A stretch of 64,000 nucleotides of DNA from Salipiger bermudensis. Its GTDB lineage: Bacteria; Pseudomonadota; Alphaproteobacteria; Rhodobacterales; Rhodobacteraceae. Of the stretch, positions 1-64,000 are shown in pieces. Numbering within the stretch: position 1 is the stretch's first letter; every line of letters starts with the position of its first letter. Location: assembly GCF_020171625.1 (NCBI RefSeq), contig NZ_JAIUZY010000009.1, positions 62,001 to 126,000 on the forward strand. Reading direction: 5' to 3'. The notes beneath the pieces are model-generated. The model did no database searches. It saw nothing but the letters and a program-made list of their open reading frames with translations, and was not told the DNA's origin. Position numbers and translations under genes: made by a program.

Positions 1-216
1 CGCGGATGAGCGGCAGACTGGCCTGACAACGGCGCGCCCGCGGGCCGGGAAGCCCCCTTCGGCGGCGACTCCCCCGTGGCGGGAAAGCCTGAGCGCCCGC
101 GCCTCGCCCGGCGCAAGCGAGAGGACGGGTCACGCGCATCTCGTCCGCCGGGGGTCGGCGCCTCCATCAACCTGACACCCCTTGTCATCAACACGTCACT
201 TGCCCGGCGCGCTATA

Positions 217-242
217 CTTCCATATTTCATGAAATATGGAAG
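217..242. promoter_or_regulatory. 26-bp perfect palindrome, probable ArsR operator
   Basis: Arms CTTCCATATTTC (217-228) and GAAATATGGAAG (231-242) surround a central AT, so all 26 bases are self-complementary. The ATG of the ArsR-ArsC fusion (236-238) lies inside the right arm. ArsR-family repressors bind AT-rich dyads in their own promoters, so autoregulation is inferred. A repressor here would cover the translation start, and the mRNA would have a very short leader or none. Confidence 0.7.
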
Positions 243-1084
243 CGATAAGATTCGAACAGCTCGGCACCCTCAGCCACCCCCAGCGGATGGAGGTGTTTCG
301 CCTGCTCATGCGGCGCTACCCCGACGCGCTGCCGGCGGGCGAGATCACCGAGGTTCTGGGGCTCAAGGCCAGCACCGCCTCGGTCTACCTCTCGGCCCTG
401 CGCGAGGCCGGCCTGATCACCCAGACACGAGCCGGGCGCTCGCTGCTCTACCGGGCGAACGTCGCGGCGCTGCGCGGACTGGTGGGCTTTCTGTTCAACG
501 ATTGTTGCCGGGGGCGGCCCGATCTCTGCCCGCCCGAGGCGCTTGCCGGCCTGCAAACCGGCCCCGCCATCTCCGGCGGGCCATATAACGTGCTCTTCAT
601 CTGCACCGGCAACTCCGCCCGCTCGATCATCGCCGAGGCGCTGCTGAGCCACCTCGCGGGCGACCGCTTCATTGCCTTCTCGGCGGGCACCCGGCCCTAC
701 TCCGAGCTCAATCCGATGGCCATCGCCACGCTGCGCGACAAGGGCTTCGACACCGGGGGCCTGAGGGCCAAGACCATCTCGGAGTTTCAGGGCCCCGACG
801 CGCCGAGACTCGACTTCGTCTTCACCGTCTGCGACCGCGCCGCGAACGAGGACTGCCCGGCCTGGGCCGGTCAGCCGATCAGCGCCCACTGGGGCCTGCC
901 GGACCCGGTGAAGGCCACCGGCACCGAGGCCGAGAAAAGCCTCGCCTTCCAGCAGGTCTTCGGAATGCTCAAGCACCGCCTCACGGCCTTCACCGCGCTG
1001 CCGCTCGACACACTCGACCGCATCTCCCTGCAACAGGCCGTCGATCAGATCGGCCACCCCGAACCCGAGGACCACGCCGGATGA
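236..1084 (+). CDS. ArsR-type repressor fused to low-molecular-weight phosphatase-like arsenate reductase
   Basis: This is a two-domain protein of 282 aa. Residues 1-95 form an ArsR-type winged helix, opening with the family-typical run [15 protein letters not shown] Cys cluster (C90, C91, C97) at the end of that domain could bind As(III). From about residue 116 the chain continues as an LMW-PTP/ArsC domain with the P-loop CTGNSAR at 123-129, the catalytic fold that reduces arsenate. The start at 236 is chosen because the N-terminus matches ArsR proteins, although no ribosome site precedes it and the codon sits inside the operator palindrome. The gene overlaps the GAPDH gene by ATGA. Sensing and reduction in one polypeptide is a known arrangement in ars operons. 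Which reductant it uses cannot be told. Confidence 0.9.
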
Positions 1085-2079
1085 CCACCTACGCACTGAA
1101 CGGGCTTGGCCGCATCGGCAAGCTTGCACTGCGCCCGCTGCTCGACGCGGGCGCCGACATCGCCTGGATCAACGATGCGGTGGGCGATCCGGAGATGCAC
1201 GCGCATCTTCTGGAGTTCGACACCGTGCACGGGCGCTGGGATGCCACCTTCTCGCATGACGCGGACAGCCTCTCCATCAATGGCACGCGCCTGCCGGTGC
1301 ATGGCAAGACGCGGCTCGAGGACCTGCCGCTCGAGGGCGTCGACGTGGTCATCGACTGCACCGGCGTGTTCAAGACCGAGGCCAAGCTCGCGCCCTATTT
1401 CGCCGCCGGCGTGAAGAAGGTGGTGGTCTCGGCCCCGGTCAAGGACGGCCCGACCGCCAATATCGTCTACGGCGTCAACGACGACGCCTACGACCCGGCG
1501 CAGCACCACATCGTGACGGCGGCAAGCTGCACGACCAACTGCCTCGCGCCGGTGGTGAAGGTGGTGCACGAAAATCTCGGGATCCGACACGGCATGATCA
1601 CCACGATCCACGACGTGACCAATACCCAGACCATCGTCGACCGCCCCGCCAAGGATCTGCGCCGCGCCCGCTCGGCCCTGAACTCGCTGATCCCGACCAC
1701 CACCGGCAGCGCCACCGCGATCACGCTGATCTACCCCGAGCTGACCGGCAAGCTGAACGGCCATGCCGTGCGGGTGCCGCTGCTCAACGCCTCGCTCACC
1801 GACTGCGTGTTCGAGCTCGAGCGCGAGACCACCGTCGAGGAGGTCAACGCCCTCTTCGAGGCCGCCGCTACCGGCCCGCTCAAAGGCATCCTGGGCTACG
1901 AGACCCGCCCGCTGGTGAGCTGCGACTACGTCAACGACGCGCGCTCCGCCATCATCGACGCGCAATCGACGATGGTGGTCAACGGCACCCAGCTCAAGGT
2001 CTACGCGTGGTACGACAACGAATGGGGCTACGCCCACCGCCTCGTCGACGTGGCGCAGATGGTCGCCGCTTCGCTCTGA
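1081..2079 (+). CDS. gapdh: glyceraldehyde-3-phosphate dehydrogenase of the ars operon
   Basis: The protein has 332 aa, full length for type I GAPDH. It carries an N-terminal NAD-binding motif GLGRIGK (residues 8-14) and the active-site ASCTTNC with catalytic Cys150. It lies between arsR-arsC and arsJ and is translationally coupled to the former. In the ArsJ system GAPDH uses arsenate in place of phosphate to form 1-arseno-3-phosphoglycerate, which ArsJ exports. That role is inferred from the neighbours, because the sequence itself does not separate it from a glycolytic GAPDH. No second GAPDH lies in the window. Confidence 0.92.
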
Positions 2080-2088
2080 CACGCCCCC

Positions 2089-2118
2089 GTCACGCGCCTG
2101 CGCTAGCACGCGCGTGAC
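2089..2118 (+). other. intercistronic stem-loop between gapdh and arsJ
   Basis: A perfect 9-bp stem, GTCACGCGC (2089-2097) with GCGCGTGAC (2110-2118), encloses a 12-nt loop in the 62-bp gap between the two genes. No T-run follows, so a full terminator is unlikely. It may stabilise mRNA or partly attenuate transcription. Confidence 0.5.
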
Positions 2119-2141
2119 ACTCCGCACCGGAAAGACCCGCC

Positions 2142-3407
2142 ATGACCACCGTCGCCCCCGAGAGGCCGCTCGCGGCCTATATCGCCGTCACCGCGGCCTA
2201 CTGGGCCTTCATGCTCACCGACGGCGCCCTGCGCATGCTGGTGCTGCTGCATTTCCACACGCTCGGCTTCTCGCCGGTGCAGCTGGCCTACCTGTTCGTG
2301 CTCTACGAGATCGCCGGGGTGATCACCAACCTGTCGGCGGGCTGGATTGCGGCGCGGTTCGGGCTGACTTCGACGCTCTATGCCGGGCTGAGCCTGCAGG
2401 TTCTGGCGCTGCTGGCGCTGGCACTGCTCGATCCCGCGTGGACGATCGGGGCCTCGGTGACCTTCGTGATGCTGGTGCAGGGGGCCTCGGGCGTGGCCAA
2501 GGATCTGGCGAAGATGTCGTCGAAATCGGCAGTGAAGCTGCTGGCGCCAAAGGGCGAGGACGGGCTCTTTCGCTGGGTCGCCGCGCTCACCGGCTCGAAG
2601 AACGCGGTGAAGGGGCTGGGCTTCCTGCTCGGCGCGGCGCTGCTGGCGCTGGCGGGCTTCGTGCCCTCGGTGCTCGCCATGGCGGCGGTGCTGGCGCTGA
2701 TCCTCGTGGCGGTGGCGCTGCGGATGCCCAAGGGCCTGCCCGCGGGCCGCAAGGATGCCAAGTTCCGCGAGGTGCTGTCGAAGAACCGCAACGTGAACTG
2801 GCTGAGCTTCGCGCGGGTCTTCCTGTTCGGCGCCCGCGACGTGTGGTTCGTGGTCGGCATCCCGATCTACTTCTATGCCGTGCTGTCAGACGGCACCGAG
2901 GCGGGCAACCGCGTGGCCTTCTTCACCATCGGCACCTTCATGGCGGTGTGGATCATCCTCTACGGCGCGGTGCAGGCGGCGGCGCCGCGGCTGCTCAGGG
3001 CGCGCCAGCGCGGCGAGGCGGCGCTGGTCGGCGACGCCCGGCACTGGGCGCGGGCGCTCTTCGTGGTGCCGGCGCTGCTGGCGCTTCTGGTGGCCCTGGC
3101 CGGCGCGCCCGCGCCGTGGCTGACCGTGACGCTGGTGCTGGGCCTGCTGGTCTTCGGGGCGATCTTCGCGGTGAACTCGTCGCTGCACTCCTACCTCATC
3201 CTCGCCTTCACCGAGGATGACCGCGTGACCATGGATGTGGGCTTCTACTACATGGCCAACGCCGCCGGGCGGCTGCTGGGCACGGTGCTGTCAGGGGCGA
3301 GCTATCAGCTTGGCGGGCTGCCGCTCTGCCTTGGCACCGCCGCGGCCATGGTGGCGCTGAGCGCGTGGGGCGCGGGGCGGCTGCGCCCGCATCCGGCGAC
3401 GGCCTGA
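2142..3407 (+). CDS. arsJ: ArsJ organoarsenical efflux permease (MFS)
   Basis: This 421-aa polytopic inner-membrane protein has about 12 hydrophobic segments and an MFS layout. Its N-terminus (AYWAFMLTDGALRMLVLLHF) and the loop containing KDLAKMSSKSAVK are characteristic of ArsJ. It follows gapdh directly in the same orientation. The known role of the family is export of 1-arseno-3-phosphoglycerate, which then breaks down outside and releases arsenate. With the upstream ArsR-ArsC fusion, the operon could deal with arsenate both by reduction and by export of the organic ester. No arsB/acr3 As(III) pump is visible in the window. Confidence 0.88.
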   Translation: MTTVAPERPLAAYIAVTAAYWAFMLTDGALRMLVLLHFHTLGFSPVQLAYLFVLYEIAGVITNLSAGWIAARFGLTSTLYAGLSLQVLALLALALLDPAWTIGASVTFVMLVQGASGVAKDLAKMSSKSAVKLLAPKGEDGLFRWVAALTGSKNAVKGLGFLLGAALLALAGFVPSVLAMAAVLALILVAVALRMPKGLPAGRKDAKFREVLSKNRNVNWLSFARVFLFGARDVWFVVGIPIYFYAVLSDGTEAGNRVAFFTIGTFMAVWIILYGAVQAAAPRLLRARQRGEAALVGDARHWARALFVVPALLALLVALAGAPAPWLTVTLVLGLLVFGAIFAVNSSLHSYLILAFTEDDRVTMDVGFYYMANAAGRLLGTVLSGASYQLGGLPLCLGTAAAMVALSAWGAGRLRPHPATA

Positions 3408-3464
3408 GATTGCCTGCCGACCGAGGCCGGGCCGTCTGCACGAAGTGGAGGGTTCGCCTCGGCG

Positions 3465-3749
3465 TCAGTCGTTCTGGGCGCGATCGGCCAGCGTGTCGAG
3501 CTTGCCCATGTGGTAGAGTTTGACCTCGCGCGCCAGTCGCAGCGTGGGCTTTGCCATGAACAGCACCGAGCCCACGGTGAAGAACCAGATCGCCGGGGTC
3601 TCGTACTGCTTCCAGAAGAACAGCACCGAGCCGATGGTGAAGCATACGGCGGCGCCGAAATCGACCAGCGTGTGGGCGATCTCGAACCGCGCATAGACTC
3701 GGCGGGTGTCGGCGTTGCGCTGGCGGTTGGCGTGGTTGAAGAGCTTCAT
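3465..3749 (-). CDS. YrhK-like small membrane protein
   Basis: A 94-aa protein with two predicted membrane segments (roughly residues 29-47 and 53-68), joined by a short loop containing KQYETP. The arrangement resembles the YrhK domain. Both ends are charged and probably cytoplasmic. It lies 70 bp downstream of pheS in the same orientation and converges with arsJ, so it may be transcribed from the pheS promoter. Its function is unknown. Confidence 0.7.
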   Translation of the reverse strand: MKLFNHANRQRNADTRRVYARFEIAHTLVDFGAAVCFTIGSVLFFWKQYETPAIWFFTVGSVLFMAKPTLRLAREVKLYHMGKLDTLADRAQND

Positions 3750-3819
3750 CGCGGGGCATTCCTCAGGTCGGCGGGCGTTTCCCGGATGTTAGGTCTTGGG
3801 CCCGCGATGGCCAATCGGA

Positions 3820-4890
3820 TCAGCGCGACAGGCCACCCCGGATCGTCGGCACGTCGAGCGAGGCGAAGCCGTAGTGGCGCAGCCAGCGCAGGTCGCTGTC
3901 GAAGAAGGCGCGCAGGTCGGGAATGCCGTATTTCAGCATCGCGATGCGGTCGATGCCCATGCCGAAGGCAAAGCCCTGCCATTCGTCGGGATCGATGCCG
4001 CCGGCGGCCAGCACCTTGGGGTGCACCATGCCCGAGCCCAGAACCTCGAGCCAGTCGTCGCCCTCGCCCACCACGACCGAGCCGTCCTTCCACTGGCACT
4101 GGATGTCGACCTCGGCCGACGGCTCGGTGAAGGGGAAGTGCGAGGCACGGAAGCGGGTTTTCACCGTGGTGCCGAAATAGGCCGAGAAGAACTCTTCCAG
4201 CACCCATTTCAGGTTCGCCATGGAGATGTTCTTGTCGATGGCGAGGCCCTCGACCTGGTGGAACATCGGCGTGTGGGTCTGGTCGTAATCGGCGCGGTAG
4301 ACGCGGCCCGGGCAGATGATGCGCAGCGGCGCGCCCTGCGCCTCCATCGAGCGGATCTGCACCGGCGAGGTGTGGGTGCGCAGCACGTGCGGCGGGCGGT
4401 CGTCGCCCTCGGCACGGTTCATGTAGAACGTGTCCATCTCGGCGCGCGCCGGATGGTGGCCGGGGATGTTGAGCGCGTCGAAGTTGTACCAGTCCTTCTC
4501 GATCTGCGGCCCTTCGGCCACCGAGAAGCCCATGTCGGCGAAGATCGCGGTGCACTCTTCCCAGACCTGGCTCACCGGGTGGATGGAGCCCTGGCGGCGG
4601 GTCCGGCCCGGCAGCGTCACGTCGAGCCATTCGGACTGCAGGCGCTCGTTGAGCGCAGCATCGGCCAGCGCCGACTTCTTGGCGGCGAGCGCGCTGTTGA
4701 TCTCGTCCTTCAGCGCGTTGAGCCTGGGGCCCATGATCTGGCGCTCTTCCGGGCTCATCTTGCCGAGGCTGCGCATCTGCAGGCTGATCTCGCCCTTCTT
4801 GCCGACCGCCTGCACGCGCAGGTCTTCGAGCGCCGCCTCGTCGGCAGCAGCCCCAATCAGCTCGATGTACTTTTCGCGCAGATCATCCAT
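3820..4890 (-). CDS. pheS: phenylalanyl-tRNA synthetase alpha subunit
   Basis: The protein has 356 aa, the usual length for bacterial PheS. It has an N-terminal coiled-coil for tRNA binding (about residues 1-90), then the class II catalytic core with motif 2 ([19 protein letters not shown]) and motif 3 ([14 protein letters not shown]) near the C-terminus. It charges tRNA-Phe in the cytosol as part of an alpha2-beta2 enzyme. pheT would be expected next, but a YrhK-like gene follows instead and pheT is not in the window. In many alphaproteobacteria pheS follows rpmI-rplT. Here those genes lie on the same strand more than 30 kb away, separated by the inserted element. Confidence 0.97.
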
Positions 4891-5024
4891 CTCGGCACCC
4901 TCGTATCCAGGAGTTGTCCGTCACCTAGCCGGGCCGGTGGAAAGACGCAAGCCACAGGGGCAAAACCCCGGCGCCAAGGCCGATTGCGCGGCCTGTCTCT
5001 TGTCGCTAGAACGGGCGGGCGCAC

Positions 5025-5101
5025 GGCCCGTTAGCTCAACTGGATAGAGCAGCTGACTTCTAATCAGCAGGTTCGGGGTTCGAGTCCTCGACGGGTCGCC
5101 A
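5025..5101 (+). tRNA. tRNA-Arg (anticodon TCT)
   Basis: A full cloverleaf can be drawn. The acceptor stem is GGCCCGT with ACGGGTC (one G-T pair), the anticodon stem GCTGA/TCAGC holds loop CTTCTAA with anticodon TCT, and the T-arm CGGGG/CCTCG carries TTCGAGT. The CCA end is encoded at 5099-5101. The large transposon begins 13 bp after the last base of the tRNA (8 bp to the target duplication). The gene is intact. Confidence 0.95.
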
Positions 5102-5109
5102 GCGCTTGT

Positions 5110-5114
5110 CTCCC
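5110..5114. repeat. 5-bp target-site duplication, left copy (CTCCC)
   Basis: CTCCC directly precedes the left terminal inverted repeat and matches the five bases after the right repeat at 35753-35757. It lies 8 bp downstream of the tRNA-Arg CCA. Confidence 0.8.
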
Positions 5115-5138
5115 TGCCAATGCACCATAAGCTTGCAC
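5115..5138 (+). repeat. left terminal inverted repeat of the 30.6-kb transposon
   Basis: It begins TGCCAATGCACC and ends AAGCTTGCAC. All 24 bases match the reverse complement of 35729-35752, and the match stops on both sides. A partial second motif (CATGCACA, 5153-5160) lies further inside and may be another transposase-binding site. Confidence 0.9.
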
Positions 5139-5222
5139 GTTTTGGCGGTTTTCATGCACACCCACTGTCAACCTATATTTGCAGGAGGAACCTATCGTCG
5201 CATTTCCACGATCGCAGATATA

Positions 5223-5273
5223 ATGAGGCACAACTTGAAGCTAAGAACCGAACCAATCACCGTTGAGACCTTA
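5223..5273 (+). other. possible 5' end of a transposon gene, cut by the IS5-family element
   Basis: An ATG at 5223 opens a frame of 17 codons (MRHNLKLRTEPITVETL) that is stopped by the IS at 5274. If the IS and its TA duplication are removed, the frame continues from 6141 as GLWLSKYHP for about 20 more codons before a stop. A purine-rich GCAGGAGGAA lies too far upstream (5181-5190) for a convincing ribosome site. Its position just inside the left end is where a transposase gene would start, but no similarity is recognised. Confidence 0.25.
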
Positions 5274-5283
5274 GGGTCAGGAC

Positions 5284-6080
5284 TCATAGCCAATAGATGA
5301 CGGTTGCCGCGAGGGAGATGGCTGAGAGGAAGACCTTTGGGCAGCGGTCGTAACGCGTGGCGACACGCCGCCAGTCCTTAAGCCTGCCGAACATGATCTC
5401 GATCCTGTTACGCCTTTTGTACCGACGCTTATCGTATGTCACGGTCTTCTTGCGCTGCTTTCGGCTCGGGATGCAGGCGCGTATCCCCTTGTCGTTCAAT
5501 GCTTCTCGGAACCAATCGGCGTCATAACCGCAATCCCCGAGCAGCCAATCGACTTTCGGCAAGTTGCTCACCAAAGCCCGTGCGCCGATGTAGTCGCTGA
5601 CTGTCCCGCGGTCACGAACAGGCTCAGGGGGCATTCGCCATCGTCGCTCGGACCAATGGCGCGACATGGCTCATCTGTCGCAGATGGCGTGCAACTTGGT
5701 ATTCATGCCGCCCTTGGTTCGCCCGATCAGGCGTCCACGCCCCCCTTTTTCACGCCCATGCTGGTCGCTGTGCGGTGTGCCTTCAAATAGGTTGCGTCGA
5801 TCATAACGATCTTCCGTTCGCCGTGATCGGCGGCCAAGCCGACCATCATCCGCGCGAAGATACCCTTGTCACTCCAACGTTTCCAACGGTTGTAGAGAGT
5901 CTTGTGTGGCCCATATTCCGCCGGAGCGTCGCACCAACGTAAATCATTGCGATTTATGAAAATAATCCCACTCAACACACGCCGGCCATCGACGCGAGGC
6001 TTGCCGTGGGACTTGGGAAGGAAGGGCTCCAGGCGCGCCATCTGCGCATCGGTCAACCAGAAGAGATCAGACATGTTCAC
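5284..6080 (-). pseudogene. IS5/IS427-type transposase, interrupted
   Basis: The first frame (5727-6080) reads MNMSDLFWLTDAQMARLEPF and reaches the first catalytic Asp (MIDATYLKAHRTA), then runs into an A5G6 slippery stretch where IS427 elements normally shift frame. The second part (from 5667) holds the second Asp region (GDCGYDADW) and the Glu region (RNRIEIMFGRLKDW). Between them the frame is broken by a short hairpin insertion near 5637-5670 and by a missing base after GGACAG. All DDE regions can be found, but no single or simply frameshifted product can be made. Confidence 0.8.
5637..5670. repeat. hairpin insertion 1 (conserved loop, IS5 element)
   Basis: Arms GCCATCGTCGC (5637-5647) and GCGACATGGC (5661-5670) pair with one bulge around the loop TCGGACCAATGGC (5648-5660), the complement of GCCATTGGTCCGA. 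It interrupts the transposase where related elements have a short continuous peptide. Confidence 0.7.
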
Positions 6081-6140
6081 CGCTCGATTTTCGAGCCGTG
6101 AATCACGCTGCTACCGGGAAATCAATGGGTCCTGACCCTA

Positions 6141-6552
6141 GGCCTCTGGCTATCTAAATACCACCCAACCGCTTGTACTACGCGATCCGCGGGCGGCTCC
6201 ACCTGAAATTGCACCGTCGCCAACCCTCACAACAATCCGGACCTTTGGAGCTCTTACCCGAACTTTCGCTCTTCCGCCTCAGGCTGCTGGTAGGGGCCTC
6301 GCGCCTCGACCGGCCGCTTCCCGCCCCTCCTTATAAGTCACGCCGAGTTCCAAGGGGTGTTCCTGCCTGAGCGGCCGCTTCCATGTCCAGGCAAGGGTGT
6401 CTTCGCACGCGCAGCGGACGGCTGCTCTCCGCCCTCTTGCACCCTCTAGGTGGGGGTCGCTGCACGAAACCTCACCGGGATGGAGCATCATGATGAAGAC
6501 GTCGAAGACGTCTTGCCCGAAATGCGCGAGCGAGCGGTGCGGCCGCTACGAA
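6141..6552. other. gene-free stretch after the IS5 element
   Basis: No convincing gene is seen. The first 60 bases continue the interrupted frame described at 5223. A short dyad (GACGTC AAG-type, about 6500-6514) lies near the end, and the stretch leads into the IS481 remnant. Confidence 0.4.
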
Positions 6553-6699
6553 AATCACGCGCAGCGCAATCGCTGCCTCGCCATGTTCGTGTGCGCCTAC
6601 AACACCGCGCGGCGCGAGAAGACGCTCAAGGGGCCAACGCCGGTGCAATTCATCCGGCGAGCATGGCAGGCCGATCCCGGCCTCATCCACCGATCTCCG
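6553..6699 (+). pseudogene. C-terminal remnant of an IS481-family transposase
   Basis: About 49 codons read NHAQRNRCLAMFVCAYNTAR and then REKTLKGPTPVQFIRRAW. This matches the C-terminal signature of IS481-type transposases, which end with AYN.ARR.KTL.G.TP..FI. The catalytic domain is absent upstream and no IS ends are recognised. It is a dead fragment in the boundary zone between the left transposon end and the peptide-uptake module. Confidence 0.6.
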
Positions 6700-6745
6700 T
6701 GTTTCTTGAACCCGGCGCCATACACCTGGCAGTTGGTGGCCTTGG

Positions 6746-7246
6746 TCAGGCCCGCAGCACCATCGCCACGGCGCAGGCAGCCGTTGCCGGCAGGCGCAGC
6801 ATGTCGTGGATCTGGGCCACGCGTTCGGGCGTGTAGTAGCCCTCTTCATGCAGGATGTTCATCGTCGCGATGACCTTGCCGTTTATGATCAGCGGCAGGT
6901 TCACGACAGAGCCGCAGCCGAGCTTGCCGATCAGCTCGGCATCAGGGAACACCGTGTCGATATCGGCCAGCGTGTTGGACACGAAGGCCTGCTGCCGGGT
7001 CAGCACCTGTTCGAACCAGCGGTTCAGTACGATCGGCTTCTCGCCCGAGGTCGGATAGTTCTCGGCATCGTCGGTATAGGCGCGGCGCGCCACCATGGCC
7101 TCGGTGTCCGAGGTCATCACGGTGAACAGCTTCGCACCCACCGTCGCCTTGGTCAGCGCGCAAAGCGCGTCGAAGGCGGCCTCTTCGGTCGTGGCAGCCG
7201 CGAGGGCGGTGGTGAAATCGGCAAGCGCCTTGTTGGTATCGGTCAT
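6746..7246 (-). CDS. GAF domain protein
   Basis: A 166-aa cytosolic protein made almost entirely of one GAF domain, with an N-terminal helix followed by GAKLFTVMTSDTE and the core GCGSVVNLPLIINGKVIATM. GAF domains bind small molecules or sense redox state. The start overlaps the stop of the upstream ABC ATPase gene (ATGA), so it is translated with the peptide transporter. A stand-alone GAF protein in such an operon suggests a ligand-sensing or modulating role, but no partner domain is present and the function is not known. Confidence 0.85.
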   Translation of the reverse strand: MTDTNKALADFTTALAAATTEEAAFDALCALTKATVGAKLFTVMTSDTEAMVARRAYTDDAENYPTSGEKPIVLNRWFEQVLTRQQAFVSNTLADIDTVFPDAELIGKLGCGSVVNLPLIINGKVIATMNILHEEGYYTPERVAQIHDMLRLPATAACAVAMVLRA

Positions 7247-8034
7247 GCGGGGTCCTTGGTTTCGGATGCCGCCAAAATCACGGGACCGGCATCGGGGTTG
7301 CCGCCTGAGGCGGCATAGAGGTCGCGCGTATAGGGATCGGCGAAACTGCCGTCATAGAGCGCGGTCTTGGGGGCGATCTCGACGATGCGGCCCTTGTTCA
7401 TCACCGCCATGCGATCGCACATGAAGCTGACCACCGGCAGGTTGTGGGTGACCATCAGGTAGGTCAGCCCCTGTTCACGGCGCAGCCGCTTCAGCAGGTT
7501 CAGGATCTCGGCCTGCACCGAGACGTCGAGCGCGCTGGTCGGTTCGTCCAGCAGCATCACCTTGGGTTCCAGCATCAGGGCACGCGCGATGGCGACACGC
7601 TGGCGTTGCCCGCCCGACAGCTGGTGCGGAAAGCGGAAGCGGAAACGCTGGTCGAGGCCAACGGCGCCCAGCATCTCGACAACCTTCTCGCTGCGCTTGC
7701 CGATGCCGTGGATCGCCAGCGGCTCGGACAGCACCGTGTCGATGGTCTTGCGGGGATGCAGCGAGGCGTAGGGGTCCTGGAAGACCATCTGGCAGGTCTC
7801 GGAGAACGCCCGGTCGGTACCATGGCCGCGCGGCTTGCCCAGCACGGATATCTTTCCCGTCCAGTCCGACGCCAGCCCGGCGATAGCCTTCAGCACGGTC
7901 GACTTGCCCGAACCGCTCTCGCCAACCAGCGCGAAGCTCTCTCCCGTCGCCACATCAAAGCTCACGTCGCGCACCACCTTGGTGTCTCCGTAGGAGATAT
8001 CTAGATCCTTCAGGGAAATCGCGGCGCTGCTCAT
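7243..8034 (-). CDS. peptide/nickel-type ABC transporter ATP-binding protein (DppF-like)
   Basis: A 263-aa ATPase with Walker A GESGSGKST (residues 38-46), ABC signature LSGGQRQRVAIARA, Walker B VMLLDEPTSALD and the switch His in MVTHNL. It is the second of two ATPases of a family 5 oligopeptide importer and works at the inner face of the membrane with the DppD-like partner. Start and stop overlap its neighbours by 4 bp, so the subunits are translationally coupled. The substrate is not fixed by sequence; the M24 peptidase nearby favours peptides or N-substituted amino acids. Confidence 0.92.
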   Translation of the reverse strand: MSSAAISLKDLDISYGDTKVVRDVSFDVATGESFALVGESGSGKSTVLKAIAGLASDWTGKISVLGKPRGHGTDRAFSETCQMVFQDPYASLHPRKTIDTVLSEPLAIHGIGKRSEKVVEMLGAVGLDQRFRFRFPHQLSGGQRQRVAIARALMLEPKVMLLDEPTSALDVSVQAEILNLLKRLRREQGLTYLMVTHNLPVVSFMCDRMAVMNKGRIVEIAPKTALYDGSFADPYTRDLYAASGGNPDAGPVILAASETKDPA

Positions 8035-8873
8035 GTGCCTGCTCCTCCGCTGCGGTCCAACACCGGCAGCTCGTCTCGAGTTTCCTGCATGCGTGGCTGT
8101 GCCGACAGCAGGCCCTTCGTGTAGGGATGGCTGGCCTTGTGCAGATCGGCGGCCGCGCAGGCTTCGACCACCTCGCCGCCGTTCATCACCATGATCCGGT
8201 CGCAGTAGCGCGCCACTAGGTTCAGGTCGTGGCTGATCAGGATCAGCCCCATGCCGTTGCCGGTGACAAGCTCTTCGATCAGGTCCAGCACCTGCGCCTG
8301 CACCGAGACATCCAGGGCCGAGGTCGGCTCATCCGCGATCAGCAGCTGCGGGCGTGGGATCAGCATCATGGCGATCATCACCCGCTGTCCCATGCCGCCC
8401 GAAACCTCGTGCGGATACATCTTCGCCACCCGCTCGGGCTCGTTGATGCGGACCGAGTTCAGCATCTCGATCACCCGGGCGTTCAGGTCTCGGCGGGGCA
8501 GGTTTTCATGCACCTGCAGCGCCTCGGCGATCTGGTGGCCAATGGTCATCACGGGGTTCAGAGAGAACTTCGGGTCCTGCATGATCATCGAAATCCGCGC
8601 GCCGCGGATCTGGCGCATCTGGCGGCTGGTCTGCGCCATCAGGTCCAGACCGTCGAAGCGCAGGGTCTTCGCGGTCTGCTTGCCGGGTGCCCGGATCAGC
8701 CGAAGGATCGACCGGCCCGTCATCGACTTGCCCGAGCCGCTTTCGCCGACGATGCCCAGGCGCTCTTCGCGGCCCAGGCTCAGGTTCAGGCCCTTCACGA
8801 CGTCCACAGGCCCCTTGGGGGTGGCAAAGCTGACCCGCAGGTCCTCGATTTCCAGAAGCGGTGCGTCGGTCAT
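8031..8873 (-). CDS. peptide/nickel-type ABC transporter ATP-binding protein (DppD-like)
   Basis: A 280-aa ATPase with Walker A GESGSGKSM, a divergent signature VSGGMGQRVMIAM and Walker B LLIADEPTSALD. The C-terminal region (HPYTKGLLSAQP) is typical of DppD/OppD. It forms the asymmetric ATPase pair with the DppF-like protein. The ATG overlaps the stop of the permease gene upstream. The altered signature is normal for one member of such pairs. Confidence 0.92.
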   Translation of the reverse strand: MTDAPLLEIEDLRVSFATPKGPVDVVKGLNLSLGREERLGIVGESGSGKSMTGRSILRLIRAPGKQTAKTLRFDGLDLMAQTSRQMRQIRGARISMIMQDPKFSLNPVMTIGHQIAEALQVHENLPRRDLNARVIEMLNSVRINEPERVAKMYPHEVSGGMGQRVMIAMMLIPRPQLLIADEPTSALDVSVQAQVLDLIEELVTGNGMGLILISHDLNLVARYCDRIMVMNGGEVVEACAAADLHKASHPYTKGLLSAQPRMQETRDELPVLDRSGGAGT

Positions 8874-9772
8874 TTCTCGCCCCCCTGTTTCGGGTCCAGA
8901 ACGTCACGCAGCCCGTCGCCCAGGAAGCAGAAGCCGAGCGAAACCAGAATGATGGCGAAGCCCGGCATGGTGGCGACCCACCACTGATCCAGGATGAAGG
9001 TCCGCCCGCGCGAGATCATGGCACCCCATTCCGGCAGCGGCGGCTGAGCGCCAAGCCCCAGGAAGCCCAGGCCGGCGGCGGTCAGGATGATGCCGGCCAT
9101 GTCCAGCGTCACCCGCACGATCATCGAGGAGGTGCAAAGCGGCAGCACGTGCCGGAAGATGATCCGTCCATGCGAGCCGCCGACCAGCCGCACCGCCTGG
9201 ATGTACTCGGCATTGCGAAAGGTCAGGGTTTCGGCCCGTGCGATGCGGGCATAGGCGGGCCAGGCGGTGATGGCGATGGCGATGATCGCGTTCTCGATGC
9301 CCGGCCCGAGGGCGGCGACGAAGGCCAGCGCCAGGATCAGCTTGGGCAGCGACAGGAAGACGTCCGTGAGGCCCATCAGAATACGGTCGACCCAGCCGCC
9401 GAAATAGCCGGCGACCGCGCCGATGATCAGTCCGAGGGGCGCGGAGATCACGGCCACGAGCGCCACGATCATCAGCGTGATGCGCGAGCCGTAGACGACG
9501 CGGCTGAAGATGTCGCGGCCCAGCTCATCTGTGCCCATCCAATGCTCGGCCGAGGGCGGCAGCAGGCGGCGTTGCAGGTTCTGCCCAACGGGGCTTTCCG
9601 GCGCGATCCAGGGCGCAAACAGCGCCGTGGCCAGCAGCAGAAGAATGATCAGCAAGCCCGCCACCGCCAGCGGATTGCGCATCAGCGCGCTGAACATGCG
9701 CCAGGCGCGGCCCAAGTTGGCCTGGGTCAGCGTGGCGGGACTGTCGTCCAGAAGCCAGTCACGGGTGCTCAT
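8870..9772 (-). CDS. peptide ABC transporter permease (DppC-like)
   Basis: A 300-aa inner-membrane permease. The start is placed at 9772 (MSTRDWLLDD), where the ATG overlaps the stop of the upstream permease in TGATG; a longer upstream frame is antisense noise. It has an N-terminal membrane helix, the OppC-type sequence HWMGTDELGRDIFSR, five further helices and the EAA loop (EYIQAVRLVGGSHGRII) that contacts the ATPase. Confidence 0.92.
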   Translation of the reverse strand: MSTRDWLLDDSPATLTQANLGRAWRMFSALMRNPLAVAGLLIILLLLATALFAPWIAPESPVGQNLQRRLLPPSAEHWMGTDELGRDIFSRVVYGSRITLMIVALVAVISAPLGLIIGAVAGYFGGWVDRILMGLTDVFLSLPKLILALAFVAALGPGIENAIIAIAITAWPAYARIARAETLTFRNAEYIQAVRLVGGSHGRIIFRHVLPLCTSSMIVRVTLDMAGIILTAAGLGFLGLGAQPPLPEWGAMISRGRTFILDQWWVATMPGFAIILVSLGFCFLGDGLRDVLDPKQGGEK

Positions 9773-10836
9773 CAGCGGCTCCTCGGGTCGAGGACGCGGT
9801 AGAGCACGTCCGACACTTTGTTGATCAGGATGAAGACCGAACCGATGACCAGCGTGGACCCCAGCACGGCGTTCATGTCGGCGTTCAGCAGCGCGGTGGT
9901 CAGGTAGTTGCCGATGCCGGGCCAGCTGAAGACGGTCTCGATCATCACCGAGCCTTCCAGCAGCGCGGCGTAGCTGAGGCCGATGACGGTGATCAGCGGC
10001 ACGCGGATCGGCTTGAAGCCATGCACCCAGATCACCCGCCACTCGGGCACGCCCTTGACGCGGGCGGTGGTGATGAACTCCTGCCCCAGCTGGTCCAGCA
10101 TGAAGCTGCGGGTCATCCGGGCGATGAAGGCCAGCGAGAAGAAGCCAAGGATCGATGCCGGCAGGAGGAGGTGCGAGAGCGCGTTCCGGAAGACATCCCA
10201 GTCACCCGCCAGCGCGGCGTCGATTAGCATGACATTGGTGCGCGCGGGCACGAGCCCTTCGTAGAAGATGTCCAGCCGCCCCGGTCCGGCGACCCAGCCG
10301 AGGCCAGCATAGAACACTGCCAAGCCGACGAGGCCCAGCCAGAAGGCGGGCACTGAATAGCCCAGCAGGGCAAAGACCCGCATCAGCTGGTCGACCCACT
10401 CGCCGCGCCGCGTGGCGGCCCAGACCCCGGCGGGCACACCAAGGACGACCCCGATGAAGATCCCCAGCGTGGCCATCTCCAGCGTCGCAGGGAAGACCCG
10501 CAGCAGATCGTCGGCCACGGGGCGGTTGGTCGAGATCGAGCGGCCAAGGTCGCCCTGCATCACCGACCAGACGTAGTCGAAGAACTGCACCAGCAGCGGC
10601 CGGTCCAGCCCCATGGCGATCCGCGCCGCATCGTATTGCTCTTGCGTCGCGCGGTCCCCGACCACCGAAAGCACGGGGTCGATGGGCACCACGCGCCCGA
10701 TGAAGAAGGTGATTGCCAGCAAGCCCAGGAACGTCAGCGCGGTGACGACGACAAAGCCGCCGATCCCCCGCGCACCGCGTCCCGCCCTGACGGCCATTGA
10801 TGCGTCTGTCGCCAAGGTCTCCGCCTCCTTTGGCAT
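9772..10836 (-). CDS. peptide ABC transporter permease (DppB-like)
   Basis: A 354-aa first gene of the minus-strand operon. It has an N-terminal extension of about 25 residues before helix 1, six membrane segments, a periplasmic loop typical of DppB after helix 1 (GLDRPLLVQFFDYVW) and the EAA loop (EFITTARVKGVPEWRVIW). It is transcribed away from the XRE regulator, across a 97-bp region with an AT-rich dyad. The start could also be a little downstream, since the first 25 residues are poorly conserved in the family. Confidence 0.9.
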   Translation of the reverse strand: MPKEAETLATDASMAVRAGRGARGIGGFVVVTALTFLGLLAITFFIGRVVPIDPVLSVVGDRATQEQYDAARIAMGLDRPLLVQFFDYVWSVMQGDLGRSISTNRPVADDLLRVFPATLEMATLGIFIGVVLGVPAGVWAATRRGEWVDQLMRVFALLGYSVPAFWLGLVGLAVFYAGLGWVAGPGRLDIFYEGLVPARTNVMLIDAALAGDWDVFRNALSHLLLPASILGFFSLAFIARMTRSFMLDQLGQEFITTARVKGVPEWRVIWVHGFKPIRVPLITVIGLSYAALLEGSVMIETVFSWPGIGNYLTTALLNADMNAVLGSTLVIGSVFILINKVSDVLYRVLDPRSR

Positions 10837-10864
10837 CGGTCGAGTGAACTCTCGTGACCAGTGT

Positions 10865-10901
10865 TACAAAGATTTTTTGCTATAGTAAAAAAAATTTTGT
10901 A
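10865..10901. promoter_or_regulatory. AT-rich inverted repeat, probable operator of the XRE-cupin regulator
   Basis: The outer arms TACAAA (10865-10870) and TTTGTA (10896-10901) and the inner arms TTTTTT/AAAAAA are symmetric about 10883, with 12 of the first 14 pairs matching. It lies in the divergent promoter between dppB and the regulator, the expected place for a repressor that controls both transcripts. The bases GCTATAGT in the centre could be part of a -10 element. Confidence 0.55.
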
Positions 10902-10933
10902 GCGTGACGGAAAGGATCTCGGAGGACCCCACC

Positions 10934-11545
10934 ATGGCACGGGAGAAGCAGAAGGCCGAGCCGCAGCTCGGACCGCTTATTCGCAAGCGCCGAAAGCAGC
11001 TTGGACTGACTCTGCAGGCATTGTGCGATAGCGCGGGTGTCTCGGTCGGCTACCTCAGCCAGGTGGAACGCGACAACGCGACGCCCTCGCTGGGGACGCT
11101 GGCGCAGATCGCCGCCGCGCTTGACGTGACGCTGGAATATTTCATCGCCACCCCCGGTCCCTCCGACAGCCTGACCCGCGCCGAGACCCGGCCCCGGTTC
11201 TCTCTGAACGGCTCGTCCATCGGCTACGAGAACCTGGCCACCGAGTTCCCCGGCGCCGAGCTGTCCAGCTACATCCTTCATGTGCCTGCGGGCTATGTCT
11301 CGGAAGTGGTCAGCCACGAGGGAGAGGAGATCATCTACATCCTGGACGGCGAGATCGAGCAGACCCTCGACGGCCAGGTCATCCGGATGAAGGCCGGTGA
11401 CAGCCTGCATTACAGCGGGCTGCGCCCCCATTCCTGGACCAATCCCACCGACAAGCCCGTTCGGATCCTCTGGACGGGAACCCTGGCCGTGCTGAACCGC
11501 AAGGGCGGGATGAAACTACCGGAGATGGTGCAGCTGGAGAGCTGA
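10934..11545 (+). CDS. XRE-family regulator with C-terminal cupin domain
   Basis: A 203-aa protein. The start at 10934 is chosen because GGAGG (10921-10925) lies at the right distance; an in-frame GTG at 10904 has no such site. Residues about 13-70 form a helix-turn-helix (GLTLQALCDSAGVSVGYLSQ), and residues about 110-185 a cupin that would bind an effector. Regulators of this PuuR-like build commonly control amine or peptide use. It is divergent from the permease operon and directly upstream of the binding protein, so it very likely controls both. Confidence 0.9.
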   Translation: MAREKQKAEPQLGPLIRKRRKQLGLTLQALCDSAGVSVGYLSQVERDNATPSLGTLAQIAAALDVTLEYFIATPGPSDSLTRAETRPRFSLNGSSIGYENLATEFPGAELSSYILHVPAGYVSEVVSHEGEEIIYILDGEIEQTLDGQVIRMKAGDSLHYSGLRPHSWTNPTDKPVRILWTGTLAVLNRKGGMKLPEMVQLES

Positions 11546-11588
11546 TCAACACCGTCCCACTCAACTCAACCCCAACAAGGAGAGCCAC

Positions 11589-13178
11589 ATGAGCATGCTG
11601 AAATCCGCGCTGTTTGCCTCGGCGCTTGCGCTGCCACTGGCGGGCACCGCGGCCCTGGCCGACACGCCTGATGACGTCCTGGTTATCGCCCAGAACATCG
11701 ACGACATCGTCGCAATCGACCCGGCGCAGGCCTATGAATTCACCTCGGGCGAGCTGGTCACCAACCTCTACGACCGCCTGGTGCAGTACGATGCGGAAGA
11801 TCCCACCATCCTGGCCCCCGGCATCGCGACCGAATGGGAGGCAGACGCCGACGCCAAGACCATCACCTTCACCCTGCGTGACGATGCGGTCTTCAACTCC
11901 GGCAACCCGGTGACCGCCGAGGACGTGCTGTTCTCGCTCAGCCGCGTCATCAAGCTGAACCTCACGCCCGCCTTTATCCTCGCCCAGCTTGGCTGGACCC
12001 CGGAGAACGTGGACGACATGGTCACCGCCGACGGCAACGTCGTGACGGTGAAATACGAGGGGGACTTCTCGCCTGCCTTCGTGCTGAACGTGCTGGCCGC
12101 GCGTCCTGCCTCCATCGTCGACAAGGCGCTGGTGATGGAGAACGAGGTCGACGGCGACATGGGCAATGCCTGGCTGAACGCCAACTCGGCAGGCTCCGGT
12201 CCCTTCGCGCTGACCGCCTACACGCCGGGTCAGATGGTGCGTATGGCCGCCAACGAGGACTACTTCAAGGGCGCCCCCGAGATGTCCCAGGTGATCATCC
12301 GCCACGTGGCCGAAGCCGCCACCCAGCAGCTGCTGCTGGAACAGGGCGACATCGACATGGCGCGCAATCTGACGCCGGACCAGATTGCCTCGCTGTCCTC
12401 GGACGAGATCAAGGTGGAGACCTTCCCCCAGGCCGCCGTCCACTTCCTGTCGTTCAACCAGAAAACCGAGAGCCTGACCGATCCCGCCGTCTGGGAGGCC
12501 GCGCGCTACCTGGTCGATTACTCCGGCATGACCGACACGATCATCAAGGGTCAGATGGAGGTCCACCAGGCCTTCTGGCCGAAGGGTTTCCCCGGCTCCT
12601 ACGACGAGACGCCCTTCACCTATGATCCCGAGAAGGCCAAGCAGATCCTGGCCGATGCCGGTATCGAAATCCCCATCGAAGTGACGCTGGACGTGATCAA
12701 CGCGGCCCCCTTCACCGACATGGCACAATCGCTGCAGGCCAGCTTCGCCGACGCGGGTATCGAGTTCGAGATCCTGCCCGGCACCGGCGCTCAGGTGATC
12801 ACCAAGTACCGCGAGCGGACCCACCAGGCGATGCTGCTGTACTGGGGACCCGACTTCATGGACCCGCATTCCAACGCCAAGGCCTTCGCCTACAACTCCG
12901 ACAACTCGGACGACAATTACCAGGCCACCACCACCTGGCGGAACGCCTGGGCCGTGCCGGACGAGATCAACGAAGAGACCATGGCCGCCCTGTCGGAAAG
13001 CGATCCTGAAGCCCGACTGGAGATGTACCGTGACCTGCAGGCCAAGGTGCAGGAGAGCTCTCCGATCGTGATCATGTTCCAGGCCTCCTACGAGGTCGCC
13101 ATGGGCGCGGATGTCTCGGGTTACGTCAACGGCGCGACCTCGGACTACGTCTTCTACCGGCTGGTCGAGAAGGAGTAA
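11589..13178 (+). CDS. ABC transporter substrate-binding protein, family 5
   Basis: A 529-aa periplasmic protein with a signal peptide ending LAGTAALA (cleavage near residue 24). The mature part is a family 5 extracellular solute-binding domain, with YEFTSGELVTNLYDRLV near its start and the typical FLSFNQKTESLTDPAVWEA. GGAGAG lies shortly before the start. It delivers a peptide-like solute to DppBC. An ATG at 11595 is an alternative start that would still leave a signal sequence. Confidence 0.92.
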   Translation: MSMLKSALFASALALPLAGTAALADTPDDVLVIAQNIDDIVAIDPAQAYEFTSGELVTNLYDRLVQYDAEDPTILAPGIATEWEADADAKTITFTLRDDAVFNSGNPVTAEDVLFSLSRVIKLNLTPAFILAQLGWTPENVDDMVTADGNVVTVKYEGDFSPAFVLNVLAARPASIVDKALVMENEVDGDMGNAWLNANSAGSGPFALTAYTPGQMVRMAANEDYFKGAPEMSQVIIRHVAEAATQQLLLEQGDIDMARNLTPDQIASLSSDEIKVETFPQAAVHFLSFNQKTESLTDPAVWEAARYLVDYSGMTDTIIKGQMEVHQAFWPKGFPGSYDETPFTYDPEKAKQILADAGIEIPIEVTLDVINAAPFTDMAQSLQASFADAGIEFEILPGTGAQVITKYRERTHQAMLLYWGPDFMDPHSNAKAFAYNSDNSDDNYQATTTWRNAWAVPDEINEETMAALSESDPEARLEMYRDLQAKVQESSPIVIMFQASYEVAMGADVSGYVNGATSDYVFYRLVEKE

Positions 13179-13248
13179 TCCCGCGACCGCCCGCAAGACC
13201 ACAGGGTCGCCGGCTCTCCGGCGGCCCGTTTCGTTTCAGGAGTAGAGA

Positions 13249-14343
13249 ATGACCTATCTGATGCAGGCCGAAGAGCGCCTCTCGCGGCTGCGCGCCCGGA
13301 TGGCGGAAACCGATACCGACCTGGTGGTGCTGGGTCCCTCCAGTCACATGGCCTGGCTGACCGGGCTGAACCCGCATGGCGACGAGCGCCCCGTGATGTT
13401 GCTGGTCACCGCGGAGCATGCCGGCTTCCTGATGCCCGCGCTGAATGCCGCCATGGCGCAGGAGATCACCCAGCTTCCCCTGTTCACCTGGACCGATGAC
13501 GATGGTCCTCGTGCCGCGCTGGATGCGCTTCTGGACGCCAGCGACGCTCGCCGCTCCGGCCTGTCGGTGGTCCTGGACGAGACCATGCGCGCTGATTTCG
13601 CGCTGCTGCTGCTCGACAACCTCGACAGCCCGCGCCGCCGCTTCACCGAGGACACCGTCGGCCTGCTTCGCACCCTCAAGGACAAGGACGAAGCCGCCCG
13701 CATCAAGGCCGCGCACCTGCTGAACGATGCCGCGGTCGCGGCCGCCTTCGCCGCCCTGAAGCCCGGGATGACAGAGGCTCAGGTGGTCGAGCTGATCGAG
13801 GCTCATTACAAGGCCAATGGCGCCGCCACGGCCTTCTGCTCTGTCTGCTTCGGCGGCAACGGGGCCTTTCCACACCACCACCCCGGTGCCACAACCTTGG
13901 GCGAGAACATGGCCGTGCTGATCGACACCGGCTGTGTGCTGGATGGCTATCCCTCTGACATGACCCGCTGCTGTTGGTTCGGCCCCGATCCCGACGCCGA
14001 GTTCCTGAAGGTCCGTGACCTGGTCGAGGCCGCCGTGCAGGCCGCGCTGGCGGCCGCGAAACCCGGCGCTCTCGCCTGCGCGGTGGATGCCGCCGCGCGC
14101 GATGTCATCACCGAAGGCGGCTACGGCGACCGCTTCCTGCACCGCACTGGCCACGGCCTGGGCATCGACATCCACGAACCGCCCTATATCACCGGCACCT
14201 CCGAGACGCCCTTGGCCATCGGAAATGTCTTCTCGATCGAGCCGGGCATCTACCTGGAGGGCAAGTTCGGCCTGCGCCTGGAAGAGATCGTGATCCTGCG
14301 CGAGGACGGCCCCGAGATATTCTCGGAACTTCCCCGGCTCTGA
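13249..14343 (+). CDS. M24-family metallopeptidase (Xaa-Pro aminopeptidase/creatinase type)
   Basis: A 364-aa cytosolic enzyme. Residues about 1-135 form the creatinase N-domain. The pita-bread catalytic domain follows, with metal ligands in LIDTGCVLDGYPSDMTR (two Asp), TGHGLGIDIHEPP (His), FSIEPGIY (Glu) and RLEEIVI (Glu). All are present, so it should be an active dinuclear metal peptidase. The start has a good ribosome site (CAGGAG). It follows the binding protein by 70 bp and probably cleaves the imported compound, most likely a proline-containing peptide. Creatinase-like hydrolysis of another amide is possible. Confidence 0.9.
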   Translation: MTYLMQAEERLSRLRARMAETDTDLVVLGPSSHMAWLTGLNPHGDERPVMLLVTAEHAGFLMPALNAAMAQEITQLPLFTWTDDDGPRAALDALLDASDARRSGLSVVLDETMRADFALLLLDNLDSPRRRFTEDTVGLLRTLKDKDEAARIKAAHLLNDAAVAAAFAALKPGMTEAQVVELIEAHYKANGAATAFCSVCFGGNGAFPHHHPGATTLGENMAVLIDTGCVLDGYPSDMTRCCWFGPDPDAEFLKVRDLVEAAVQAALAAAKPGALACAVDAAARDVITEGGYGDRFLHRTGHGLGIDIHEPPYITGTSETPLAIGNVFSIEPGIYLEGKFGLRLEEIVILREDGPEIFSELPRL

Positions 14344-14788
14344 GACCTCCGGCCCCGGCTATCGAACCTGTCGCATTTGCCGAACGAGCGCGCCCCACCC
14401 AAGACCCGTCCTTGTCTTGTCACACAGGAACGCGGGGGGCGTGGCACCCCGTCGCTTGTCGCAACATCAAGTGCCGCAAGAACGTGACCGTTTGTCTGCG
14501 ATGGCCGCGGAAAGGGGAACCGCGGTCGTCAGCCGCTCCCGACCACCTAGTCCAGCCCGGCCACGCGGATCACGTCGCGTCTTTACCTTTCTGAGCGTCA
14601 AAGCCGTTACCGCAGGGACGCCAGGGAAGGCAGTGACGACTCCCATGGTTCCGGCCTGCCGCATATCGGCAAACCGAGGCCATGGGGTCATCCGGGCCAA
14701 ACCGCTGCCACGACCCAATCGCTCGAGATCTCCCCTGGCATCAAGCCTGTCATGGGTGACGATTGGCTGTGGCAAGCAGACACGGTCT
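14344..14788. other. gene-free stretch between the peptide and sugar modules
   Basis: About 445 bases without a recognisable gene, RNA or terminator of good quality. Several short open frames exist on both strands, but none resembles a known protein. The stretch lies between two convergent operons and may contain a degraded gene or an old junction. Confidence 0.4.
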
Positions 14789-15838
14789 TCAGGCCAATTC
14801 GGGCTCGCGGTGACAGGCACGCCCCTCGGCGTCGAACAGATGAAGATCCGAACCGGAGAAGGCCAGATGAACGATGTCGCCCGGCTGGGGCGCGTCGTCG
14901 CCGGAATTCTCCACGAGGAAAACCGGCGCGCCTTCGAGCTCCACGTGCAGGAGCGCCCCGCCGCCGGTGTATTCGCTGATGGAGACCCGGCCGCACAGGA
15001 TGCCCTCGGCCTCGTCCACAATGCGAAGATGCTCGGGGCGCAGGCCGGCCTGCGTGGCGCCGCCGGTAGAAAAGCCCGCGCGCTGCAAGGGGGACCGGAT
15101 CGCCTCGACCGGGCAGACGTTCATCTTGGGACTACCGATGAACTGCGCCACGAAGACGTTGTCCGGCCTTGCGTAAAGCTCCTTGGGGCTGCCGACCTGC
15201 TCGATACGGCCGTCCCGCAGGACGACAATGCGGTCGGCCAGGGTCATCGCCTCGATCTGGTCGTGCGTGACGTAGATCGTGGTATTACCAAGCCGCCGGT
15301 GAAGCGCCGCGATCTCGGCGCGCATGTGTACGCGCAGCTCCGCATCGAGGTTGGAAAGCGGCTCGTCGAAGAGAAAGACCTGCGGATCTCCGACAATGGC
15401 CCGGCCGATGGCGACGCGCTGCCGCTGGCCGCCCGAAAGCTCGCGCGGGTAGCGGTCGAGCAGCTTGTCGAGCTGGAGCGTGCGGGCGGCCTCGTTCACG
15501 CGGCGCTCGATCTCGTCGGGGCTTTCCTTGCGCACCTTGAGGCCGAATCCCATGTTCTGGCGCACGGTCAGGTGCGGATAGAGCGCGTAGCTCTGGAACA
15601 CCATCGCAAGCCCGCGCTTGGCGGCCTGGACCTCATTGACCTTGCGGTCGCCGATCCAGAGCTCGCCGCCCGAGATGGTCTCGAGCCCCGAGATCATCCG
15701 CAGCAGCGTTGACTTGCCGCAGCCGGAGGGCCCGACGAAGACGACGAATTCGCCGTCGGCGACGTCAAGGTCGATGCCGCGGATCACCTCGATCTTGCCG
15801 AAGGACTTGGTGAGATTTCTAACGGTCAGTCGTGTCAT
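14789..15838 (-). CDS. sugar ABC transporter ATP-binding protein (UgpC/MalK type)
   Basis: A 349-aa ATPase with Walker A GPSGCGKST, signature LSGGQRQRVAIGRA, Walker B VFLFDEPLSNLD and a C-terminal regulatory beta-domain (about residues 240-349) as in MalK. This type energises family 1 carbohydrate importers. It follows the MalG-like permease by 15 bp in the operon of binding protein and two permeases. The carbohydrate is unknown; the lactonase and dehydratase-like genes upstream suggest a sugar or sugar acid. Confidence 0.93.
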   Translation of the reverse strand: MTRLTVRNLTKSFGKIEVIRGIDLDVADGEFVVFVGPSGCGKSTLLRMISGLETISGGELWIGDRKVNEVQAAKRGLAMVFQSYALYPHLTVRQNMGFGLKVRKESPDEIERRVNEAARTLQLDKLLDRYPRELSGGQRQRVAIGRAIVGDPQVFLFDEPLSNLDAELRVHMRAEIAALHRRLGNTTIYVTHDQIEAMTLADRIVVLRDGRIEQVGSPKELYARPDNVFVAQFIGSPKMNVCPVEAIRSPLQRAGFSTGGATQAGLRPEHLRIVDEAEGILCGRVSISEYTGGGALLHVELEGAPVFLVENSGDDAPQPGDIVHLAFSGSDLHLFDAEGRACHREPELA

Positions 15839-15853
15839 ATCGTACCTTTCGCG

Positions 15854-16702
15854 TCAGCCTTTCACGCCAGACATGGCGAAGCTTTCGATGATCTGCCGCT
15901 GTGCGATCAGGTAGACGATCAGGATCGGCACCACGGCAAGGCTCGTCGCCGCAAGCTGCAGATGCCAGAGCGGCGCGCCGTAGGGGTCGGTGAAGTTCGA
16001 CAAGGCCAGCGGCAGGGTGAAGTTCTCGAGGCTGGAGAGGAAGACCAGCGGTTCGAGGAAGAGGTTCCACGAGAAGAGGAAAGTGATGATCGCCACGGCG
16101 GCAAGGGCGGGCCGCGACATGGGCAGGGCGATCTTCCACCAGATCCCAACGCGGCTGAGCCCGTCCATCTTGCCCGCGTCCTCGAGCTCCTTGGGCAGGG
16201 CCACGAAGTACTGGCGCATGAGGAAGGTCGCCATGACGCCGTGCGGGCCGAAGACCGGAAGCAGGATCAGGGGCACATGCGTGTCCATGACGCCGAGCCA
16301 CTTCATTAGGAAGAAGTTCGGCACGATCGTCACCTCTTCGGGGACCATGAGCGCCGACATCAGGAACACCATCAGCAGCGCCGCCCCGGCAAAGCGCATC
16401 CGCGCCAGGGCATAGCCCGCCAGCGAGGACAGCAGCAGCGTCAGCACCGTGACCGCGCAGGCGATGTAGATGGAATTGAAGTACTGGCGCGCGAAGGGTT
16501 GGTAATCGAACACCTCGACGAAGTTCTGCCAGCGCCACGTCCGGGGGATGAGGGTCGGCTCGCCGAAGATCTCGGTCGGCCCCTTGAAACCGGACGAGAT
16601 CATCCAGAGGAACGGGAACAGGAAGGGGATCGCCACCACCACGAGCGAAAGCATCCAGCAGGTGCGTTTCACGGTGGCGAGTTGCGGTTGCGACAGGGCC
16701 AT
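15854..16702 (-). CDS. sugar ABC transporter permease (MalG/UgpE type)
   Basis: A 282-aa inner-membrane permease with six hydrophobic segments. The EAA loop ELEDAGKMDGLSRVGIWWKI precedes the fifth segment. The C-terminus (IIESFAMSGVKG) is the standard end of MalG-like proteins. It overlaps the stop of the other permease gene by one base and forms the channel with it. Confidence 0.93.
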   Translation of the reverse strand: MALSQPQLATVKRTCWMLSLVVVAIPFLFPFLWMISSGFKGPTEIFGEPTLIPRTWRWQNFVEVFDYQPFARQYFNSIYIACAVTVLTLLLSSLAGYALARMRFAGAALLMVFLMSALMVPEEVTIVPNFFLMKWLGVMDTHVPLILLPVFGPHGVMATFLMRQYFVALPKELEDAGKMDGLSRVGIWWKIALPMSRPALAAVAIITFLFSWNLFLEPLVFLSSLENFTLPLALSNFTDPYGAPLWHLQLAATSLAVVPILIVYLIAQRQIIESFAMSGVKG

Positions 16703-17631
16703 CAGGTCGATCCTTTCTGGCGCAGGATGAGCTGGACGACCGTCAGCGCCAGCACGATGACGAACATGATCATCGCCAGTGCCGAGGCATAGCCGATCTC
16801 GAAGAACTCGAAGGCCTGTTGGTAGATGTAGAAGGCCAGCACGAGGGTGCCGTTCTCGGGGCCGCCGCCGGTCATCAGGTAGATGTGGTCAAAGACCTTG
16901 AACGAGCCAATGGTGGTGATGACCATGATGATCAGGGTCGTCGGCGCCAGCAACGGCCAGATCACCATGCGGAAGATCTGCCATTCCGAGGCCCCTTCGA
17001 GGCGGGCGGCCTCCTCGTAATCACGGGGGATGGACTGAAGCGCTGCGATGTAGAGGATCATGTTGAGTCCCACCATCTTGAGCACGCGCGTCACGATCAC
17101 CGCGGCCATGGCCCAGTTCGGCTCGCGCAGCCAGTTCGGACCGTCGATGCCGACCGTGGCGAGCATCTGGTTCACCGCCCCGGCATCGCCCTGAAGCAGG
17201 AATTTCCAGACGATTGCCCAGGCCACCGCCGAGGTGACAACCGGGGCGAAGAAAATCGTGCGAAAGAAGACGACACCCCGGAAGGGACGGGCCAGCGCCA
17301 TCGCGAGCGCCAGCGCCAGGGCCATGTTCATCGGAACGAGGCCGGCGGCGAAGATCACCGAATTGCGGATGACCTGCCAGAAGTCGGGGTTCTGCGTGAG
17401 AGCGTCCTCGTAGTTGGCGAGCCCGACGAAGGTGGTGTCCTGGCTCAACAGGTTCCACTCGGACAGCGAGTAGAAGACCACCGCGATCAGCGGCCCGAGG
17501 AAGAAAATCAGGAAGCCGATGAGGGTCGGGCTGACGAAGAGCCAGCCCTCGATCGTCTCGCGGCGCTTCAGGGTCAGCCACGGCGCGCGCGGGGCGCGCA
17601 CCGTGGTCCCGGTTTCGTTCAGCGAAGCCAT
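16702..17631 (-). CDS. sugar ABC transporter permease (MalF/UgpA type)
   Basis: A 309-aa inner-membrane permease. The start is set at 17631 (MASLNETGTT), 10 bp after the stop of the binding-protein gene; the longer open frame runs back into that gene. It has six membrane segments and the EAA loop RDYEEAARLEGASEWQIFRM. The N-terminal residues before helix 1 are charged and cytoplasmic. Confidence 0.92.
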   Translation of the reverse strand: MASLNETGTTVRAPRAPWLTLKRRETIEGWLFVSPTLIGFLIFFLGPLIAVVFYSLSEWNLLSQDTTFVGLANYEDALTQNPDFWQVIRNSVIFAAGLVPMNMALALALAMALARPFRGVVFFRTIFFAPVVTSAVAWAIVWKFLLQGDAGAVNQMLATVGIDGPNWLREPNWAMAAVIVTRVLKMVGLNMILYIAALQSIPRDYEEAARLEGASEWQIFRMVIWPLLAPTTLIIMVITTIGSFKVFDHIYLMTGGGPENGTLVLAFYIYQQAFEFFEIGYASALAMIMFVIVLALTVVQLILRQKGST

Positions 17632-17641
17632 GCGCGGGGGC

Positions 17642-18883
17642 TCACAGCTCGTCCTGGATGGCCGCGCAGACCGCCGCGAGCGTGGCCGGCACGTCAGCAT
17701 CGGCCCGGAAGAGCGCGTCGAAACGCGGCTTCATCGCGGCAAGGATCTTGGGCGCGTTCTCGTGGCTGGGAAGCACGCTGCCCTGCTTGATCGCGTCGCT
17801 GACATGGGCCATCTGCTCGGCCGGGATCAGCTCGTTCGCATCGATGAAAGCGTCGCTGTCGAGAACCGAGGCCCGCGCCGGCGGGAAGAACTGCGCCATC
17901 ACCTCGACGTTCTCGGCATTGGTCATGAAGGCTGCGAACTCGGTCGCCAGCTCCTTGTTGTCGCCTTGCGCGAAGACCGAGATGCCGGCCTGTCCGATGA
18001 TCGGCGCGGCGCCAGCGGGTCCGGTGGGCAGCGGTGCGATCCCCCAGGCAAAGCCCGCCTCGGGCATCTTCGAGGCGCGCGAGATCTGGTTGACCGTCAT
18101 CGCGGCGCTGCCCGAGAAGAAATCGCCCTGCTCGCCCGGCGGCACGATCGATTGGTCCTCGAAGATCATGTCGTGCAGTATGGTCACCGCCTCGACCGCC
18201 TTGGGATCGTCGAAGCCGCATTCGCCGTCCTGCCAAGCGTGCCCGCCATACGCGCGGATCGGCGGCATGATCGCGTGCATGATCCGGCTGTCGTAGCCTT
18301 CGCCGTCCTTGAACTCGAAGCCCCAGGCATCGTTGGCCTCGGTCAGCTTCAGGGCGGCGTCTCGGAACGCTTCCATCGTCCACTCGCCGGCCTCGACCAT
18401 CGCGAGCGGATCCTCGAGCCCTGCGGCCTCGAACATGTCCTTGTTGTAGAAGACCATGAACGGCGAGGTGGAGAACGGGATGCCGTAAACCGCGTCGCCG
18501 TCGCTCCAGAGGTCCATTGCCGGGCCGGAGAAATCGTCAAGGTCGTAGCCCTCGGTCTCGCGCAGGGCGGGGCCGATGTCCTCGACGACGCCGGCAGCGA
18601 TGAAGGCCGGAATGCTGTCCTCGAACATCCAGCCGAGGTCGGGCGGGTTGCCGCCCGCGATCTGGAAGGTCAGCTTCTGGGTGTAATCCCCCGCCGGGAT
18701 GGTCTCGAAGCGCACCGTCACGTCAGGATGGCTTTCGCGGAAGCCTTCGGCGATGCCGTTGAGCATCTCAAGGTGGGCATCGTTGCCTGTCCACACGGTA
18801 AAGCGCAACTCCTGCGCGCTGGCGCCCCCGGCAAGCAGCGCCGATGCGGCGACACCGGCGGCGAATAGGCCTTGTCTGGTCAT
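17642..18883 (-). CDS. sugar ABC transporter substrate-binding protein, family 1
   Basis: A 413-aa periplasmic protein. The start at 18883 (MTRQGLFAAG) has a clear GGGAGG ribosome site, and the signal peptide ends ALLAGGASA. The mature part begins ELRFTVWTGND and holds family 1 features such as GIPFSTSPFMVFYNKDMFE. It is the first gene of the transporter part of the minus-strand operon. The 52-bp gap to the lactonase gene shows no terminator, so the whole set from the GntR gene to the ATPase may be one transcript. Confidence 0.92.
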   Translation of the reverse strand: MTRQGLFAAGVAASALLAGGASAQELRFTVWTGNDAHLEMLNGIAEGFRESHPDVTVRFETIPAGDYTQKLTFQIAGGNPPDLGWMFEDSIPAFIAAGVVEDIGPALRETEGYDLDDFSGPAMDLWSDGDAVYGIPFSTSPFMVFYNKDMFEAAGLEDPLAMVEAGEWTMEAFRDAALKLTEANDAWGFEFKDGEGYDSRIMHAIMPPIRAYGGHAWQDGECGFDDPKAVEAVTILHDMIFEDQSIVPPGEQGDFFSGSAAMTVNQISRASKMPEAGFAWGIAPLPTGPAGAAPIIGQAGISVFAQGDNKELATEFAAFMTNAENVEVMAQFFPPARASVLDSDAFIDANELIPAEQMAHVSDAIKQGSVLPSHENAPKILAAMKPRFDALFRADADVPATLAAVCAAIQDEL

Positions 18884-18935
18884 AGTTAATCCTCCCTTTT
18901 TCATGATCTTCCACTCCTCCGTTATCCGGGCCGGG

Positions 18936-19820
18936 TTAAGGGCCCCGCACGCGGGGAACGGGCAGTCCGGCGACGCCGGCGTCGAGCGCCAGAAGCGCCC
19001 CTGCCCGCGGCTCCTCGGCGGCGGCCCGCCCTTCGGGCAGCACCGACATGCTGGTGACGCAGAGCGTTCGCAGGTCCGGGCCGGCAAAGCACAGGTTCGT
19101 CGGTCGGCTGACGGGCAAGTCGACATGCATGAGTTCCCGCCCTTCGGGCGAAACCCGGACAATGCGCCCGGCGTCGATCGCGGCGAACCAGTAGCAGCCC
19201 TCTGCATCCATGGCGGCGCCGTCGGGCCGCCCGGTTGTGGGCCGGTGAAAGACGCGGCGGTTCGATAACGCGCCGGTCGCGCGGTCGAGTTCGAAGGCCC
19301 AAATGACGCAGACCTCGGGATCACTGTCGCTGAGATAGAGCGTCCGCCCGTCCGGTGACACGGCAAGGCCGTTCTGCGTGCGAAGGCCGTCCAGCACCCG
19401 GACCGGGCCTGTCGGATCCAGCCGGTAAAGCGCGCCGCCCTGCCCGCTGTCCCGGGGCATCGCCATGGTCCCGGTCCAGAACCGGCCCTGCATGTCGGGG
19501 GCACCGTCGTTCATTCGCCAACCGTTTGCCGGCCCATCCGGCGCGGCGACCTCGGTGCAGGTGCCGTCGTCGTCGACACGGCTCCAGCCGTTGCCGAGCG
19601 CGGCGAGGATGTCGCCCCCGCTGGTCAGTGCCAGCGCAGAAGGCCTGCGGTCGAGCGCGATGCTCTGTGCCATGCCGCCGGACAGGTCGATGCGGCGAAT
19701 GGCGTGCCCTTCGATATCGCACCACCACACACGGCCGCTGCCGGGATCCCAGAGAGGCCCCTCGCCGACGATGTCGGGCCCCTCGTGAAGCACGCGGACG
19801 GAAGGCGCCCTTGCGGTCAT
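18936..19820 (-). CDS. SMP-30/gluconolactonase-family lactonase
   Basis: A 294-aa six-bladed propeller protein. It begins with the metal-binding Glu motif EGPLWDPGSGRVWWCDIEG and carries the later conserved Asn (GWRMNDGAPDMQGRFWTG) and Asp (GLAVSPDGRTLYLSDSD) motifs. Members open sugar lactones to aldonic acids. Its place beside an SDR dehydrogenase and two enolase-superfamily proteins fits an oxidative route: sugar to lactone, then acid, then 2-keto-3-deoxy acid. The exact sugar cannot be read. Confidence 0.9.
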   Translation of the reverse strand: MTARAPSVRVLHEGPDIVGEGPLWDPGSGRVWWCDIEGHAIRRIDLSGGMAQSIALDRRPSALALTSGGDILAALGNGWSRVDDDGTCTEVAAPDGPANGWRMNDGAPDMQGRFWTGTMAMPRDSGQGGALYRLDPTGPVRVLDGLRTQNGLAVSPDGRTLYLSDSDPEVCVIWAFELDRATGALSNRRVFHRPTTGRPDGAAMDAEGCYWFAAIDAGRIVRVSPEGRELMHVDLPVSRPTNLCFAGPDLRTLCVTSMSVLPEGRAAAEEPRAGALLALDAGVAGLPVPRVRGP

Positions 19821-20587
19821 CCCGGCACCTGCGGCAGCGCTCCGGGCGCATCGCCCGCGGTCCAGCCACCATCCACCGGGATCTCTGCCCCCGTAATGTA
19901 AGAGGCCCCCTCACCGCAAAGCATCAGGACCGGGGCGACGCAATCCTCGGGTGTTCCCTGCCGGCGCGCCGGGATTTTCGCGGTGACCGCTGCCAGGAAG
20001 TCAGGATCGGCGTAGCGCCCGGCGGTGCGCTCCGTCTCGATCGCGCCTGGTGCGATGGCGTTCAGGGTTACGCCATCTGCCGCGACCTCACGGGCGAGCG
20101 CCCGCAGCGCCGTAATCTGAGCCGATTTCATCGCGGCGTAGGAGAGGGTCTCGGCGCGCGGACGCGCCGCCATGACGCTGCTTACCGCCACGACGCGGCC
20201 CCAGCCGCGCGCCGCCATGGGCGGGACGAGGTGCTGGCAAAGCGTCAACAGCGATCCCAGATTGCCCGCGAGATGATCCGAGAGGCCCTGCGCCGTGATC
20301 TCTTGCCAGGGGCCGCGTCGTTCGATGGCGGCATTTGCGATCAGGATGTCGACGGGGCCGCCGGACAGAACACTGCGGGCAAGGCCCTCGGCCGCCCCGT
20401 CGCGGGTGAAATCGGCCTCGTGGATCTCGGCGTCGAGCGTTTCGCGCGCGCCGCCGGGGTTGCCGAGATGATGCAGCACCACCTGCGCGCCCTCGGCCGC
20501 GAGGCCGCGCGCAATCGCCCGTCCGATCCCGGTATCGGCCCCGGTGACAAGGGCGCGGCGGCCCGCAAGAGAGCCGGCCTCAGCCAT
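19817..20587 (-). CDS. SDR-family oxidoreductase
   Basis: A 256-aa Rossmann-fold enzyme with cofactor motif TGADTGIGRAIARGL (family TGxxxGIG), the NAxI region (IANAAIERRG), catalytic Ser in VAVSSVMA and YAAMKSA for the catalytic Tyr/Lys pair. The C-terminus (VLMLCGEGASYITGAEIPVDGGW) is typical of classical SDRs. It overlaps the lactonase gene by 4 bp. It is the likely first step, oxidising a sugar to the lactone that the SMP-30 protein opens. Confidence 0.93.
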   Translation of the reverse strand: MAEAGSLAGRRALVTGADTGIGRAIARGLAAEGAQVVLHHLGNPGGARETLDAEIHEADFTRDGAAEGLARSVLSGGPVDILIANAAIERRGPWQEITAQGLSDHLAGNLGSLLTLCQHLVPPMAARGWGRVVAVSSVMAARPRAETLSYAAMKSAQITALRALAREVAADGVTLNAIAPGAIETERTAGRYADPDFLAAVTAKIPARRQGTPEDCVAPVLMLCGEGASYITGAEIPVDGGWTAGDAPGALPQVPG

Positions 20588-21335
20588 TCCCCCGCGGCTC
20601 CCCTGCCACTTCGAAGGACGCGATGTCGGCTGCCTCGTAATGGCGGTCGATCATACGGACGGCCTCTTCGGGATGACCGTCGCGGATGGCGGCGAAAAGG
20701 TCGGCGTGGCGGTCCACCGTCGCTTTCCAGTCGGCGCGGGTGCGGCTCGACCGGCGCGAAAAAAGCTCCGAAACCTCGCGCTGAACCGAGCGCATCCCTT
20801 CGACCTGCATCCTGATCATCGTGTTGCCGGTCGCCATCGCCATTCCAAGGTGAAAGGCGATGTCGGCGGCAGTGAAGCCGTCCGGCTCTTCAAGACCGTC
20901 GTACATATCGGCCAGCGCCTCCTCCATCATGGCAAGGCCCTCTGGATCGCGCCGCGTGGCGGCCAGGCGTGCGATCCCGGTCTCAACAAGGTGGCGCATC
21001 TCGTTGGCCTCGCGCAGACGCGTCAGGCTTGACCGAACGGCATAGCCATAGATCCGGTCCAGGGGCTCGCCGGTGATCGCCTTGGCGCGCGCGACCTTGC
21101 CCTGCTGGGTCTGGATCAGACCGGCGCCGGACAGCTGGCGCAGCGCCTCGCGGGCGATGGGCTTGCTGACGCCGAACTCCCTGGCGATTTCGCCCTCGGA
21201 CGGCAGGGCGTCACCGGTGGCGATCCGTCCGTCGAACAGTGCCGAGGCGATGGCCTCGGACACTGCGTCGGCCAGGCGTGGCGGCGCGTTGAGCTTGGCG
21301 GCGAAGATGGGCTTGTCGGTCGTCTCGTCGGGCAT
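20580..21335 (-). CDS. GntR-family regulator (FadR subfamily)
   Basis: A 251-aa protein. The start is taken at 21335 (MPDETTDK), which has AAAGGA upstream; an ATG at 21386 would place the operator dyad partly in the gene. The N-terminal winged helix (ALPSEGEIAREFGVSKPIAR) is followed by a helical FCD effector domain with Asp/His positions (DIAFHLGMA, DRHADLFAAI). It is divergent from the enolase pair and first in the lactonase/transport operon, so it probably represses both until a pathway acid appears. Confidence 0.92.
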   Translation of the reverse strand: MPDETTDKPIFAAKLNAPPRLADAVSEAIASALFDGRIATGDALPSEGEIAREFGVSKPIAREALRQLSGAGLIQTQQGKVARAKAITGEPLDRIYGYAVRSSLTRLREANEMRHLVETGIARLAATRRDPEGLAMMEEALADMYDGLEEPDGFTAADIAFHLGMAMATGNTMIRMQVEGMRSVQREVSELFSRRSSRTRADWKATVDRHADLFAAIRDGHPEEAVRMIDRHYEAADIASFEVAGEPRGNG

Positions 21336-21382
21336 CTCGAATCCTTTGGCTGTCTTCTTCCTAGCCGCTTCCTGATAACCTA

Positions 21383-21403
21383 GCAACTAAGTTTGTTAGT
21401 TGC
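21383..21403. promoter_or_regulatory. 8-bp inverted repeat, probable GntR operator
   Basis: GCAACTAA (21383-21390) and TTAGTTGC (21396-21403) form a perfect dyad with a 5-bp spacer in the divergent region between the GntR gene and the enolase operon. Position and size suit a FadR-type repressor site. Confidence 0.65.
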
Positions 21404-21471
21404 CAAGAAGTCAGCTTGTGCATACGGTTGGCCTGCGCCGGCCGCGTCGGCACGCCAGAGGAGGAAAATTC

Positions 21472-22623
21472 GTGCAAGAAGGTGACGCACACCGGATAAC
21501 CGAGGTCATCGCGCATCCGCTGACCCACAGGCTGCCGGCCTCCACGCAGACATCCTGGGGGAGCTACGACAGGGTCTCGATCATGCTGGTCGAGGTGCGG
21601 ACCGACACCGGGATCATCGGGTTCGGCGAATCGCTCGCGCGGTTTGCGCCCTGCGCCTACGCGGAGCTCGTGCAGACGGCGCTGGCGCCGCGACTGATCG
21701 GTCGCGACCCGCGCCACATCGGTGCCAATTGGGCAGTGATGCGAAGAGCGCTCAGCGGCCGGGCGGGCGGGATGCTGATCGAGGCCATCGCCGGGGTCGA
21801 TATCGCGCTCTGGGACATCGCGGGCAAGGCGGCGGGACAGCCAGTCTGGCGTCTTCTTCAGGGCGAAGGCACGCCGGCAGTGCCGGTCTACGCGGCCTCT
21901 GTTGGCTGGGCCGATGACGACAGCGCGGCAGAGGAGGAAGCGGTCGATTTCGTCGGCCGCGGCTTCACCAGCCTCAAGGTCAAGATCGGCGCACCGGTCA
22001 TTGCGGCCTGTCGCAGGATCGCGCGTATCCGCGCGGCTGTCGGGGATCATGTCGAACTGACCGCCGATGCGAACTGGGCCTACGACCTCGACGGCGCGAT
22101 TGCCGTGGGCCAGGCCCTCGCCCGAAACGGCTACACCTGGTTCGAGGAGCCGCTGCGCCCCGAGGACGAGGACGGCTATCGCGCGCTCCGCCGGCGATGC
22201 GAGGTGCCGCTTGCCGCGGGCGAAAGCAACTACACCCTCGATCAGGCCGCTCCGCTTGTCACCGACCGGACGCTCTCGGTCCTGCAGCCGAACATCACCC
22301 GGTCCGGCGGAATCACCGAAACCCTGCGCATGGCGCGCCTCGCCGCCGCCCATGGCGTCACCTACGCGCCGCACGTCGGAATGTCCGGGATCATCTGCGA
22401 AGCGGCCAGCCTCCACGTCGCCGCTGCCATGTCGAACACGCGGATCATGGAATGCCCATGCAGCGCGAACCTCTTCAAGTCGGAGCTCGCCGATCTCGCA
22501 CCGGGCGCTGCGCGTGCCGAAGGCGGCATGCTGGCGGTGCCCGAGGGGCCGGGCCTTGGCTTGGAGATCAACCGCGACGCGCTGTCACGCATGAAAGCGC
22601 TGGCACTCGAGGAGGTCGCATGA
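21472..22623 (+). CDS. mandelate racemase/muconate lactonizing enzyme superfamily protein, paralogue 1
   Basis: A 383-aa enzyme. The start is GTG at 21472, directly after AGAGGAGGAAAA; an in-frame ATG at 21400 lies inside the operator. It has the N-terminal capping domain, then a TIM barrel with KVK (LKVKIG), metal ligands in TADANWAY (Asp), WFEEPL (Glu) and AGESNY (Glu), and the general-base His in YAPHVGMSG. This fits dehydratases or racemases of sugar acids. It overlaps the second paralogue by ATGA. The substrate is not known. Confidence 0.88.
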   Translation: MQEGDAHRITEVIAHPLTHRLPASTQTSWGSYDRVSIMLVEVRTDTGIIGFGESLARFAPCAYAELVQTALAPRLIGRDPRHIGANWAVMRRALSGRAGGMLIEAIAGVDIALWDIAGKAAGQPVWRLLQGEGTPAVPVYAASVGWADDDSAAEEEAVDFVGRGFTSLKVKIGAPVIAACRRIARIRAAVGDHVELTADANWAYDLDGAIAVGQALARNGYTWFEEPLRPEDEDGYRALRRRCEVPLAAGESNYTLDQAAPLVTDRTLSVLQPNITRSGGITETLRMARLAAAHGVTYAPHVGMSGIICEAASLHVAAAMSNTRIMECPCSANLFKSELADLAPGAARAEGGMLAVPEGPGLGLEINRDALSRMKALALEEVA

Positions 22624-23759
22624 AGGACGAGACCACCGGCGCCATCCGCATCTCGGACGTGATTGCCCATCCGCTGACCCAGAAGCTGCCGCGTCCGACT
22701 GTCACCTCTTGGGGCAGCTACGAAGAGGTCTCCACGGTTCTCGTGGAGGTGCGCACCGATGCCGGTATTGTCGGGATCGGCGAGACGCTCGGCCGCTTCG
22801 CGCCGCGGGCCTACGCGCGCCTTATCGAAACGGCGCTGAAGCCGCGGCTCGTCGGGCAGCCCGCCGCCTCGATCGGAACCCATTGGGCCCGCATGAGACG
22901 CGCACTGTCAGGCCGGGCTGGCGGGATGCTGGTCGAGGCCATGTCAGGCGTCGACATCGCGCTCTGGGATATTCTCGGCAAGGCCGCCGACCTGCCCGTC
23001 GCCACGCTGCTGGGCGGCATGAACCGGTCCCAGATCGATGTCTATGCCGCTGCCGTGAACTGGGGTCCGGTGTCGGAAATGGAAGCGGAGCTTGCCGCGC
23101 TGATCGCGCAGGGCTTCCCGCTGATCAAGGTGAAGATGGCCCGCCCGGTGGACGAAGCGATCCGCAGGATCGAGGCAATGCGTCGAAAGGCCGGCGACGG
23201 GATTGCCCTCTGCGTCGACGCAAACTGGGCCTACGAACTCGACGAAGCGATCGAGGTCGGGCACGCCCTTGCCGCCAACGGATACACCTGGTTCGAGGAA
23301 CCGCTCGCGCCGGAGAACGAGCAGGGATACGAGGAGTTGCGTCGCCGCTGCGCCGTGCCCCTTGCCGCCGGCGAAAGCAATTTCACCGTGGACCAGGCAA
23401 AGCGGCTCGTCACATCGCGCACGCTGTCTGTCCTGCAACCGGACGTGGCCCGCGCTGGCGGCATCACCGAGACCCGCCGCATGGCCGATTTCGCCGGGGC
23501 ATTCGACGTGGCCTACGCGCCGCATATCGGCATGTCCGGCATCGTCTGCGAAACCGCCTCCGTCCATCTCTCTGCCGCCATGCCGAATTTCTGCGTGATG
23601 GAATGTGAGGGCGACCGCAGCCCCTTCAAGACAGAGATCGCCGATCTGGCCCCTGCCTGTCTGCGCCAGCGCGGCGGCAAGCTTGACGTGCCGGCCGGAC
23701 CGGGGCTGGGCCTCACGATCGACTGGGACGCGGTGGCGCGCCTGCGCAGCCCCGAATGA
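22620..23759 (+). CDS. mandelate racemase/muconate lactonizing enzyme superfamily protein, paralogue 2
   Basis: A 379-aa protein, clearly a tandem paralogue of the preceding gene. They share runs such as RRALSGRAGGMLVEAM/IEAI, TWFEEPL and APHIGMSG/APHVGMSG. The catalytic set is complete here too: LIKVKMA, CVDANWAY, WFEEPL, AGESNF and APHIGMSG. Both copies keep the acid-base residues, so neither looks dead. They may act on two epimers, form a heteromer, or catalyse successive steps. Confidence 0.88.
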   Translation: MKDETTGAIRISDVIAHPLTQKLPRPTVTSWGSYEEVSTVLVEVRTDAGIVGIGETLGRFAPRAYARLIETALKPRLVGQPAASIGTHWARMRRALSGRAGGMLVEAMSGVDIALWDILGKAADLPVATLLGGMNRSQIDVYAAAVNWGPVSEMEAELAALIAQGFPLIKVKMARPVDEAIRRIEAMRRKAGDGIALCVDANWAYELDEAIEVGHALAANGYTWFEEPLAPENEQGYEELRRRCAVPLAAGESNFTVDQAKRLVTSRTLSVLQPDVARAGGITETRRMADFAGAFDVAYAPHIGMSGIVCETASVHLSAAMPNFCVMECEGDRSPFKTEIADLAPACLRQRGGKLDVPAGPGLGLTIDWDAVARLRSPE

Positions 23760-23779
23760 CACAACCCGAGGAGCACACT

Positions 23780-24685
23780 ATGGAAAACCGCGCCCCCGCG
23801 GATGAACTCGAGACACAGCTGCTGCGTGCATTGCGTCTGTCTGACCCCGACCTCAGCCGGTTCGACCCGATGCGACGGATCATCAGCCATGACGACTTCT
23901 CGCGCGGGCACTGCGGCTGGTCGCAACTTGTCGGCAATTACGAGGACACGCTGGACACGATGCTGCCGGGCTATGCCCAGCACACAAGCGCCATGCTCTC
24001 GACCCTTGGCCATTGGGATGCGGGATCGCATGGCGGCCTCGACAGCAGCTACGCGCTGAAGATCGCAACCCGACCGCGCGCAGGTGCCCAGAACGTGGCG
24101 ATCAAGCGGCTGACCATGCGGGCGCGCTGCCCGATCCGCTTCGAGGCCTACGTGACCTTCAAGCCGGAGGCGACCGAGCTGAAGCTTGGCGACACCGACG
24201 TCCGCTCGTTCGGCTTTCTCTTCGACCTCCAGGGGGGAGACCGCGATGACGGGGTTGAGCGCGTCATGCCCCACATGCGCTTTCTCAACGCGGCCGATGG
24301 CCAGCACGTCCAGAAATGGCAGTACAAATCCCAGACGGCCGAGATGCTCGACATCGGCGACGGCAGCAAGACCAACAGCCACTACCACCTCGCCCCCGAG
24401 GGGTGGGAGGACCTTCCCGGCGGCGCGCAGCGGCTCTGCTACAACGAGATCGCGACAAAGGTGAACTGGTGCTATATCCGCTTCGACTTCGATCTGGCCG
24501 AGATGAAAGCCCTGGCCTTTCAGTGCAACGACCAGGTTTTCGACGTCTCGGGGTTCGAACCGATGCGCATCCCGGCCATGAAGAACCTCTGGTGCATGCT
24601 CAACTTCGGCATGTTCGCCGAGACCGACGTGGACAAACGCGCCTTTCTCTACATCGACTCGATCTGCATCTCGGGGGACTTCTGA
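23780..24685 (+). CDS. protein of unknown function in the sugar-acid operon (301 aa)
   Basis: The start at 23780 (MENRAPADEL) is chosen because GAGGAG lies 6 bp before it; an in-frame ATG at 23756 overlaps the previous stop and is an alternative. It has no signal peptide or membrane segment. The sequence is rich in aromatic residues and beta-type patterns, for example RFEAYVTFKPEATELKLG and CYIRFDFDLAEMKALAFQ, which suggests a beta-sandwich or jelly-roll. I do not recognise a named enzyme family. Tight spacing between the enolase paralogues and a second unknown gene points to a role in the same pathway, perhaps as a sugar isomerase-like or binding protein. Confidence 0.75.
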   Translation: MENRAPADELETQLLRALRLSDPDLSRFDPMRRIISHDDFSRGHCGWSQLVGNYEDTLDTMLPGYAQHTSAMLSTLGHWDAGSHGGLDSSYALKIATRPRAGAQNVAIKRLTMRARCPIRFEAYVTFKPEATELKLGDTDVRSFGFLFDLQGGDRDDGVERVMPHMRFLNAADGQHVQKWQYKSQTAEMLDIGDGSKTNSHYHLAPEGWEDLPGGAQRLCYNEIATKVNWCYIRFDFDLAEMKALAFQCNDQVFDVSGFEPMRIPAMKNLWCMLNFGMFAETDVDKRAFLYIDSICISGDF

Positions 24686-25020
24686 TGCTGCCGGAAAATG
24701 TCACCGCCGTCGTCGCACGCAATGAAACCTGGTCCGGCCTCTCAACGACCGAACCCTACGAGGTCGGGTGGGCCCGCGAGGCGATCATCTTCGTGCGCGC
24801 GCTGAAGCAGCCGCAGGGCCACCAGCCCGAGGCTGTGATCGAGCTGTCGCCAGACGGGATTCACTGGGTTCCCGAGGGGACCAGCCTGGCGATGCCGAAA
24901 GCGAAAGATGCGGTCTCTGTCGCCCGCATCCTCCATTTCGGAAACTGGCTGCGTCTGCGTGCGAAACACGACGAGGGCGCCGAGACGACGATACTCGTGA
25001 CAATTCACCTGAAAGCCTGA
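24685..25020 (+). CDS. small protein of unknown function, last gene of the sugar-acid operon
   Basis: The 111-aa product (MLPENVTAVVARNETWSGLS...) starts in a TGATG overlap with the preceding gene. Alternating hydrophobic residues (EAIIFVRALK, AVIELSPDGIHWV, LRLRAKHDE, TTILVTIHLK) suggest an all-beta domain of the carbohydrate-binding or Ig-like kind. No signal peptide is seen. Its coupling to the 301-aa protein suggests a partner subunit. The family is not recognised. Confidence 0.7.
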   Translation: MLPENVTAVVARNETWSGLSTTEPYEVGWAREAIIFVRALKQPQGHQPEAVIELSPDGIHWVPEGTSLAMPKAKDAVSVARILHFGNWLRLRAKHDEGAETTILVTIHLKA

Positions 25021-25134
25021 GTCGCGCGGACGGCAACGCCAGTTCGCGGGCAAACGGGCGGCCCAGGCCGTGGTGACAAAAGGGGTCTCAGCGGGCGGCA
25101 GGCGTGATTCAGGCTGGCAACGTCGATGTGGACC

Positions 25135-25590
25135 CAGGGCAATCGCGTTTGGCTCGATCGGCTGCCAGCCAAGTGAGAATGCTACGGAGGAAGGCTTCGT
25201 CCCGGCCTGCGCGCTGGAGCTTCATGGATAGCGAGCCCTTCGATGTGTCCCGCCGGACGACGTCCAGCGCGCGGCGGCGGAGGATGGCGATGTTGGCCGG
25301 GCTGGCGTCCTTGCGGCTGCGCGCCGCGTTCCCGCGGAACGACACGTCGAGTTACCAGTGCAGCGCTTCTCGATCGTCCAGCGGGCGCGAACGGTGGCCA
25401 GCAGGACGTCGGGCGAGGGAAGCCAGGACAGCGCGGAGATTCGGGTCTCGGAGCTGGTCCTGCCATCGATCTCGCGCGTCGCGTCGATTTGACCGAATGC
25501 CTTGAGCCTAAGGAACTCATGATGCTCCGCACGACCCTTGGCCGTAATGACCATGGCCCTGCAGGTCTCGTTCGGGCGGTGATCGCTGTC
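25135..25590 (-). mobile_element. ISAs1-family element, 3' remnant (left copy)
   Basis: The minus strand encodes the last third of an ISAs1-type transposase: VITAKGRAEHHEFLRLKAF, then PDVLLATVRARWTIE, then after a frameshift near 25345 SFRGNAARSRKDASPANIAI and IAILRRRALDVVRRDTSKG. The N-terminal two thirds are missing. The end at 25135 (CAGGGCAATCGCG) looks like the IS terminus. Its last 93 bp recur at 33395-33487 in the same orientation with about 8 differences. Confidence 0.7.
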
Positions 25591-25702
25591 TTCGGTGACC
25601 GCGACTGGGCTCTTGGAACTGAGTCACCTAGCGAAAAGTTATTACAGCGCCCGCCGCGAGGGTCCCAACTCAGACCGCCAGTGCCAAGTTCGATTCCCCT
25701 GG

Positions 25703-25951
25703 GCCTCCGACTGGACCATGGCGCCCCTGGCCGACGTCCTCGAGGTCGCCGTGGGCCGCCCGCAAACCTTGGAAACCACCGCCCTGGGCGTGGCTTGGCT
25801 GGCCGGATCGGCCTTCGGTCTCTGGCCCGACTGCGTGGGCTTCGCCAAAGCCTGGAGCCTGGACCGCCTTTTCCAACCGGGTATGGACCCGGCCGAGCGT
25901 AAGGCCCAGATGGACGGCTGGGCAGACGCCGTGTCGCGCTCCCTGATCCGC
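25703..25951 (+). pseudogene. glycerol kinase, C-terminal fragment
   Basis: About 80 codons reading [20 protein letters not shown], then AAYLAG-like [12 protein letters not shown] and [20 protein letters not shown]. This is the C-terminal FGGY domain of glycerol kinase, in which RP...ETTALGAAYLAG is a family hallmark. The N-terminal ATPase part is absent; upstream lies the ISAs1 remnant. The frame runs on to 26140 without similarity. It looks like the scar of a lost glycerol operon. Confidence 0.6.
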
Positions 25952-26136
25952 CCCGAGGGCTGGCCCGCCGCCGTCGCCAGGGCCCGCGAAGTGAAGGCCC
26001 CCTGGCGCCGGACCGCGGCCCAGGCCCGAAACGCAGCAGCCTCCCCGGTCGCCCGGGACGGCTGCGGATCAGCTTTGGCTTTTCCCTCCCTCGCCCGCCC
26101 GGGAGCACCCGAGGCCGGGCCGGATCAGGCCCGCCG

Positions 26137-27450
26137 CTAAAGCCGCGCCAGCCAGATCGAAATCGCGGGGAAGGCGATCAGGATCGCCATCGCCACCACC
26201 ATGGCTAGCACGAAGGGGAAGGCACCGCGGAAGATGTCGCCCACGCTCAGCGTGCCGTCGTCGATGGCCGATTTGATCGTGTAGACCGACAGGCCGAAGG
26301 GCGGCGTCAGCAGCCCCATCTCCACGGCCACCACGGTCAGCACCCCGAACCAGATCAGATCGAAGCCCGCCGCCTCGGCCACCGGCAGGGCAATGGGCAG
26401 GACGATCAGCATGATCGAGATCGAGTCGATCAGGCAGCCCAGCGCCACGATCAGCGCCAGGTAGATCAACAGGAACCCGTAGGGCCCGATCGAGCCGTCT
26501 ACAAGCACCGAGGCCAGTTCGCGCGGCACCCCCGACAGGGCCAGCATCCGCGAAAAGAAGGTCGCGGCCAGGATCAGGAACAGCACCGAGACGGTGATCT
26601 GCCCGGTTTCCACCATCAGGTTCCACAACGTCCGCTTGGGCAGGGCCCGGCGCATCAGTGCGATCACCAGCGCACCTGCGGCCCCGGCGGCACCGGCCTC
26701 GGTCGGGTTCAGGAAACCTCCGTACAGGCCGCCCAAGACCACCAGCATCAGCGCTAGGATGGGCACCGACTTGACGATCAGCCGGCTGACGGGGAAATCC
26801 TCGAACGTGGCCATGTCAGTCGTACGCTCATAGACGAAGTCCTTGCGGCGCAGTGCCAGCAGCAGGATCGTGACCGAAAAGACCACCGCCAGCAGCAGCC
26901 CCGGCCCGACGCCCGCCAGGAACATCCGACCCACCGATTGCTCGGCCAGGACGGCATAGACGATCATCAGCAGCGAGGGCGGGATCATCATCCCCAGCAC
27001 CGAACTGCCGGCGACGACGCCCGTGGCGAACTTTTTGGTATAGCCGTGGCGCGTCATTTCGGGCACCGCCACGCGCGAGAACACCGTAGCCGAGGCGATG
27101 GAGATCCCGGTGATCGAGGCAAAGACCGCATTGGCAAAGACCGTGGCGATGCCCAGCCCCGCCGTGACCCTTCGCAACAGCTTCTGGAAGACGTCGAAGG
27201 TGTCCTTCCCGACGTTCGACACGGTCACCAGCAGCCCCATCAGCACGAACAGCGGCACCACCGCGTAAAGGTATTCTCGCAGGCTGTCGTTACCCGCCGC
27301 CCCCAGCATCCGCAGCGCGACACTGTCATTGCGGATCATCGAGACGCCGAAGAAGGACACGCCCAGCATGGCGATCCCGATGGGCATGCCAAGGTAGATC
27401 AGCACGATCAGCCCGGCAATGGCGGTATATCCGATCTCGAGCGGGGTCAT
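26137..27450 (-). CDS. TRAP transporter large permease (DctM)
   Basis: A 437-aa inner-membrane protein with about 12 hydrophobic segments, the DctM fold. Recognisable stretches are [17 protein letters not shown] at the N-terminus and [21 protein letters not shown]. It uses an ion gradient with the small subunit and the periplasmic DctP protein to take up an organic acid. It overlaps the small-subunit gene by 4 bp. Confidence 0.94.
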
Positions 27451-28010
27451 CGTGTCACCTCGGTCTGTCCGGCGGCGGCGCGGATGTTGCGCAGCGCCCG
27501 GACCAGGAATTCAAGGGCCGCGACGGTCAGCCCCACAAGAATGAACAGGCGGAAAGGCCATGTGGGCAGCGTTCCCAGGCCGGGCGTGCCGATGAACTCG
27601 CCTCGGCTGAAATCGGTGATCATCACGTCCAGCGTGGCGCGGGCCATCATGCCGATCAGCACCGCTCCGCCCAGCGAGAAGACCGTCTCGAGCCCGGCAC
27701 TCACACGCGGGCGGTTGATGCGCAGCGGGTCGATGAACAGACCCGCCCGGGCCAGGCGGTCGGCCCGCACGGTGGCGGCGAATTGCAGGCAGACGATCAT
27801 CACCAGCAGCAACGCGCCCAGTTCCGACACGAGCGGCAGCGAGGCCCCCATGCCGTTGCGCGCTACGATGTCGGCGCAGATGATCAGCATTAAACCGGCG
27901 ATCAGCGCCGTGCCCAAGGCTGCCAGCGTGTTGACCACGCCGCCCCAGATGCGGGACGGCAGGGAATGGTGCCCGTCGGCGCCATTCGGGTTGGAGTCAG
28001 GATGCGTCAC
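27447..28010 (-). CDS. TRAP transporter small permease (DctQ)
   Basis: A 187-aa protein with four predicted membrane segments. The first (about residues 28-48, ALGTALIAGLMLIICADIVA) is followed by the typical RNGMGASLPLVSELGALLL. It lies between the binding protein and the large permease, the standard DctPQM order on the minus strand. Confidence 0.9.
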   Translation of the reverse strand: MTHPDSNPNGADGHHSLPSRIWGGVVNTLAALGTALIAGLMLIICADIVARNGMGASLPLVSELGALLLVMIVCLQFAATVRADRLARAGLFIDPLRINRPRVSAGLETVFSLGGAVLIGMMARATLDVMITDFSRGEFIGTPGLGTLPTWPFRLFILVGLTVAALEFLVRALRNIRAAAGQTEVTR

Positions 28011-28025
28011 GTGCCTGTCCCGGGA

Positions 28026-29105
28026 TCAGAGTTCGTCATCCCAGGCGCGCACCGGCGCGCCCCCGCGCTCACGCACGCCGTCAATATAGGCCTTCATGAA
28101 GTCGCGCGCCGGGGCGCCCTGCCCCTCCAGCCCGTCGGCCCATTCCTTGGCGATGTTGGGCATGGCGTTCGCCCAGGCCTCGCGGTCTGCCTCGCTCATC
28201 GGGGTGATCTCGACCGGGGTGGCCTGGCCCGCGCCTGCCTCGACCATCTTGTCCAGCGCGGCCTGGTGGCGTTCGTTCAGATCCTTGCCGTGGCTTTCGG
28301 TATAGTACTTTCCGGCCTCGATCATGGCAGTCTGCACCTCTTCGGGCAGGCCGTCCCAGCTATCGCGGTTGATTGCCACCGCGCCCGAGAAGGCAACGCC
28401 CATGTCCACATTGGTCACATGCGGCGCGACCTCGTAGATCTTGGCGGGCAGCACGCCCAAGGCAAGCGACAGCACGCCGTCGGACACGCCGGTCTGAATG
28501 TCGGTGTAGAAGCTGGTCAGCGACCCGTCCACCGCATTGGCCCCGGTGCCGCGCAGCCAGTTGCCCAGCACGCCCGGCGCCGACAGCTTCATACCATCCA
28601 GATCTGCGAACCCGGTGATCGGTTCCTTGGTATAGACGTCGTAGCTGTCGGTGCCGGTGAAGCCCAGGACCTTGAGGTTGTATTGCTCCCACTCATTGCG
28701 GAAGGCCTCGTTGGTCTCGAACAGCTCCTCCATCACGTCCAGTTGCAGCGAGGCATCGGCGGTGGTGAAGGGCGCGTAGGAGGACGCTTGGCTCATCGGC
28801 AGCTTGGCCGGCTCCAGCATCGAGAAGACCCAGCCCACGTCGGTGATCCCCTGTTCGACGGAATCCAGCGTGGCATTGGCCTTGTAGAGCGTGCCGCCGA
28901 AGGCTTCGTTCCACTCGATCTGGTAATTGCCGCCCTCGGCCAGGATCTCGTCCGTGCGGGCCATGAAGTGGGTCTTGATCATGCCCACCCAGGGGATCAC
29001 CGTCGGGTGGCTGGAAGCCACGGTCAGGCTGATCGTTTCCTGCGCGAAGGCGGCGCCGGGCATGGCGAGCACCCCGACAAGAGCGGTGCGAAGCATCAGG
29101 TTCAT
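28026..29105 (-). CDS. TRAP transporter substrate-binding protein (DctP)
   Basis: A 359-aa periplasmic protein with a signal peptide ending AMPGAAFA before QETISLTV. It is a family 7 TRAP binding protein; the region GMKLSAPGVLGNWLRGTGAN contains the position where many members have the carboxylate-binding Arg. It is the first transporter gene after the YCII gene (54 bp). The ligand is probably a carboxylate used by the CoA-transferase, lyase and dioxygenase encoded upstream. Confidence 0.92.
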   Translation of the reverse strand: MNLMLRTALVGVLAMPGAAFAQETISLTVASSHPTVIPWVGMIKTHFMARTDEILAEGGNYQIEWNEAFGGTLYKANATLDSVEQGITDVGWVFSMLEPAKLPMSQASSYAPFTTADASLQLDVMEELFETNEAFRNEWEQYNLKVLGFTGTDSYDVYTKEPITGFADLDGMKLSAPGVLGNWLRGTGANAVDGSLTSFYTDIQTGVSDGVLSLALGVLPAKIYEVAPHVTNVDMGVAFSGAVAINRDSWDGLPEEVQTAMIEAGKYYTESHGKDLNERHQAALDKMVEAGAGQATPVEITPMSEADREAWANAMPNIAKEWADGLEGQGAPARDFMKAYIDGVRERGGAPVRAWDDEL

Positions 29106-29159
29106 TTGGGTTCTCCTCCCTTGGTGTTTGTCTTTTGTCTCATGGTTCTGGCCATCGGG

Positions 29160-29558
29160 TCAGATCAGCTCGAAGCGCTGGCTTGACATGTCCAGCCGCA
29201 GCGTGACCGAGCCTTCGTTGACCATCCACGGGCGCACACGGAAGTCCCGCGCGCCCGCCTTGTGCATCGGATCGCTTTCCGCGATCTGGATCGCCTCGGC
29301 CCGCGATGTGGCGCGCACGACGACCAAGCCCTCGCCTTCCCAGCTTTGTTCGTCATCGGTCCACATGGGACCGGCCGAGTAGAGGATCCCGTCGGCTTCA
29401 AGCTGCACCTGGAATTCCAGGTGCCGGTCAAGATGCTCGAAGACCGGGCCCATGCCGTTCACCGGCGTCGTGAAGATCGCGTAGAGCTGCCTTTGCAGCA
29501 TCTGCTTGCTGGCCTCCTTCACGTCCGATGCCGGTACGGATCTCAGTATCTCTGTCAT
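29160..29558 (-). CDS. YCII-domain protein
   Basis: A 132-aa cytosolic protein. The start at 29558 follows GGGGGGAGA. The YCII-like ferredoxin fold spans about residues 24-115, with conserved LDRHLEFQVQLEADGILYSA holding the His/Asp pair near the putative active site and ESDPMHKAGARDFRVRPW. Relatives are small isomerases or decyclising enzymes in aromatic degradation, such as muconolactone isomerase-like proteins. That fits the dioxygenase in this cluster, but the reaction is not shown by sequence. Confidence 0.82.
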   Translation of the reverse strand: MTEILRSVPASDVKEASKQMLQRQLYAIFTTPVNGMGPVFEHLDRHLEFQVQLEADGILYSAGPMWTDDEQSWEGEGLVVVRATSRAEAIQIAESDPMHKAGARDFRVRPWMVNEGSVTLRLDMSSQRFELI

Positions 29559-29592
29559 GTCTCCCCCCCTTTTGGCTGATCCGGTGGCGCGG

Positions 29593-30738
29593 CTAGCCGG
29601 CCTTGGACCGACGCAGTTCGTCGCGGATTTCAGCACCGTGTTCGTCCAGCACCGGCGGTGCCAGCACATCGGTTTCGGGCGCGCCGTCAAAGTTGTAGGG
29701 CGGGCGCACGGTGGTGAAGGTGCCCAGCTCGCTGCTTGGCACGCTGACCTTGATGCCCAGGTGCTGCGCCTGCGGATCCTCCAGCGCCTCGCCGGCTTCG
29801 TAGGCGGGCGAATGCGGCACCTCGTTCGCGTTCAGCGCCGCGCACCATTCGTCGCGGGTTTTGCTGGCGAAGACCGGCGTGAAGATCGCAATCAAGTCGT
29901 CCTGGTGCCGGATGCGCTGCAGCCGTTCGGCAAAGCGAGGGTCGTCCTTCAACTGCTCCTGCCCGGTAGCGGCCAACAGCCCGTCCCAGAACTTTTCGGG
30001 GCTGGAGAGATGGAAGGCGATCCATTTCCCGTCGCCGCACTGGAAGGTATAGCTTTGCGACACGGTCGGACGCGACAACGGGCCCATCACCTCGCCCACG
30101 GAATAATAGTGGGTGAAGCTGTCCAGGTTGAAATGGCACATGGCTTCCAGCATCGAGATGTCGATGCGCCGCCCCTGCCCGCCCCTCTCGCGTTCGAACA
30201 GCGCCGCGATACAGGCCATGGCCGCATATTGGCCGGTGACCGCATCGGCGATGGCAGGACCGATCACGCGCGGGTTTTCCGGCGGGGTCAGCAGCCGCAG
30301 ATAGCCGCTGGCGGCCTGGGCGACCGAATCGAACACCGGGCGGTCACGGGCGGGCCCGGTGGCCCCCAGCCCCGAGATGGCGCAGTAGACCAGCCGCGGG
30401 TTGATCGCTCGCAGTTCCGCCTCGCCTGCGCCCAGCCTCTCGGCCACGCCGGGGCGGAAGTTCTGGATGAAGATGTCGGCGCTGGCGACCAAGTCATGGA
30501 AGACGGCCAAGTCGTCGGCCTGCTTGGTGTCCAGCGCGATCGACCGTTTGTTGCGGTTGTAGGTCTGGTAATGCGGCGAATAGAGGCCACCCTTGAACGC
30601 CCGGAACGGATCGCCGGTGCCGGGGCGTTCGACCTTGATCACATCCGCGCCCAAGTCGGCCAAGTGCATCCCGCAGGCCGGTCCGGTGATGTATGTGCCC
30701 AGTTCGACGACGCGCACACCCTTGAGAATCTTGACCAT
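29593..30738 (-). CDS. class III (CaiB/BaiF/Frc) CoA-transferase
   Basis: A 381-aa enzyme, full length for the family, with the N-terminal Rossmann-like GVRVVELGTYITGPACGMHL, the following DLGADVIKVERPGTGDPFR and the KRSIALD segment. Family members move CoA between acyl-CoA and a free acid through an aspartyl anhydride. It lies 5 bp from the citrate-synthase-like gene. Together they suggest that the imported acid is activated to a CoA ester and then cleaved or condensed. Confidence 0.92.
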   Translation of the reverse strand: MVKILKGVRVVELGTYITGPACGMHLADLGADVIKVERPGTGDPFRAFKGGLYSPHYQTYNRNKRSIALDTKQADDLAVFHDLVASADIFIQNFRPGVAERLGAGEAELRAINPRLVYCAISGLGATGPARDRPVFDSVAQAASGYLRLLTPPENPRVIGPAIADAVTGQYAAMACIAALFERERGGQGRRIDISMLEAMCHFNLDSFTHYYSVGEVMGPLSRPTVSQSYTFQCGDGKWIAFHLSSPEKFWDGLLAATGQEQLKDDPRFAERLQRIRHQDDLIAIFTPVFASKTRDEWCAALNANEVPHSPAYEAGEALEDPQAQHLGIKVSVPSSELGTFTTVRPPYNFDGAPETDVLAPPVLDEHGAEIRDELRRSKAG

Positions 30739-30743
30739 GCCGA

Positions 30744-31547
30744 TCAGCCCCCATGCTTGGACGACACCGGGCCGTCATAGGTGATGCCCTTGTCGGCGAC
30801 GTTGGACATGATGAACCCGATCGAGCGCAGACTTTCCTCGTAAAGATGCGCCGACAGCCCCGCCGCGCGGGCCAGAAGCGGCACCGCCTTGACCGCCTGC
30901 AGCGGAAAGCCCGCGTCCAGGATCGTCGCCGGGATGGCGCCGGAGACGTTGATCGGCAGCGGCCGACCGGTGATCTCGGGGGCGTACTTGCCCAGGATGC
31001 GCAGCGTCTCGACATACCGGCCGCTGTTGCCGATCTCGTCCGACAGGGCCAGCAGCACGTTCGCGCGGGGGTCGCCCTCGCTGTGCTGGCCGTGGCCCAG
31101 ACCCGGCACTTTCTTTTTGGCGGCGACAAGGTCGTTCAAGCTGGCGATGGCGGCGGTTTCCACATCGGTACCGTCTGCCGCGGTGCGGTCCAGCACCTGC
31201 TGCAGGAACTGGGCGGCGGCCTCGGACGATCCAGCGACCACGCTGCCCATGCCCAGAAGCCCCGCCGACATGGCGCCTTGCCAGGCGTCGGGCCCTGCGG
31301 CCAGCGTCATCCGCGCCGCCTGGACCGACGGCACCAGCCCATGTTCGGCGATCGCCACAAGGCAGGCATCCATCATCCGGCGCTGCGTGGCACTGGGCCT
31401 CTCGCCCAGCACCAGAAGCCAGAAGTAATCGGTGAAATCGATCTTGCCGATCAGGTCGTCACACAGATCCTGACCCCGGATCGTGATGCTGTGGGCGTCG
31501 GAGGTCGAGATCGACGTGAAGTTTTGATCCTGCTTGCCGATGCGCAT
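30744..31547 (-). CDS. short citrate-synthase-superfamily protein (citryl-CoA lyase-like)
   Basis: A 267-aa protein, much shorter than citrate synthase (about 430 aa). It keeps the core around the catalytic His (VPGLGHGQHSEGDPRANVLL, cf. GFGHRVYKTxDPR) and the small-domain end. Short homologues of this type are citryl-CoA or related acyl-CoA lyases. It is first in the minus-strand operon, divergent from the dioxygenase. A lyase splitting a citryl-CoA-like ester made by the neighbouring CoA-transferase is the simplest reading. Confidence 0.85.
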   Translation of the reverse strand: MRIGKQDQNFTSISTSDAHSITIRGQDLCDDLIGKIDFTDYFWLLVLGERPSATQRRMMDACLVAIAEHGLVPSVQAARMTLAAGPDAWQGAMSAGLLGMGSVVAGSSEAAAQFLQQVLDRTAADGTDVETAAIASLNDLVAAKKKVPGLGHGQHSEGDPRANVLLALSDEIGNSGRYVETLRILGKYAPEITGRPLPINVSGAIPATILDAGFPLQAVKAVPLLARAAGLSAHLYEESLRSIGFIMSNVADKGITYDGPVSSKHGG

Positions 31548-31559
31548 TACGTAATCCTT

Positions 31560-31574
31560 TTTCGCATACCGAAA
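31560..31574. promoter_or_regulatory. possible IclR-type operator
   Basis: TTTCG (31560-31564) and CGAAA (31570-31574) form a short dyad with 5-bp spacer in the 128-bp divergent promoter between the lyase and dioxygenase genes. IclR-family sites are often short dyads of this kind. The match could be chance. Confidence 0.35.
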
Positions 31575-31678
31575 TATTTTGCTCTTGCCGAAAGACTACG
31601 GGCCAGCTTAGGGTCACGTCAAGCAGGATTGTTGCGGCGCCATGGATCGCCGCGCAACGAACTGAAAGGGAGGGCGTG

Positions 31679-32542
31679 ATGCGCGATATGAACCAGTTCA
31701 AGATCACCGAAGCCGTCAAGGACAGCTTCAAGACCGAACCGGGCAGCCGATTCGAACAGCTGCTTCACGGGCTGATCGAGCATCTGCACGACTACACCCG
31801 CGAAAACAGCATCACCCATGACGAATGGATGCGCGTGCTGATGTTCCTGTATGACTGCGGGAAAATCTCGACCCCCGAAAGGCACGAATTCATCCTGCTT
31901 TCCGACGTGCTGGGCTTTTCCGCGCTGGTCGACATGATCAACACCCGGGGCGGCGCCACCGAGGGCTCGAACCTAGGGCCCTTCTACCTGGACAACGCGC
32001 CGGTCAAGAAGCTGGGGGCCGATCTGGCTGAGGGGCGCGAGGGCGTCACCGTGCTGGTCCATGGCAAGGTGACCGACATCCTGCACAAGCCCCTGCCCGG
32101 CGCGGTGATCGACACCTGGCAGGCCGATGGCGCGGGCACCTATCCGATCCAGGAACAGGAGCACGGCCAGGACAAGATGGACCTGCGCGGCAAGTTCACC
32201 TGCGACAACCAGGGCCGGTACTTCTACACCACCGTGCTGCCCAAGCCCTATACCGTGCCCTACGACGGCCCCGTCGGCGAGCTGCTGCGCGCCGGCAACC
32301 GCCACGCCTGGCGCGCCGCGCATCTGCATTACATTGTCTCGGCCCCCGGCATGTCGGCCATCACCACCGAGGTCTTCTTCGAGAACACCGAATACATCGA
32401 CAACGACGCGGTCTTCGGTGTGCGAAAATCGCTCATCGCCAAGTTGCAGCCCGTCCGCAAGGCCGACCAGTTCGACTATGAGCTTGACGTCAAGCCGGAT
32501 GCGGTCTTCGAGTTCGACTTCGTTCTCGCACCGGAAGGCTGA
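31679..32542 (+). CDS. intradiol ring-cleavage dioxygenase (hydroxyquinol 1,2-dioxygenase-like)
   Basis: A 287-aa enzyme. The ATG at 31679 follows GGGAGG; a GTG one codon earlier is equally possible. The N-terminal helical dimerisation domain (about residues 1-95) is followed by the catalytic beta-sandwich. Fe(III) ligands are visible as Tyr in GTYPIQ, Tyr in GRYFYT and the two His of AHLHY. The SNLGPFYLDNAPVK region and length resemble hydroxyquinol and chlorocatechol dioxygenases more than plain catechol dioxygenases. It opens a dihydroxylated or trihydroxylated ring between the hydroxyls. No ring hydroxylase is visible in the cluster. Confidence 0.9.
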   Translation: MRDMNQFKITEAVKDSFKTEPGSRFEQLLHGLIEHLHDYTRENSITHDEWMRVLMFLYDCGKISTPERHEFILLSDVLGFSALVDMINTRGGATEGSNLGPFYLDNAPVKKLGADLAEGREGVTVLVHGKVTDILHKPLPGAVIDTWQADGAGTYPIQEQEHGQDKMDLRGKFTCDNQGRYFYTTVLPKPYTVPYDGPVGELLRAGNRHAWRAAHLHYIVSAPGMSAITTEVFFENTEYIDNDAVFGVRKSLIAKLQPVRKADQFDYELDVKPDAVFEFDFVLAPEG

Positions 32543-32547
32543 TTTCC

Positions 32548-33363
32548 TTGACCGATCCCGCCGACAAACCCAGCGAATTCGTCGACAGCCTGGCCAAGGG
32601 GCTGGCCATCCTCGACGGCTTCGACAGCGCCCATCCCGAGATGACACTGACCGAGGTCGCGCAGCTGGCCAACCTGTCTCCCGCCGCGGCACGTCGCAGC
32701 CTGATCACGCTGGAGCACCTGGGCTACATCGGACGGACCGGCAAGCGGTTCCACCTGACGCCCAAGATCCTGACACTGGGCTCGGCCTTCTACGCCTCGA
32801 CCCGGATCGAGGAGGTGCTGCAACCGGAACTGCGCGGCCTGATCGACAGGTTCGGCGATGCCTCGTCGATCGGAACGCTGGACGGGCATGACGTGATCTA
32901 TGTCGCCCATCTTTCGGTCCAGCGAGCGCGGCGGGCGCAGGCCAATGTCGGCGCACGCTACCCGGCCTTCGCCACCTCGATGGGGCGGGTGCTGGTCGCA
33001 GGCCTGCCGCAGGCCGACCGTATGGCCTGGCTGGCCAGCCTCCGGCCCGATCCGCTGACGTCGAAGACCTGCGTGGACCCCTGCCACCTGGGCGAACAGA
33101 TCGAGGAGGTGCGCGCCAACGGCTATGCCACCACCGTCGACCAGCTGGACTATGGCATCACCGCCATCGCCGTGCCGATCCGCGATGCCGAGGGGCGCAC
33201 GGTCGCGGCGCTGAACAGCTCGGGCTACACCGGGCTGGTCACCCCCGAAATTCTAGTCGCCGAACGCCTGCCCGAGCTGCGCGCGACGGCCTCGCATATC
33301 TCGGCCCAGCTGACACGCTACCCGGTCCTCGGATCGGTCTTGGCGGCTGGCCTCAGCCCTTAA
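32548..33363 (+). CDS. IclR-family regulator
   Basis: A 271-aa protein starting with TTG at 32548, 5 bp after the dioxygenase stop. The N-terminal winged helix (LAKGLAILDGFDSAHPEMTL, LANLSPAAARRSLITLE) and the C-terminal effector domain (about residues 90-260, QLDYGITAIAVPIRD) are complete. It resembles PcaR/PcaU/PobR-type regulators of aromatic catabolism. It probably controls its own transcript and the divergent CoA-transferase/TRAP operon. Confidence 0.9.
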   Translation: MTDPADKPSEFVDSLAKGLAILDGFDSAHPEMTLTEVAQLANLSPAAARRSLITLEHLGYIGRTGKRFHLTPKILTLGSAFYASTRIEEVLQPELRGLIDRFGDASSIGTLDGHDVIYVAHLSVQRARRAQANVGARYPAFATSMGRVLVAGLPQADRMAWLASLRPDPLTSKTCVDPCHLGEQIEEVRANGYATTVDQLDYGITAIAVPIRDAEGRTVAALNSSGYTGLVTPEILVAERLPELRATASHISAQLTRYPVLGSVLAAGLSP

Positions 33364-33394
33364 TTCGGGCCCCGGCCCCGGCCTTCTTGGAAGG

Positions 33395-33487
33395 CAGGGC
33401 AATCGCGTTTGGCTTGATCGGCTGCCAGTCCAGTGAAAATGCTGGGCAGGAAGGCTTCGTCCCAGCCTGCGCGCTGGAGCTTCATGG
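33395..33487 (-). mobile_element. ISAs1-family element, terminal 93 bp (right copy)
   Basis: The sequence matches 25135-25227 in the same orientation with about 8 mismatches. It encodes the last residues of the transposase (MKLQRAGWDEAFLPSI). It is cut at 33488-33497 by the IS3-family element. With the left copy it brackets the TRAP/dioxygenase module. Confidence 0.75.
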
Positions 33488-33712
33488 CGATAACTATGAA
33501 TAGCCCCGCGTTTGTTAGACGCCTTCTTGTCTCAGTTTCTGCTGCCGCTCGAACTCGACAGGTGACAGCATTCGGTTCCGCACGTGCTTGCGCTTTGGAT
33601 TGTAGAACATCTCGATGTAGTCGAACACGTCCCGCCGTGCTTCTTGGCGGGTCCGGTAGGTGCGGCGCCTGATCCTCTCGCGCTTGAGGAGGTTGAAGAA
33701 GCTCTCGGGCGA

Positions 33713-33745
33713 GACCTTGTCCGCCATTGGTCCGAGGACAATGGT
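33713..33745. repeat. hairpin insertion 2 (conserved loop, IS3 element)
   Basis: The loop GCCATTGGTCCGA (33723-33735) is enclosed by TTGTCC (33717-33722) and GGACAA (33736-33741); the stem extends by ACC/GGT past one bulged base. It interrupts OrfB between CHDNA and ESFF. Relative to the IS it is oriented opposite to hairpins 4 and 5. Confidence 0.7.
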
Positions 33746-33815
33746 CGAGCGCGTTGTCGTGGCAATTGCCGCGTCGGCTCATGGAATGCTCGAGGTCGTG
33801 GGCTTTTAGGAGTGA

Positions 33816-33848
33816 GCGGGTGAGCGCCACAGGTCCGAGCGCCCCCGC
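33816..33848. repeat. hairpin insertion 3 (conserved loop, IS3 element)
   Basis: The loop GCCACAGGTCCGA (33826-33838) is enclosed by GCGGGTGAGC (33816-33825) and GCGCCCCCGC (33839-33848), which pair at eight of ten positions. It interrupts OrfB after SMDWA. This is the most diverged of the five copies. Confidence 0.6.
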
Positions 33849-34499
33849 GAACGCCCAGTCCATGCTTGTGAACTGGCTGCCCTGATCCGAGTGGATCAGC
33901 ACCTCAGCCTTCGGCTTCCTTCGCCATGTGGCCATGAGCAGAGCTTGGAGCACGACGTCGGTCGTCTGGCGTGACCGCATGCACCATCCGACCACCCGCC
34001 GAGAAAACAGGTCGATTACGACCGCGAGGTAAGCGAAGCCCTCCTGCGTCCGTATGTAGGTGATATCGGTCACCCAGACTCTGTCCGGAGCCTCCACGTC
34101 GAACTGCCGATCCAAGGTTTTGTCGACCACGAGCGAGGGTTTGCCGCCATACTTCCCGGGGCGGCGCTTGTAGCCGATCTGTGCCGTGGTCCCAGCCAGC
34201 CTGGTCAGGTGGGCAACGCGGTTCAGACAAGCGCTTTCGCCCAGATCGAGAAGATCGTTGTGAAGCTTGCCCCTCTCGGGACATTGCTGCGCAATGCCCT
34301 GCCGGGCAGTGGGTGCCCATAGACCTTGCCGCTTTCGACCCAGGCCTCCTTCAGCAGTTCGGTCTGGCGAGCGTCTTCCTGAGCGCGCTTGCTGAGCGGC
34401 GCCTTCACCCACGCATAAAAGCCGCTCGGTTGGATGCGCAGACACCGGCACATCGCCCTAACAGAGAACTGCCCGCGATGCTCGGCCACGAACGCCGTC

Positions 34500-34533
34500 G
34501 CCATTGGGCTCGAACCAATGGCGCCCCAATGGC
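34500..34533. repeat. hairpin insertion 4 (conserved loop, IS3 element)
   Basis: Arms GCCATTGGGC (34500-34509) and GCCCCAATGGC (34523-34533) pair with one bulge around TCGAACCAATGGC (34510-34522), the complement of GCCATTGGTTCGA. It lies at the start of OrfB. Confidence 0.7.
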
Positions 34534-34565
34534 TCCACTCACTTTGCATCCCTGGCGAAATACGC

Positions 34566-34607
34566 GTCGTCATTGTCGCTCGGACCCATGGCGCTCCCAA
34601 TGACGAC
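34566..34607. repeat. hairpin insertion 5 (conserved loop, IS3 element)
   Basis: Arms GTCGTCATTG (34566-34575) and CAATGACGAC (34598-34607) are perfectly complementary. The inner loop TCGGACCCATGGC (34580-34592) is the complement of GCCATGGGTCCGA. It replaces the normal end of OrfA after ILKK. Confidence 0.7.
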
Positions 34608-34848
34608 CCTTTTTTAGGATGTCACGCTCCTCCGAGACCCGCGCCAGCGCCTTCTTCAGGCGCCGGATCTCGGCGTCCTTCTCCGCCTCTCCCGAGGACG
34701 CTTTCGCGAACTTCTTCTTCCAAGCGTAGAGCGAATACGCGCTGCCCCCCAAACGCTCCGACACTTCCCTGACCGGGTAGCCCCGCTCGGTGATCTGCGC
34801 GACCGCGTCCTGCTTGAACTCATCGCTGAACTTGCTGCTGCTCATCAT
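34570..34848 (-). CDS. IS3-family transposase OrfA with altered C-terminus
   Basis: A 92-aa protein with the helix-turn-helix (FKQDAVAQITERGYPVREVS) and the leucine-zipper-like region (EIRRLKKALARVSEERDILK) of IS3-family OrfA. The normal tail after ILKK is replaced by GRHWERHGSERQ, which is encoded by hairpin insertion 5. The A-rich frameshift site needed to make the OrfAB fusion is followed directly by that hairpin. Confidence 0.75.
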   Translation of the reverse strand: MMSSSKFSDEFKQDAVAQITERGYPVREVSERLGGSAYSLYAWKKKFAKASSGEAEKDAEIRRLKKALARVSEERDILKKGRHWERHGSERQ

Positions 34849-34904
34849 GGCCTCCTTGCCTCAAAATTAGCGAAGAAGGCGTCCACGATACACGGGGCTA
34901 TTCG

Positions 34905-35546
34905 GTCGGTTACCCCGCGAACCCCCGGCGCACCCAGGGTGAACTCTGGAACATGGTTCGCCACCAGTGCCGCGAACAGGCCGTCATCGGCCTCTACTAC
35001 GACGAATGCCAGCACGCCTTCACGTCTGGCAAAACGTCCAACGAGAAGCTCCTCGACCGCTTCAAGGCGCTGATGAAGGAGCCGGAATGGCCATTGATGC
35101 TCATCTTGTCAGGCGTCCCGGTCTTGGCCAAGCATGTGAACTCTGAAGAGCAGATCGCCCTTCTCCTCTCCCATATCCATTTCGATGAGATCCACTTGGG
35201 CAAGTTTGCCGATCCGACAAAGGATCCGGACATGCTCGAACTGAACAAGCTCGTCTACACCTATGCCGAACGCGCCGATATCGATGTCGAAGAGCTTGTT
35301 GATGTCGATTCTCTGCAGCGCCTCGATTTTGCCTGCGCTTCCAGATGGGGACTCGTCATCGAGCTGCTGATCCGCGCCTTTGGCTTGTGCAGACTTCGCA
35401 GCCAGAAGAGCGCCACGGTCAAAATGTTCTCCGAGGCCTACGCCCAGAACTCCCGCCTGCCTCAGGGCATGTGCCCCTTCACCGCACCCGGCTATCGCGA
35501 CATGATCGACGGCGACAAACTCATGAGAATGGTGCTGGACGACTAG
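34905..35546 (+). pseudogene. TniB/TnsC-like transposition ATPase, N-terminally truncated
   Basis: The open frame enters from the IS3 end and reads VGYPANPRRTQGELWNM before the ATG at 34953. It contains a Walker B-type YYDECQHAF, then KEPEWPLMLILSGVPVLAKH as sensor 1, and the C-terminal lid and tail (CASRWGLVIELLIRAF). The region with Walker A is missing. This matches TniB/TnsC/MuB-type AAA+ ATPases, which recruit the transposase to target DNA. It lies about 180 bp from the right terminal repeat, as expected for a core gene of the element. It is not functional in this form. Confidence 0.8.
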
Positions 35547-35566
35547 CGGCAGGCCAATATCGGTAT

Positions 35567-35600
35567 GGACGTTTCAGGGCTCACATTGCGGGCCCTTTTT
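35567..35600 (+). terminator. weak terminator after the TniB remnant
   Basis: AGGGC and GCCCT pair across a loop of about 11 nt, and a run of six T follows (near 35596-35601). The stem is short. Confidence 0.35.
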
Positions 35601-35611
35601 TGGCCGCAGCC

Positions 35612-35624
35612 GTGCATGCTTATG
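35612..35624. repeat. end-like repeat 1 inside the right transposon end
   Basis: GTGCATGCTTATG resembles the inner part of the terminal repeat (GTGCAAGCTTATG, 35729-35741) with one mismatch. It lies 21 bp before a second identical copy. Several such sites at one end are typical of TnsB/TniA/MuA binding arrays. Confidence 0.7.
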
Positions 35625-35632
35625 TGTCAACT

Positions 35633-35645
35633 GTGCATGCTTATG
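35633..35645. repeat. end-like repeat 2 inside the right transposon end
   Basis: GTGCATGCTTATG is identical to 35612-35624 and in the same orientation, with a 21-bp period. It differs from the terminal copy by one base. Confidence 0.7.
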
Positions 35646-35728
35646 CCTTGCAGGGAAGAGCACCCCATGGCAAGCCTCTGAGATACATATGATAATTATG
35701 CCTTATGCAGCCACCGAATCATTTGGGT

Positions 35729-35752
35729 GTGCAAGCTTATGGTGCATTGGCA
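35729..35752 (-). repeat. right terminal inverted repeat of the 30.6-kb transposon
   Basis: It begins GTGCAAGCTTATGG and ends GCATTGGCA. All 24 bases are the reverse complement of 5115-5138. It is followed at once by the target duplication CTCCC. Confidence 0.9.
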
Positions 35753-35757
35753 CTCCC
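35753..35757. repeat. 5-bp target-site duplication, right copy (CTCCC)
   Basis: Identical to 5110-5114. It lies 46 bp before the start codon of the PAP2 gene, so the uninterrupted chromosome would have tRNA-Arg about 55 bp upstream of that gene. Confidence 0.8.
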
Positions 35758-35803
35758 GCCGCGCGCGCCCCAGCTTGTCGCCGGCATCGTCAAGGAGACC
35801 AGA

Positions 35804-36538
35804 ATGCAGCTGCCCGCCCCGATTGCCGCCCTCACCCGCCATCTGGAGGCGATGACCCTGCTCGGCATCGTCGTGGTCGCCGGGGCGATCTGGAGCTTCG
35901 TGGCGCTGGCCGCCGAGATGATCGAGGGCGACCTGCACGCCTTCGACGAGGCGGTGCTGCTGGCGTTGCGCTCTCCCGGGGACCTCGCCAACCCGATCGG
36001 GGGGCCGCAGCTCGAGGTGGCGATGCGCGATCTGACCGCCCTGGGCGGCGTCACCATCCTGACGCTGATGACCGGGGCGGTGCTGGTCTACCTGATCCTG
36101 CGCGGTGCGCGCGCCTCGGCGCTTTTCGTGCTCTGCGCCGTGCTGGGCGGCCAGCTGCTGTCGCATTTCGCCAAGTTCGCCTTCTCGCGTCCTCGCCCCG
36201 ATCTGGTGCCGCACGGGGTCGACGTGGCGACCGCCTCGTTCCCGTCCGGGCATTCGATGATGGCGGCGGTCACCTACCTGACGCTTGCGGTGATGCTGGC
36301 CCGCACCGAGACGCAGCATCGGATCCGGGTCTTCCTGATCGTCCTTGCCGCGCTGCTGGCGGTGCTTGTCGGCACCAGCCGGGTCTATCTCGGGGTGCAC
36401 TGGCCCTCGGACGTGCTGGCCGGATGGTGTCTTGGCGCCGCCTGGGCCTTTGGCGTGGCGCTGCTGGCGCACTGGCTGGCGCGGCGCGGGCGGATCGAGC
36501 CCGAGGTCGGGCCGGACGGCGAGGTCCCGCCCCGGTGA
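35804..36538 (+). CDS. PAP2-family membrane phosphatase
   Basis: A 244-aa inner-membrane protein. The start at 35804 has AAGGAG upstream. It has about six membrane segments and the acid phosphatase signature in three parts: KFAFSRPRPDLVPHG, SFPSGHSM and SRVYLGVHWPSD, so the catalytic His and Asp residues are present. Members remove phosphate from undecaprenyl pyrophosphate or phosphatidic-type lipids. The transposon inserted 46 bp upstream of the gene and has probably replaced its promoter. Confidence 0.88.
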   Translation: MQLPAPIAALTRHLEAMTLLGIVVVAGAIWSFVALAAEMIEGDLHAFDEAVLLALRSPGDLANPIGGPQLEVAMRDLTALGGVTILTLMTGAVLVYLILRGARASALFVLCAVLGGQLLSHFAKFAFSRPRPDLVPHGVDVATASFPSGHSMMAAVTYLTLAVMLARTETQHRIRVFLIVLAALLAVLVGTSRVYLGVHWPSDVLAGWCLGAAWAFGVALLAHWLARRGRIEPEVGPDGEVPPR

Positions 36539-36610
36539 CGGGGCGCACCTCACTCGCATCATATCCCGAACCGGTGACGCGCTGCGCCTTAACAGCGCCC
36601 TCCAGACATT

Positions 36611-36643
36611 AAAAAACCGCGCCCGGAGCCCCGGGCGCGGTTT
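36611..36643 (-). terminator. rpmI-rplT terminator
   Basis: A 13-bp GC-rich stem (AAACCGCGCCCGG, 36614-36626, with 36631-36643) has a 4-nt loop and a run of six T on the minus strand. It can also stop transcripts from the PAP2 gene. Confidence 0.85.
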
Positions 36644-36667
36644 GAATGTCTCGAAAGCTCAGTCCGC

Positions 36668-37033
36668 TCAGGCGGCCAGGGCACCCTTGGCCTGATCCAC
36701 GATCGCGCCGAAGGCTTCGGGCTCGTGAACGGCGAGGTCTGCGAGGACCTTGCGGTCGACCTCGATGCCGGCCTTGGTCAGACCGTTGATGAACTTCGAG
36801 TAGGTCAGAGCCTCGTCATGGGCGCGGACGGCTGCGTTGATACGCTGGATCCACAGGGCGCGGAAGTTGCGCTTGCGGTTCTTGCGGTCGCGGGTCGCGT
36901 ACTGGTTCGCCTTGTCGACGGCCTGTGCGGCAACCTTGAAGGTGTTCTTGCGACGACCGTAGTAGCCTTTCGCCTGATCGAGAACCTTCTTGTGACGGGC
37001 GTGGGTGACGGTACCACCTTTGACTCGTGCCAT
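36668..37033 (-). CDS. rplT: 50S ribosomal protein L20
   Basis: A 121-aa basic protein, typical length, beginning [18 protein letters not shown] and containing [14 protein letters not shown]. It binds 23S rRNA early in assembly of the large subunit. It is second after rpmI with a 15-bp gap and ends before a strong terminator. infC is not upstream here. Confidence 0.98.
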
Positions 37034-37048
37034 GTGTCTAGCCTCCTA

Positions 37049-37249
37049 TCAGCGGTCGTAGGGCATGTAGCCCTTGACGATTTTCGCGTCGGGTGCCGAC
37101 AGCGTGGTGGTGCCGCGAGCGTCGCGGATGAACTTCGTGGTGCGTTTGATCATGCCGTGGCGCTTGCCGGCCTGACCTGCGACGACCTTGCCGGTCGCAG
37201 TTACCTTGAAGCGCTTCTTGGCGCTCGATTTTGTCTTCATCTTGGGCAT
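37049..37249 (-). CDS. rpmI: 50S ribosomal protein L35
   Basis: A 66-aa basic protein starting [20 protein letters not shown]. The start at 37249 has AAGGAG at good distance; the longer upstream frame is not conserved. It is a component of the large ribosomal subunit, in operon with rplT. Confidence 0.98.
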
Positions 37250-37401
37250 TTCCGTCTCCTTGACGTTCTGCGGTGAACGCGCGACTCGGCATGCCACTGA
37301 GGGCCGGACACGCGGTAAGAGGCGCCCTCATAGGCGCGACGGGGCTTCGATGCAAGCGGGAATCATGGGGATGCAAGGCCCGCGGCCTCCGTCCGCGGCG
37401 G

Positions 37402-37612
37402 CTATCGCACAAGATCGGCGATGACGCCATAGAGGGCATCGGGCACGTCGCGCGGCGCGTAGCCGCCCGGCTGGCGGCCATTGCCGAGCAGCAGGACCGC
37501 CAGCGCTGCCGCCGACATAGGGGCGGCGGCTGTCGGCATAGGCCGAGCACAGCGCAAGCACGGCGCAGGAGGCCACAAACAGGCCGAGCACAAGCAGCTG
37601 ATCCGGGGTCAT
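37402..37612 (-). pseudogene. small membrane protein with a single-base frameshift
   Basis: The first 31 codons read MTPDQLLVLGLFVASCAVLA through ADSRRP and fit the start of a roughly 70-aa membrane protein often seen in this bacterial group. The second half, AAALAVLLLGNGRQPGGYAP and DVPDALYGVIADLVR, is in the next frame. Removing one C from the run in CGCCGCCCCTATG restores one 69-residue frame. This is either a real frameshift or a sequencing error in a homopolymer. The function is unknown. Confidence 0.6.
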
Positions 37613-37683
37613 GCGGCGCAGCCTAGCATGGCCTCCGGGCGCTGTCGTGCGGCCATCGGGTCTTTCGCCCCCGGAACGATAAA

Positions 37684-37711
37684 GGCCCCCGCGTCTTGCG
37701 ACGCGAGGGCC
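37684..37711 (-). terminator. probable pyruvate kinase terminator
   Basis: GGCCCCCGCGTC and GACGCGAGGGCC pair with one mismatch around TTGC. On the minus strand a short T-run follows. It lies 23 bp after the pyruvate kinase stop. Confidence 0.6.
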
Positions 37712-37733
37712 CGCGATTGGCCATGTGTCCGGA

Positions 37734-39179
37734 TCACTCGGGATCGGTGGAGTAGATCAGCCGCTCGTCGCAGGGCGCGACGCGCAGGATGTTGGTGGTG
37801 CCGGGCATGTTGAACGGCACGCCGGCGGTGACCACGATCTGGTCCTCGGAACCGGCATAGCCCTGCGCCCGCGCGGCGCGCGCGGCGTTCACCACCGCCT
37901 GCTTGAAGCGCTCGAGCTCGCCGGTCATGACGCAGTTTACGCCCCAGGTCAGGGACAGGCGGCGGGCGGTGCCACGCAGCGAGGTCATGGCGATGATCGG
38001 CACCCGCGGACGCTCACGCGCCACCTTGGTCACCGTGGTGCCCGAGGAGGTGAAGCAGCAGATCACCTTGATGTTGGCCGACTCGGCAATCTCGCGCGCG
38101 GCGGCGACGATGCCGTCAGCCACGCCGGTCTTCTTGATGTTGCGGCTCGCCTCGATGACCTCGGTGTAGGTGGTATCATTCTCGACGCTCACGGCGACGT
38201 TGTTCATCGTCGTCACCGCCTCGACCGGGTACTGCCCGGCGGCGGATTCCGCCGACAGCATGATCGCGTCGGAGCCCTCGTAGATCGCGGTGGCCACGTC
38301 GGAGACCTCGGCGCGGGTGGGCATCGGGCTCTCGATCATCGATTCGAGCATCTGGGTGGCCACGATCACCGGCTTGCCGGCGGCGCGGCACTTGCGGATC
38401 AGGCGCTTCTGGATCGGCGGCACCGCCTGCACCGGCAGCTCGACGCCAAGATCCCCGCGCGCCACCATGATGCCGTCCGAGGCCTCGAGGATCTCGTCGA
38501 AGCTCTTCACCGCGGAGGGCTTCTCGATTTTCGACAGGATCGCGGCGCGTCCGTCGCAGAGCTTGCGCGCCTCTTCGACGTCTTCGGGGCGCTGCACGAA
38601 GCTCAGCGCCAGCCAGTCGACGCCGAGCGCCGCGGCGAATTCCAGATCCTTGCGATCCTTCTCCGATAGCGCCGCCAGCGGCAGCACCACGTCGGGCACG
38701 TTGACGCCCTTGCGGTTGGAGATCGTGCCGCCCGCCTCGACGGTGCAGTTGGCGAAATCCTCGCCGCACTCTTCGACCCGCAGGCGGATCTTGCCGTCAT
38801 TGACCAGCAGGTGCGACCCGACGCTGAGCGCCTGGAAGATTTCCGGGTGCGGCAGGCAGACCCGGCTCCGGGTGCCCGGGGCCTTGTCGAGGTCGAGGCG
38901 GAAGCTCTCGCCCCACTCTAGCTCTTCCTCGCCGTTCTCGAACTCGCCGACGCGGAGCTTCGGCCCCTGCAGGTCGGCCAGGATGGCGATCGGGCTGTCG
39001 AGATCCTTCTCGACCTGCCGGATGGCGCGGTGCAGCTTGGTGATGTCCTCGTGGGTGCCGTGGCTCATGTTGAGACGAAACACGTCTGCCCCGGCTTCGT
39101 GCAGGGTGCGGATCATCTCGTAGGTGTTGCTCGCCGGGCCAAGCGTGGCCACGATCTTCACTTTGCGCAAACGTCTCAT
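37734..39179 (-). CDS. pyk: pyruvate kinase
   Basis: A 481-aa enzyme. The start at 39179 (MRRLRKVKIVATLGPAS) has GGGGAGA upstream. The active-site signature is MVARGDLGVELP with IQKRLIRKCRAAGKP downstream. The A, B and C domains are complete, ending in the allosteric domain. It makes pyruvate and ATP from phosphoenolpyruvate. It is divergent from the amidohydrolase gene. Confidence 0.97.
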   Translation of the reverse strand: MRRLRKVKIVATLGPASNTYEMIRTLHEAGADVFRLNMSHGTHEDITKLHRAIRQVEKDLDSPIAILADLQGPKLRVGEFENGEEELEWGESFRLDLDKAPGTRSRVCLPHPEIFQALSVGSHLLVNDGKIRLRVEECGEDFANCTVEAGGTISNRKGVNVPDVVLPLAALSEKDRKDLEFAAALGVDWLALSFVQRPEDVEEARKLCDGRAAILSKIEKPSAVKSFDEILEASDGIMVARGDLGVELPVQAVPPIQKRLIRKCRAAGKPVIVATQMLESMIESPMPTRAEVSDVATAIYEGSDAIMLSAESAAGQYPVEAVTTMNNVAVSVENDTTYTEVIEASRNIKKTGVADGIVAAAREIAESANIKVICCFTSSGTTVTKVARERPRVPIIAMTSLRGTARRLSLTWGVNCVMTGELERFKQAVVNAARAARAQGYAGSEDQIVVTAGVPFNMPGTTNILRVAPCDERLIYSTDPE

Positions 39180-39318
39180 ATTCCGTCTCCCCTGCGGCGG
39201 TGCCGCCAATTGTTCTGCCTTAACCAGTTACCGCTAACGCTTTCTCACCCGCGGTATTGCGCAATTCCATTCATGGCGCAACTGCTCTAAACGGACCGTT
39301 GCGAACGAGGCAACCGCC

Positions 39319-40056
39319 ATGGCTTACACTCCATACCAGATCGAGGGAGAGGCTCGGAAAGGGCGCTTTCTGGTCACCTGCGATCATGCGACCAATACCG
39401 TGCCGCCCGACCTGGGGGGAACCCTTGGTCTGCCCGAGGCCGACATGGCGCGCCATATTGCCTATGACGTGGGCGCCCTGGGAACGGCGCGCGCGCTGGC
39501 CGAGGCGCTCGACGCGCCCTTGGTCTGGGCGAATTTCTCGCGGCTGGTGATCGACCCGAACCGCGGCGAGGACGACCCGACCCTGTTGATGCGGCTCTAT
39601 GATGGCTCGATCATCCCCGGCAACCGCCACGCCGATGCCGAAGAGAAGGCGCGCCGGCTCAACGCCTATTACCGCCCCTACCACGCCGCGCTCGAGCTTC
39701 TGGCGGCGGCGCGCGACGAGGTGGCGATCGTGTCGGTGCACTCCTTCACCCGACAACTGCGTGGCCGCGCGACCCGGCCCTGGCACGTGGGCATTCTTCA
39801 CGCTTGGGACGCGCGGCTCTCCGACCCGCTGATTGCACGGCTTGCGCAGGAACCCGACCTGACGGTGGGGCGCAACCAGCCCTACCCCGGCCACCTGCCC
39901 GGCGATGCCATCGACCAGCACGCGCTCCGTCACGGGCGGGTCAACACGCTGATCGAGCTGCGCAACGACCTGATCGAGACCGAGGCGCAGCAACGCCACT
40001 GGGGCGCCCGACTCGCGCCGCATCTGCAGGCCGCCCTCGACGCCGTGCCCGAGTGA
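39319..40056 (+). CDS. N-formylglutamate amidohydrolase-family protein
   Basis: A 245-aa cytosolic hydrolase with the family start LVTCDHATNTVPPDLGG, the ANFSRLVIDPNRGEDD motif and VSVHSFTRQLRG. The His and Asp residues likely to bind metal are present. Relatives hydrolyse N-formylglutamate in histidine breakdown, but no hut genes are nearby, so another N-acyl substrate is possible. Confidence 0.87.
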   Translation: MAYTPYQIEGEARKGRFLVTCDHATNTVPPDLGGTLGLPEADMARHIAYDVGALGTARALAEALDAPLVWANFSRLVIDPNRGEDDPTLLMRLYDGSIIPGNRHADAEEKARRLNAYYRPYHAALELLAAARDEVAIVSVHSFTRQLRGRATRPWHVGILHAWDARLSDPLIARLAQEPDLTVGRNQPYPGHLPGDAIDQHALRHGRVNTLIELRNDLIETEAQQRHWGARLAPHLQAALDAVPE

Positions 40057-40115
40057 CCCCATATCCGGGCAAGCGCCCACCCCAGGACGACACCATGATG
40101 ACGACGGAGGATCCG

Positions 40116-40430
40116 ATGGACGACCAAACCCGAATCGAGCTCGAGGCCGCCGCCTTCCGCCGGCTGCGCAAGCACCTGATGGAAGACCGGAAGGACGTGC
40201 AGAACATCGACCTGATGAATCTCGCCGGCTTCTGCCGCAACTGCCTGTCGCGCTGGTATCAGGAAGCTGCCGCAGAGCGCGGCATCGAGATGGACAAGGA
40301 AGACGCGCGCGAGATTTTCTACGGGATGCCTTACGACGACTGGAAGCAGATGCACCAGACGCCGGCGGATGACAGCAAAAAGGCCGCCTTCGAGACGGCC
40401 TTTGAGGAGAATGTCGGCAAGAAGAGCTGA
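40116..40430 (+). CDS. DUF1244 family protein
   Basis: A 104-aa protein starting MDDQTRIELEAAAFRRL. The start at 40116 has GGAGG 5 bp before it; an earlier ATG (40098) is less well placed. It contains VQNIDLMNLAGFCRNCLSRW, with two Cys spaced C-x2-C, and a C-terminal YDDWK. The family is widespread in alphaproteobacteria and its function is unknown. It follows the amidohydrolase and ends before a terminator. Confidence 0.85.
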   Translation: MDDQTRIELEAAAFRRLRKHLMEDRKDVQNIDLMNLAGFCRNCLSRWYQEAAAERGIEMDKEDAREIFYGMPYDDWKQMHQTPADDSKKAAFETAFEENVGKKS

Positions 40431-40478
40431 GTCGCCGGGCGGGGCCAAGCAGTCTCGCCCACGACATGAAGCAGATCG

Positions 40479-40510
40479 GGCGCGGGCCAGTGGTCCGCGC
40501 CTTTCTCTTT
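40479..40510 (+). terminator. terminator after the DUF1244 gene
   Basis: GGCGCGG and CCGCGCC pair across a short loop, followed by CTTTCTCTTT. Confidence 0.6.
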
Positions 40511-40517
40511 GGCGCTC

Positions 40518-41036
40518 TTAGAGGTCGTTATCGCGTGCGCGCAGCTGCCGGGCGCGGGTCAGGATGGCGTCCTCGACCGCGCGCATGGTGGCGCCGTCGA
40601 CGGGACCGGAACGGGTCATCAGCGCGACGTTGAGAGAGCGCGCGTCGAGCGCCGGGTCGGAGACGTAGATCGTCGCGCGGTAGGCGGTGCCGCCGCCCGG
40701 CGGGGTGCCGTAGCCGGTGGTGATGACGCCGGTGAAGGGATCGACCGAGTCGACCGGAAGGAAGTCCAGCACGTCGAGCGAGGCATTCCAGATGTAGCGG
40801 TTCACCGCGCCGACCTTGCCGGCATCCTCGCGCGCACCGAAAATGTCCCAGATGGTGGAATCGGGTTTGCCGTCGCTGCCGTAGATCTCCTGCTCGATGA
40901 TCTCCTGCGAGGTCTGGGCGTTGCCCGGCGGCACGTTGCGCGTGTCGGATCCCTGTCCGTCGAACCAGCCGCAGCCGGACAGCAGAAGCAGCCCGCCCGT
41001 GAAGATGGCACCCGTCGCCGTGCGCATAAATCTCAT
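40518..41036 (-). CDS. DUF3576 lipoprotein
   Basis: A 172-aa lipoprotein with a basic N-terminus, a hydrophobic stretch and the lipobox LLSGC (Cys22). The mature part contains IWDIFGAREDAGKVGAVNRY and a beta-rich C-terminal domain, matching DUF3576. It is probably anchored in the outer membrane, since the residue after Cys is Gly. The function is not established. Confidence 0.85.
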   Translation of the reverse strand: MRFMRTATGAIFTGGLLLLSGCGWFDGQGSDTRNVPPGNAQTSQEIIEQEIYGSDGKPDSTIWDIFGAREDAGKVGAVNRYIWNASLDVLDFLPVDSVDPFTGVITTGYGTPPGGGTAYRATIYVSDPALDARSLNVALMTRSGPVDGATMRAVEDAILTRARQLRARDNDL

Positions 41037-41307
41037 CTGCTCAAGCTCCTGCCCGTCTCGTCATTGCGCCCCTGCATACTCGGGCACCGGGCGCGCGACA
41101 AGCCGGGAATGCCGGAGATACCAGAGGCCACGGGAGAGGCGGGTCGGGCCACCCGGGAACGTTGTGGCAATTGCGCATCACTGATTTGCTTGTTGCCCGA
41201 GCCGTCCAGCGCGGAGTTGCAAACGCACGGTCCGAGGGCGCATAGAAAGCCCATCAAGGCCGGGCTACCCGGATTGGTACGTGCCTTACGAACACATGAG
41301 GGAAACA

Positions 41308-42348
41308 ATGAAAAGCATTCTGTTTGCTACCACCGCGCTGGTTGCAACCGCAGGCGTCGCCTCGGCAGAAATCGCCCTGACCGGTAACGCCGAAATGGGT
41401 ATCTACGCTCCGGTGGACGTCGACGTCGACGGCGATCGCGAAATGGGCGACACCCAGTTCTTCACCGACATGGACATCCGTTTCACCCTGTCCGGCGAAG
41501 CTGACAACGGCCTGACCTTCGGCGCAACCATCGACCTCGATGAAGCCGCTGACAACAACAACCCCGGCCGTTTCGAAAACCCGAACCAGCAGGGCGGTGA
41601 AGCGATCTTCATCTCCTACGGCGGCGCGACCTTCACCATGGGTGACACCGACGGCGCTCTCGACGCTCGCGTGCCGGAAATGGCGCTCGCAGCTGGCTCG
41701 CTGAACGACGACGAAACCATCCACCTCGGCTTCAACCACGGCGACGGTCTCAGCGACTCCGACGGCGACGGCTTCACCACCGTTATCGAAGACGGCGTTG
41801 GCCTCTCGCTCGACGGCTTCGGCGACGGTCAGGTTGCTCGTATCGACTACGCCTACGACGCGTTCACCTTCTCCGCATCGATGGAGCAGGTTGCAGACGG
41901 CGCAGACGTTGAGGACCTCGGCGACACCATCTGGGGCATCGGCGTGGCATACTCCGGCCAGCTGTCGACCATCGACCTGACCGTCGGTCTCGGCTACCAG
42001 ACCCTCGACGAGTACGCAGACGTGACCTCGGTCGGCGCAACCGGTGGCTTCGGCAACGGCTTCTCCGCCGGCCTGACCTACACCGACATGTCCATCGACG
42101 GTGGCGACGACATCGAGCACTGGGGCGTTGGCTTCGGCTACGAGATGAACGCAATCGCAGTCGGCATGAACTACGGTGAGTACACCCAGGACGACGACAA
42201 GCTGTCCGGCTTCGGTCTGGCCGCGTCCTACGACCTCGGTGGCGGTCTGTCCGCTCGCCTCGGCTACGGCTACTCGGACATCGATCCGGACGGCGCGTCG
42301 AGCGACGACTACGACACCTACTCGCTGGGTCTCAGCATGAACTTCTAA
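41308..42348 (+). CDS. outer-membrane porin
   Basis: A 346-aa protein with a signal peptide ending ATAGVASA before EIALTGNAEMG. The mature chain is a beta-barrel of alternating aromatic/hydrophobic and acidic strands, with a C-terminal Phe (YSLGLSMNF) as needed for Bam insertion. It is unusually rich in Asp and Gly and has an acidic surface, as in marine porins. Codon use differs from neighbours (more GGC, GAC and GCT with few rare codons), consistent with very high expression. It is monocistronic with a strong terminator. Confidence 0.92.
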   Translation: MKSILFATTALVATAGVASAEIALTGNAEMGIYAPVDVDVDGDREMGDTQFFTDMDIRFTLSGEADNGLTFGATIDLDEAADNNNPGRFENPNQQGGEAIFISYGGATFTMGDTDGALDARVPEMALAAGSLNDDETIHLGFNHGDGLSDSDGDGFTTVIEDGVGLSLDGFGDGQVARIDYAYDAFTFSASMEQVADGADVEDLGDTIWGIGVAYSGQLSTIDLTVGLGYQTLDEYADVTSVGATGGFGNGFSAGLTYTDMSIDGGDDIEHWGVGFGYEMNAIAVGMNYGEYTQDDDKLSGFGLAASYDLGGGLSARLGYGYSDIDPDGASSDDYDTYSLGLSMNF

Positions 42349-42371
42349 TCTCCTCTGAGATTAGGATAAGG

Positions 42372-42405
42372 AAAGAGCGGGCATTTGCCCGCTCTTTTCT
42401 TTTTG
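42372..42405 (+). terminator. porin terminator
   Basis: An 11-bp stem AAAGAGCGGGC/GCCCGCTCTTT with loop ATTT is followed by a T-rich tract. Confidence 0.9.
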
Positions 42406-42426
42406 TCCGACCGAAAGGTGCCCGCC

Positions 42427-43896
42427 ATGCTGCCGCTCTCTGCCGACACCAAGGCCCGGTTGATGAAACAGGCCGCCAGCGACATGGCGCAAGGGCGTCT
42501 GGCCGAGGCTCGGAGCGCCTTGCAACAGCTCGCCCTCGCCGATCCCAAGCGGGCCGATATCCCCTACCAGCTGTCGCGCATCGCCTTCGAGCTGGGGGAC
42601 CGCGAAACCTGCCTGGCCGAGCTGCGCAAGGCGGTGGCGCTCGCCCCGGACAATCCACAGCTCACCCGCCAGGCCGCCGAGCGCTTCCGCCATCTCGGCG
42701 CCAGCGACGAGGCGCTCGCCGCCTACGACCGGCTGATCGCCGCCCCCGGCAACAGCCTTGGCGCACGAGCCGACAAGGCGCATTACCTTCAGCATCTCGG
42801 GCGCTTCGACGAGGCCGAGACGATCTTTCGCAAGCTGCTGAAGCAGCACCCGAACGAGGCGCAGCTCTACCGAATCTTCCTCGGTGGCAAGAAGCTCGCC
42901 AAGGGCGATCCGCTGCTGCCGGCGATGGAGAAGCTCTGGGCTCGTAAGGACCTGCCCGAGCCCGCCCGCATCCAGCTTGGCTATGCCCTCGGCAAGGCGC
43001 TGGACGAAACCGGCCAGCCCGAGAAGGGCTTTGCTTGCGTCGCCCGCGCCAATGCGCTGCAGCGCAAGGCCGCCCCCTTCGACAACGCCGCACAGGATCG
43101 CGAGTTCGCCACCGTGCGCGCCGCGCAGGACGCCCTCCCCCCGCAGTCCGCGACCGCCAGTGACCTCGCCCCGCGCCCCGTCTTCGTGACCGGGATGCCG
43201 CGCTCGGGCACAACGCTGGTCGAGCGCATCCTCGCAGCCCACAGCGAGGTGAGTGCGGGCAACGAACTGGGGCTGGCGCTGAAGCTGGCCTACGGGATCT
43301 TCGGGGCCGGCGAGCAGATGCGCCCGATCACCGAGACCGCAAAGCTCGACGCCTTCGCGCGGCGCTACACCACGCTGGCCCGGCGCGACGTGCCCGGCGA
43401 CAGCCCGGTGATCACCGACAAGTCGATTCTCTCCTACCTGATCGTCGGCCTGCTGCACCGCGCCCTGCCGCAGGCGCGCTTCGTCGTCGTGCAGCGCGAT
43501 CCGCGCGACATCGCGCTGTCGATCTACAAGAACTACTTCAACACCGGCAGCCACCGCTACGGCAACGACCTCGCTGACATCGCCCATGCCATCAAGCGCT
43601 TCCGCGGCTTTGTCGCGCATTGGAAACAGGCGCTGCCCGGCGTGGTGCACGAGATCCGCTACGAGGACCTGGTCGCCGACCCCGAACCGCAGTCGCGGGC
43701 ATTGATCGCGGCGGCGGGGCTTGACTGGCAGGAGGCCTGCCTCGATTTCCACAAGAACACGAGCGGCGCCGTGAAGACCCTCAGCGTCAGCCAGGCGCGC
43801 CAGCCGATCTATACCGGCTCGGCGCAGGCCTGGACGAAACACGAGCGCGAGTTGCAACCCTTCATCAAGGCGTGGGGAGACGAACCATGGGACTGA
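42427..43896 (+). CDS. TPR-sulfotransferase fusion protein
   Basis: A 489-aa protein. Residues about 1-215 form tetratricopeptide-type helical pairs (ADPKRADIPYQLSRIAFELG, LRKAVALAPDNPQL). From about 245 a sulfotransferase domain starts, with the PAPS 5'-phosphosulfate loop VTGMPRSGTTLVERIL and the 3'-phosphate loop VVVQRDPRDIALSIYKNY. The build resembles eukaryotic tyrosylprotein sulfotransferase-like proteins common in alphaproteobacteria. Its acceptor is unknown. It overlaps yggS by 10 bp. Confidence 0.88.
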   Translation: MLPLSADTKARLMKQAASDMAQGRLAEARSALQQLALADPKRADIPYQLSRIAFELGDRETCLAELRKAVALAPDNPQLTRQAAERFRHLGASDEALAAYDRLIAAPGNSLGARADKAHYLQHLGRFDEAETIFRKLLKQHPNEAQLYRIFLGGKKLAKGDPLLPAMEKLWARKDLPEPARIQLGYALGKALDETGQPEKGFACVARANALQRKAAPFDNAAQDREFATVRAAQDALPPQSATASDLAPRPVFVTGMPRSGTTLVERILAAHSEVSAGNELGLALKLAYGIFGAGEQMRPITETAKLDAFARRYTTLARRDVPGDSPVITDKSILSYLIVGLLHRALPQARFVVVQRDPRDIALSIYKNYFNTGSHRYGNDLADIAHAIKRFRGFVAHWKQALPGVVHEIRYEDLVADPEPQSRALIAAAGLDWQEACLDFHKNTSGAVKTLSVSQARQPIYTGSAQAWTKHERELQPFIKAWGDEPWD

Positions 43897-44540
43897 CCGA
43901 CATCCGCGAGCGCGTGGCCAAGGCCGAGAAACAGGCCGGGCGGCCCGAGAGATCGGTAGAGCTGATCGCGGTGAGCAAAGTGCAACCGATCGAGCGCGTC
44001 GAGGCGGTGCTCGAGCAGGGCCACCGGGTCTACGGCGAGAACAAGGTGCAGGAGGCGCAGGGCAAGTGGCCGGCGCTGAAGGAGCGGTTCGACGGCATCG
44101 ACGTGCACCTGATCGGGCCGCTGCAGACCAACAAGGCGCGGCAGGCGATGGAGCTGTTCACGGCGATCCACGCGGTCGACCGCCCGAAGCTCGCCAACAC
44201 GCTGGCGCGGCTGGCGCAGGAGATGGGTCATTGCCCGGATCTCTTCGTGCAGGTCAACACCGGCGAGGAGCCGCAGAAGGCGGGGATCCTTCCAGCCGAT
44301 GCGGATGCCTTCATCAAGGAGGTGCGCGGGCTCGACCTGCCGCTCAAGGGGCTGATGTGCATCCCCCCCGTCGAGGAGACCCCATCGCTGCATTTCTCCC
44401 TGCTGGCCAAGATCGCCGAGCGCAACGGGCTCGAGGGGCTGTCGATGGGAATGTCCTCGGATTTCGAGCAGGCGATCTCGCTCGGGGCGACTCACGTGCG
44501 GGTCGGCTCGGCGATCTTCGGGGAACGCGACTACGGGTGA
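43887..44540 (+). CDS. yggS: YggS family pyridoxal phosphate homeostasis protein
   Basis: A 217-aa single TIM-barrel protein with the PLP Lys in VELIAVSKVQ (K31), IGPLQTNKARQAMELF and the C-terminal LSMGMSSDFEQAISLG and HVRVGSAIFG. It carries PLP and affects amino-acid balance without a known catalytic reaction. The start at 43887 has GGGGAG upstream inside the preceding gene. Confidence 0.95.
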   Translation: MGLTDIRERVAKAEKQAGRPERSVELIAVSKVQPIERVEAVLEQGHRVYGENKVQEAQGKWPALKERFDGIDVHLIGPLQTNKARQAMELFTAIHAVDRPKLANTLARLAQEMGHCPDLFVQVNTGEEPQKAGILPADADAFIKEVRGLDLPLKGLMCIPPVEETPSLHFSLLAKIAERNGLEGLSMGMSSDFEQAISLGATHVRVGSAIFGERDYG

Positions 44541-44851
44541 AGGGTAGCGGGGGCGTTCGCCGCCTGGGGATGCCGCCGCGCATCGCCGGACCGCGGGGCG
44601 GCGATCCAAGGCTCTGAACCTCTCGATTTATCCCGGCCAAGTCCGAAAGAGCTCGACACTTCGCCTTGGCGTCACCAAATCGCCGGCCCGGGGGGCGGTC
44701 CGGCGATGCGCGGTGGCCTGCGGCCTTGATTCCGCGCCGCACTGTATGACCACCCGCGAGCGCCCAACCTCTCCACCATCCCCGCCCCGATCCCCCTTCC
44801 CCGCGTCACCCCGTCTTGCGCCCGCCGGCGGACGGGGCTAGGCCTTCGACC
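44541..44851. other. intergenic region with a 19-bp inverted repeat
   Basis: The 311-bp gap before ribF contains CCGCGCATCGCCGGACCGC (44576-44594) and its exact reverse complement at 44695-44713, about 100 bp apart. No gene is seen. It may be a paired intergenic repeat or an RNA fold-back. Confidence 0.6.
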
Positions 44852-45784
44852 ATGCGGATCATCCGGGATTACCAGTATGTCGAGCCCCAGGACCGGGGCG
44901 CCAGCGTGGCCATCGGGAACTTCGATGGCGTGCATCGCGGCCACCAGGCAGTGATCGGCCTCGCGCGCGCGGCGGGCGGCGATGCGCCGCTCGGTGTGCT
45001 CACCTTCGAGCCGCACCCGCGCGAGTATTTCGCGCCCGAGTCGGCCCCCTTCCGGCTGATGTCGGCCAAGGCGCGTGCCTCGCGGCTTGAGAAGCTCGGC
45101 ATCGATCGGCTTTACGAGATCAACTTCAACGCCGCCCTCGCCGCGCTCACCCCCGAGGAGTTTGCCCGCAAGGTGATCAAGGACGGGCTGGGCCTCAAGC
45201 ACGTGGTCGTGGGCGCCGATTTCTGTTTCGGCAACAAGCGCGCCGGCACCGTCGATGACCTCAGGCGCTTCGGCAAGGAGATGGGCTTCGGCGTCACCGT
45301 GGCCCCGATCCTCGAACACGAAGGCGGGCAGGTCAGCTCCACCGCCATCCGGGAGGCGCTCAGCGAGGGCCGCCCGCGCGACGCCGCCGCCCAGCTCGGG
45401 CACTGGCACCGCATCGAGGGCACGGTGATCGGCGGCGAGCAGCGCGGTCGCGAGCTGGGCTATCCCACCACCAACATGTCGATCGACGGGCTGCACCCGC
45501 CGAAGCTCGGCGTCTATGCGGTTCTGGTCGAGGTGCTCACCGGCGAGCACAAGGGCCAGTACCACGGCGCCGCCTCGATCGGCGTGCGCCCGATGTTCGG
45601 CGAGAACCGCCCGAATCTCGAGACCTTCATCTTCGACTTCAAGGGCGACCTCTACGGCGCCACGCTCTCCATTGGCCTAGTCGAGTACCTGCGCCCGGAG
45701 CAGAAGTTCGACAGCCTCGAAGCGCTGATCGAGCAGATGGATGCCGATTGCATCCGCGCCCGCGACATTCTGGAGACCCTATGA
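44852..45784 (+). CDS. ribF: bifunctional riboflavin kinase/FAD synthetase
   Basis: A 310-aa enzyme. The N-terminal FAD synthetase domain has IGNFDGVHRGHQ and VGADFCFGNKRAG, and the C-terminal riboflavin kinase domain has GYPTTNMSIDGLHPP and NRPNLETFIFDF. It makes FMN and FAD from riboflavin and ATP. Its stop overlaps the next start by ATGA. Confidence 0.96.
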   Translation: MRIIRDYQYVEPQDRGASVAIGNFDGVHRGHQAVIGLARAAGGDAPLGVLTFEPHPREYFAPESAPFRLMSAKARASRLEKLGIDRLYEINFNAALAALTPEEFARKVIKDGLGLKHVVVGADFCFGNKRAGTVDDLRRFGKEMGFGVTVAPILEHEGGQVSSTAIREALSEGRPRDAAAQLGHWHRIEGTVIGGEQRGRELGYPTTNMSIDGLHPPKLGVYAVLVEVLTGEHKGQYHGAASIGVRPMFGENRPNLETFIFDFKGDLYGATLSIGLVEYLRPEQKFDSLEALIEQMDADCIRARDILETL

Positions 45785-46251
45785 GCGATCCCATCGACCG
45801 CAGCGGCCTTGCGCCGCGCTTCTGGGAGACCAAGGCGCTGAAGGACCTCTCCCCTCGCGAATGGGAGGCGCTGTGCGACGGCTGCGGCAAATGCTGCCTG
45901 AACAAGCTCGAGGACGAGGAGACCGGCGAGGTCGCGCTCACCGATGTCGCCTGCCGCCTGTTCGACGACGGCACCTGCCGCTGCGCCCAATACCCGATCC
46001 GGCACCAATTCGTGCCGGAATGCATCGTTCTCAAACCCTCGAATATCGACGAACACGCCTACTGGATGCCCCAGACCTGCGCCTATCGCCTGCTCTGGGC
46101 CGGCGAGCCCCTGTTCGACTGGCACCCGCTGATCTCGGGCGACCCCGAGACCGTGCATCAGGCCGGCGTGTCGATGCGTGACAGCACCGTGCCCGAATTC
46201 GAGATCGACGAGGACGACTGGGAAGACCACATCATCGAGGAGCCCGTCTGA
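45781..46251 (+). CDS. UPF0260/YcgN-type Cys-cluster protein
   Basis: A 156-aa protein with the cluster CDGCGKCC, then CRLFDDGTCRCAQYP, PEC and TCAYRL. It has the Cys pattern of the YkgJ/YcgN family, which is thought to bind zinc or an iron-sulfur cluster. It begins WETKALKDLSPREWEALCDG as in family members and is translationally linked to ribF and the aldolase. The function is unknown. Confidence 0.88.
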   Translation: MSDPIDRSGLAPRFWETKALKDLSPREWEALCDGCGKCCLNKLEDEETGEVALTDVACRLFDDGTCRCAQYPIRHQFVPECIVLKPSNIDEHAYWMPQTCAYRLLWAGEPLFDWHPLISGDPETVHQAGVSMRDSTVPEFEIDEDDWEDHIIEEPV

Positions 46252-47294
46252 TGTTCTTTGCCTCCGACAATTCCGGCCCGGTCCCGCCGCAGGTGCTCGA
46301 GGCGCTCGCCCGCGCCAACGAGGGCCACGTCGCCGGCTACGGCGCCGACGAGCTGACCCTGTCCGTGGCGCAGCGGCTGCGCGACCTCTTCGAGGCGCCC
46401 GAGGCCGCGGTCTACCTCGTCCCCACAGGCACCGCCGCCAACGTGCTGTCGCTGGCCTGCCTCTGCCCGCCCTTCGCCACGGTGTTCTGCTCGCCGACCG
46501 CGCATATCCACGAAGACGAGTGCAACGCGCCCGAGTTCTTCACCGGCGGTGCCAAGCTCACGCTGGTGGGCGACAGCGACCGAATGACGCCGGAGACCCT
46601 GCGCGCTGCCATCGAGGGCGAGGAGACGCGCGGCGTGCACGGCCCCAAGCGCGGGCCGGTCTCGATCACCCAGATCACCGAACGTGGCAACGTCTATTCC
46701 ATGGACGAACTGCACGCCCTGACCTCGGTAGCGAAGGAGTACGGCCTGCCGGTGCATCTCGACGGCGCGCGCTTCGCCAATGCCGCCGTGAAGCTCGGCG
46801 TCACCCCCGCCGAGATGAGCTGGAAAGCCGGCGTCGACATCTGTGTCTTCGGTGGCACCAAGAACGGCTTGATGGGCGTCGAGGCGGTTCTCATCTTCGA
46901 CTCGGAGAAAGCGGAAGAGTTCGAATACCGCCGCAAGCGCGGGTCGCTGCTGTTCTCCAAGCACCGCTATCTCGCGGCGCAGATGGACGCCTACCTCTCC
47001 GACGACCTCTGGCACGACCTTGCCGGCCGCGCCAACGCGCGCTGCGACCAGCTGGTGCAGGGGCTGCAGGGCGCCGGGCTGCGCGTTCTCAACGAGACGC
47101 ACGGCAACATGGTGTTCTTCGAGATGTCGCGCGGGGCGCACAAGGCGGTGATGGCGCAGGGCGCCGATTATCACCTCTTCGACACGCCCGAAGGCCCCGA
47201 TGACGAAACCGCCGTGGCGCGCCTCGTCTGCGACTGGTCGCTGAGCCCCGAGCAGGTGGCGCAGTTCCTCGACCTAGTGCGCGCGACGGCCTGA
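46251..47294 (+). CDS. threonine aldolase-family PLP enzyme
   Basis: A 347-aa fold type I enzyme. D171 in HLDGARFANA would contact the pyridine nitrogen, and K204 in VFGGTKNGL would form the Schiff base. The N-terminus FFASDNSGPVPPQVLEAL is that of low-specificity L-threonine aldolases, which split threonine to glycine and acetaldehyde. It overlaps the upstream gene in TGATG. Confidence 0.92.
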   Translation: MFFASDNSGPVPPQVLEALARANEGHVAGYGADELTLSVAQRLRDLFEAPEAAVYLVPTGTAANVLSLACLCPPFATVFCSPTAHIHEDECNAPEFFTGGAKLTLVGDSDRMTPETLRAAIEGEETRGVHGPKRGPVSITQITERGNVYSMDELHALTSVAKEYGLPVHLDGARFANAAVKLGVTPAEMSWKAGVDICVFGGTKNGLMGVEAVLIFDSEKAEEFEYRRKRGSLLFSKHRYLAAQMDAYLSDDLWHDLAGRANARCDQLVQGLQGAGLRVLNETHGNMVFFEMSRGAHKAVMAQGADYHLFDTPEGPDDETAVARLVCDWSLSPEQVAQFLDLVRATA

Positions 47295-47318
47295 GCCGAG
47301 ACAAGCCCCGACATGCAA

Positions 47319-47340
47319 AGAGGCGGCACGGGCCGCCTCT
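47319..47340. terminator. stem-loop between convergent aldolase and hspQ genes
   Basis: A perfect 9-bp stem AGAGGCGGC/GCCGCCTCT with loop ACGG. No clear T-run on either side, so termination strength is uncertain. Confidence 0.5.
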
Positions 47341-47383
47341 CACAAACATCGATCACCGGCACGGGGACCACGCCCCGCCCGGC

Positions 47384-47710
47384 TCAGTTCATCTGGAAAT
47401 GCAGCGCGTAGCTGCCATCCTTGAACGCCCCGAACAGATCGGGGATGTCGGGATGGTCCACCGGCTCGCCGGAGTAATCCGCGACCAGATTCTGTTCCGA
47501 GACATAGGCCACGTAGAAGCTCTGATCGTTCTCGGCCAGCAGGTGGTAGAACGGCTGATCCTTCACCGGACGGGCGTCCTCGGGAATCGCTTCGTACCAC
47601 TCCTCGGTGTTGCTGAACTCGGGATCGACATCGAACACCACGCCGCGAAACGGGTGCTTGCGATGCCGGACGACCTGGCCCAGATGATATTTGGCGCGCT
47701 GTGTGTGCAT
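47384..47710 (-). CDS. hspQ: heat shock protein HspQ
   Basis: A 108-aa protein starting MHTQRAKYHLGQVVRHRKHP, followed by FRGVVFDVDPEFSNTEEWYE and PFYHLLAENDQSFYVAYVSE. The features are those of HspQ/YccV, a haemimethylated DNA-binding-fold protein that modulates Lon substrate choice in enterobacteria. AGAGG lies before the start at 47710. Longer reading to 47770 is possible but not conserved. Confidence 0.92.
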   Translation of the reverse strand: MHTQRAKYHLGQVVRHRKHPFRGVVFDVDPEFSNTEEWYEAIPEDARPVKDQPFYHLLAENDQSFYVAYVSEQNLVADYSGEPVDHPDIPDLFGAFKDGSYALHFQMN

Positions 47711-47782
47711 AAAGACCTCTTGGTCCGAGTTTTGACATTTTCGTGGCAAGTTGTCCAACTTCACCGGCATTTATCGCGGAAA

Positions 47783-47809
47783 CACTGTGTGAACACCGGT
47801 CACACAGTG
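47783..47809. promoter_or_regulatory. 10-bp perfect dyad between hspQ and the lipoprotein gene
   Basis: CACTGTGTGA (47783-47792) and TCACACAGTG (47800-47809) are separated by 7 bp in the 262-bp divergent region. It looks like a dimeric regulator site. The halves resemble TGTGA/TCACA of CRP-FNR proteins, but the spacer is one base longer than theirs. Confidence 0.5.
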
Positions 47810-47972
47810 GTCACGTTCCGCGATCGAGGGGGCCTCCCTCTCCCGGGCGCGACGGATCGGCGTGACGGCGCCGCACCGCGCGTCGAGCGGAATTGTGATT
47901 CCCACCCGGCTGTTGATCGGCTAAACTGGAGGGAGGCAAGAACCATAAAACCAAACAAAAAGCGAGAGGCAG

Positions 47973-48563
47973 ATGAGCAGATGGCTTCGCGCGTTGGTGA
48001 TCGTATTGTTGGCCGCCTCCTGCGGGGGCGGTGGCAGCGGGCGGTCGCCCAATAACCTCGAGGATGCCTGCGCGATCCTCAAGGAGCGCCCACATTACAC
48101 CCGCGCATTCCGCGCCGCAGAGCGCAAATGGGGCGTGCCCGTGCACGTCCAGATGGCCACGATCTACCAGGAAAGCAAGTTCAAGTCCGACGCCCGGACC
48201 CCGTTCCGCTATTCCCTGGGGGTGATCCCCTACGGCCGGCAGAGCTCGGCCTTTGGCTACAGCCAGGCGCTGGACGGCACCTGGGACGAGTATCTCGAAG
48301 CCACCGGCACGCGTCGCGCCCGTCGCGACGACATCCGCGATGCCACCGACTTCATGGGCTGGTACATGGCCGAGACCGCACGCAGCCTCGGCATCAGCAT
48401 GCGCGACGCCCGCAACCAGTACCTCGCCTACCACGAGGGGCGCGGCGGCTTCAAACGCGGCACCTACAACAACAAGGCGTGGCTCCTGCGGGTCGCCGAC
48501 GATGTCGGCAACCGCGCCGTTGTCTACGAGGTCCAGCTCGCGAACTGCCGCGCGGCGCGCTGA
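47973..48563 (+). CDS. lytic transglycosylase-like lipoprotein
   Basis: A 196-aa lipoprotein with lipobox LLAASC (Cys17) and a glycine-rich linker. The SLT-like fold begins about residue 40. The likely catalytic Glu is in MATIYQESKFKSDARTP, followed by AFGYSQALDGTWDEYL and YLAYHEGRGGFKRGTY. It probably cleaves peptidoglycan at the outer membrane. Confidence 0.85.
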   Translation: MSRWLRALVIVLLAASCGGGGSGRSPNNLEDACAILKERPHYTRAFRAAERKWGVPVHVQMATIYQESKFKSDARTPFRYSLGVIPYGRQSSAFGYSQALDGTWDEYLEATGTRRARRDDIRDATDFMGWYMAETARSLGISMRDARNQYLAYHEGRGGFKRGTYNNKAWLLRVADDVGNRAVVYEVQLANCRAAR

Positions 48564-48587
48564 GCGCCACGCGGCCTCCGGGCGCGC

Positions 48588-49169
48588 TTAGCGGACCCGG
48601 TTCACGTCAAACACGCTGTTGGGCAGGCTGGTCTTTTCGAGCCCGCCCAACACCACCGTGGTGGTGCTGCCATTGCCGTCGCGGATCACCCACTGGCGCA
48701 GCTCCACCGGGTTGCCGGTGAACTTCATCTGGATCGAGCCGTATTCCGGCCGTTTCGGATCCTGCGCGGTGACGATGGTGGCGGTGCCATCATACTGATG
48801 CCCGGTCACCATTCCCGCCTGCCCGAGGTTGACGTTGCGGTCGAGGATGATCGACAGCGGCGTCTGGTTGAGCGGATAGGTTTCGGGCTGACCGCCAACC
48901 TTCTTGTCAAAGACATAGACCGCGCCGGACCACGCCAGCACCAGCGCCTGCTCCGGCGGGTTGTACTCGAATCGCACCTTGCCCGGGCGCTTGATGAGGA
49001 TCTTGCCGGTCGAGATCGACCCGTCGCTGTTGATCTGGGTGAACGGGCTCTCGGCCGACTGGATCGAATTGAGGTAATTCGACAGCGTGTTCAGCGAGAG
49101 CTTCTGTGCCGCCGCCGGAAGGGCGGTCAGCATCAGCGCGGTCAGCGCGGCGGTGAAAATTCGGAGCAT
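48588..49169 (-). CDS. lolA: outer-membrane lipoprotein carrier protein
   Basis: A 193-aa periplasmic protein. The start at 49169 (MLRIFTAALT) has GAAGGA upstream, and the signal peptide ends LPAAA before QKLSLNTLSN. The LolA half-barrel is recognisable by FTQINSDGSISTGKILIKRP and GKVRFEYNPPEQAL. It carries lipoproteins from LolCDE to the outer membrane. ftsK lies further upstream on the same strand, a common arrangement. Confidence 0.92.
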   Translation of the reverse strand: MLRIFTAALTALMLTALPAAAQKLSLNTLSNYLNSIQSAESPFTQINSDGSISTGKILIKRPGKVRFEYNPPEQALVLAWSGAVYVFDKKVGGQPETYPLNQTPLSIILDRNVNLGQAGMVTGHQYDGTATIVTAQDPKRPEYGSIQMKFTGNPVELRQWVIRDGNGSTTTVVLGGLEKTSLPNSVFDVNRVR

Positions 49170-49245
49170 ATGTGTGTCCTTCGTCCTGCTCGGGTCTTTC
49201 GATGACATGGCATGTCGGGCGCGGTTAAGCGATAGCAGCGGGTCT

Positions 49246-49833
49246 TCAACCTGATATCAGCAGCCAGAGACTGCCGATCAAGGCCGCTCCGGCGCCGGTC
49301 AGCGCCACGGCCATGAGAATCCCGTCATTCAGCGTGATCGCGAGTCCAAGAAGTGCAATGGCCAGCATCGGCACCAGCGCCGCGAACGGCACCAGCTCGA
49401 GCGGCGGCACGCTGAGGCACAGGATCGCCACCAGCACCACAGCCGCCTTCTGGGCTGGTGGGCGCGTCAGTGCCTTCAGGCGCGGGCCGAAGATCCGGTC
49501 CAGCCGATCCGCCCAAGGCCGCAGCCGGGTGATGGCCTTGCGCAGACGGTCCTCGTCGACCGCGCGGTCTCGGACCATCTTCGGCAGCCAGATATGGCGG
49601 TCGCCGACGAGGCTCTGAACCGCGATCAGGAACAGCGCCACCGCGAAGAGGCTCGGCACCACCGGGATCGCCCCCAGCGGCGAGATCACCAGAAGCGCCG
49701 GCACGAAAAGGAGCGGGCCGACACCGCGGTCCCCGATATCCGACACCACGTCGTCGACCGACACCTCGCGCTCGCGCTCGGCGCGGCGGCTCAAGGTGTC
49801 GAGCAACGCATTGACGGACTGGTCTGACGGCAT
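49246..49833 (-). CDS. ExoD family membrane protein
   Basis: A 195-aa inner-membrane protein beginning with a short cytoplasmic helix (VNALLDTLSRRAEREREVS). The family motif GDRGVGPLLFVPALLVISPL leads into several membrane segments. ExoD proteins are linked to exopolysaccharide production and alkali tolerance in rhizobia; the molecular role is unknown. Confidence 0.88.
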   Translation of the reverse strand: MPSDQSVNALLDTLSRRAEREREVSVDDVVSDIGDRGVGPLLFVPALLVISPLGAIPVVPSLFAVALFLIAVQSLVGDRHIWLPKMVRDRAVDEDRLRKAITRLRPWADRLDRIFGPRLKALTRPPAQKAAVVLVAILCLSVPPLELVPFAALVPMLAIALLGLAITLNDGILMAVALTGAGAALIGSLWLLISG

Positions 49834-50164
49834 GGTGGCGCTCTCCCTTCGGCCCCTACCAACGCCTCACCCCCCGCTGCGTTCCCACAAGACCACGCGC
49901 AGACAAAAAGGGCGCAGCCCCCGACACGCCCGCCCCATCTTCTTTGGTTCAAAAATACCTCGGGGGTGAATTGGCCGAAGGCCAAGAGGGGGCAGCGCCC
50001 CCTGCCCTTTGCCGAACCTACGCGCCCTCTCGACGAAAGGTTCGATGTCGCGCGGTTGCCCCCATCGCAAGCGGCTCTGCAACTATCGGCACAAGTTCCC
50101 CCTGCGCGCCGCGCCGGCGACAAAAAAGCCCCTCCCCCGGCAGGGGAGGGGCCCCGAGAGGCGA
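49834..50164. other. intergenic region with dispersed GC-rich repeat and ftsK terminator
   Basis: The 331-bp gap contains a GGGGGC/GCCCCC-type palindrome (near 49990-50010) and a stretch at 49936-49968 that recurs inverted at 55100-55133. No gene is seen; the ftsK terminator lies at its right end. Confidence 0.55.
50122..50152 (-). terminator. ftsK terminator
   Basis: A 10-bp stem GCCCCTCCCC/GGGGAGGGGC with a run of six T on the minus strand, 13 bp after the ftsK stop. Confidence 0.85.
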
Positions 50165-53100
50165 TCAGGCCTGCTCGGGGACCAGGATCTCGCGCTTCCC
50201 GACGTGGTTGGCGGCCGAGACCACACCTTCGTCCTCCATCTGCTCCACGAGGCGCGCCGCCTTGTTGTAGCCGATGCCCAGCTTGCGCTGGATGTAGGAG
50301 GTCGAGCACTTGCGGTCCTTGATGACGATCGCCACGGCCTGGTCGTAGAGCGCATCCTCGCCGCCGGTATTGCCGCCGGTGTTGAGCCCCAGCACCGCGT
50401 CGATATTGTCCGCCTTCTCGTCGTCCGGCCCCTGCACCACGCCCGAGACGTATTCCGGCGGACCGAAGGCCTTGAGGTGGTTCACCACTTCCTCGACCTC
50501 TTCGTCCGAGCAGAACGGGCCGTGGCAGCGGGTGATCTTGGCCCCGCCCGCCATGTAGAGCATGTCGCCCATGCCCAGCAGCTGTTCGGCGCCCATCTCG
50601 CCCAGGATGGTGCGGCTGTCGATCTTCGAGGTCACCTGGAACGAGATCCGGGTGGGGAAGTTCGCCTTGATCGTGCCGGTGATCACGTCGACCGACGGGC
50701 GCTGCGTGGCCATGATAAGGTGGATGCCGGAGGCCCGCGCCATCTGCGCCAGGCGCTGGATGCAGGCCTCGATCTCCTTGCCCGCGACCATCATCAGGTC
50801 GGCCATCTCGTCGACGATGACGACGATATAGGGCATCCGCTTGGGCTCGAACTCCTCGGTCTCGAACACCGGCTCGCCGGTCTCGTCGTCGAAGCCGGTC
50901 TGCACCGTGCGCTTGAACATCTCGCCCTTCTTGAGCGCCTCGGTCACGCGACCGTTGTAGCCGTCGATGTTGCGCACACCCATCTTCGACATCTTGCGGT
51001 AGCGGTCTTCCATCTCGCCCACGACCCATTTCAGCGCCACAACGGCCTTCTTGGGATCGGTCACCACCGGCGAGAGCAGGTGCGGGATGCCGTCATAGAC
51101 GCTGAGTTCGAGCATCTTGGGATCGATCATCACCAGCCGCAGGTCGTCGGGGCTGAGCTTATAGAGCAGCGACAAGATCATCGTGTTGATCGCCACCGAC
51201 TTGCCCGAGCCGGTGGTGCCGGCGATCAGCAGGTGGGGCATCTTGGCGAGGTTGGCGACCACCGGGTCGCCGCCGATGTCCTTGCCCAGCGCCAGCGGCA
51301 GCTTCTGGTTGCCGTCGCCGTAATCGCGGCTCGACAGGATCTCGCGGAACGACACCATCTCGCGGTGGTCGTTGGGCAGTTCGATGCCGATCACCGAGCG
51401 GCCCGGCACCGTCGAGACACGGGCCGAGAGCGCCGACATCGAGCGCGCGATGTCGTCGGCAAGGCCGATGACGCGGCTGGCCTTGAGGCCCGGCGCGGGC
51501 TCGAGCTCGTACATGGTGACCACCGGGCCGGGGCGCACCGAGACGATCTCGCCCTTGACGCCGTAATCGTCGAGCACGGTTTCGAGCATCCGGGCGTTCT
51601 CTTCCAGCGCCTCGTCGCTGAGGTGATGGCGTTCGATGGCGTCGGGGCTCGACAGGAGGCTCAGCGGCGGGAATTCGAAATCCGAATGCGCCTCCTCGAA
51701 GCTCAGCTTGGGCTGCGCTTCCTCCTGCGCCCGGCGCGACGGCTGCATCGGCTTGGGCTCGGCCTGCTGCACCACCTTCTTGGGCTGCATCACCGGGATC
51801 GCCGGACGCCGGTCGGCGTATTCGGCGGGCATCGCGGGGATGTGGTTGTCCTCGTCGGCGAAATCGTCCTCTTCCGCGGCACCGCAGCCGTCGTCGGCAA
51901 AGACATTTCCGGCCGCATCGTCATAGGCGTCGTCGCGATCGTAGCCGTGATCCTCGGTCGGTGCGTAGAGGTCGTCGTCGTCATCGATCTCCTGCTCCGC
52001 GGCGCCGTAGCTGGCGCCGGCGGGGCGGTAATCGCCGAAATCGTCGCTGTCGTCGGTGACCGCCTCCTCCGGCTCGGGCTCGAGCTCGAAGGGCGGCGGC
52101 GTCGGGCGGCCACGGCTCACCAGCCCCGAGCCACCCTCGGCGGGCGCCTCGGGCGCAAAGGCTGCGTGCGCGGCGCGGACGGCCGCTGCGGCGGGGGCTG
52201 CCGACATGCGCGGCGCCGAGAGCGGCGGCTCCGGCGGCAGTCCCTGCGCGGCGGCATGGGCGGCTGTCAGCGGCGGCTCGTTGCGGGGCGCGCCCGGCGT
52301 GCGGTAGATCAGCGGCTCGGGGCGACGGCCACGGCCCTTGGTCAGCGGCTTGTTCGGATCGGGCACGAAGGCCGGCTCCTCCGGCTCGGGACCACGGCGG
52401 CGCGACCGGATCACGTCGGCGATCTTGGCGCGGATGCGCTCTTCGCCGGGCTCTTCCTCGATCACGTAGCCGTCCTCGTCGACCTCGATCATCTCGGCGG
52501 CCGGAAGCACCTCGTGGCGCTTGATCAGCGAGGGCACGCGGGACAGCAGGCCGGGCTTCTTGGGTTCGGGGCGCGGCTCGGGGGCCGGCATCGCCTGCGG
52601 CTCTTCCCACTGCGCCTCCGGCGCCTGCGGCACCATCCGGGTCTGCGCCCGGGGCGCCTCATAGGCGGGCTCGGCATAGCTCACCGGGTCGGGCGCGGCC
52701 GCGGCAGCGGCCGGACGGCGCACCAGCGGGGCAGCAGGCGCCTGCGGCGCTGCGGGGGCCACGGCGGCCCTCGGCTTGTAGCCCTGCTCGGAGGCCCAGG
52801 CGGCCTCTTGGTCTGCGGCCCAGGCGGCGGCCTCGGCGTCTTCCTGACGGCGCCGCTCGCGGCGATCGGACTGCGCCGCCTGCAGGCGCTGCGCCGCCGA
52901 CATGGTCGTGCTCGCTCCACGGCCCAGCAGGCGCAGCAACGTGTCATAGGCCATCACCGTGCCGATCAGGAGGAACCGCCCGATGGCGCTCAGCTCGGGC
53001 CTGGTGAAGCCCAGAACGAAGGCGCCCATGGCGACGATCCCGGCGCCGAGCACCAGCATGACGAGCTTCAGACCAAGCCCGGCACCGACCGGCAGGATGC

Positions 53101-53560
53101 CCAGAACGGTGCCCATCATCATGTCGCCGAACAGCCCCCCCAGCCCGAAGCTGTGGGTCCATTCCGGGCCGACGGTCTGGCCGGCGGCGTAGACGGCGGA
53201 GAGCGCGATCCAGATCGGGGCAAAGACGATGCGCGAGAACGCGCGCTCTTCGCCCCGGTGGAGGGCGAGGCGGGCCCCCCAGACCATGAGCACCAGCGCG
53301 ATTCCCCAGCTTCCCCAGCCGACGATCATGAACAGCGGCGCCGCGATCGAGGCACCGATCCGGCCAAGCCAGTTCTGCACCGGCGCGTCGGTGGCCGACA
53401 GCCACGACGGATCCTCGGGCGTGTAGGAGCCGATCATCATCGCCGCCATCACACCCAGCGCAATCAGGGCCAGCCCGGCAAGCTCCTTGCCGCGCTTCTC
53501 GATCGCCGCCTGCATGTTGCTGTCGAAGAGGGGGTCGCGCCCCCGTGCCTGATACGCCAT
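50165..53560 (-). CDS. ftsK: DNA translocase FtsK
   Basis: An 1131-aa protein. The start at 53560 (MAYQARGRDPLFDSN) is chosen over an in-frame site 14 codons upstream. Four membrane segments lie in about the first 200 residues, then a Pro/Ala/Glu-rich linker of roughly 420 residues with acidic patches. The motor domain has Walker A GTTGSGKS and the RecA-like VMIDPKMLELSVYDGIPHLL. The C-terminal gamma winged helix (STSYIQRKLGIGYNKAARLV) would read KOPS sites. It moves chromosome ends through the division septum. Confidence 0.97.
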   Translation of the reverse strand: MAYQARGRDPLFDSNMQAAIEKRGKELAGLALIALGVMAAMMIGSYTPEDPSWLSATDAPVQNWLGRIGASIAAPLFMIVGWGSWGIALVLMVWGARLALHRGEERAFSRIVFAPIWIALSAVYAAGQTVGPEWTHSFGLGGLFGDMMMGTVLGILPVGAGLGLKLVMLVLGAGIVAMGAFVLGFTRPELSAIGRFLLIGTVMAYDTLLRLLGRGASTTMSAAQRLQAAQSDRRERRRQEDAEAAAWAADQEAAWASEQGYKPRAAVAPAAPQAPAAPLVRRPAAAAAAPDPVSYAEPAYEAPRAQTRMVPQAPEAQWEEPQAMPAPEPRPEPKKPGLLSRVPSLIKRHEVLPAAEMIEVDEDGYVIEEEPGEERIRAKIADVIRSRRRGPEPEEPAFVPDPNKPLTKGRGRRPEPLIYRTPGAPRNEPPLTAAHAAAQGLPPEPPLSAPRMSAAPAAAAVRAAHAAFAPEAPAEGGSGLVSRGRPTPPPFELEPEPEEAVTDDSDDFGDYRPAGASYGAAEQEIDDDDDLYAPTEDHGYDRDDAYDDAAGNVFADDGCGAAEEDDFADEDNHIPAMPAEYADRRPAIPVMQPKKVVQQAEPKPMQPSRRAQEEAQPKLSFEEAHSDFEFPPLSLLSSPDAIERHHLSDEALEENARMLETVLDDYGVKGEIVSVRPGPVVTMYELEPAPGLKASRVIGLADDIARSMSALSARVSTVPGRSVIGIELPNDHREMVSFREILSSRDYGDGNQKLPLALGKDIGGDPVVANLAKMPHLLIAGTTGSGKSVAINTMILSLLYKLSPDDLRLVMIDPKMLELSVYDGIPHLLSPVVTDPKKAVVALKWVVGEMEDRYRKMSKMGVRNIDGYNGRVTEALKKGEMFKRTVQTGFDDETGEPVFETEEFEPKRMPYIVVIVDEMADLMMVAGKEIEACIQRLAQMARASGIHLIMATQRPSVDVITGTIKANFPTRISFQVTSKIDSRTILGEMGAEQLLGMGDMLYMAGGAKITRCHGPFCSDEEVEEVVNHLKAFGPPEYVSGVVQGPDDEKADNIDAVLGLNTGGNTGGEDALYDQAVAIVIKDRKCSTSYIQRKLGIGYNKAARLVEQMEDEGVVSAANHVGKREILVPEQA

Positions 53561-53579
53561 CGCTCGCCTCGTCTTTTTC

Positions 53580-54761
53580 TTATTGCCCATAGAGACAGTC
53601 ACGGATCCGCGTGAGTCCCTGCTCGGTCTGCTCCCGGTTCGCCACGAGGGCGACCCTGATATATCCCCTGCCCGGATTGCCGGCCCCGGTGTCGCGCGAG
53701 AGGTAGGCGCCCGGCAGCACCCGCACCCCGGTCTCCTGCCAGAGCTTCAGCGCCGCCGCCTCGCCGTCCTCGACCGGGAGCCAGAGGAAGAACCCGGCCT
53801 GCGGCGGCGTGTAGCCCGCCACGTTGCCGAAGATCCGGTCGGCCATGTCGAACTTCTCGGCATAGAGCCTGCGGTTCTCGACGACGTGGTCCTCGTCGGC
53901 CCAGACCCGCTCGCTCACGCGCTGGATCGGCAGCGGCAGCGGGGCGCCGGAATAGGCGCGCAGCTGCTTGATGCGCTTCATGCATTCGGGGCCGCCGGCC
54001 ACGAAGCCCGAGCGCAGCCCGGGCAGGTTCGAGCGCTTCGACAGCGAGTGGAAGATCACCACGCGCTCGGGATCGGCGCCCATCTCGCGCGCGACCTGAA
54101 GCGCGCCGGCAGGCGCCTCGCCGCGGTAGACCTCTGAATAGCACTCGTCCGCGAGGATGCGGAAATCATGCCGCTCGGCCAGCGCGATCAGCCGCTCCCA
54201 GTAGCCGCGGTCGGCCACCGCGCCCTGCGGGTTCGCGGGCGAGCAGATATAGGCCAGCGCGGTGCGGTCGAGCACGTCCTCGGGCAGCGCATGGTAATCC
54301 GGCAGGTGGCCCGTCTCCTCCGTCGCATTCACGAAGACCGGCTCGGCTGCCACCGAGACACTGGCCACGGCATAGACCTGGTAGAACGGGTTCGGGATCA
54401 GCACCACGGGCTGCTTGCCGCCCTTCTGCTCGGGGCAGAGCGCCATGGCGGCATTGTAGAGCCCCTCACGCGTGCCGTTGAGCGGCATCACCTGGGTTTG
54501 AGGATCGACGCTCACGCCGTAGCGGCGCGCGATCCAGTCCGAGATCGCCTGCTGGAGCTCGGGGGTGCCGTCATTGGGCGGGTACTTGGCGAACTCCGAG
54601 ACGTGCTCGGCCAGCACCGCGCCTACCCAGTCGGGGAACGGGTGCCTGGGCTCGCCGATGGACATATGCGTGACGTCGCCGCCCGGCGCATGCGCATCGA
54701 GCAGCGCCCGCAGACGCGGAAACGCATAGGGCGGCAGGTTCGAAAACCGCTCGGGAAACAT
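53580..54761 (-). CDS. class I/II aminotransferase (DapC-like)
   Basis: A 393-aa fold type I PLP enzyme. The start at 54761 is MFPERFSNLPPYAFPRL. It contains the AYICSPANPQGAVADRGYW substrate/PLP region, the PLP-binding Asp/Tyr in LADECYSEVYRG and the Schiff-base Lys in FHSLSKRSNLPGLRSGF. Relatives are often called succinyldiaminopimelate transaminase. The specificity is not certain. It is directly upstream of ftsK. Confidence 0.88.
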   Translation of the reverse strand: MFPERFSNLPPYAFPRLRALLDAHAPGGDVTHMSIGEPRHPFPDWVGAVLAEHVSEFAKYPPNDGTPELQQAISDWIARRYGVSVDPQTQVMPLNGTREGLYNAAMALCPEQKGGKQPVVLIPNPFYQVYAVASVSVAAEPVFVNATEETGHLPDYHALPEDVLDRTALAYICSPANPQGAVADRGYWERLIALAERHDFRILADECYSEVYRGEAPAGALQVAREMGADPERVVIFHSLSKRSNLPGLRSGFVAGGPECMKRIKQLRAYSGAPLPLPIQRVSERVWADEDHVVENRRLYAEKFDMADRIFGNVAGYTPPQAGFFLWLPVEDGEAAALKLWQETGVRVLPGAYLSRDTGAGNPGRGYIRVALVANREQTEQGLTRIRDCLYGQ

Positions 54762-55331
54762 GGCGAATATGCCTTTGACTGCCTGCAATACTGCTTTTTA
54801 TCCGGGATCGTTTTCGCCCCGCTTTGGTCTCACGATACGGGAAAACCCCGGCTTGCGTCCAGCACTGTGACCACGCCGACCCGGGCTGTGGCGGGAATGC
54901 CGCAACCGCCCGGAAAGGCTGCAAGCCCCCTTCCACGTTGCATTTCCGCCCGGCTTGGGCGGCGCATGGCTTGGAGCGCAACGGAGACTGTGGCGGATCG
55001 GTGCGCGTGGCCGGGTCGGCGCCTGTCCGGCGCCTAGCGCGGCGGGAGCGTCGCGTCCGTTGGGGGCTCCGCCCCCGCCGCGGCAGAGCCGCGTCTCCCC
55101 CGGAGTATTTTTGACGAAGAGAAGATGGGGGCGCTTTGGGAGGTGCTGCGATCGGTAGCCCTGCCGAGGGCCGGCGGCGGGCGGGGTTAGGGGGCGCGGG
55201 GTGCCGAGGCTGTCGCTTTCGGGGCTGATGGCGCGATCGGAGGCCGGCCCCTCCACGCCGCGGGCGGGAGGTGGGGCGCTTTGGGGCGCCGCGATCGGTG
55301 GCCCTGCGGGGGGCGCGCGCGGCGGGCGGGG
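54762..55331. other. intergenic region with dispersed repeat and duplicated sfsA tail
   Basis: No intact gene. 55060-55133 carries a GGGGGCTCCGCCCCC-type palindrome and the sequence repeated inverted near 49.95 kb. 55127-55267 is a degenerate direct copy of 55272-55423, which covers the end of sfsA and the bases after it. Confidence 0.6.
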
Positions 55332-56039
55332 TCAGGGGGCGCGGAAGGGAAGCGGGGCGCCGAGACTGACACCCTCCGGACTGATGACGCAATCGAAGGC
55401 CAGCACCTCCACGCCGCGGGCGGTGGCCTCGCAAAAGGCGGCCGCATAGGCGGGGTCGAGATCGGCGGCGAGGGTGACCGCGCTACAATCGGTGCGCTGC
55501 ACGAGGTAGAGCATCACCGCGCGGTGGCCGGCCTCGGCCATGTTGGCGAGTTCGGCGAGATGCTTGGCGCCGCGGGCAGTAACGCTGTCGGGGAACTCGG
55601 CCAGGCCCGGCGTGCGCGAGAGCGTGACGGACTTGACCTCGACATAGGCGTCCGGACGGCCCTCGGAGGTGAGCAGGAAGTCGATGCGGCTGTTCTCGCC
55701 GTATTTCACTTCCGGGCGCACCGTGTCGTAGCCCTCGAGGCCGGGAACGCGACCGGCGGTGAGCGCTGCGCGCAGCATCCGGTTGGGCACCCCGGTGTCG
55801 ACGCCGGTGAAGGCGCCGGTCTCGTGCTCCACTAGCCGCCAGGCGTATTTCAGCTTGCGCCGGGGGTCGTCATTGGGTTCGAGCCAGATCGTCAGGCCCT
55901 CGTCCTTCAGCCCCATCATGCTGCCCGGATTGGCCACATGGGCGGTGATCTCGCGCCCTTCCTCGAGCCTCGCGTCGGCGAGGAAGCGTTTGTAGCGGCG
56001 CAGCAGGACCGCGCGGATCAGGGGGGTTTGAAAGCGCAT
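55332..56039 (-). CDS. sfsA: sugar fermentation stimulation protein A
   Basis: A 235-aa protein of normal length. It contains the OB-like N-terminus and a nuclease-like fold with VKYGENSRIDFLLTSEGRPD and YVEVKSVTL, the D-x(n)-ExK pattern of PD-(D/E)XK enzymes. HVANPGSMMGL is a family hallmark. Its role is unclear. The last 25 or so codons overlap a direct repeat that has a degenerate copy downstream. Confidence 0.93.
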   Translation of the reverse strand: MRFQTPLIRAVLLRRYKRFLADARLEEGREITAHVANPGSMMGLKDEGLTIWLEPNDDPRRKLKYAWRLVEHETGAFTGVDTGVPNRMLRAALTAGRVPGLEGYDTVRPEVKYGENSRIDFLLTSEGRPDAYVEVKSVTLSRTPGLAEFPDSVTARGAKHLAELANMAEAGHRAVMLYLVQRTDCSAVTLAADLDPAYAAAFCEATARGVEVLAFDCVISPEGVSLGAPLPFRAP

Positions 56040-56087
56040 GGCGCGGGCCTATACCATTGCCAAAGGCGCGCCAAGAAGGACAGTTCG

Positions 56088-56810
56088 ATGACCAATCCCA
56101 CCGCAGCGATGATCGTGATCGGGGACGAGATCCTCTCGGGCCGCACCCGCGACAGCAACACCAACCACCTCGCCAAGGAGCTGACCAAGGTCGGCATCGA
56201 CCTGCGCGAGGCGCGCGTGGTATCGGATGACCGCGACGCCATCGTCGGCGCCATCAGCGAGCTGCGCGGCAAGGTCGACCACGTCTTCACCTCGGGCGGC
56301 ATCGGGCCGACCCATGACGACATCACCGCCGATTGCGTCGCCGCCGCCTTCGGCGTCTCGATCGACATCCGCGAGGATGCCTACGCGCTGCTGGCGGCGC
56401 ATTACGAGCGCCAGGGCTCGGAGTTCAACGCCGCGCGCCAGCGCATGGCGCGCATTCCCGACGGCGCGGTGCTGATCGAGAACCCGGTCTCGATCGCGCC
56501 GGGCTTTGCCATGGACAACGTCTATGTCATGGCCGGCGTCCCGGCGGTGTTCGAGACCATGGTGGCCAGCGTGCTGCCGACCCTCACCGGCGGAGCGCCG
56601 CTGCTGTCGCAGAACCTGCGGGTGGAGCGCGGCGAGGGCGATATCGCCGGGCCGCTGGCGGAGCTGGCCTCGGAGTTCGGCGACCTGTCGATCGGCTCCT
56701 ACCCGTTCCAGAAGAACGGCATCTACGGCGCCAATATCGTCATCCGTGGCGCCGACGGTGCGCGGGTCGATGCCGCGATGACCCGGCTCTGCGCGATGTT
56801 CCCGGCATGA
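56088..56810 (+). CDS. CinA N-terminal-type molybdopterin-binding domain protein
   Basis: A 240-aa protein with MIVIGDEILSGRTRDSNTNH and TSGGIGPTHDDITADCVAAA, the MoCF-binding fold. It lacks the C-terminal deamidase domain of full CinA. The start at 56088 has AAGAAGGA upstream. Members may act as ADP-ribose or nucleotide pyrophosphatases. It overlaps the GNAT gene by ATGA. Confidence 0.9.
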   Translation: MTNPTAAMIVIGDEILSGRTRDSNTNHLAKELTKVGIDLREARVVSDDRDAIVGAISELRGKVDHVFTSGGIGPTHDDITADCVAAAFGVSIDIREDAYALLAAHYERQGSEFNAARQRMARIPDGAVLIENPVSIAPGFAMDNVYVMAGVPAVFETMVASVLPTLTGGAPLLSQNLRVERGEGDIAGPLAELASEFGDLSIGSYPFQKNGIYGANIVIRGADGARVDAAMTRLCAMFPA

Positions 56811-57535
56811 GCGAGCCCGGACTTGCGCGGCTCTACGATGCCATCGACGGCACTTGGCCCGCGGCGAACGTGATCGAGGCCGGGCCGTGGCGCCTGCGCG
56901 ACGGCGGCGGCGGCGGCAAGCGGGTGTCCTGCGCCACCGCCTCCGGCGACTGGGACCGCGACGACCTTGCCGCCGCCGAGCAGGCGATGCGGCTGATGGG
57001 ACAGGACGCGCTGTTCATGATCCGCGCCGGCGAGGACGCGCTCGACGCCGCGCTCGCCACCGAGGGCTACGCGGTGATCGACCCGGTGACCCTGTGGTGT
57101 GCGCCCGTGGAGAGCCTCACCGATCGCGAGATCCCCAGAGTGCGGGCGTTCGCGATCTGGGAGCCGCTCGCCATCATGCACGAGATCTGGGCCGAGGGCG
57201 GCATCGGTCCGGCGCGCTACCGGGTGATGGAGCGCGCGCAGGGGCCGAAGACCGCGATCCTCGGGCGGACCGACGACAAGCCCGCCGGGGCCGGGTTCTG
57301 CGCCATCCATAACGGCATCGCCATGGTGCACGCGCTCGAGATCCGCGCGGCCCATCGCGGCAAGGGGCTCGGCAAGTGGATGATGCGCCGCGCCGGGATC
57401 TGGGCGCAGGAAAACGGAGCGCAGTGGATGGCGGCGCTCTGCCTGAGCGAGAACGCGGCGGCAAACGGTCTCTACGCTTCCCTCGGCTTCGAGGCCGTGG
57501 GAGAGTACCACTATCGCATCAAACCTGAGACCTGA
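56807..57535 (+). CDS. GNAT-family N-acetyltransferase
   Basis: A 242-aa protein. The first 110 residues are a family-specific N-domain (TWPAANVIEAGPWRLRDGGG). The C-terminal half is a GNAT fold with the acetyl-CoA loop RAAHRGKGLGKWMM (Q/RxxGxG/A) and ENAAANGLYASLGFEAVGEY. It is coupled to the CinA-type gene upstream and to the AhpD-like gene 3 bp downstream. The substrate is unknown. Confidence 0.9.
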   Translation: MSEPGLARLYDAIDGTWPAANVIEAGPWRLRDGGGGGKRVSCATASGDWDRDDLAAAEQAMRLMGQDALFMIRAGEDALDAALATEGYAVIDPVTLWCAPVESLTDREIPRVRAFAIWEPLAIMHEIWAEGGIGPARYRVMERAQGPKTAILGRTDDKPAGAGFCAIHNGIAMVHALEIRAAHRGKGLGKWMMRRAGIWAQENGAQWMAALCLSENAAANGLYASLGFEAVGEYHYRIKPET

Positions 57536-57538
57536 GAC

Positions 57539-58108
57539 ATGACCAAGGACCTGCCCACCGCCCTCAACCTGCCGATGGTCGATCCGTTGCCGCCGGAGAC
57601 CCGGAAGTATTTCGACATCTGCGACGAGAAACTGGGCATGGTGCCGAACGTGCTGAAGGCCCACGCCTTCGACATCGCCAAGCTCAACGCCTTTACCGCG
57701 ATCTACAACGAACTGATGCTGGCGGGCTCCGGCCTCAGCAAGCTCGAGCGCGAGATGATCGCGGTCGTCGTGTCGTCGATCAACAAGTGCTTCTACTGCC
57801 TGACCGCCCATGGCGCCGCCGTGCGCCAGCTGTCCGGCGACCCCAAGCTCGGCGAGATGCTGGTGATGAACTGGCGCGTCGCCGACCTGCCCTACCGCCA
57901 GCGCGCCATGCTGAGCTTTGTCGAGAAGATGACCAAGGCCAGCGCCGAGATCGCCGAGTACGACCGCGAGGCGCTGCGCGACGCGGGCTTCTCCGAGCGC
58001 GACATCTGGGACATCGCCAACGTCGCGGGCTTCTTCAACATGACCAACCGGGTGGCTTCGGCCACCGACATGAGGCCGAATGACGACTATCACGCGCAGG
58101 CTCGCTGA
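57539..58108 (+). CDS. AhpD-like peroxidase-related protein
   Basis: A 189-aa helical protein with the redox motif CFYCLTAHG (C-x2-C with the following His), preceded by LSKLEREMIAVVVSSINK. It belongs to the carboxymuconolactone decarboxylase/AhpD superfamily, peroxidase-related branch. It may reduce peroxides or act as a disulfide reductase. The C-terminal coding region overlaps the next gene by 29 bp. Confidence 0.9.
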   Translation: MTKDLPTALNLPMVDPLPPETRKYFDICDEKLGMVPNVLKAHAFDIAKLNAFTAIYNELMLAGSGLSKLEREMIAVVVSSINKCFYCLTAHGAAVRQLSGDPKLGEMLVMNWRVADLPYRQRAMLSFVEKMTKASAEIAEYDREALRDAGFSERDIWDIANVAGFFNMTNRVASATDMRPNDDYHAQAR

Positions 58109-59012
58109 GGCGGCGCTGCTGGCGACGCTCTGCTCGCCGGCCTCTGCGCTCGAACTGGCGCTGCCGGCCGGCGCGCGGCTGATGGCCGAGCGGGTCTCGG
58201 ACCCGGGCAGCTACGCGGTGCCCACCGGGCCGTGGCAGGAGGAGACCGGCATCCCGGTGATCCGCTCCGAGGGCCGGGTCCTGCGGCAGGCGTGGCGCAT
58301 CCCCTCGCCCGACCTGACCACGCTGCAGGCGCTGGCACCGTTGCGCGCGCAGCTCGAGGCGGAGGATTACGAGATCCTCTTCGACTGTTCCTCGGCCCGC
58401 TGCGGCGGCTTCGATTTCCGCTTCGGCACCGAGGTGATCCCGGCGCCCGAGATGTATGTCGACCTCACCGCGTTCCGCTTTCTCAGCGCCCGGGGGCCCG
58501 AGGGCGACCACGTGACCTTGCTGGTCAGCCGCTCGAGCGCGGCAAGCTATGTGCAGGTGATCCAGAGCGGCGGCAAGGCCGGGTCAGAGGCCTCCCCTGC
58601 CCCGGAGGAAAGCGGCCCGGCCCCGGTCACGGTAAGCACGGCGGAAACGGCGGCGCTGGAGACGCAGGGGCACATGGTCCTTCGCGACCTGAGCTTCGAG
58701 AGCGGCTCGTCCTCGCTGGGCGGTGGCGCGGTGGCCTCGCTCGATGCGATCGCCGCCTATCTCGCCGAGACCCCGGACCGGCGGGTGCTGTTCGTCGGGC
58801 ACACCGATGCGACGGGCTCGCTCGAGGCCAATATCGCGATCTCCCGCGAGCGGGCGAACGCGGCAAGGGATTACGTGCGCGGCAAAGGCATCGCGGCGGC
58901 GCAGCTCGGATCGGAGGGCGCGGGCTATCTGGCCCCGGTGGCCAGCAATCTCACCGCGCAGGGCCGGGAGGAGAACCGCCGCGTCGAGGCGATCCTGCTC
59001 CCGGTCGAATGA
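58080..59012 (+). CDS. OmpA-family outer-membrane/periplasmic protein
   Basis: A 310-aa protein with a signal peptide ending CSPASA before LELALPAGAR. A unique domain (about 20-165) contains one Cys pair (FDCSSARCGGFDF). A Pro/Ala-rich linker follows, then an OmpA-like peptidoglycan-binding domain with FVGHTDATGSLEANIAISRE and REENRRVEAILLP. Start at 58080 lies inside the preceding gene in another frame. Confidence 0.88.
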   Translation: MTTITRRLAEAALLATLCSPASALELALPAGARLMAERVSDPGSYAVPTGPWQEETGIPVIRSEGRVLRQAWRIPSPDLTTLQALAPLRAQLEAEDYEILFDCSSARCGGFDFRFGTEVIPAPEMYVDLTAFRFLSARGPEGDHVTLLVSRSSAASYVQVIQSGGKAGSEASPAPEESGPAPVTVSTAETAALETQGHMVLRDLSFESGSSSLGGGAVASLDAIAAYLAETPDRRVLFVGHTDATGSLEANIAISRERANAARDYVRGKGIAAAQLGSEGAGYLAPVASNLTAQGREENRRVEAILLPVE

Positions 59013-59106
59013 GTTTCGGGACCCCGGCCAGCGTGTAACGCCACCGGGGCCCCCAGGCGATCCCGTAGGGGGTGAGTCGAACCGCCTGAACCGGAAGGGT
59101 CAGGCG

Positions 59107-60006
59107 TCAGCCGTACTGCATAAGCGCCTGACCCAGGAATTCCTCGAAGAGTACCGCGGTGCGGCTTGGCGTCGCCGTGTCGGCGTGGCTTGCGGAGATC
59201 AGTTTGCGGCGGCTCGACAGCCCCGGCATGACCGGCACCAGCCGGCCCTTGTTCAGGTCCTCGCGCACCATGTAGTCGGGCAGCAGCGCGATTCCGAGGC
59301 CGGACTGGCAGGCCGCAAGCTGCGACCGGCGATCCCTGAACAGAAGCTGCCGGGCCGAGGTGATCGACACGTCGGCGCCATCCTCGTCGATCAGGCGCCA
59401 CCCTCGCTCCGGCGTGCCGTTTTCACGCAACAGCCGGTGCAGGCTCAGCGCGCTCAGGTCGCGCGGCACGCCCTCCCGATCAAGATAGTCGCGCGAGGCG
59501 ACGAGCATTCCGCGGGTGGCACCGATGACGCGCGACGCGAGCGGGCGGAGCTCGGCCGGGGTCACCGCCAGGGCGACATCCCAGTCCTCGGTCTCGTTCG
59601 GTTCGGCAGGGTCGTCATCGCAGCGGAAATCGACCCTCAACGCCGACATCGACTGCAGGAAGCCGCCGATGCGCGGCATCACGACATGGTCGACGATCTC
59701 GGGCGCGGCCAGAACCCGCAGGGTCTCTCCCTCGGAGGTCGCGCATTTCATGGCGCGCGCGATCAGATCGGCGCGCGCGGTCTCGTCGAGGATCTGGCGC
59801 GCACGGTCATAGTACATGCGCCCCTCGTCGGTCGGGGTCACCTGACGGGTCGTGCGCTCGAACAATGCGAGTCCGAGGCGCCGTTCGAGCGACGCCACCT
59901 GTTTCGACACCGAGCCCTTCGAGAGGCCGAGCGTTTCCGCCGCACTGCTGAAGCAACGCTGCTCCATGACCTGGGCAAATGCCCTCATCTCGTTGAATCG
60001 ATCCAT
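59107..60006 (-). CDS. LysR-family regulator
   Basis: A 299-aa protein. The N-terminal winged helix (FSSAAETLGLSKGSVSKQVA, LERRLGLALFERTTRQVTPT) is complete, followed by the periplasmic-binding-like effector domain. It is divergent from a TetR gene across 159 bp. Its target is unknown. Confidence 0.92.
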   Translation of the reverse strand: MDRFNEMRAFAQVMEQRCFSSAAETLGLSKGSVSKQVASLERRLGLALFERTTRQVTPTDEGRMYYDRARQILDETARADLIARAMKCATSEGETLRVLAAPEIVDHVVMPRIGGFLQSMSALRVDFRCDDDPAEPNETEDWDVALAVTPAELRPLASRVIGATRGMLVASRDYLDREGVPRDLSALSLHRLLRENGTPERGWRLIDEDGADVSITSARQLLFRDRRSQLAACQSGLGIALLPDYMVREDLNKGRLVPVMPGLSSRRKLISASHADTATPSRTAVLFEEFLGQALMQYG

Positions 60007-60082
60007 CGCCCGGATCCCCTTGAACGCACGTTCGAACCGGTTTGCTTATAAAAAGCGGAGTGAACACCGTCAACTTTTCGGT

Positions 60083-60103
60083 AACAATCTTAGTTACATT
60101 GTT
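60083..60103. promoter_or_regulatory. possible TetR/LysR operator
   Basis: AACAAT (60083-60088) and ATTGTT (60098-60103) form a dyad with 9-bp spacer in an AT-rich promoter region between the two divergent regulators. Confidence 0.35.
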
Positions 60104-60165
60104 TACGTTTGTGGTATCTATACCGGTAAAGCGATTTGTGACAGCGCAAAAGTGAGGCAGATTTC

Positions 60166-60816
60166 ATGCCCAAAGATCCGCATCCTCCGCAACGTAGCCG
60201 CCTGACCCAGAAGGACCGGCAAAGCGCCGCGACCAAAGCGCGCCTGACCGACGCGGCCCGCAGGCTGTTCCGGCAATACGGCTATCACAACGTTTCGGTG
60301 ACCGAGATCGCGCGCGAGGCTGGCGTGACCCATGCGATGATCAACGCGCATTTCCATTGCAAGGCCGGGCTGCTTTACGAGCTGATCCAAGAGAACAATG
60401 ACGCCCAGATCGCCGCGATCAAGGCCGGCCTGCCGGACGAGGGCAGCACGATGGAGCGGCTGCGCTGGGTCATCGAGACCTATGCCAGACACGATCTCGA
60501 GGACACGCAGCTTCTGGCGGTGATGCAGGCCTATTACTGGCAATGGCCGCGCGAGACCGAAGACCGCAACCGCGCACACCTGGCGCAAGCCCTGTCGCCG
60601 ATCGCGCAGATCCTGAATGAAGACGTTGACCTGCAAAAACTGAGCGAGGCCGAAATCGAGACACTGATCGAGGCGATCTACGCGATCTACACCTTCGGCC
60701 TGCGCCCGGCGATCTACTACGACGCCACGACCGAGAGCTGCGTCGACACCATCATGCACCGCGTCGGACGCCTGCTCGACGGCGGACGTGTGGAGGCCCG
60801 CAGCGGCGGCACCTAG
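60166..60816 (+). CDS. TetR-family regulator
   Basis: A 216-aa protein. The helix-turn-helix at about residues 22-70 reads ARRLFRQYGYHNVSVTEIAR and THAMINAHFHCKAGLLYEL. The helical ligand-binding domain ends with CVDTIMHRVGRLL. It overlaps the convergent Impact-family gene by 4 bp at the 3' ends. The ligand is unknown. Confidence 0.92.
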   Translation: MPKDPHPPQRSRLTQKDRQSAATKARLTDAARRLFRQYGYHNVSVTEIAREAGVTHAMINAHFHCKAGLLYELIQENNDAQIAAIKAGLPDEGSTMERLRWVIETYARHDLEDTQLLAVMQAYYWQWPRETEDRNRAHLAQALSPIAQILNEDVDLQKLSEAEIETLIEAIYAIYTFGLRPAIYYDATTESCVDTIMHRVGRLLDGGRVEARSGGT

Positions 60817-61166
60817 CCGCGCAGATCCTCGAGATAGAGGCGCACCGCCTCCTGCACGTGGCGGAACCGGTCGCCGCCCAGATGCTTGCCACCATACCAG
60901 CGCGTCACCACCACCAGATGGTCCTGCAGGCCCTCGCGCTCGAGCATCCGCAGGATCACCATGCCGGCGCCGCTTTCGCCATCGTCGTTCTTCACCGGCG
61001 CGTCAGCTGTCAGCAGGCCCCACGTGTTGTGGGTCGCCTTGGCGAACTTCTTCTTGCGGCAGAGCTCCTTGATCAGGGCCTTGGCCTCGTCCTCGGACCG
61101 GCAGGGCGAACCGGAGACGGCGTATTTCGAGCCGCGGTCGCTGATGATGTTCTCGATGATCCGCAT
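60813..61166 (-). CDS. Impact/YigZ-family protein, N-domain only
   Basis: A 117-aa protein with the Impact N-terminal domain signature: THNTWGLLTADAPVKNDDGE then SGAGMVILRMLEREGLQD and VVVTRWYGGKHLGGDRFRHV. It lacks the C-terminal domain of YigZ (about 200 aa), as in many alphaproteobacterial members. The function is unknown. Confidence 0.88.
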   Translation of the reverse strand: MRIIENIISDRGSKYAVSGSPCRSEDEAKALIKELCRKKKFAKATHNTWGLLTADAPVKNDDGESGAGMVILRMLEREGLQDHLVVVTRWYGGKHLGGDRFRHVQEAVRLYLEDLRG

Positions 61167-61215
61167 GGCAGCGGTCTAGCCGCGCCCTTTCGCCGAGGCA
61201 ACCGCGGGGGTGCGT

Positions 61216-61692
61216 TCAGTCGCCGTAGGGCGAGTCCGCCGGGGCGCCGTCAAGCGTGGTGTAGACGCGCTCGACAACCGCGTTGCTCTCGGGGTCGCGG
61301 CGCAGGCGCAGCACCCGGTCGCTGTCGGGATAGGTCACCACGTCGCGCATCGCGCGAGTGCCGATGACGAGGTAGCGCACCGGCGCATCGCTGCGATTCT
61401 CGGCATAGTGGCCCTCCGGAACGCCCGCGCGGAAGGTGGCGGCCTCGCCCGGCGTCAGCGTGTAGCTCTCCGCCCCCTCGTGCACGGTGAGCGTGCCCTC
61501 GAGCATGTAGAGCATCTCGTCCTCGTCCGCGTGCCAGTGGCGGATCGAACTGCGGGAGCCCGGCGGCAGGATCTCGAGGAAGGCGCCGAACTGGCTCAGC
61601 CCACCGCTGTCGCTGAACAGCACCGCCTCGAAGGGCCCGCAGACGCCAGCGCCAGTGTCGCGCCGCGCGGTCGCTTCGGTGAATTTCGGCAT
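61216..61692 (-). CDS. cupin-domain protein
   Basis: A 158-aa single-cupin protein. Metal ligands are visible in SSIRHWHADEDEMLYMLEG (His, His, Glu) and in the second motif PEGHYAENRSDAPVRYLV (His). It is probably a metal-dependent enzyme or a sensor. It follows the ion-channel gene by 50 bp in the same direction. Confidence 0.87.
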   Translation of the reverse strand: MPKFTEATARRDTGAGVCGPFEAVLFSDSGGLSQFGAFLEILPPGSRSSIRHWHADEDEMLYMLEGTLTVHEGAESYTLTPGEAATFRAGVPEGHYAENRSDAPVRYLVIGTRAMRDVVTYPDSDRVLRLRRDPESNAVVERVYTTLDGAPADSPYGD

Positions 61693-61742
61693 GTGCCCCC
61701 GCCTTGTTTTCAGGGCGAGCCTAGCGCAGGGCGCAGCGCCCG

Positions 61743-62510
61743 TCAGCGCCTTTCGTCGAGCCGCGCCTCGATCGCGGCCAGTCGCTGTATGACCTGCTCT
61801 CGATAGTCCTCGGTGGCGGCGATCTCCTCGACGGCGTGGGCCTCCTGCATCGAGTTGACGATCAAACCGACCACGAGGTTCACCACCGCGAAGGTGGTGA
61901 TCAGGATGAACGGCACGAAGAACAGCCAGGCCTGGGGGTGAACCTCCATCACCGGGCGGACGATGCCCATCGACCAGCTTTCCAGCGTCATGATCTGGAA
62001 CAGCGAATAGGCCGAGGCGCCGAGCGTGCCGAACCACTCGGGGAAGGTCGCCGAGTAGAGCTTCGTCGCGATCACCGAGCCGATGTAGAAGATGATCCCC
62101 ATCAGCAGGAAGACCGACCCCATGCCGGGCAGCGCCGAGACAAAACCCTCGACCACCCGGCGCAGGGTCGGCGCCACCGAGACCACGCGCAGAAGCCGCA
62201 GGATGCGCAGTGCCCGCAGCACCGCCAGCCCCTGCCCCGCCGGGACAATCGCGATGCCGACGATGACGAAATCGAAGACGTTCCAGCCCGAGCGGAAGAA
62301 GGACAGGCCCCGCGCGTAAAGCTTGGCGGCAAGCTCGGCCACGAAGATCGACAGGCAGATGACGTCGAGTGCGATGATCAGCCAGCCGATCTCGGCCATC
62401 ACCGTGGCGGACGTCTCGAGCCCGAGAATGACGGCGTTGAACAGGATGACCCCCATGATCGCGTATCGCGTCGCGGGGCGGTCGAGGAACTCGGCAAGCT
62501 TCTGGCGCAT
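61743..62510 (-). CDS. bacterial voltage-gated sodium channel-like protein
   Basis: A 255-aa protein with six membrane segments. S4 carries spaced Arg residues (LRALRILRLLRVVSVAPTLR). The pore loop has the selectivity filter TLESWSM, as in NavMs-type bacterial channels. S6 is followed by a C-terminal acidic neck and a coiled-coil (REQVIQRLAAIEARLDERR) that would hold the tetramer. It conducts sodium across the inner membrane. Confidence 0.93.
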   Translation of the reverse strand: MRQKLAEFLDRPATRYAIMGVILFNAVILGLETSATVMAEIGWLIIALDVICLSIFVAELAAKLYARGLSFFRSGWNVFDFVIVGIAIVPAGQGLAVLRALRILRLLRVVSVAPTLRRVVEGFVSALPGMGSVFLLMGIIFYIGSVIATKLYSATFPEWFGTLGASAYSLFQIMTLESWSMGIVRPVMEVHPQAWLFFVPFILITTFAVVNLVVGLIVNSMQEAHAVEEIAATEDYREQVIQRLAAIEARLDERR

Positions 62511-62657
62511 CTTTGGAAAAGGCTCCGGTCTGGGGTCGCTAGCGATCTAGGGATCGCGGAGGCGACAATCCAGCCCCGTTGCCGGGAATGCACACAAGGG
62601 CGCGACGGCAGGCGCGGCCCTGCGGTCTGCAGCGCGGCACGGCGCCGGACTGCAAAA

Positions 62658-62683
62658 CGCCCCGGCGGGAACCGGGGCGAAGG
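62658..62683 (-). terminator. possible terminator upstream of the channel gene
   Basis: An 8-bp stem CGCCCCGG/CCGGGGCG is followed on the minus strand by GTTTTGC. It lies 40 bp downstream of the second LysR gene. Confidence 0.45.
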
Positions 62684-62718
62684 ATCTTATACAAAGGGCA
62701 CGAGGGGAAACCCGCGGC

Positions 62719-63624
62719 TCACCAGTCCTGCGGACCGCGATCGGCGAAGGCGTGCACGAGGAAGTCGATGAAGGCGCGCACCTTGGGCTGGGTGAACCGG
62801 CCCGGCGGGTAGACCGCGTAGATGCCCTGCGTCTCGACCGGAAGGTCCGGGATCGCATCCTCGACAAGTCCCTGCTTCATCGCGTCGGCATAAAGGTAGG
62901 ACGGCAGATAGGCGATGCCGAGGCCGGCAATGCAGGCATTGAGCAGCGACTGCCCGTCATTGACCGACAACCAGCCCGCGGTGCGGACCTGACGCTTTTC
63001 GCCCGACGGCGCGGTGACTTTCCAGACACTGCCGCTCGACTGGTTGGAATAATGCAGCAGCTTGTGCTCGTTGAGATCGTCGATCCGCGTCGGGCGGCCG
63101 AACTTCTCGAAATAGGCCGGTGAGGCGATCATGCGCTTGGTCGTATCGGTCAGCTTGCGGGCGCGCAGCGTGCTGTCTTCCAGCTCACCGATGCGCACCG
63201 CCATGTCGAAGCCTTCCGAGATCAGCTCCACGTAGCGGTTGTTGAGCACCATGTTGACGGTGATCTCTGGGAACTCGGCGAGGAAATCGCCCAGAACCGG
63301 GCTCATGTGGTTGACACCGAAGTCGGTGGCGACCGAGATCCGCAGCAGCCCCGAGGGAGCGGATTGCATCGAGGTCACCAGCGCATCGGCCTCGCCCGCA
63401 TCGTTGAGCACCCGGCGGGCGCGATCGTAATAGGCCAGACCGATCTCGGTCGGAGAGACACGGCGCGTGGTCCGGTTCAGCAGCCGAGCGCCGAGGCGGG
63501 CCTCAAGGGAGGAGACGTGCTTCGAGACTGCCGACTTCGAGATGCCCATCTTCTTGGCAGCGTCGGTGAAGCCCCCCTGATCCACAACCGTTGCGAAGGC
63601 CTCCATTTCAGTCAAGCGATCCAT
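62719..63624 (-). CDS. LysR-family regulator
   Basis: A 301-aa protein related to the LysR at 59107-60006. The winged helix reads FTDAAKKMGISKSAVSKHVS, LEARLGARLLNRTTRRVSPT. The effector domain is complete and of the CrgA-like group (FDMAVRIGELEDSTLRARKL). Its target is unknown. Confidence 0.93.
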   Translation of the reverse strand: MDRLTEMEAFATVVDQGGFTDAAKKMGISKSAVSKHVSSLEARLGARLLNRTTRRVSPTEIGLAYYDRARRVLNDAGEADALVTSMQSAPSGLLRISVATDFGVNHMSPVLGDFLAEFPEITVNMVLNNRYVELISEGFDMAVRIGELEDSTLRARKLTDTTKRMIASPAYFEKFGRPTRIDDLNEHKLLHYSNQSSGSVWKVTAPSGEKRQVRTAGWLSVNDGQSLLNACIAGLGIAYLPSYLYADAMKQGLVEDAIPDLPVETQGIYAVYPPGRFTQPKVRAFIDFLVHAFADRGPQDW

Positions 63625-63757
63625 AACGCGTCCTCACTCGTTCCTCGTTAAACCTGACAGATGCCCCCGGATTGGGGCGCGATTTAGACACGGTCGAGAC
63701 AATACGGGGGTTTCATTGCGCTTTGTGGCTGCGCGGGAAACCCGCTGACCTGCCCGT

Positions 63758-63790
63758 AAAAAAGCCGCGCCCCGGTCGCAGGGCGCGGCC
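63758..63790 (-). terminator. terminator of the DJ-1/PfpI gene
   Basis: A 9-bp stem GCCGCGCCC/GGGCGCGGC with an 8-nt loop and a run of six T on the minus strand. Confidence 0.85.
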
Positions 63791-63815
63791 ACCTTATTCG
63801 CGGAAAGGCGCGTGG

Positions 63816-64000
63816 TTACGCGGCTTTCTGGTTGTGACGGCCTTCTTCGATCTCCTCGACAATCTTGGAAACGAAGGCCTTCAAGTCGTCCGGGTTGCGG
63901 CTGGTGATGATGGCGCTGTCGCAGGCCACCGGCTCATCCATGACGCGCGCACCGGCGTTCTTGAGGTCGGTGCGGATCGACGGGTAACCGGTCATCTCGC
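63816..64000 (-). CDS. DJ-1/PfpI-family protein, C-terminal part
   Basis: The gene runs off the right edge. The visible 61 codons read EMTGYPSIRTDLKNAGARVM, DEPVACDSAIITSRNPDDLK and a helical tail ending EEGRHNQKAA. This is the C-terminus of type 1 glutamine-amidotransferase-like DJ-1/PfpI proteins (YhbO type), where TSRNPDDL is a hallmark. The catalytic Cys lies outside the window. Confidence 0.85.
   Translation of the reverse strand, partial: EMTGYPSIRTDLKNAGARVMDEPVACDSAIITSRNPDDLKAFVSKIVEEIEEGRHNQKAA

Follow-up and report, generated by a model that had tools for sequence, protein, structure and literature searches.

A Tn7-like element, probably stranded, holds catabolic cargo behind a tRNA-Arg gene in Salipiger bermudensis

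Transposon Tn7 carries its genes in a single tnsABCDE row and, by means of TnsABC and TnsD, inserts beside glmS. The family of elements described here is like Tn7 in its TnsA fold, DDE transposase TnsB, TnsC ATPase, large TniQ-family selector and 5-bp target duplication, and also in the preferred orientation beside a conserved gene and the cargo held between the ends. However, its target is tRNA-Arg, and its genes are split between the two ends, with tniQ at the target-side end and tnsA-tnsB-tnsC at the far end, reading out toward that end; the copy studied here has part of tnsC. Selection of a tRNA gene by a TnsD/TniQ-family protein, with insertion downstream of it, has been described for the CRISPR-associated (CAST) types I-B2 (PmcCAST) and I-D (CyCAST) (excerpts of PMC10293859 and PMC11406308), and CyCAST homes ~30-33 nt past tRNA-Leu (excerpt of PMC10293859). 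The present family shares this type of selector and the insertion downstream of a tRNA gene, but it inserts 10-19 bp beyond the gene and has separate TnsA and TnsB, whereas in the two CASTs, as far as the excerpts go, TnsA and TnsB are fused, Cas genes are present, and testing was done with tRNA-Val/Leu.

In its excerpted text, Benler et al. 2021 (PMC8649781) report Tn7-like elements whose cargo includes genes of sugar catabolism and central carbon metabolism, and mention that insertion occurs downstream of tRNAs. Both tRNA-homing selectors and metabolic cargo are already known for Tn7-like elements; the split gene order is what is unusual. The original prediction, which had called catabolic cargo unusual for this group, was right about the presence of such cargo but overstated its rarity, as the elements in that excerpt have metabolic cargo like the one studied here. 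Since the survey, by the same excerpt, began from core-protein models, a copy with a tnsC stub alone would probably escape it. Among the titles and abstract openings that we found in the open-licence PubMed Central literature, none names a Tn7-like family of Rhodobacteraceae or of tRNA-Arg.

The window is the whole 64,000-nt stretch of S. bermudensis DNA that was analysed, and all positions refer to it. We read the interval 5115-35752 as a decayed and probably immobile member of a Tn7-like family that occurs in Rhodobacteraceae and relatives, with TniQ/TnsD-directed insertion past tRNA-Arg (probability about 0.9). The target gene and borders are as follows.

5025..5101, + strand: tRNA-Arg with anticodon tct, the attachment-site gene (ARAGORN)
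5110..5114, strand not applicable: left copy of the target duplication CTCCC
5115..5138, + strand: tRNA-side terminal repeat (LE), with the end motif at 11-24 from the tip
35611..35646, - strand: end motif (CATAAGCATGCAC) repeated twice internally, the copies starting at 107 and 128 bp from the tip
35729..35752, - strand: tnsC-side terminal repeat (RE)
35753..35757, strand not applicable: right copy of CTCCC

The arms at 5115-5138 and 35729-35752 are 24-nt inverted repeats with 100% complementarity. With up to three mismatches, the 24-mer had two matches in the window, these two ends, and 100 dinucleotide shuffles gave a mean of 0.00 and a largest count of 0. The original prediction had named dispersal of the ends through the genome as evidence against it; the host assembly (4.74 Mb, 39 contigs) contains exactly two matches, so the 24-mer is not a dispersed repeat there. 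An empty site was sought with the joined flanks in a drawn sample of 20 congeneric genomes, the host's among them. In one congener (G411) the site is uninterrupted at 95% identity, with 241 of 253 bases identical across the junction, no gaps and a single CTCCC; at the junction it is identical to the host over 110 bp leftward and 29 bp rightward. This gap-free site with one CTCCC shows that 5115-35752 entered as a single insertion, which duplicated 5 bp of the target. The borders and the duplication are demonstrated rather than inferred, and the predicted single transposon with exact 24-bp inverted ends and CTCCC flanks is confirmed to the base. A second congener (G088) is also without the element, and its spacer is longer and different.

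A position directly behind a tRNA gene is the classical location of islands integrated by tyrosine recombinases, and 3' tRNA-Arg fragments are present at the loci of six relatives. However, if the block were such an island, with inverted repeats arising by coincidence, its right border would be expected to repeat the tRNA 3' end, and it repeats CTCCC only; together with the perfect inverted ends and the exact, gap-free empty site, this makes the island explanation extremely unlikely. We also consider it very improbable that the two ends derive from two different insertions, fused into one block: the family does include tandem arrangements (L072, L077) and the cargo is mosaic, but the matching CTCCC on both sides and the clean empty site are consistent with one insertion event having placed the outer pair. 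The internal mosaicism remains true although fusion is contradicted for the outer borders.

The two ends of this single insertion are arranged differently, with the end motif at 11, 107 and 128 from the RE tip and at 11 only from the LE tip. The LE sequence common to relatives runs on to ~5171. In S. mangrovisoli, the internal RE motif copies are spaced identically to those in the window, and the RE tip lies at the same distance, 206 bp, past the tnsC stop. The repeated end motif would be the sequence that TnsB binds.

A search for intact relatives by the terminal sequence, proposed along with the original prediction, yielded complete elements with tnsA, tnsB, tnsC and tniQ. The profile of the relatives' TnsB matches solved TnsB, and its three acidic positions (DDE) are invariant in 5/5 sequences. 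TnsB is adjoined in complete relatives by a protein with a predicted TnsA fold, modelled from 12 sequences (pLDDT 80.6; an earlier 4-sequence model with pLDDT 42.0 was discarded), whose nearest structure is Tn7 TnsA at a loose superposition (TM 0.39-0.41, rmsd 7-8). Pfam gave nothing above cut-off for the relatives' TnsA, and the TnsA and TniQ profiles found no match when searched by sequence against solved chains, which does not count against the folds. The intact TnsC of a relative scored above the Pfam cut-off for TniB and AAA_22. TniQ/TnsD of the relatives is 650-690 aa long (aligned without L046, which has a stop in frame, L083 and L047), and in two complete elements the tniQ stop lies 137 bp inside the LE tip.

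With TnsA, TnsB, TnsC and TniQ/TnsD in its complete relatives, the element is Tn7-like proper. The Tn7/Tn5053/Mu group named by the original prediction was therefore correct but too broad. Tn7, Tn5053/Tn402 and Mu-like groups all have TG/CA tips and duplicate 5 bp of target, and the match of intact TnsC to the TniB model would suit a Tn5053/Tn402-type element (TniABQ, no TnsA) or a Mu-like one. Such an assignment is nevertheless highly unlikely, given the TnsA-fold protein beside TnsB, the size of TniQ and the use of tRNA-Arg as the main target; Tn5053/Tn402 elements have TniA-TniB-TniQ without TnsA, whereas TnsB of the relatives has a TnsA-fold neighbour. An IS21-type or Tn5053-type origin, suggested by the TG at the tips and the several repeats at the ends, was dropped once relatives proved to encode TnsA, TnsB, TnsC and TniQ.

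Three distant elements in the same bacterial family (L179-L181, in genomes G127, G309 and G171) have tnsA-tnsB-tnsC homologs that are 35-52% identical and in the same order. Unlike the present split layout, they encode a TniQ of 653-684 aa directly upstream of tnsA in a four-gene row, and a search of their 8-9-kb stretches found no ends like those described here. Close relatives of TnsB are scarce. Among 394 genomes drawn as a sample from the larger bacterial family, 13 matched TnsB at E <= 1e-60, with at least 90% identity in only two, one of which is a 135-aa piece; the 24-bp end, with up to three mismatches, occurred in 10 of the 394, host included. In the plasmid collection, 23 records matched TnsB, and identity exceeded 60% in one only (Leisingera, 120 aa at 73%).

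An end-pattern scan of the genome contig collection returned 40 stretches in 22 genomes, most of which we take to be Rhodobacteraceae genera; one alphaproteobacterial MAG and one Hyphomonas lie outside this bulk. LE and RE sequences diverge just inside the 24 bp, and 36 LEs and 24 REs were picked and sorted by hand on that sequence, leaving out of the classing further ends such as G439:C26, G449:C2, G438:C66, G437:C6 and G446:C53. Counting tRNAs only if their 3' end faces the element, a complete tRNA-Arg was found 10-19 bp before 20 of the 36 LEs (16 tct, 3 cct, 1 ccg), and a 3' tRNA-Arg piece of 17-49 bp was found 12-14 bp before six, so that 26/36 LEs lie at tRNA-Arg or its 3' piece. The window element starts 13 bp beyond the tRNA-Arg 3' end. 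Neither gene nor piece was found at ten LEs (L049, L067, L051, L053, L056, L060, L063, L072, L077 and L040, the last having an LE-like tip but a different inside and being counted as a miss), and two of the 24 REs adjoin tRNA-Arg (L051, L039). Because of these ten LEs and two REs, the family can be said to strongly prefer this site and orientation without being bound to them. Its main attachment site is tRNA-Arg, with exceptions, which goes beyond what had been predicted. The 3' pieces resemble what a later integrase-borne island entering the same tRNA might leave as remnants.

Target duplications varied among 14 paired elements. They were plain 5-bp repeats in five (window included), 7-8 bp or shifted repeats in three (S. 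mangrovisoli, 8 bp; Rhodobacter TJ_12, 7 bp; Rhodovulum, CACTA shifted by 3), and absent in six. S. aestuarii, which has no duplication, carries another tnsABC of Tn7-like type immediately beyond the tRNA-side end of its element. The contigs of two elements not at tRNA-Arg, S. aestuarii G442:C21 and Sagittula G437:C10, encode repC, a hint at a plasmid route.

In the mechanism that we propose for intact relatives, TniQ/TnsD, whose gene lies 137 bp in from the tRNA-side tip, would recognise the tRNA-Arg gene and, through TnsC, direct TnsA and TnsB to the insertion point. The element would then insert a few bases beyond tRNA-Arg with its tniQ end facing the tRNA, forming the 5-bp duplication. The window copy would have been complete on arrival, and nested IS elements may have caused the loss of tniQ and of the AAA gene, tnsA, tnsB and the 5' part of tnsC; the three catabolic modules of the cargo remain. 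Counting against this reading are the ten LEs and two REs that depart from the tRNA-Arg pattern, the paired elements without a plain 5-bp duplication, the loose TnsA superposition with no Pfam match above cut-off, and the scarcity of close TnsB. The features that bear on this decay are listed below.

5272..6140, - strand: nested IS5-type element, inverted repeats of 16 nt (94%), transposase reading frame split into two parts
33498..34903, - strand: nested IS3-type element, inverted repeats of 41 nt (78%), rve domain
34902-35546, + strand: tnsC remnant, residues 111-324 of intact TnsC at 91% identity, residues 1-110 missing

Searches with the relatives' proteins did not find tniQ in the whole window or the AAA gene, tnsA and tnsB at 4001-37000, in agreement with the predicted loss of almost all core genes; only tnsC residues 111-324 were found. 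The IS5-type element starts 157 bp from the LE tip, close to the 137-bp position of the tniQ stop in relatives, and the IS3-type element abuts tnsC, which is cut at about codon 111. Deletions of the core genes linked to these IS elements would explain this most simply. TnsB has only distant matches in the host assembly (28% over part, and 24%) and no close one, suggesting that the window element is probably stranded, though its terminal and internal repeats are intact.

The same intact sequences, namely the 24-mer at each end and the pair of motif copies inside the RE, would also suit a working non-autonomous cargo carrier that is still moved in trans by the TnsABC/TniQ of another element. Pseudosulfitobacter, Sulfitobacter and Hyphomonas have LE and RE paired at short range, 0.4-1.2 kb, and flanked by 5-bp duplications, so the ends alone seem movable with help. 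However, the host TnsB matches are distant, the partial tnsC and the nested IS elements give the impression of decay, and the element is single-copy in the host genome; we therefore regard continued mobility as unlikely.

A decayed and probably immobile Tn7-like copy gives a base-exact account of how ~27 kb of catabolic genes entered the host chromosome, and illustrates that what seems to be a genomic island can turn out to be a Tn7-like element stripped of its enzymes. The proteins of the window were scanned for families, with no Cas family among them, and a few proteins of the relatives' cargo were scanned. We suggest, tentatively and with considerable doubt, that these elements may represent a Tn7-like family of Rhodobacteraceae that is undescribed, free of CRISPR and split in its layout, and which homes to tRNA-Arg of several anticodons, has a Tn7-like second route via plasmids, and leaves stranded catabolic islands that core-gene surveys would miss. 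The end sequences and the tRNA-Arg rule offer a simple route to further such islands, and the separate tniQ provides a tRNA-linked TnsD to study apart from the known CRISPR-associated systems. Three features deserve to be followed up: the split order of the genes, how broadly tRNA-Arg is used, and the plasmid-route hint.

The cargo comprises three modules.

6746..14343, mixed strands: module 1, peptide uptake and cleavage (Pfam); a GAF protein, two ABC ATPases and two BPD permeases on the - strand, and an HTH-cupin regulator, a family-5 binding protein and an M24 peptidase on the + strand
14789..24685: module 2, a sugar-type ABC importer (ATPase, two permeases, SBP), SMP-30/gluconolactonase, SDR, a GntR/FCD regulator, two mandelate-racemase-family enzymes and DUF6772
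26137..33363: module 3, a TRAP transporter (DctM, DctQ, DctP), CoA-transferase III, a citrate-synthase-like C-terminal part, an intradiol dioxygenase and an IclR regulator

The cargo matched 338 plasmid records, and among the 25 matches listed no single place covered 80% of the query. Those listed include a Loktanella plasmid that is colinear in a single piece over 6753-14328 (7.6 kb, 82% identity), a Rhizobium plasmid matching in two pieces within 15112-24881 (24% of the 25-kb query, 75% identity), and another Rhizobium matching in two pieces within 26210-31593 (12% of the 25-kb query, 75% identity). Different plasmids resemble different modules, and the cargo therefore looks mosaic. The original prediction had set the occurrence of the modules without these ends against its own reading; this was seen in a weak sense only, as single modules elsewhere such as that on the Loktanella plasmid, which fits captured cargo and leaves the border evidence untouched. 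A 93-bp repeat at 25135 and 33395 flanks module 3. The cargo marker DUF6772 was found in one of the 20 genomes of the genus, that of the host alone.

Outside the tRNA-side end of the element, six of the stretches from relatives that carry ends of this Tn7-like family (L066, L069, L071, L082, L038, and L042) retained only a 17–49-bp 3' piece of tRNA-Arg, as if the transposon had been displaced by the subsequent insertion of an integrase-type island into that tRNA. The flanking direct repeats also varied among relatives. They measured 8 bp in the Salipiger mangrovisoli element (L058/L068) and 7 bp in the Rhodobacter TJ_12 element (L071/L065) instead of the plain 5 bp, and those of the Rhodovulum element (L063/L077) were 5 bp long and offset by 3. 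It is possible that two to three additional bases were retained at the tRNA-side end in these three elements. Tandem elements were arranged head-to-tail with a gap of merely 5–6 bp at L072:373-425 and L077:1703-1756, as expected if a second copy inserted at the same attachment site.

Among the elements located away from tRNA-Arg, two resided on contigs carrying a repC gene, namely contig G442:C21 of S. aestuarii (the L136 region) and contig G437:C10 of Sagittula. Both contigs are therefore probably plasmids, and plasmids may represent a second targeting route for the element family. No repC was found on the contigs of the other non-tRNA elements tested (e.g., G443:C13).

A gene for an AAA protein lay upstream of tnsA in all family loci showing tnsA and its upstream side (4/4). 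The protein encoded at L029:12810-13907 has 365 aa, with homologs in L031, L062, and L081.

Within the window, a 93-bp repeat (91%; copies at 25135-25227 and 33395-33487) brackets the TRAP/dioxygenase module and is perhaps a vestige of the module's capture. Distant Tn7-like parts were also present elsewhere in the host assembly (G000), namely a 634-aa TniQ on contig C25, a 532-aa TniQ together with TnsB and TnsC (the latter two at 23–26%) on C22, and a partial TnsB (28%) on C28.

Short end pairs of 0.4–1.2 kb with 5-bp duplications (L049:2083-2985, L067:3416-3815, and L051:5510-6684) are MITE-like derivatives, and one of the three came from Hyphomonas.
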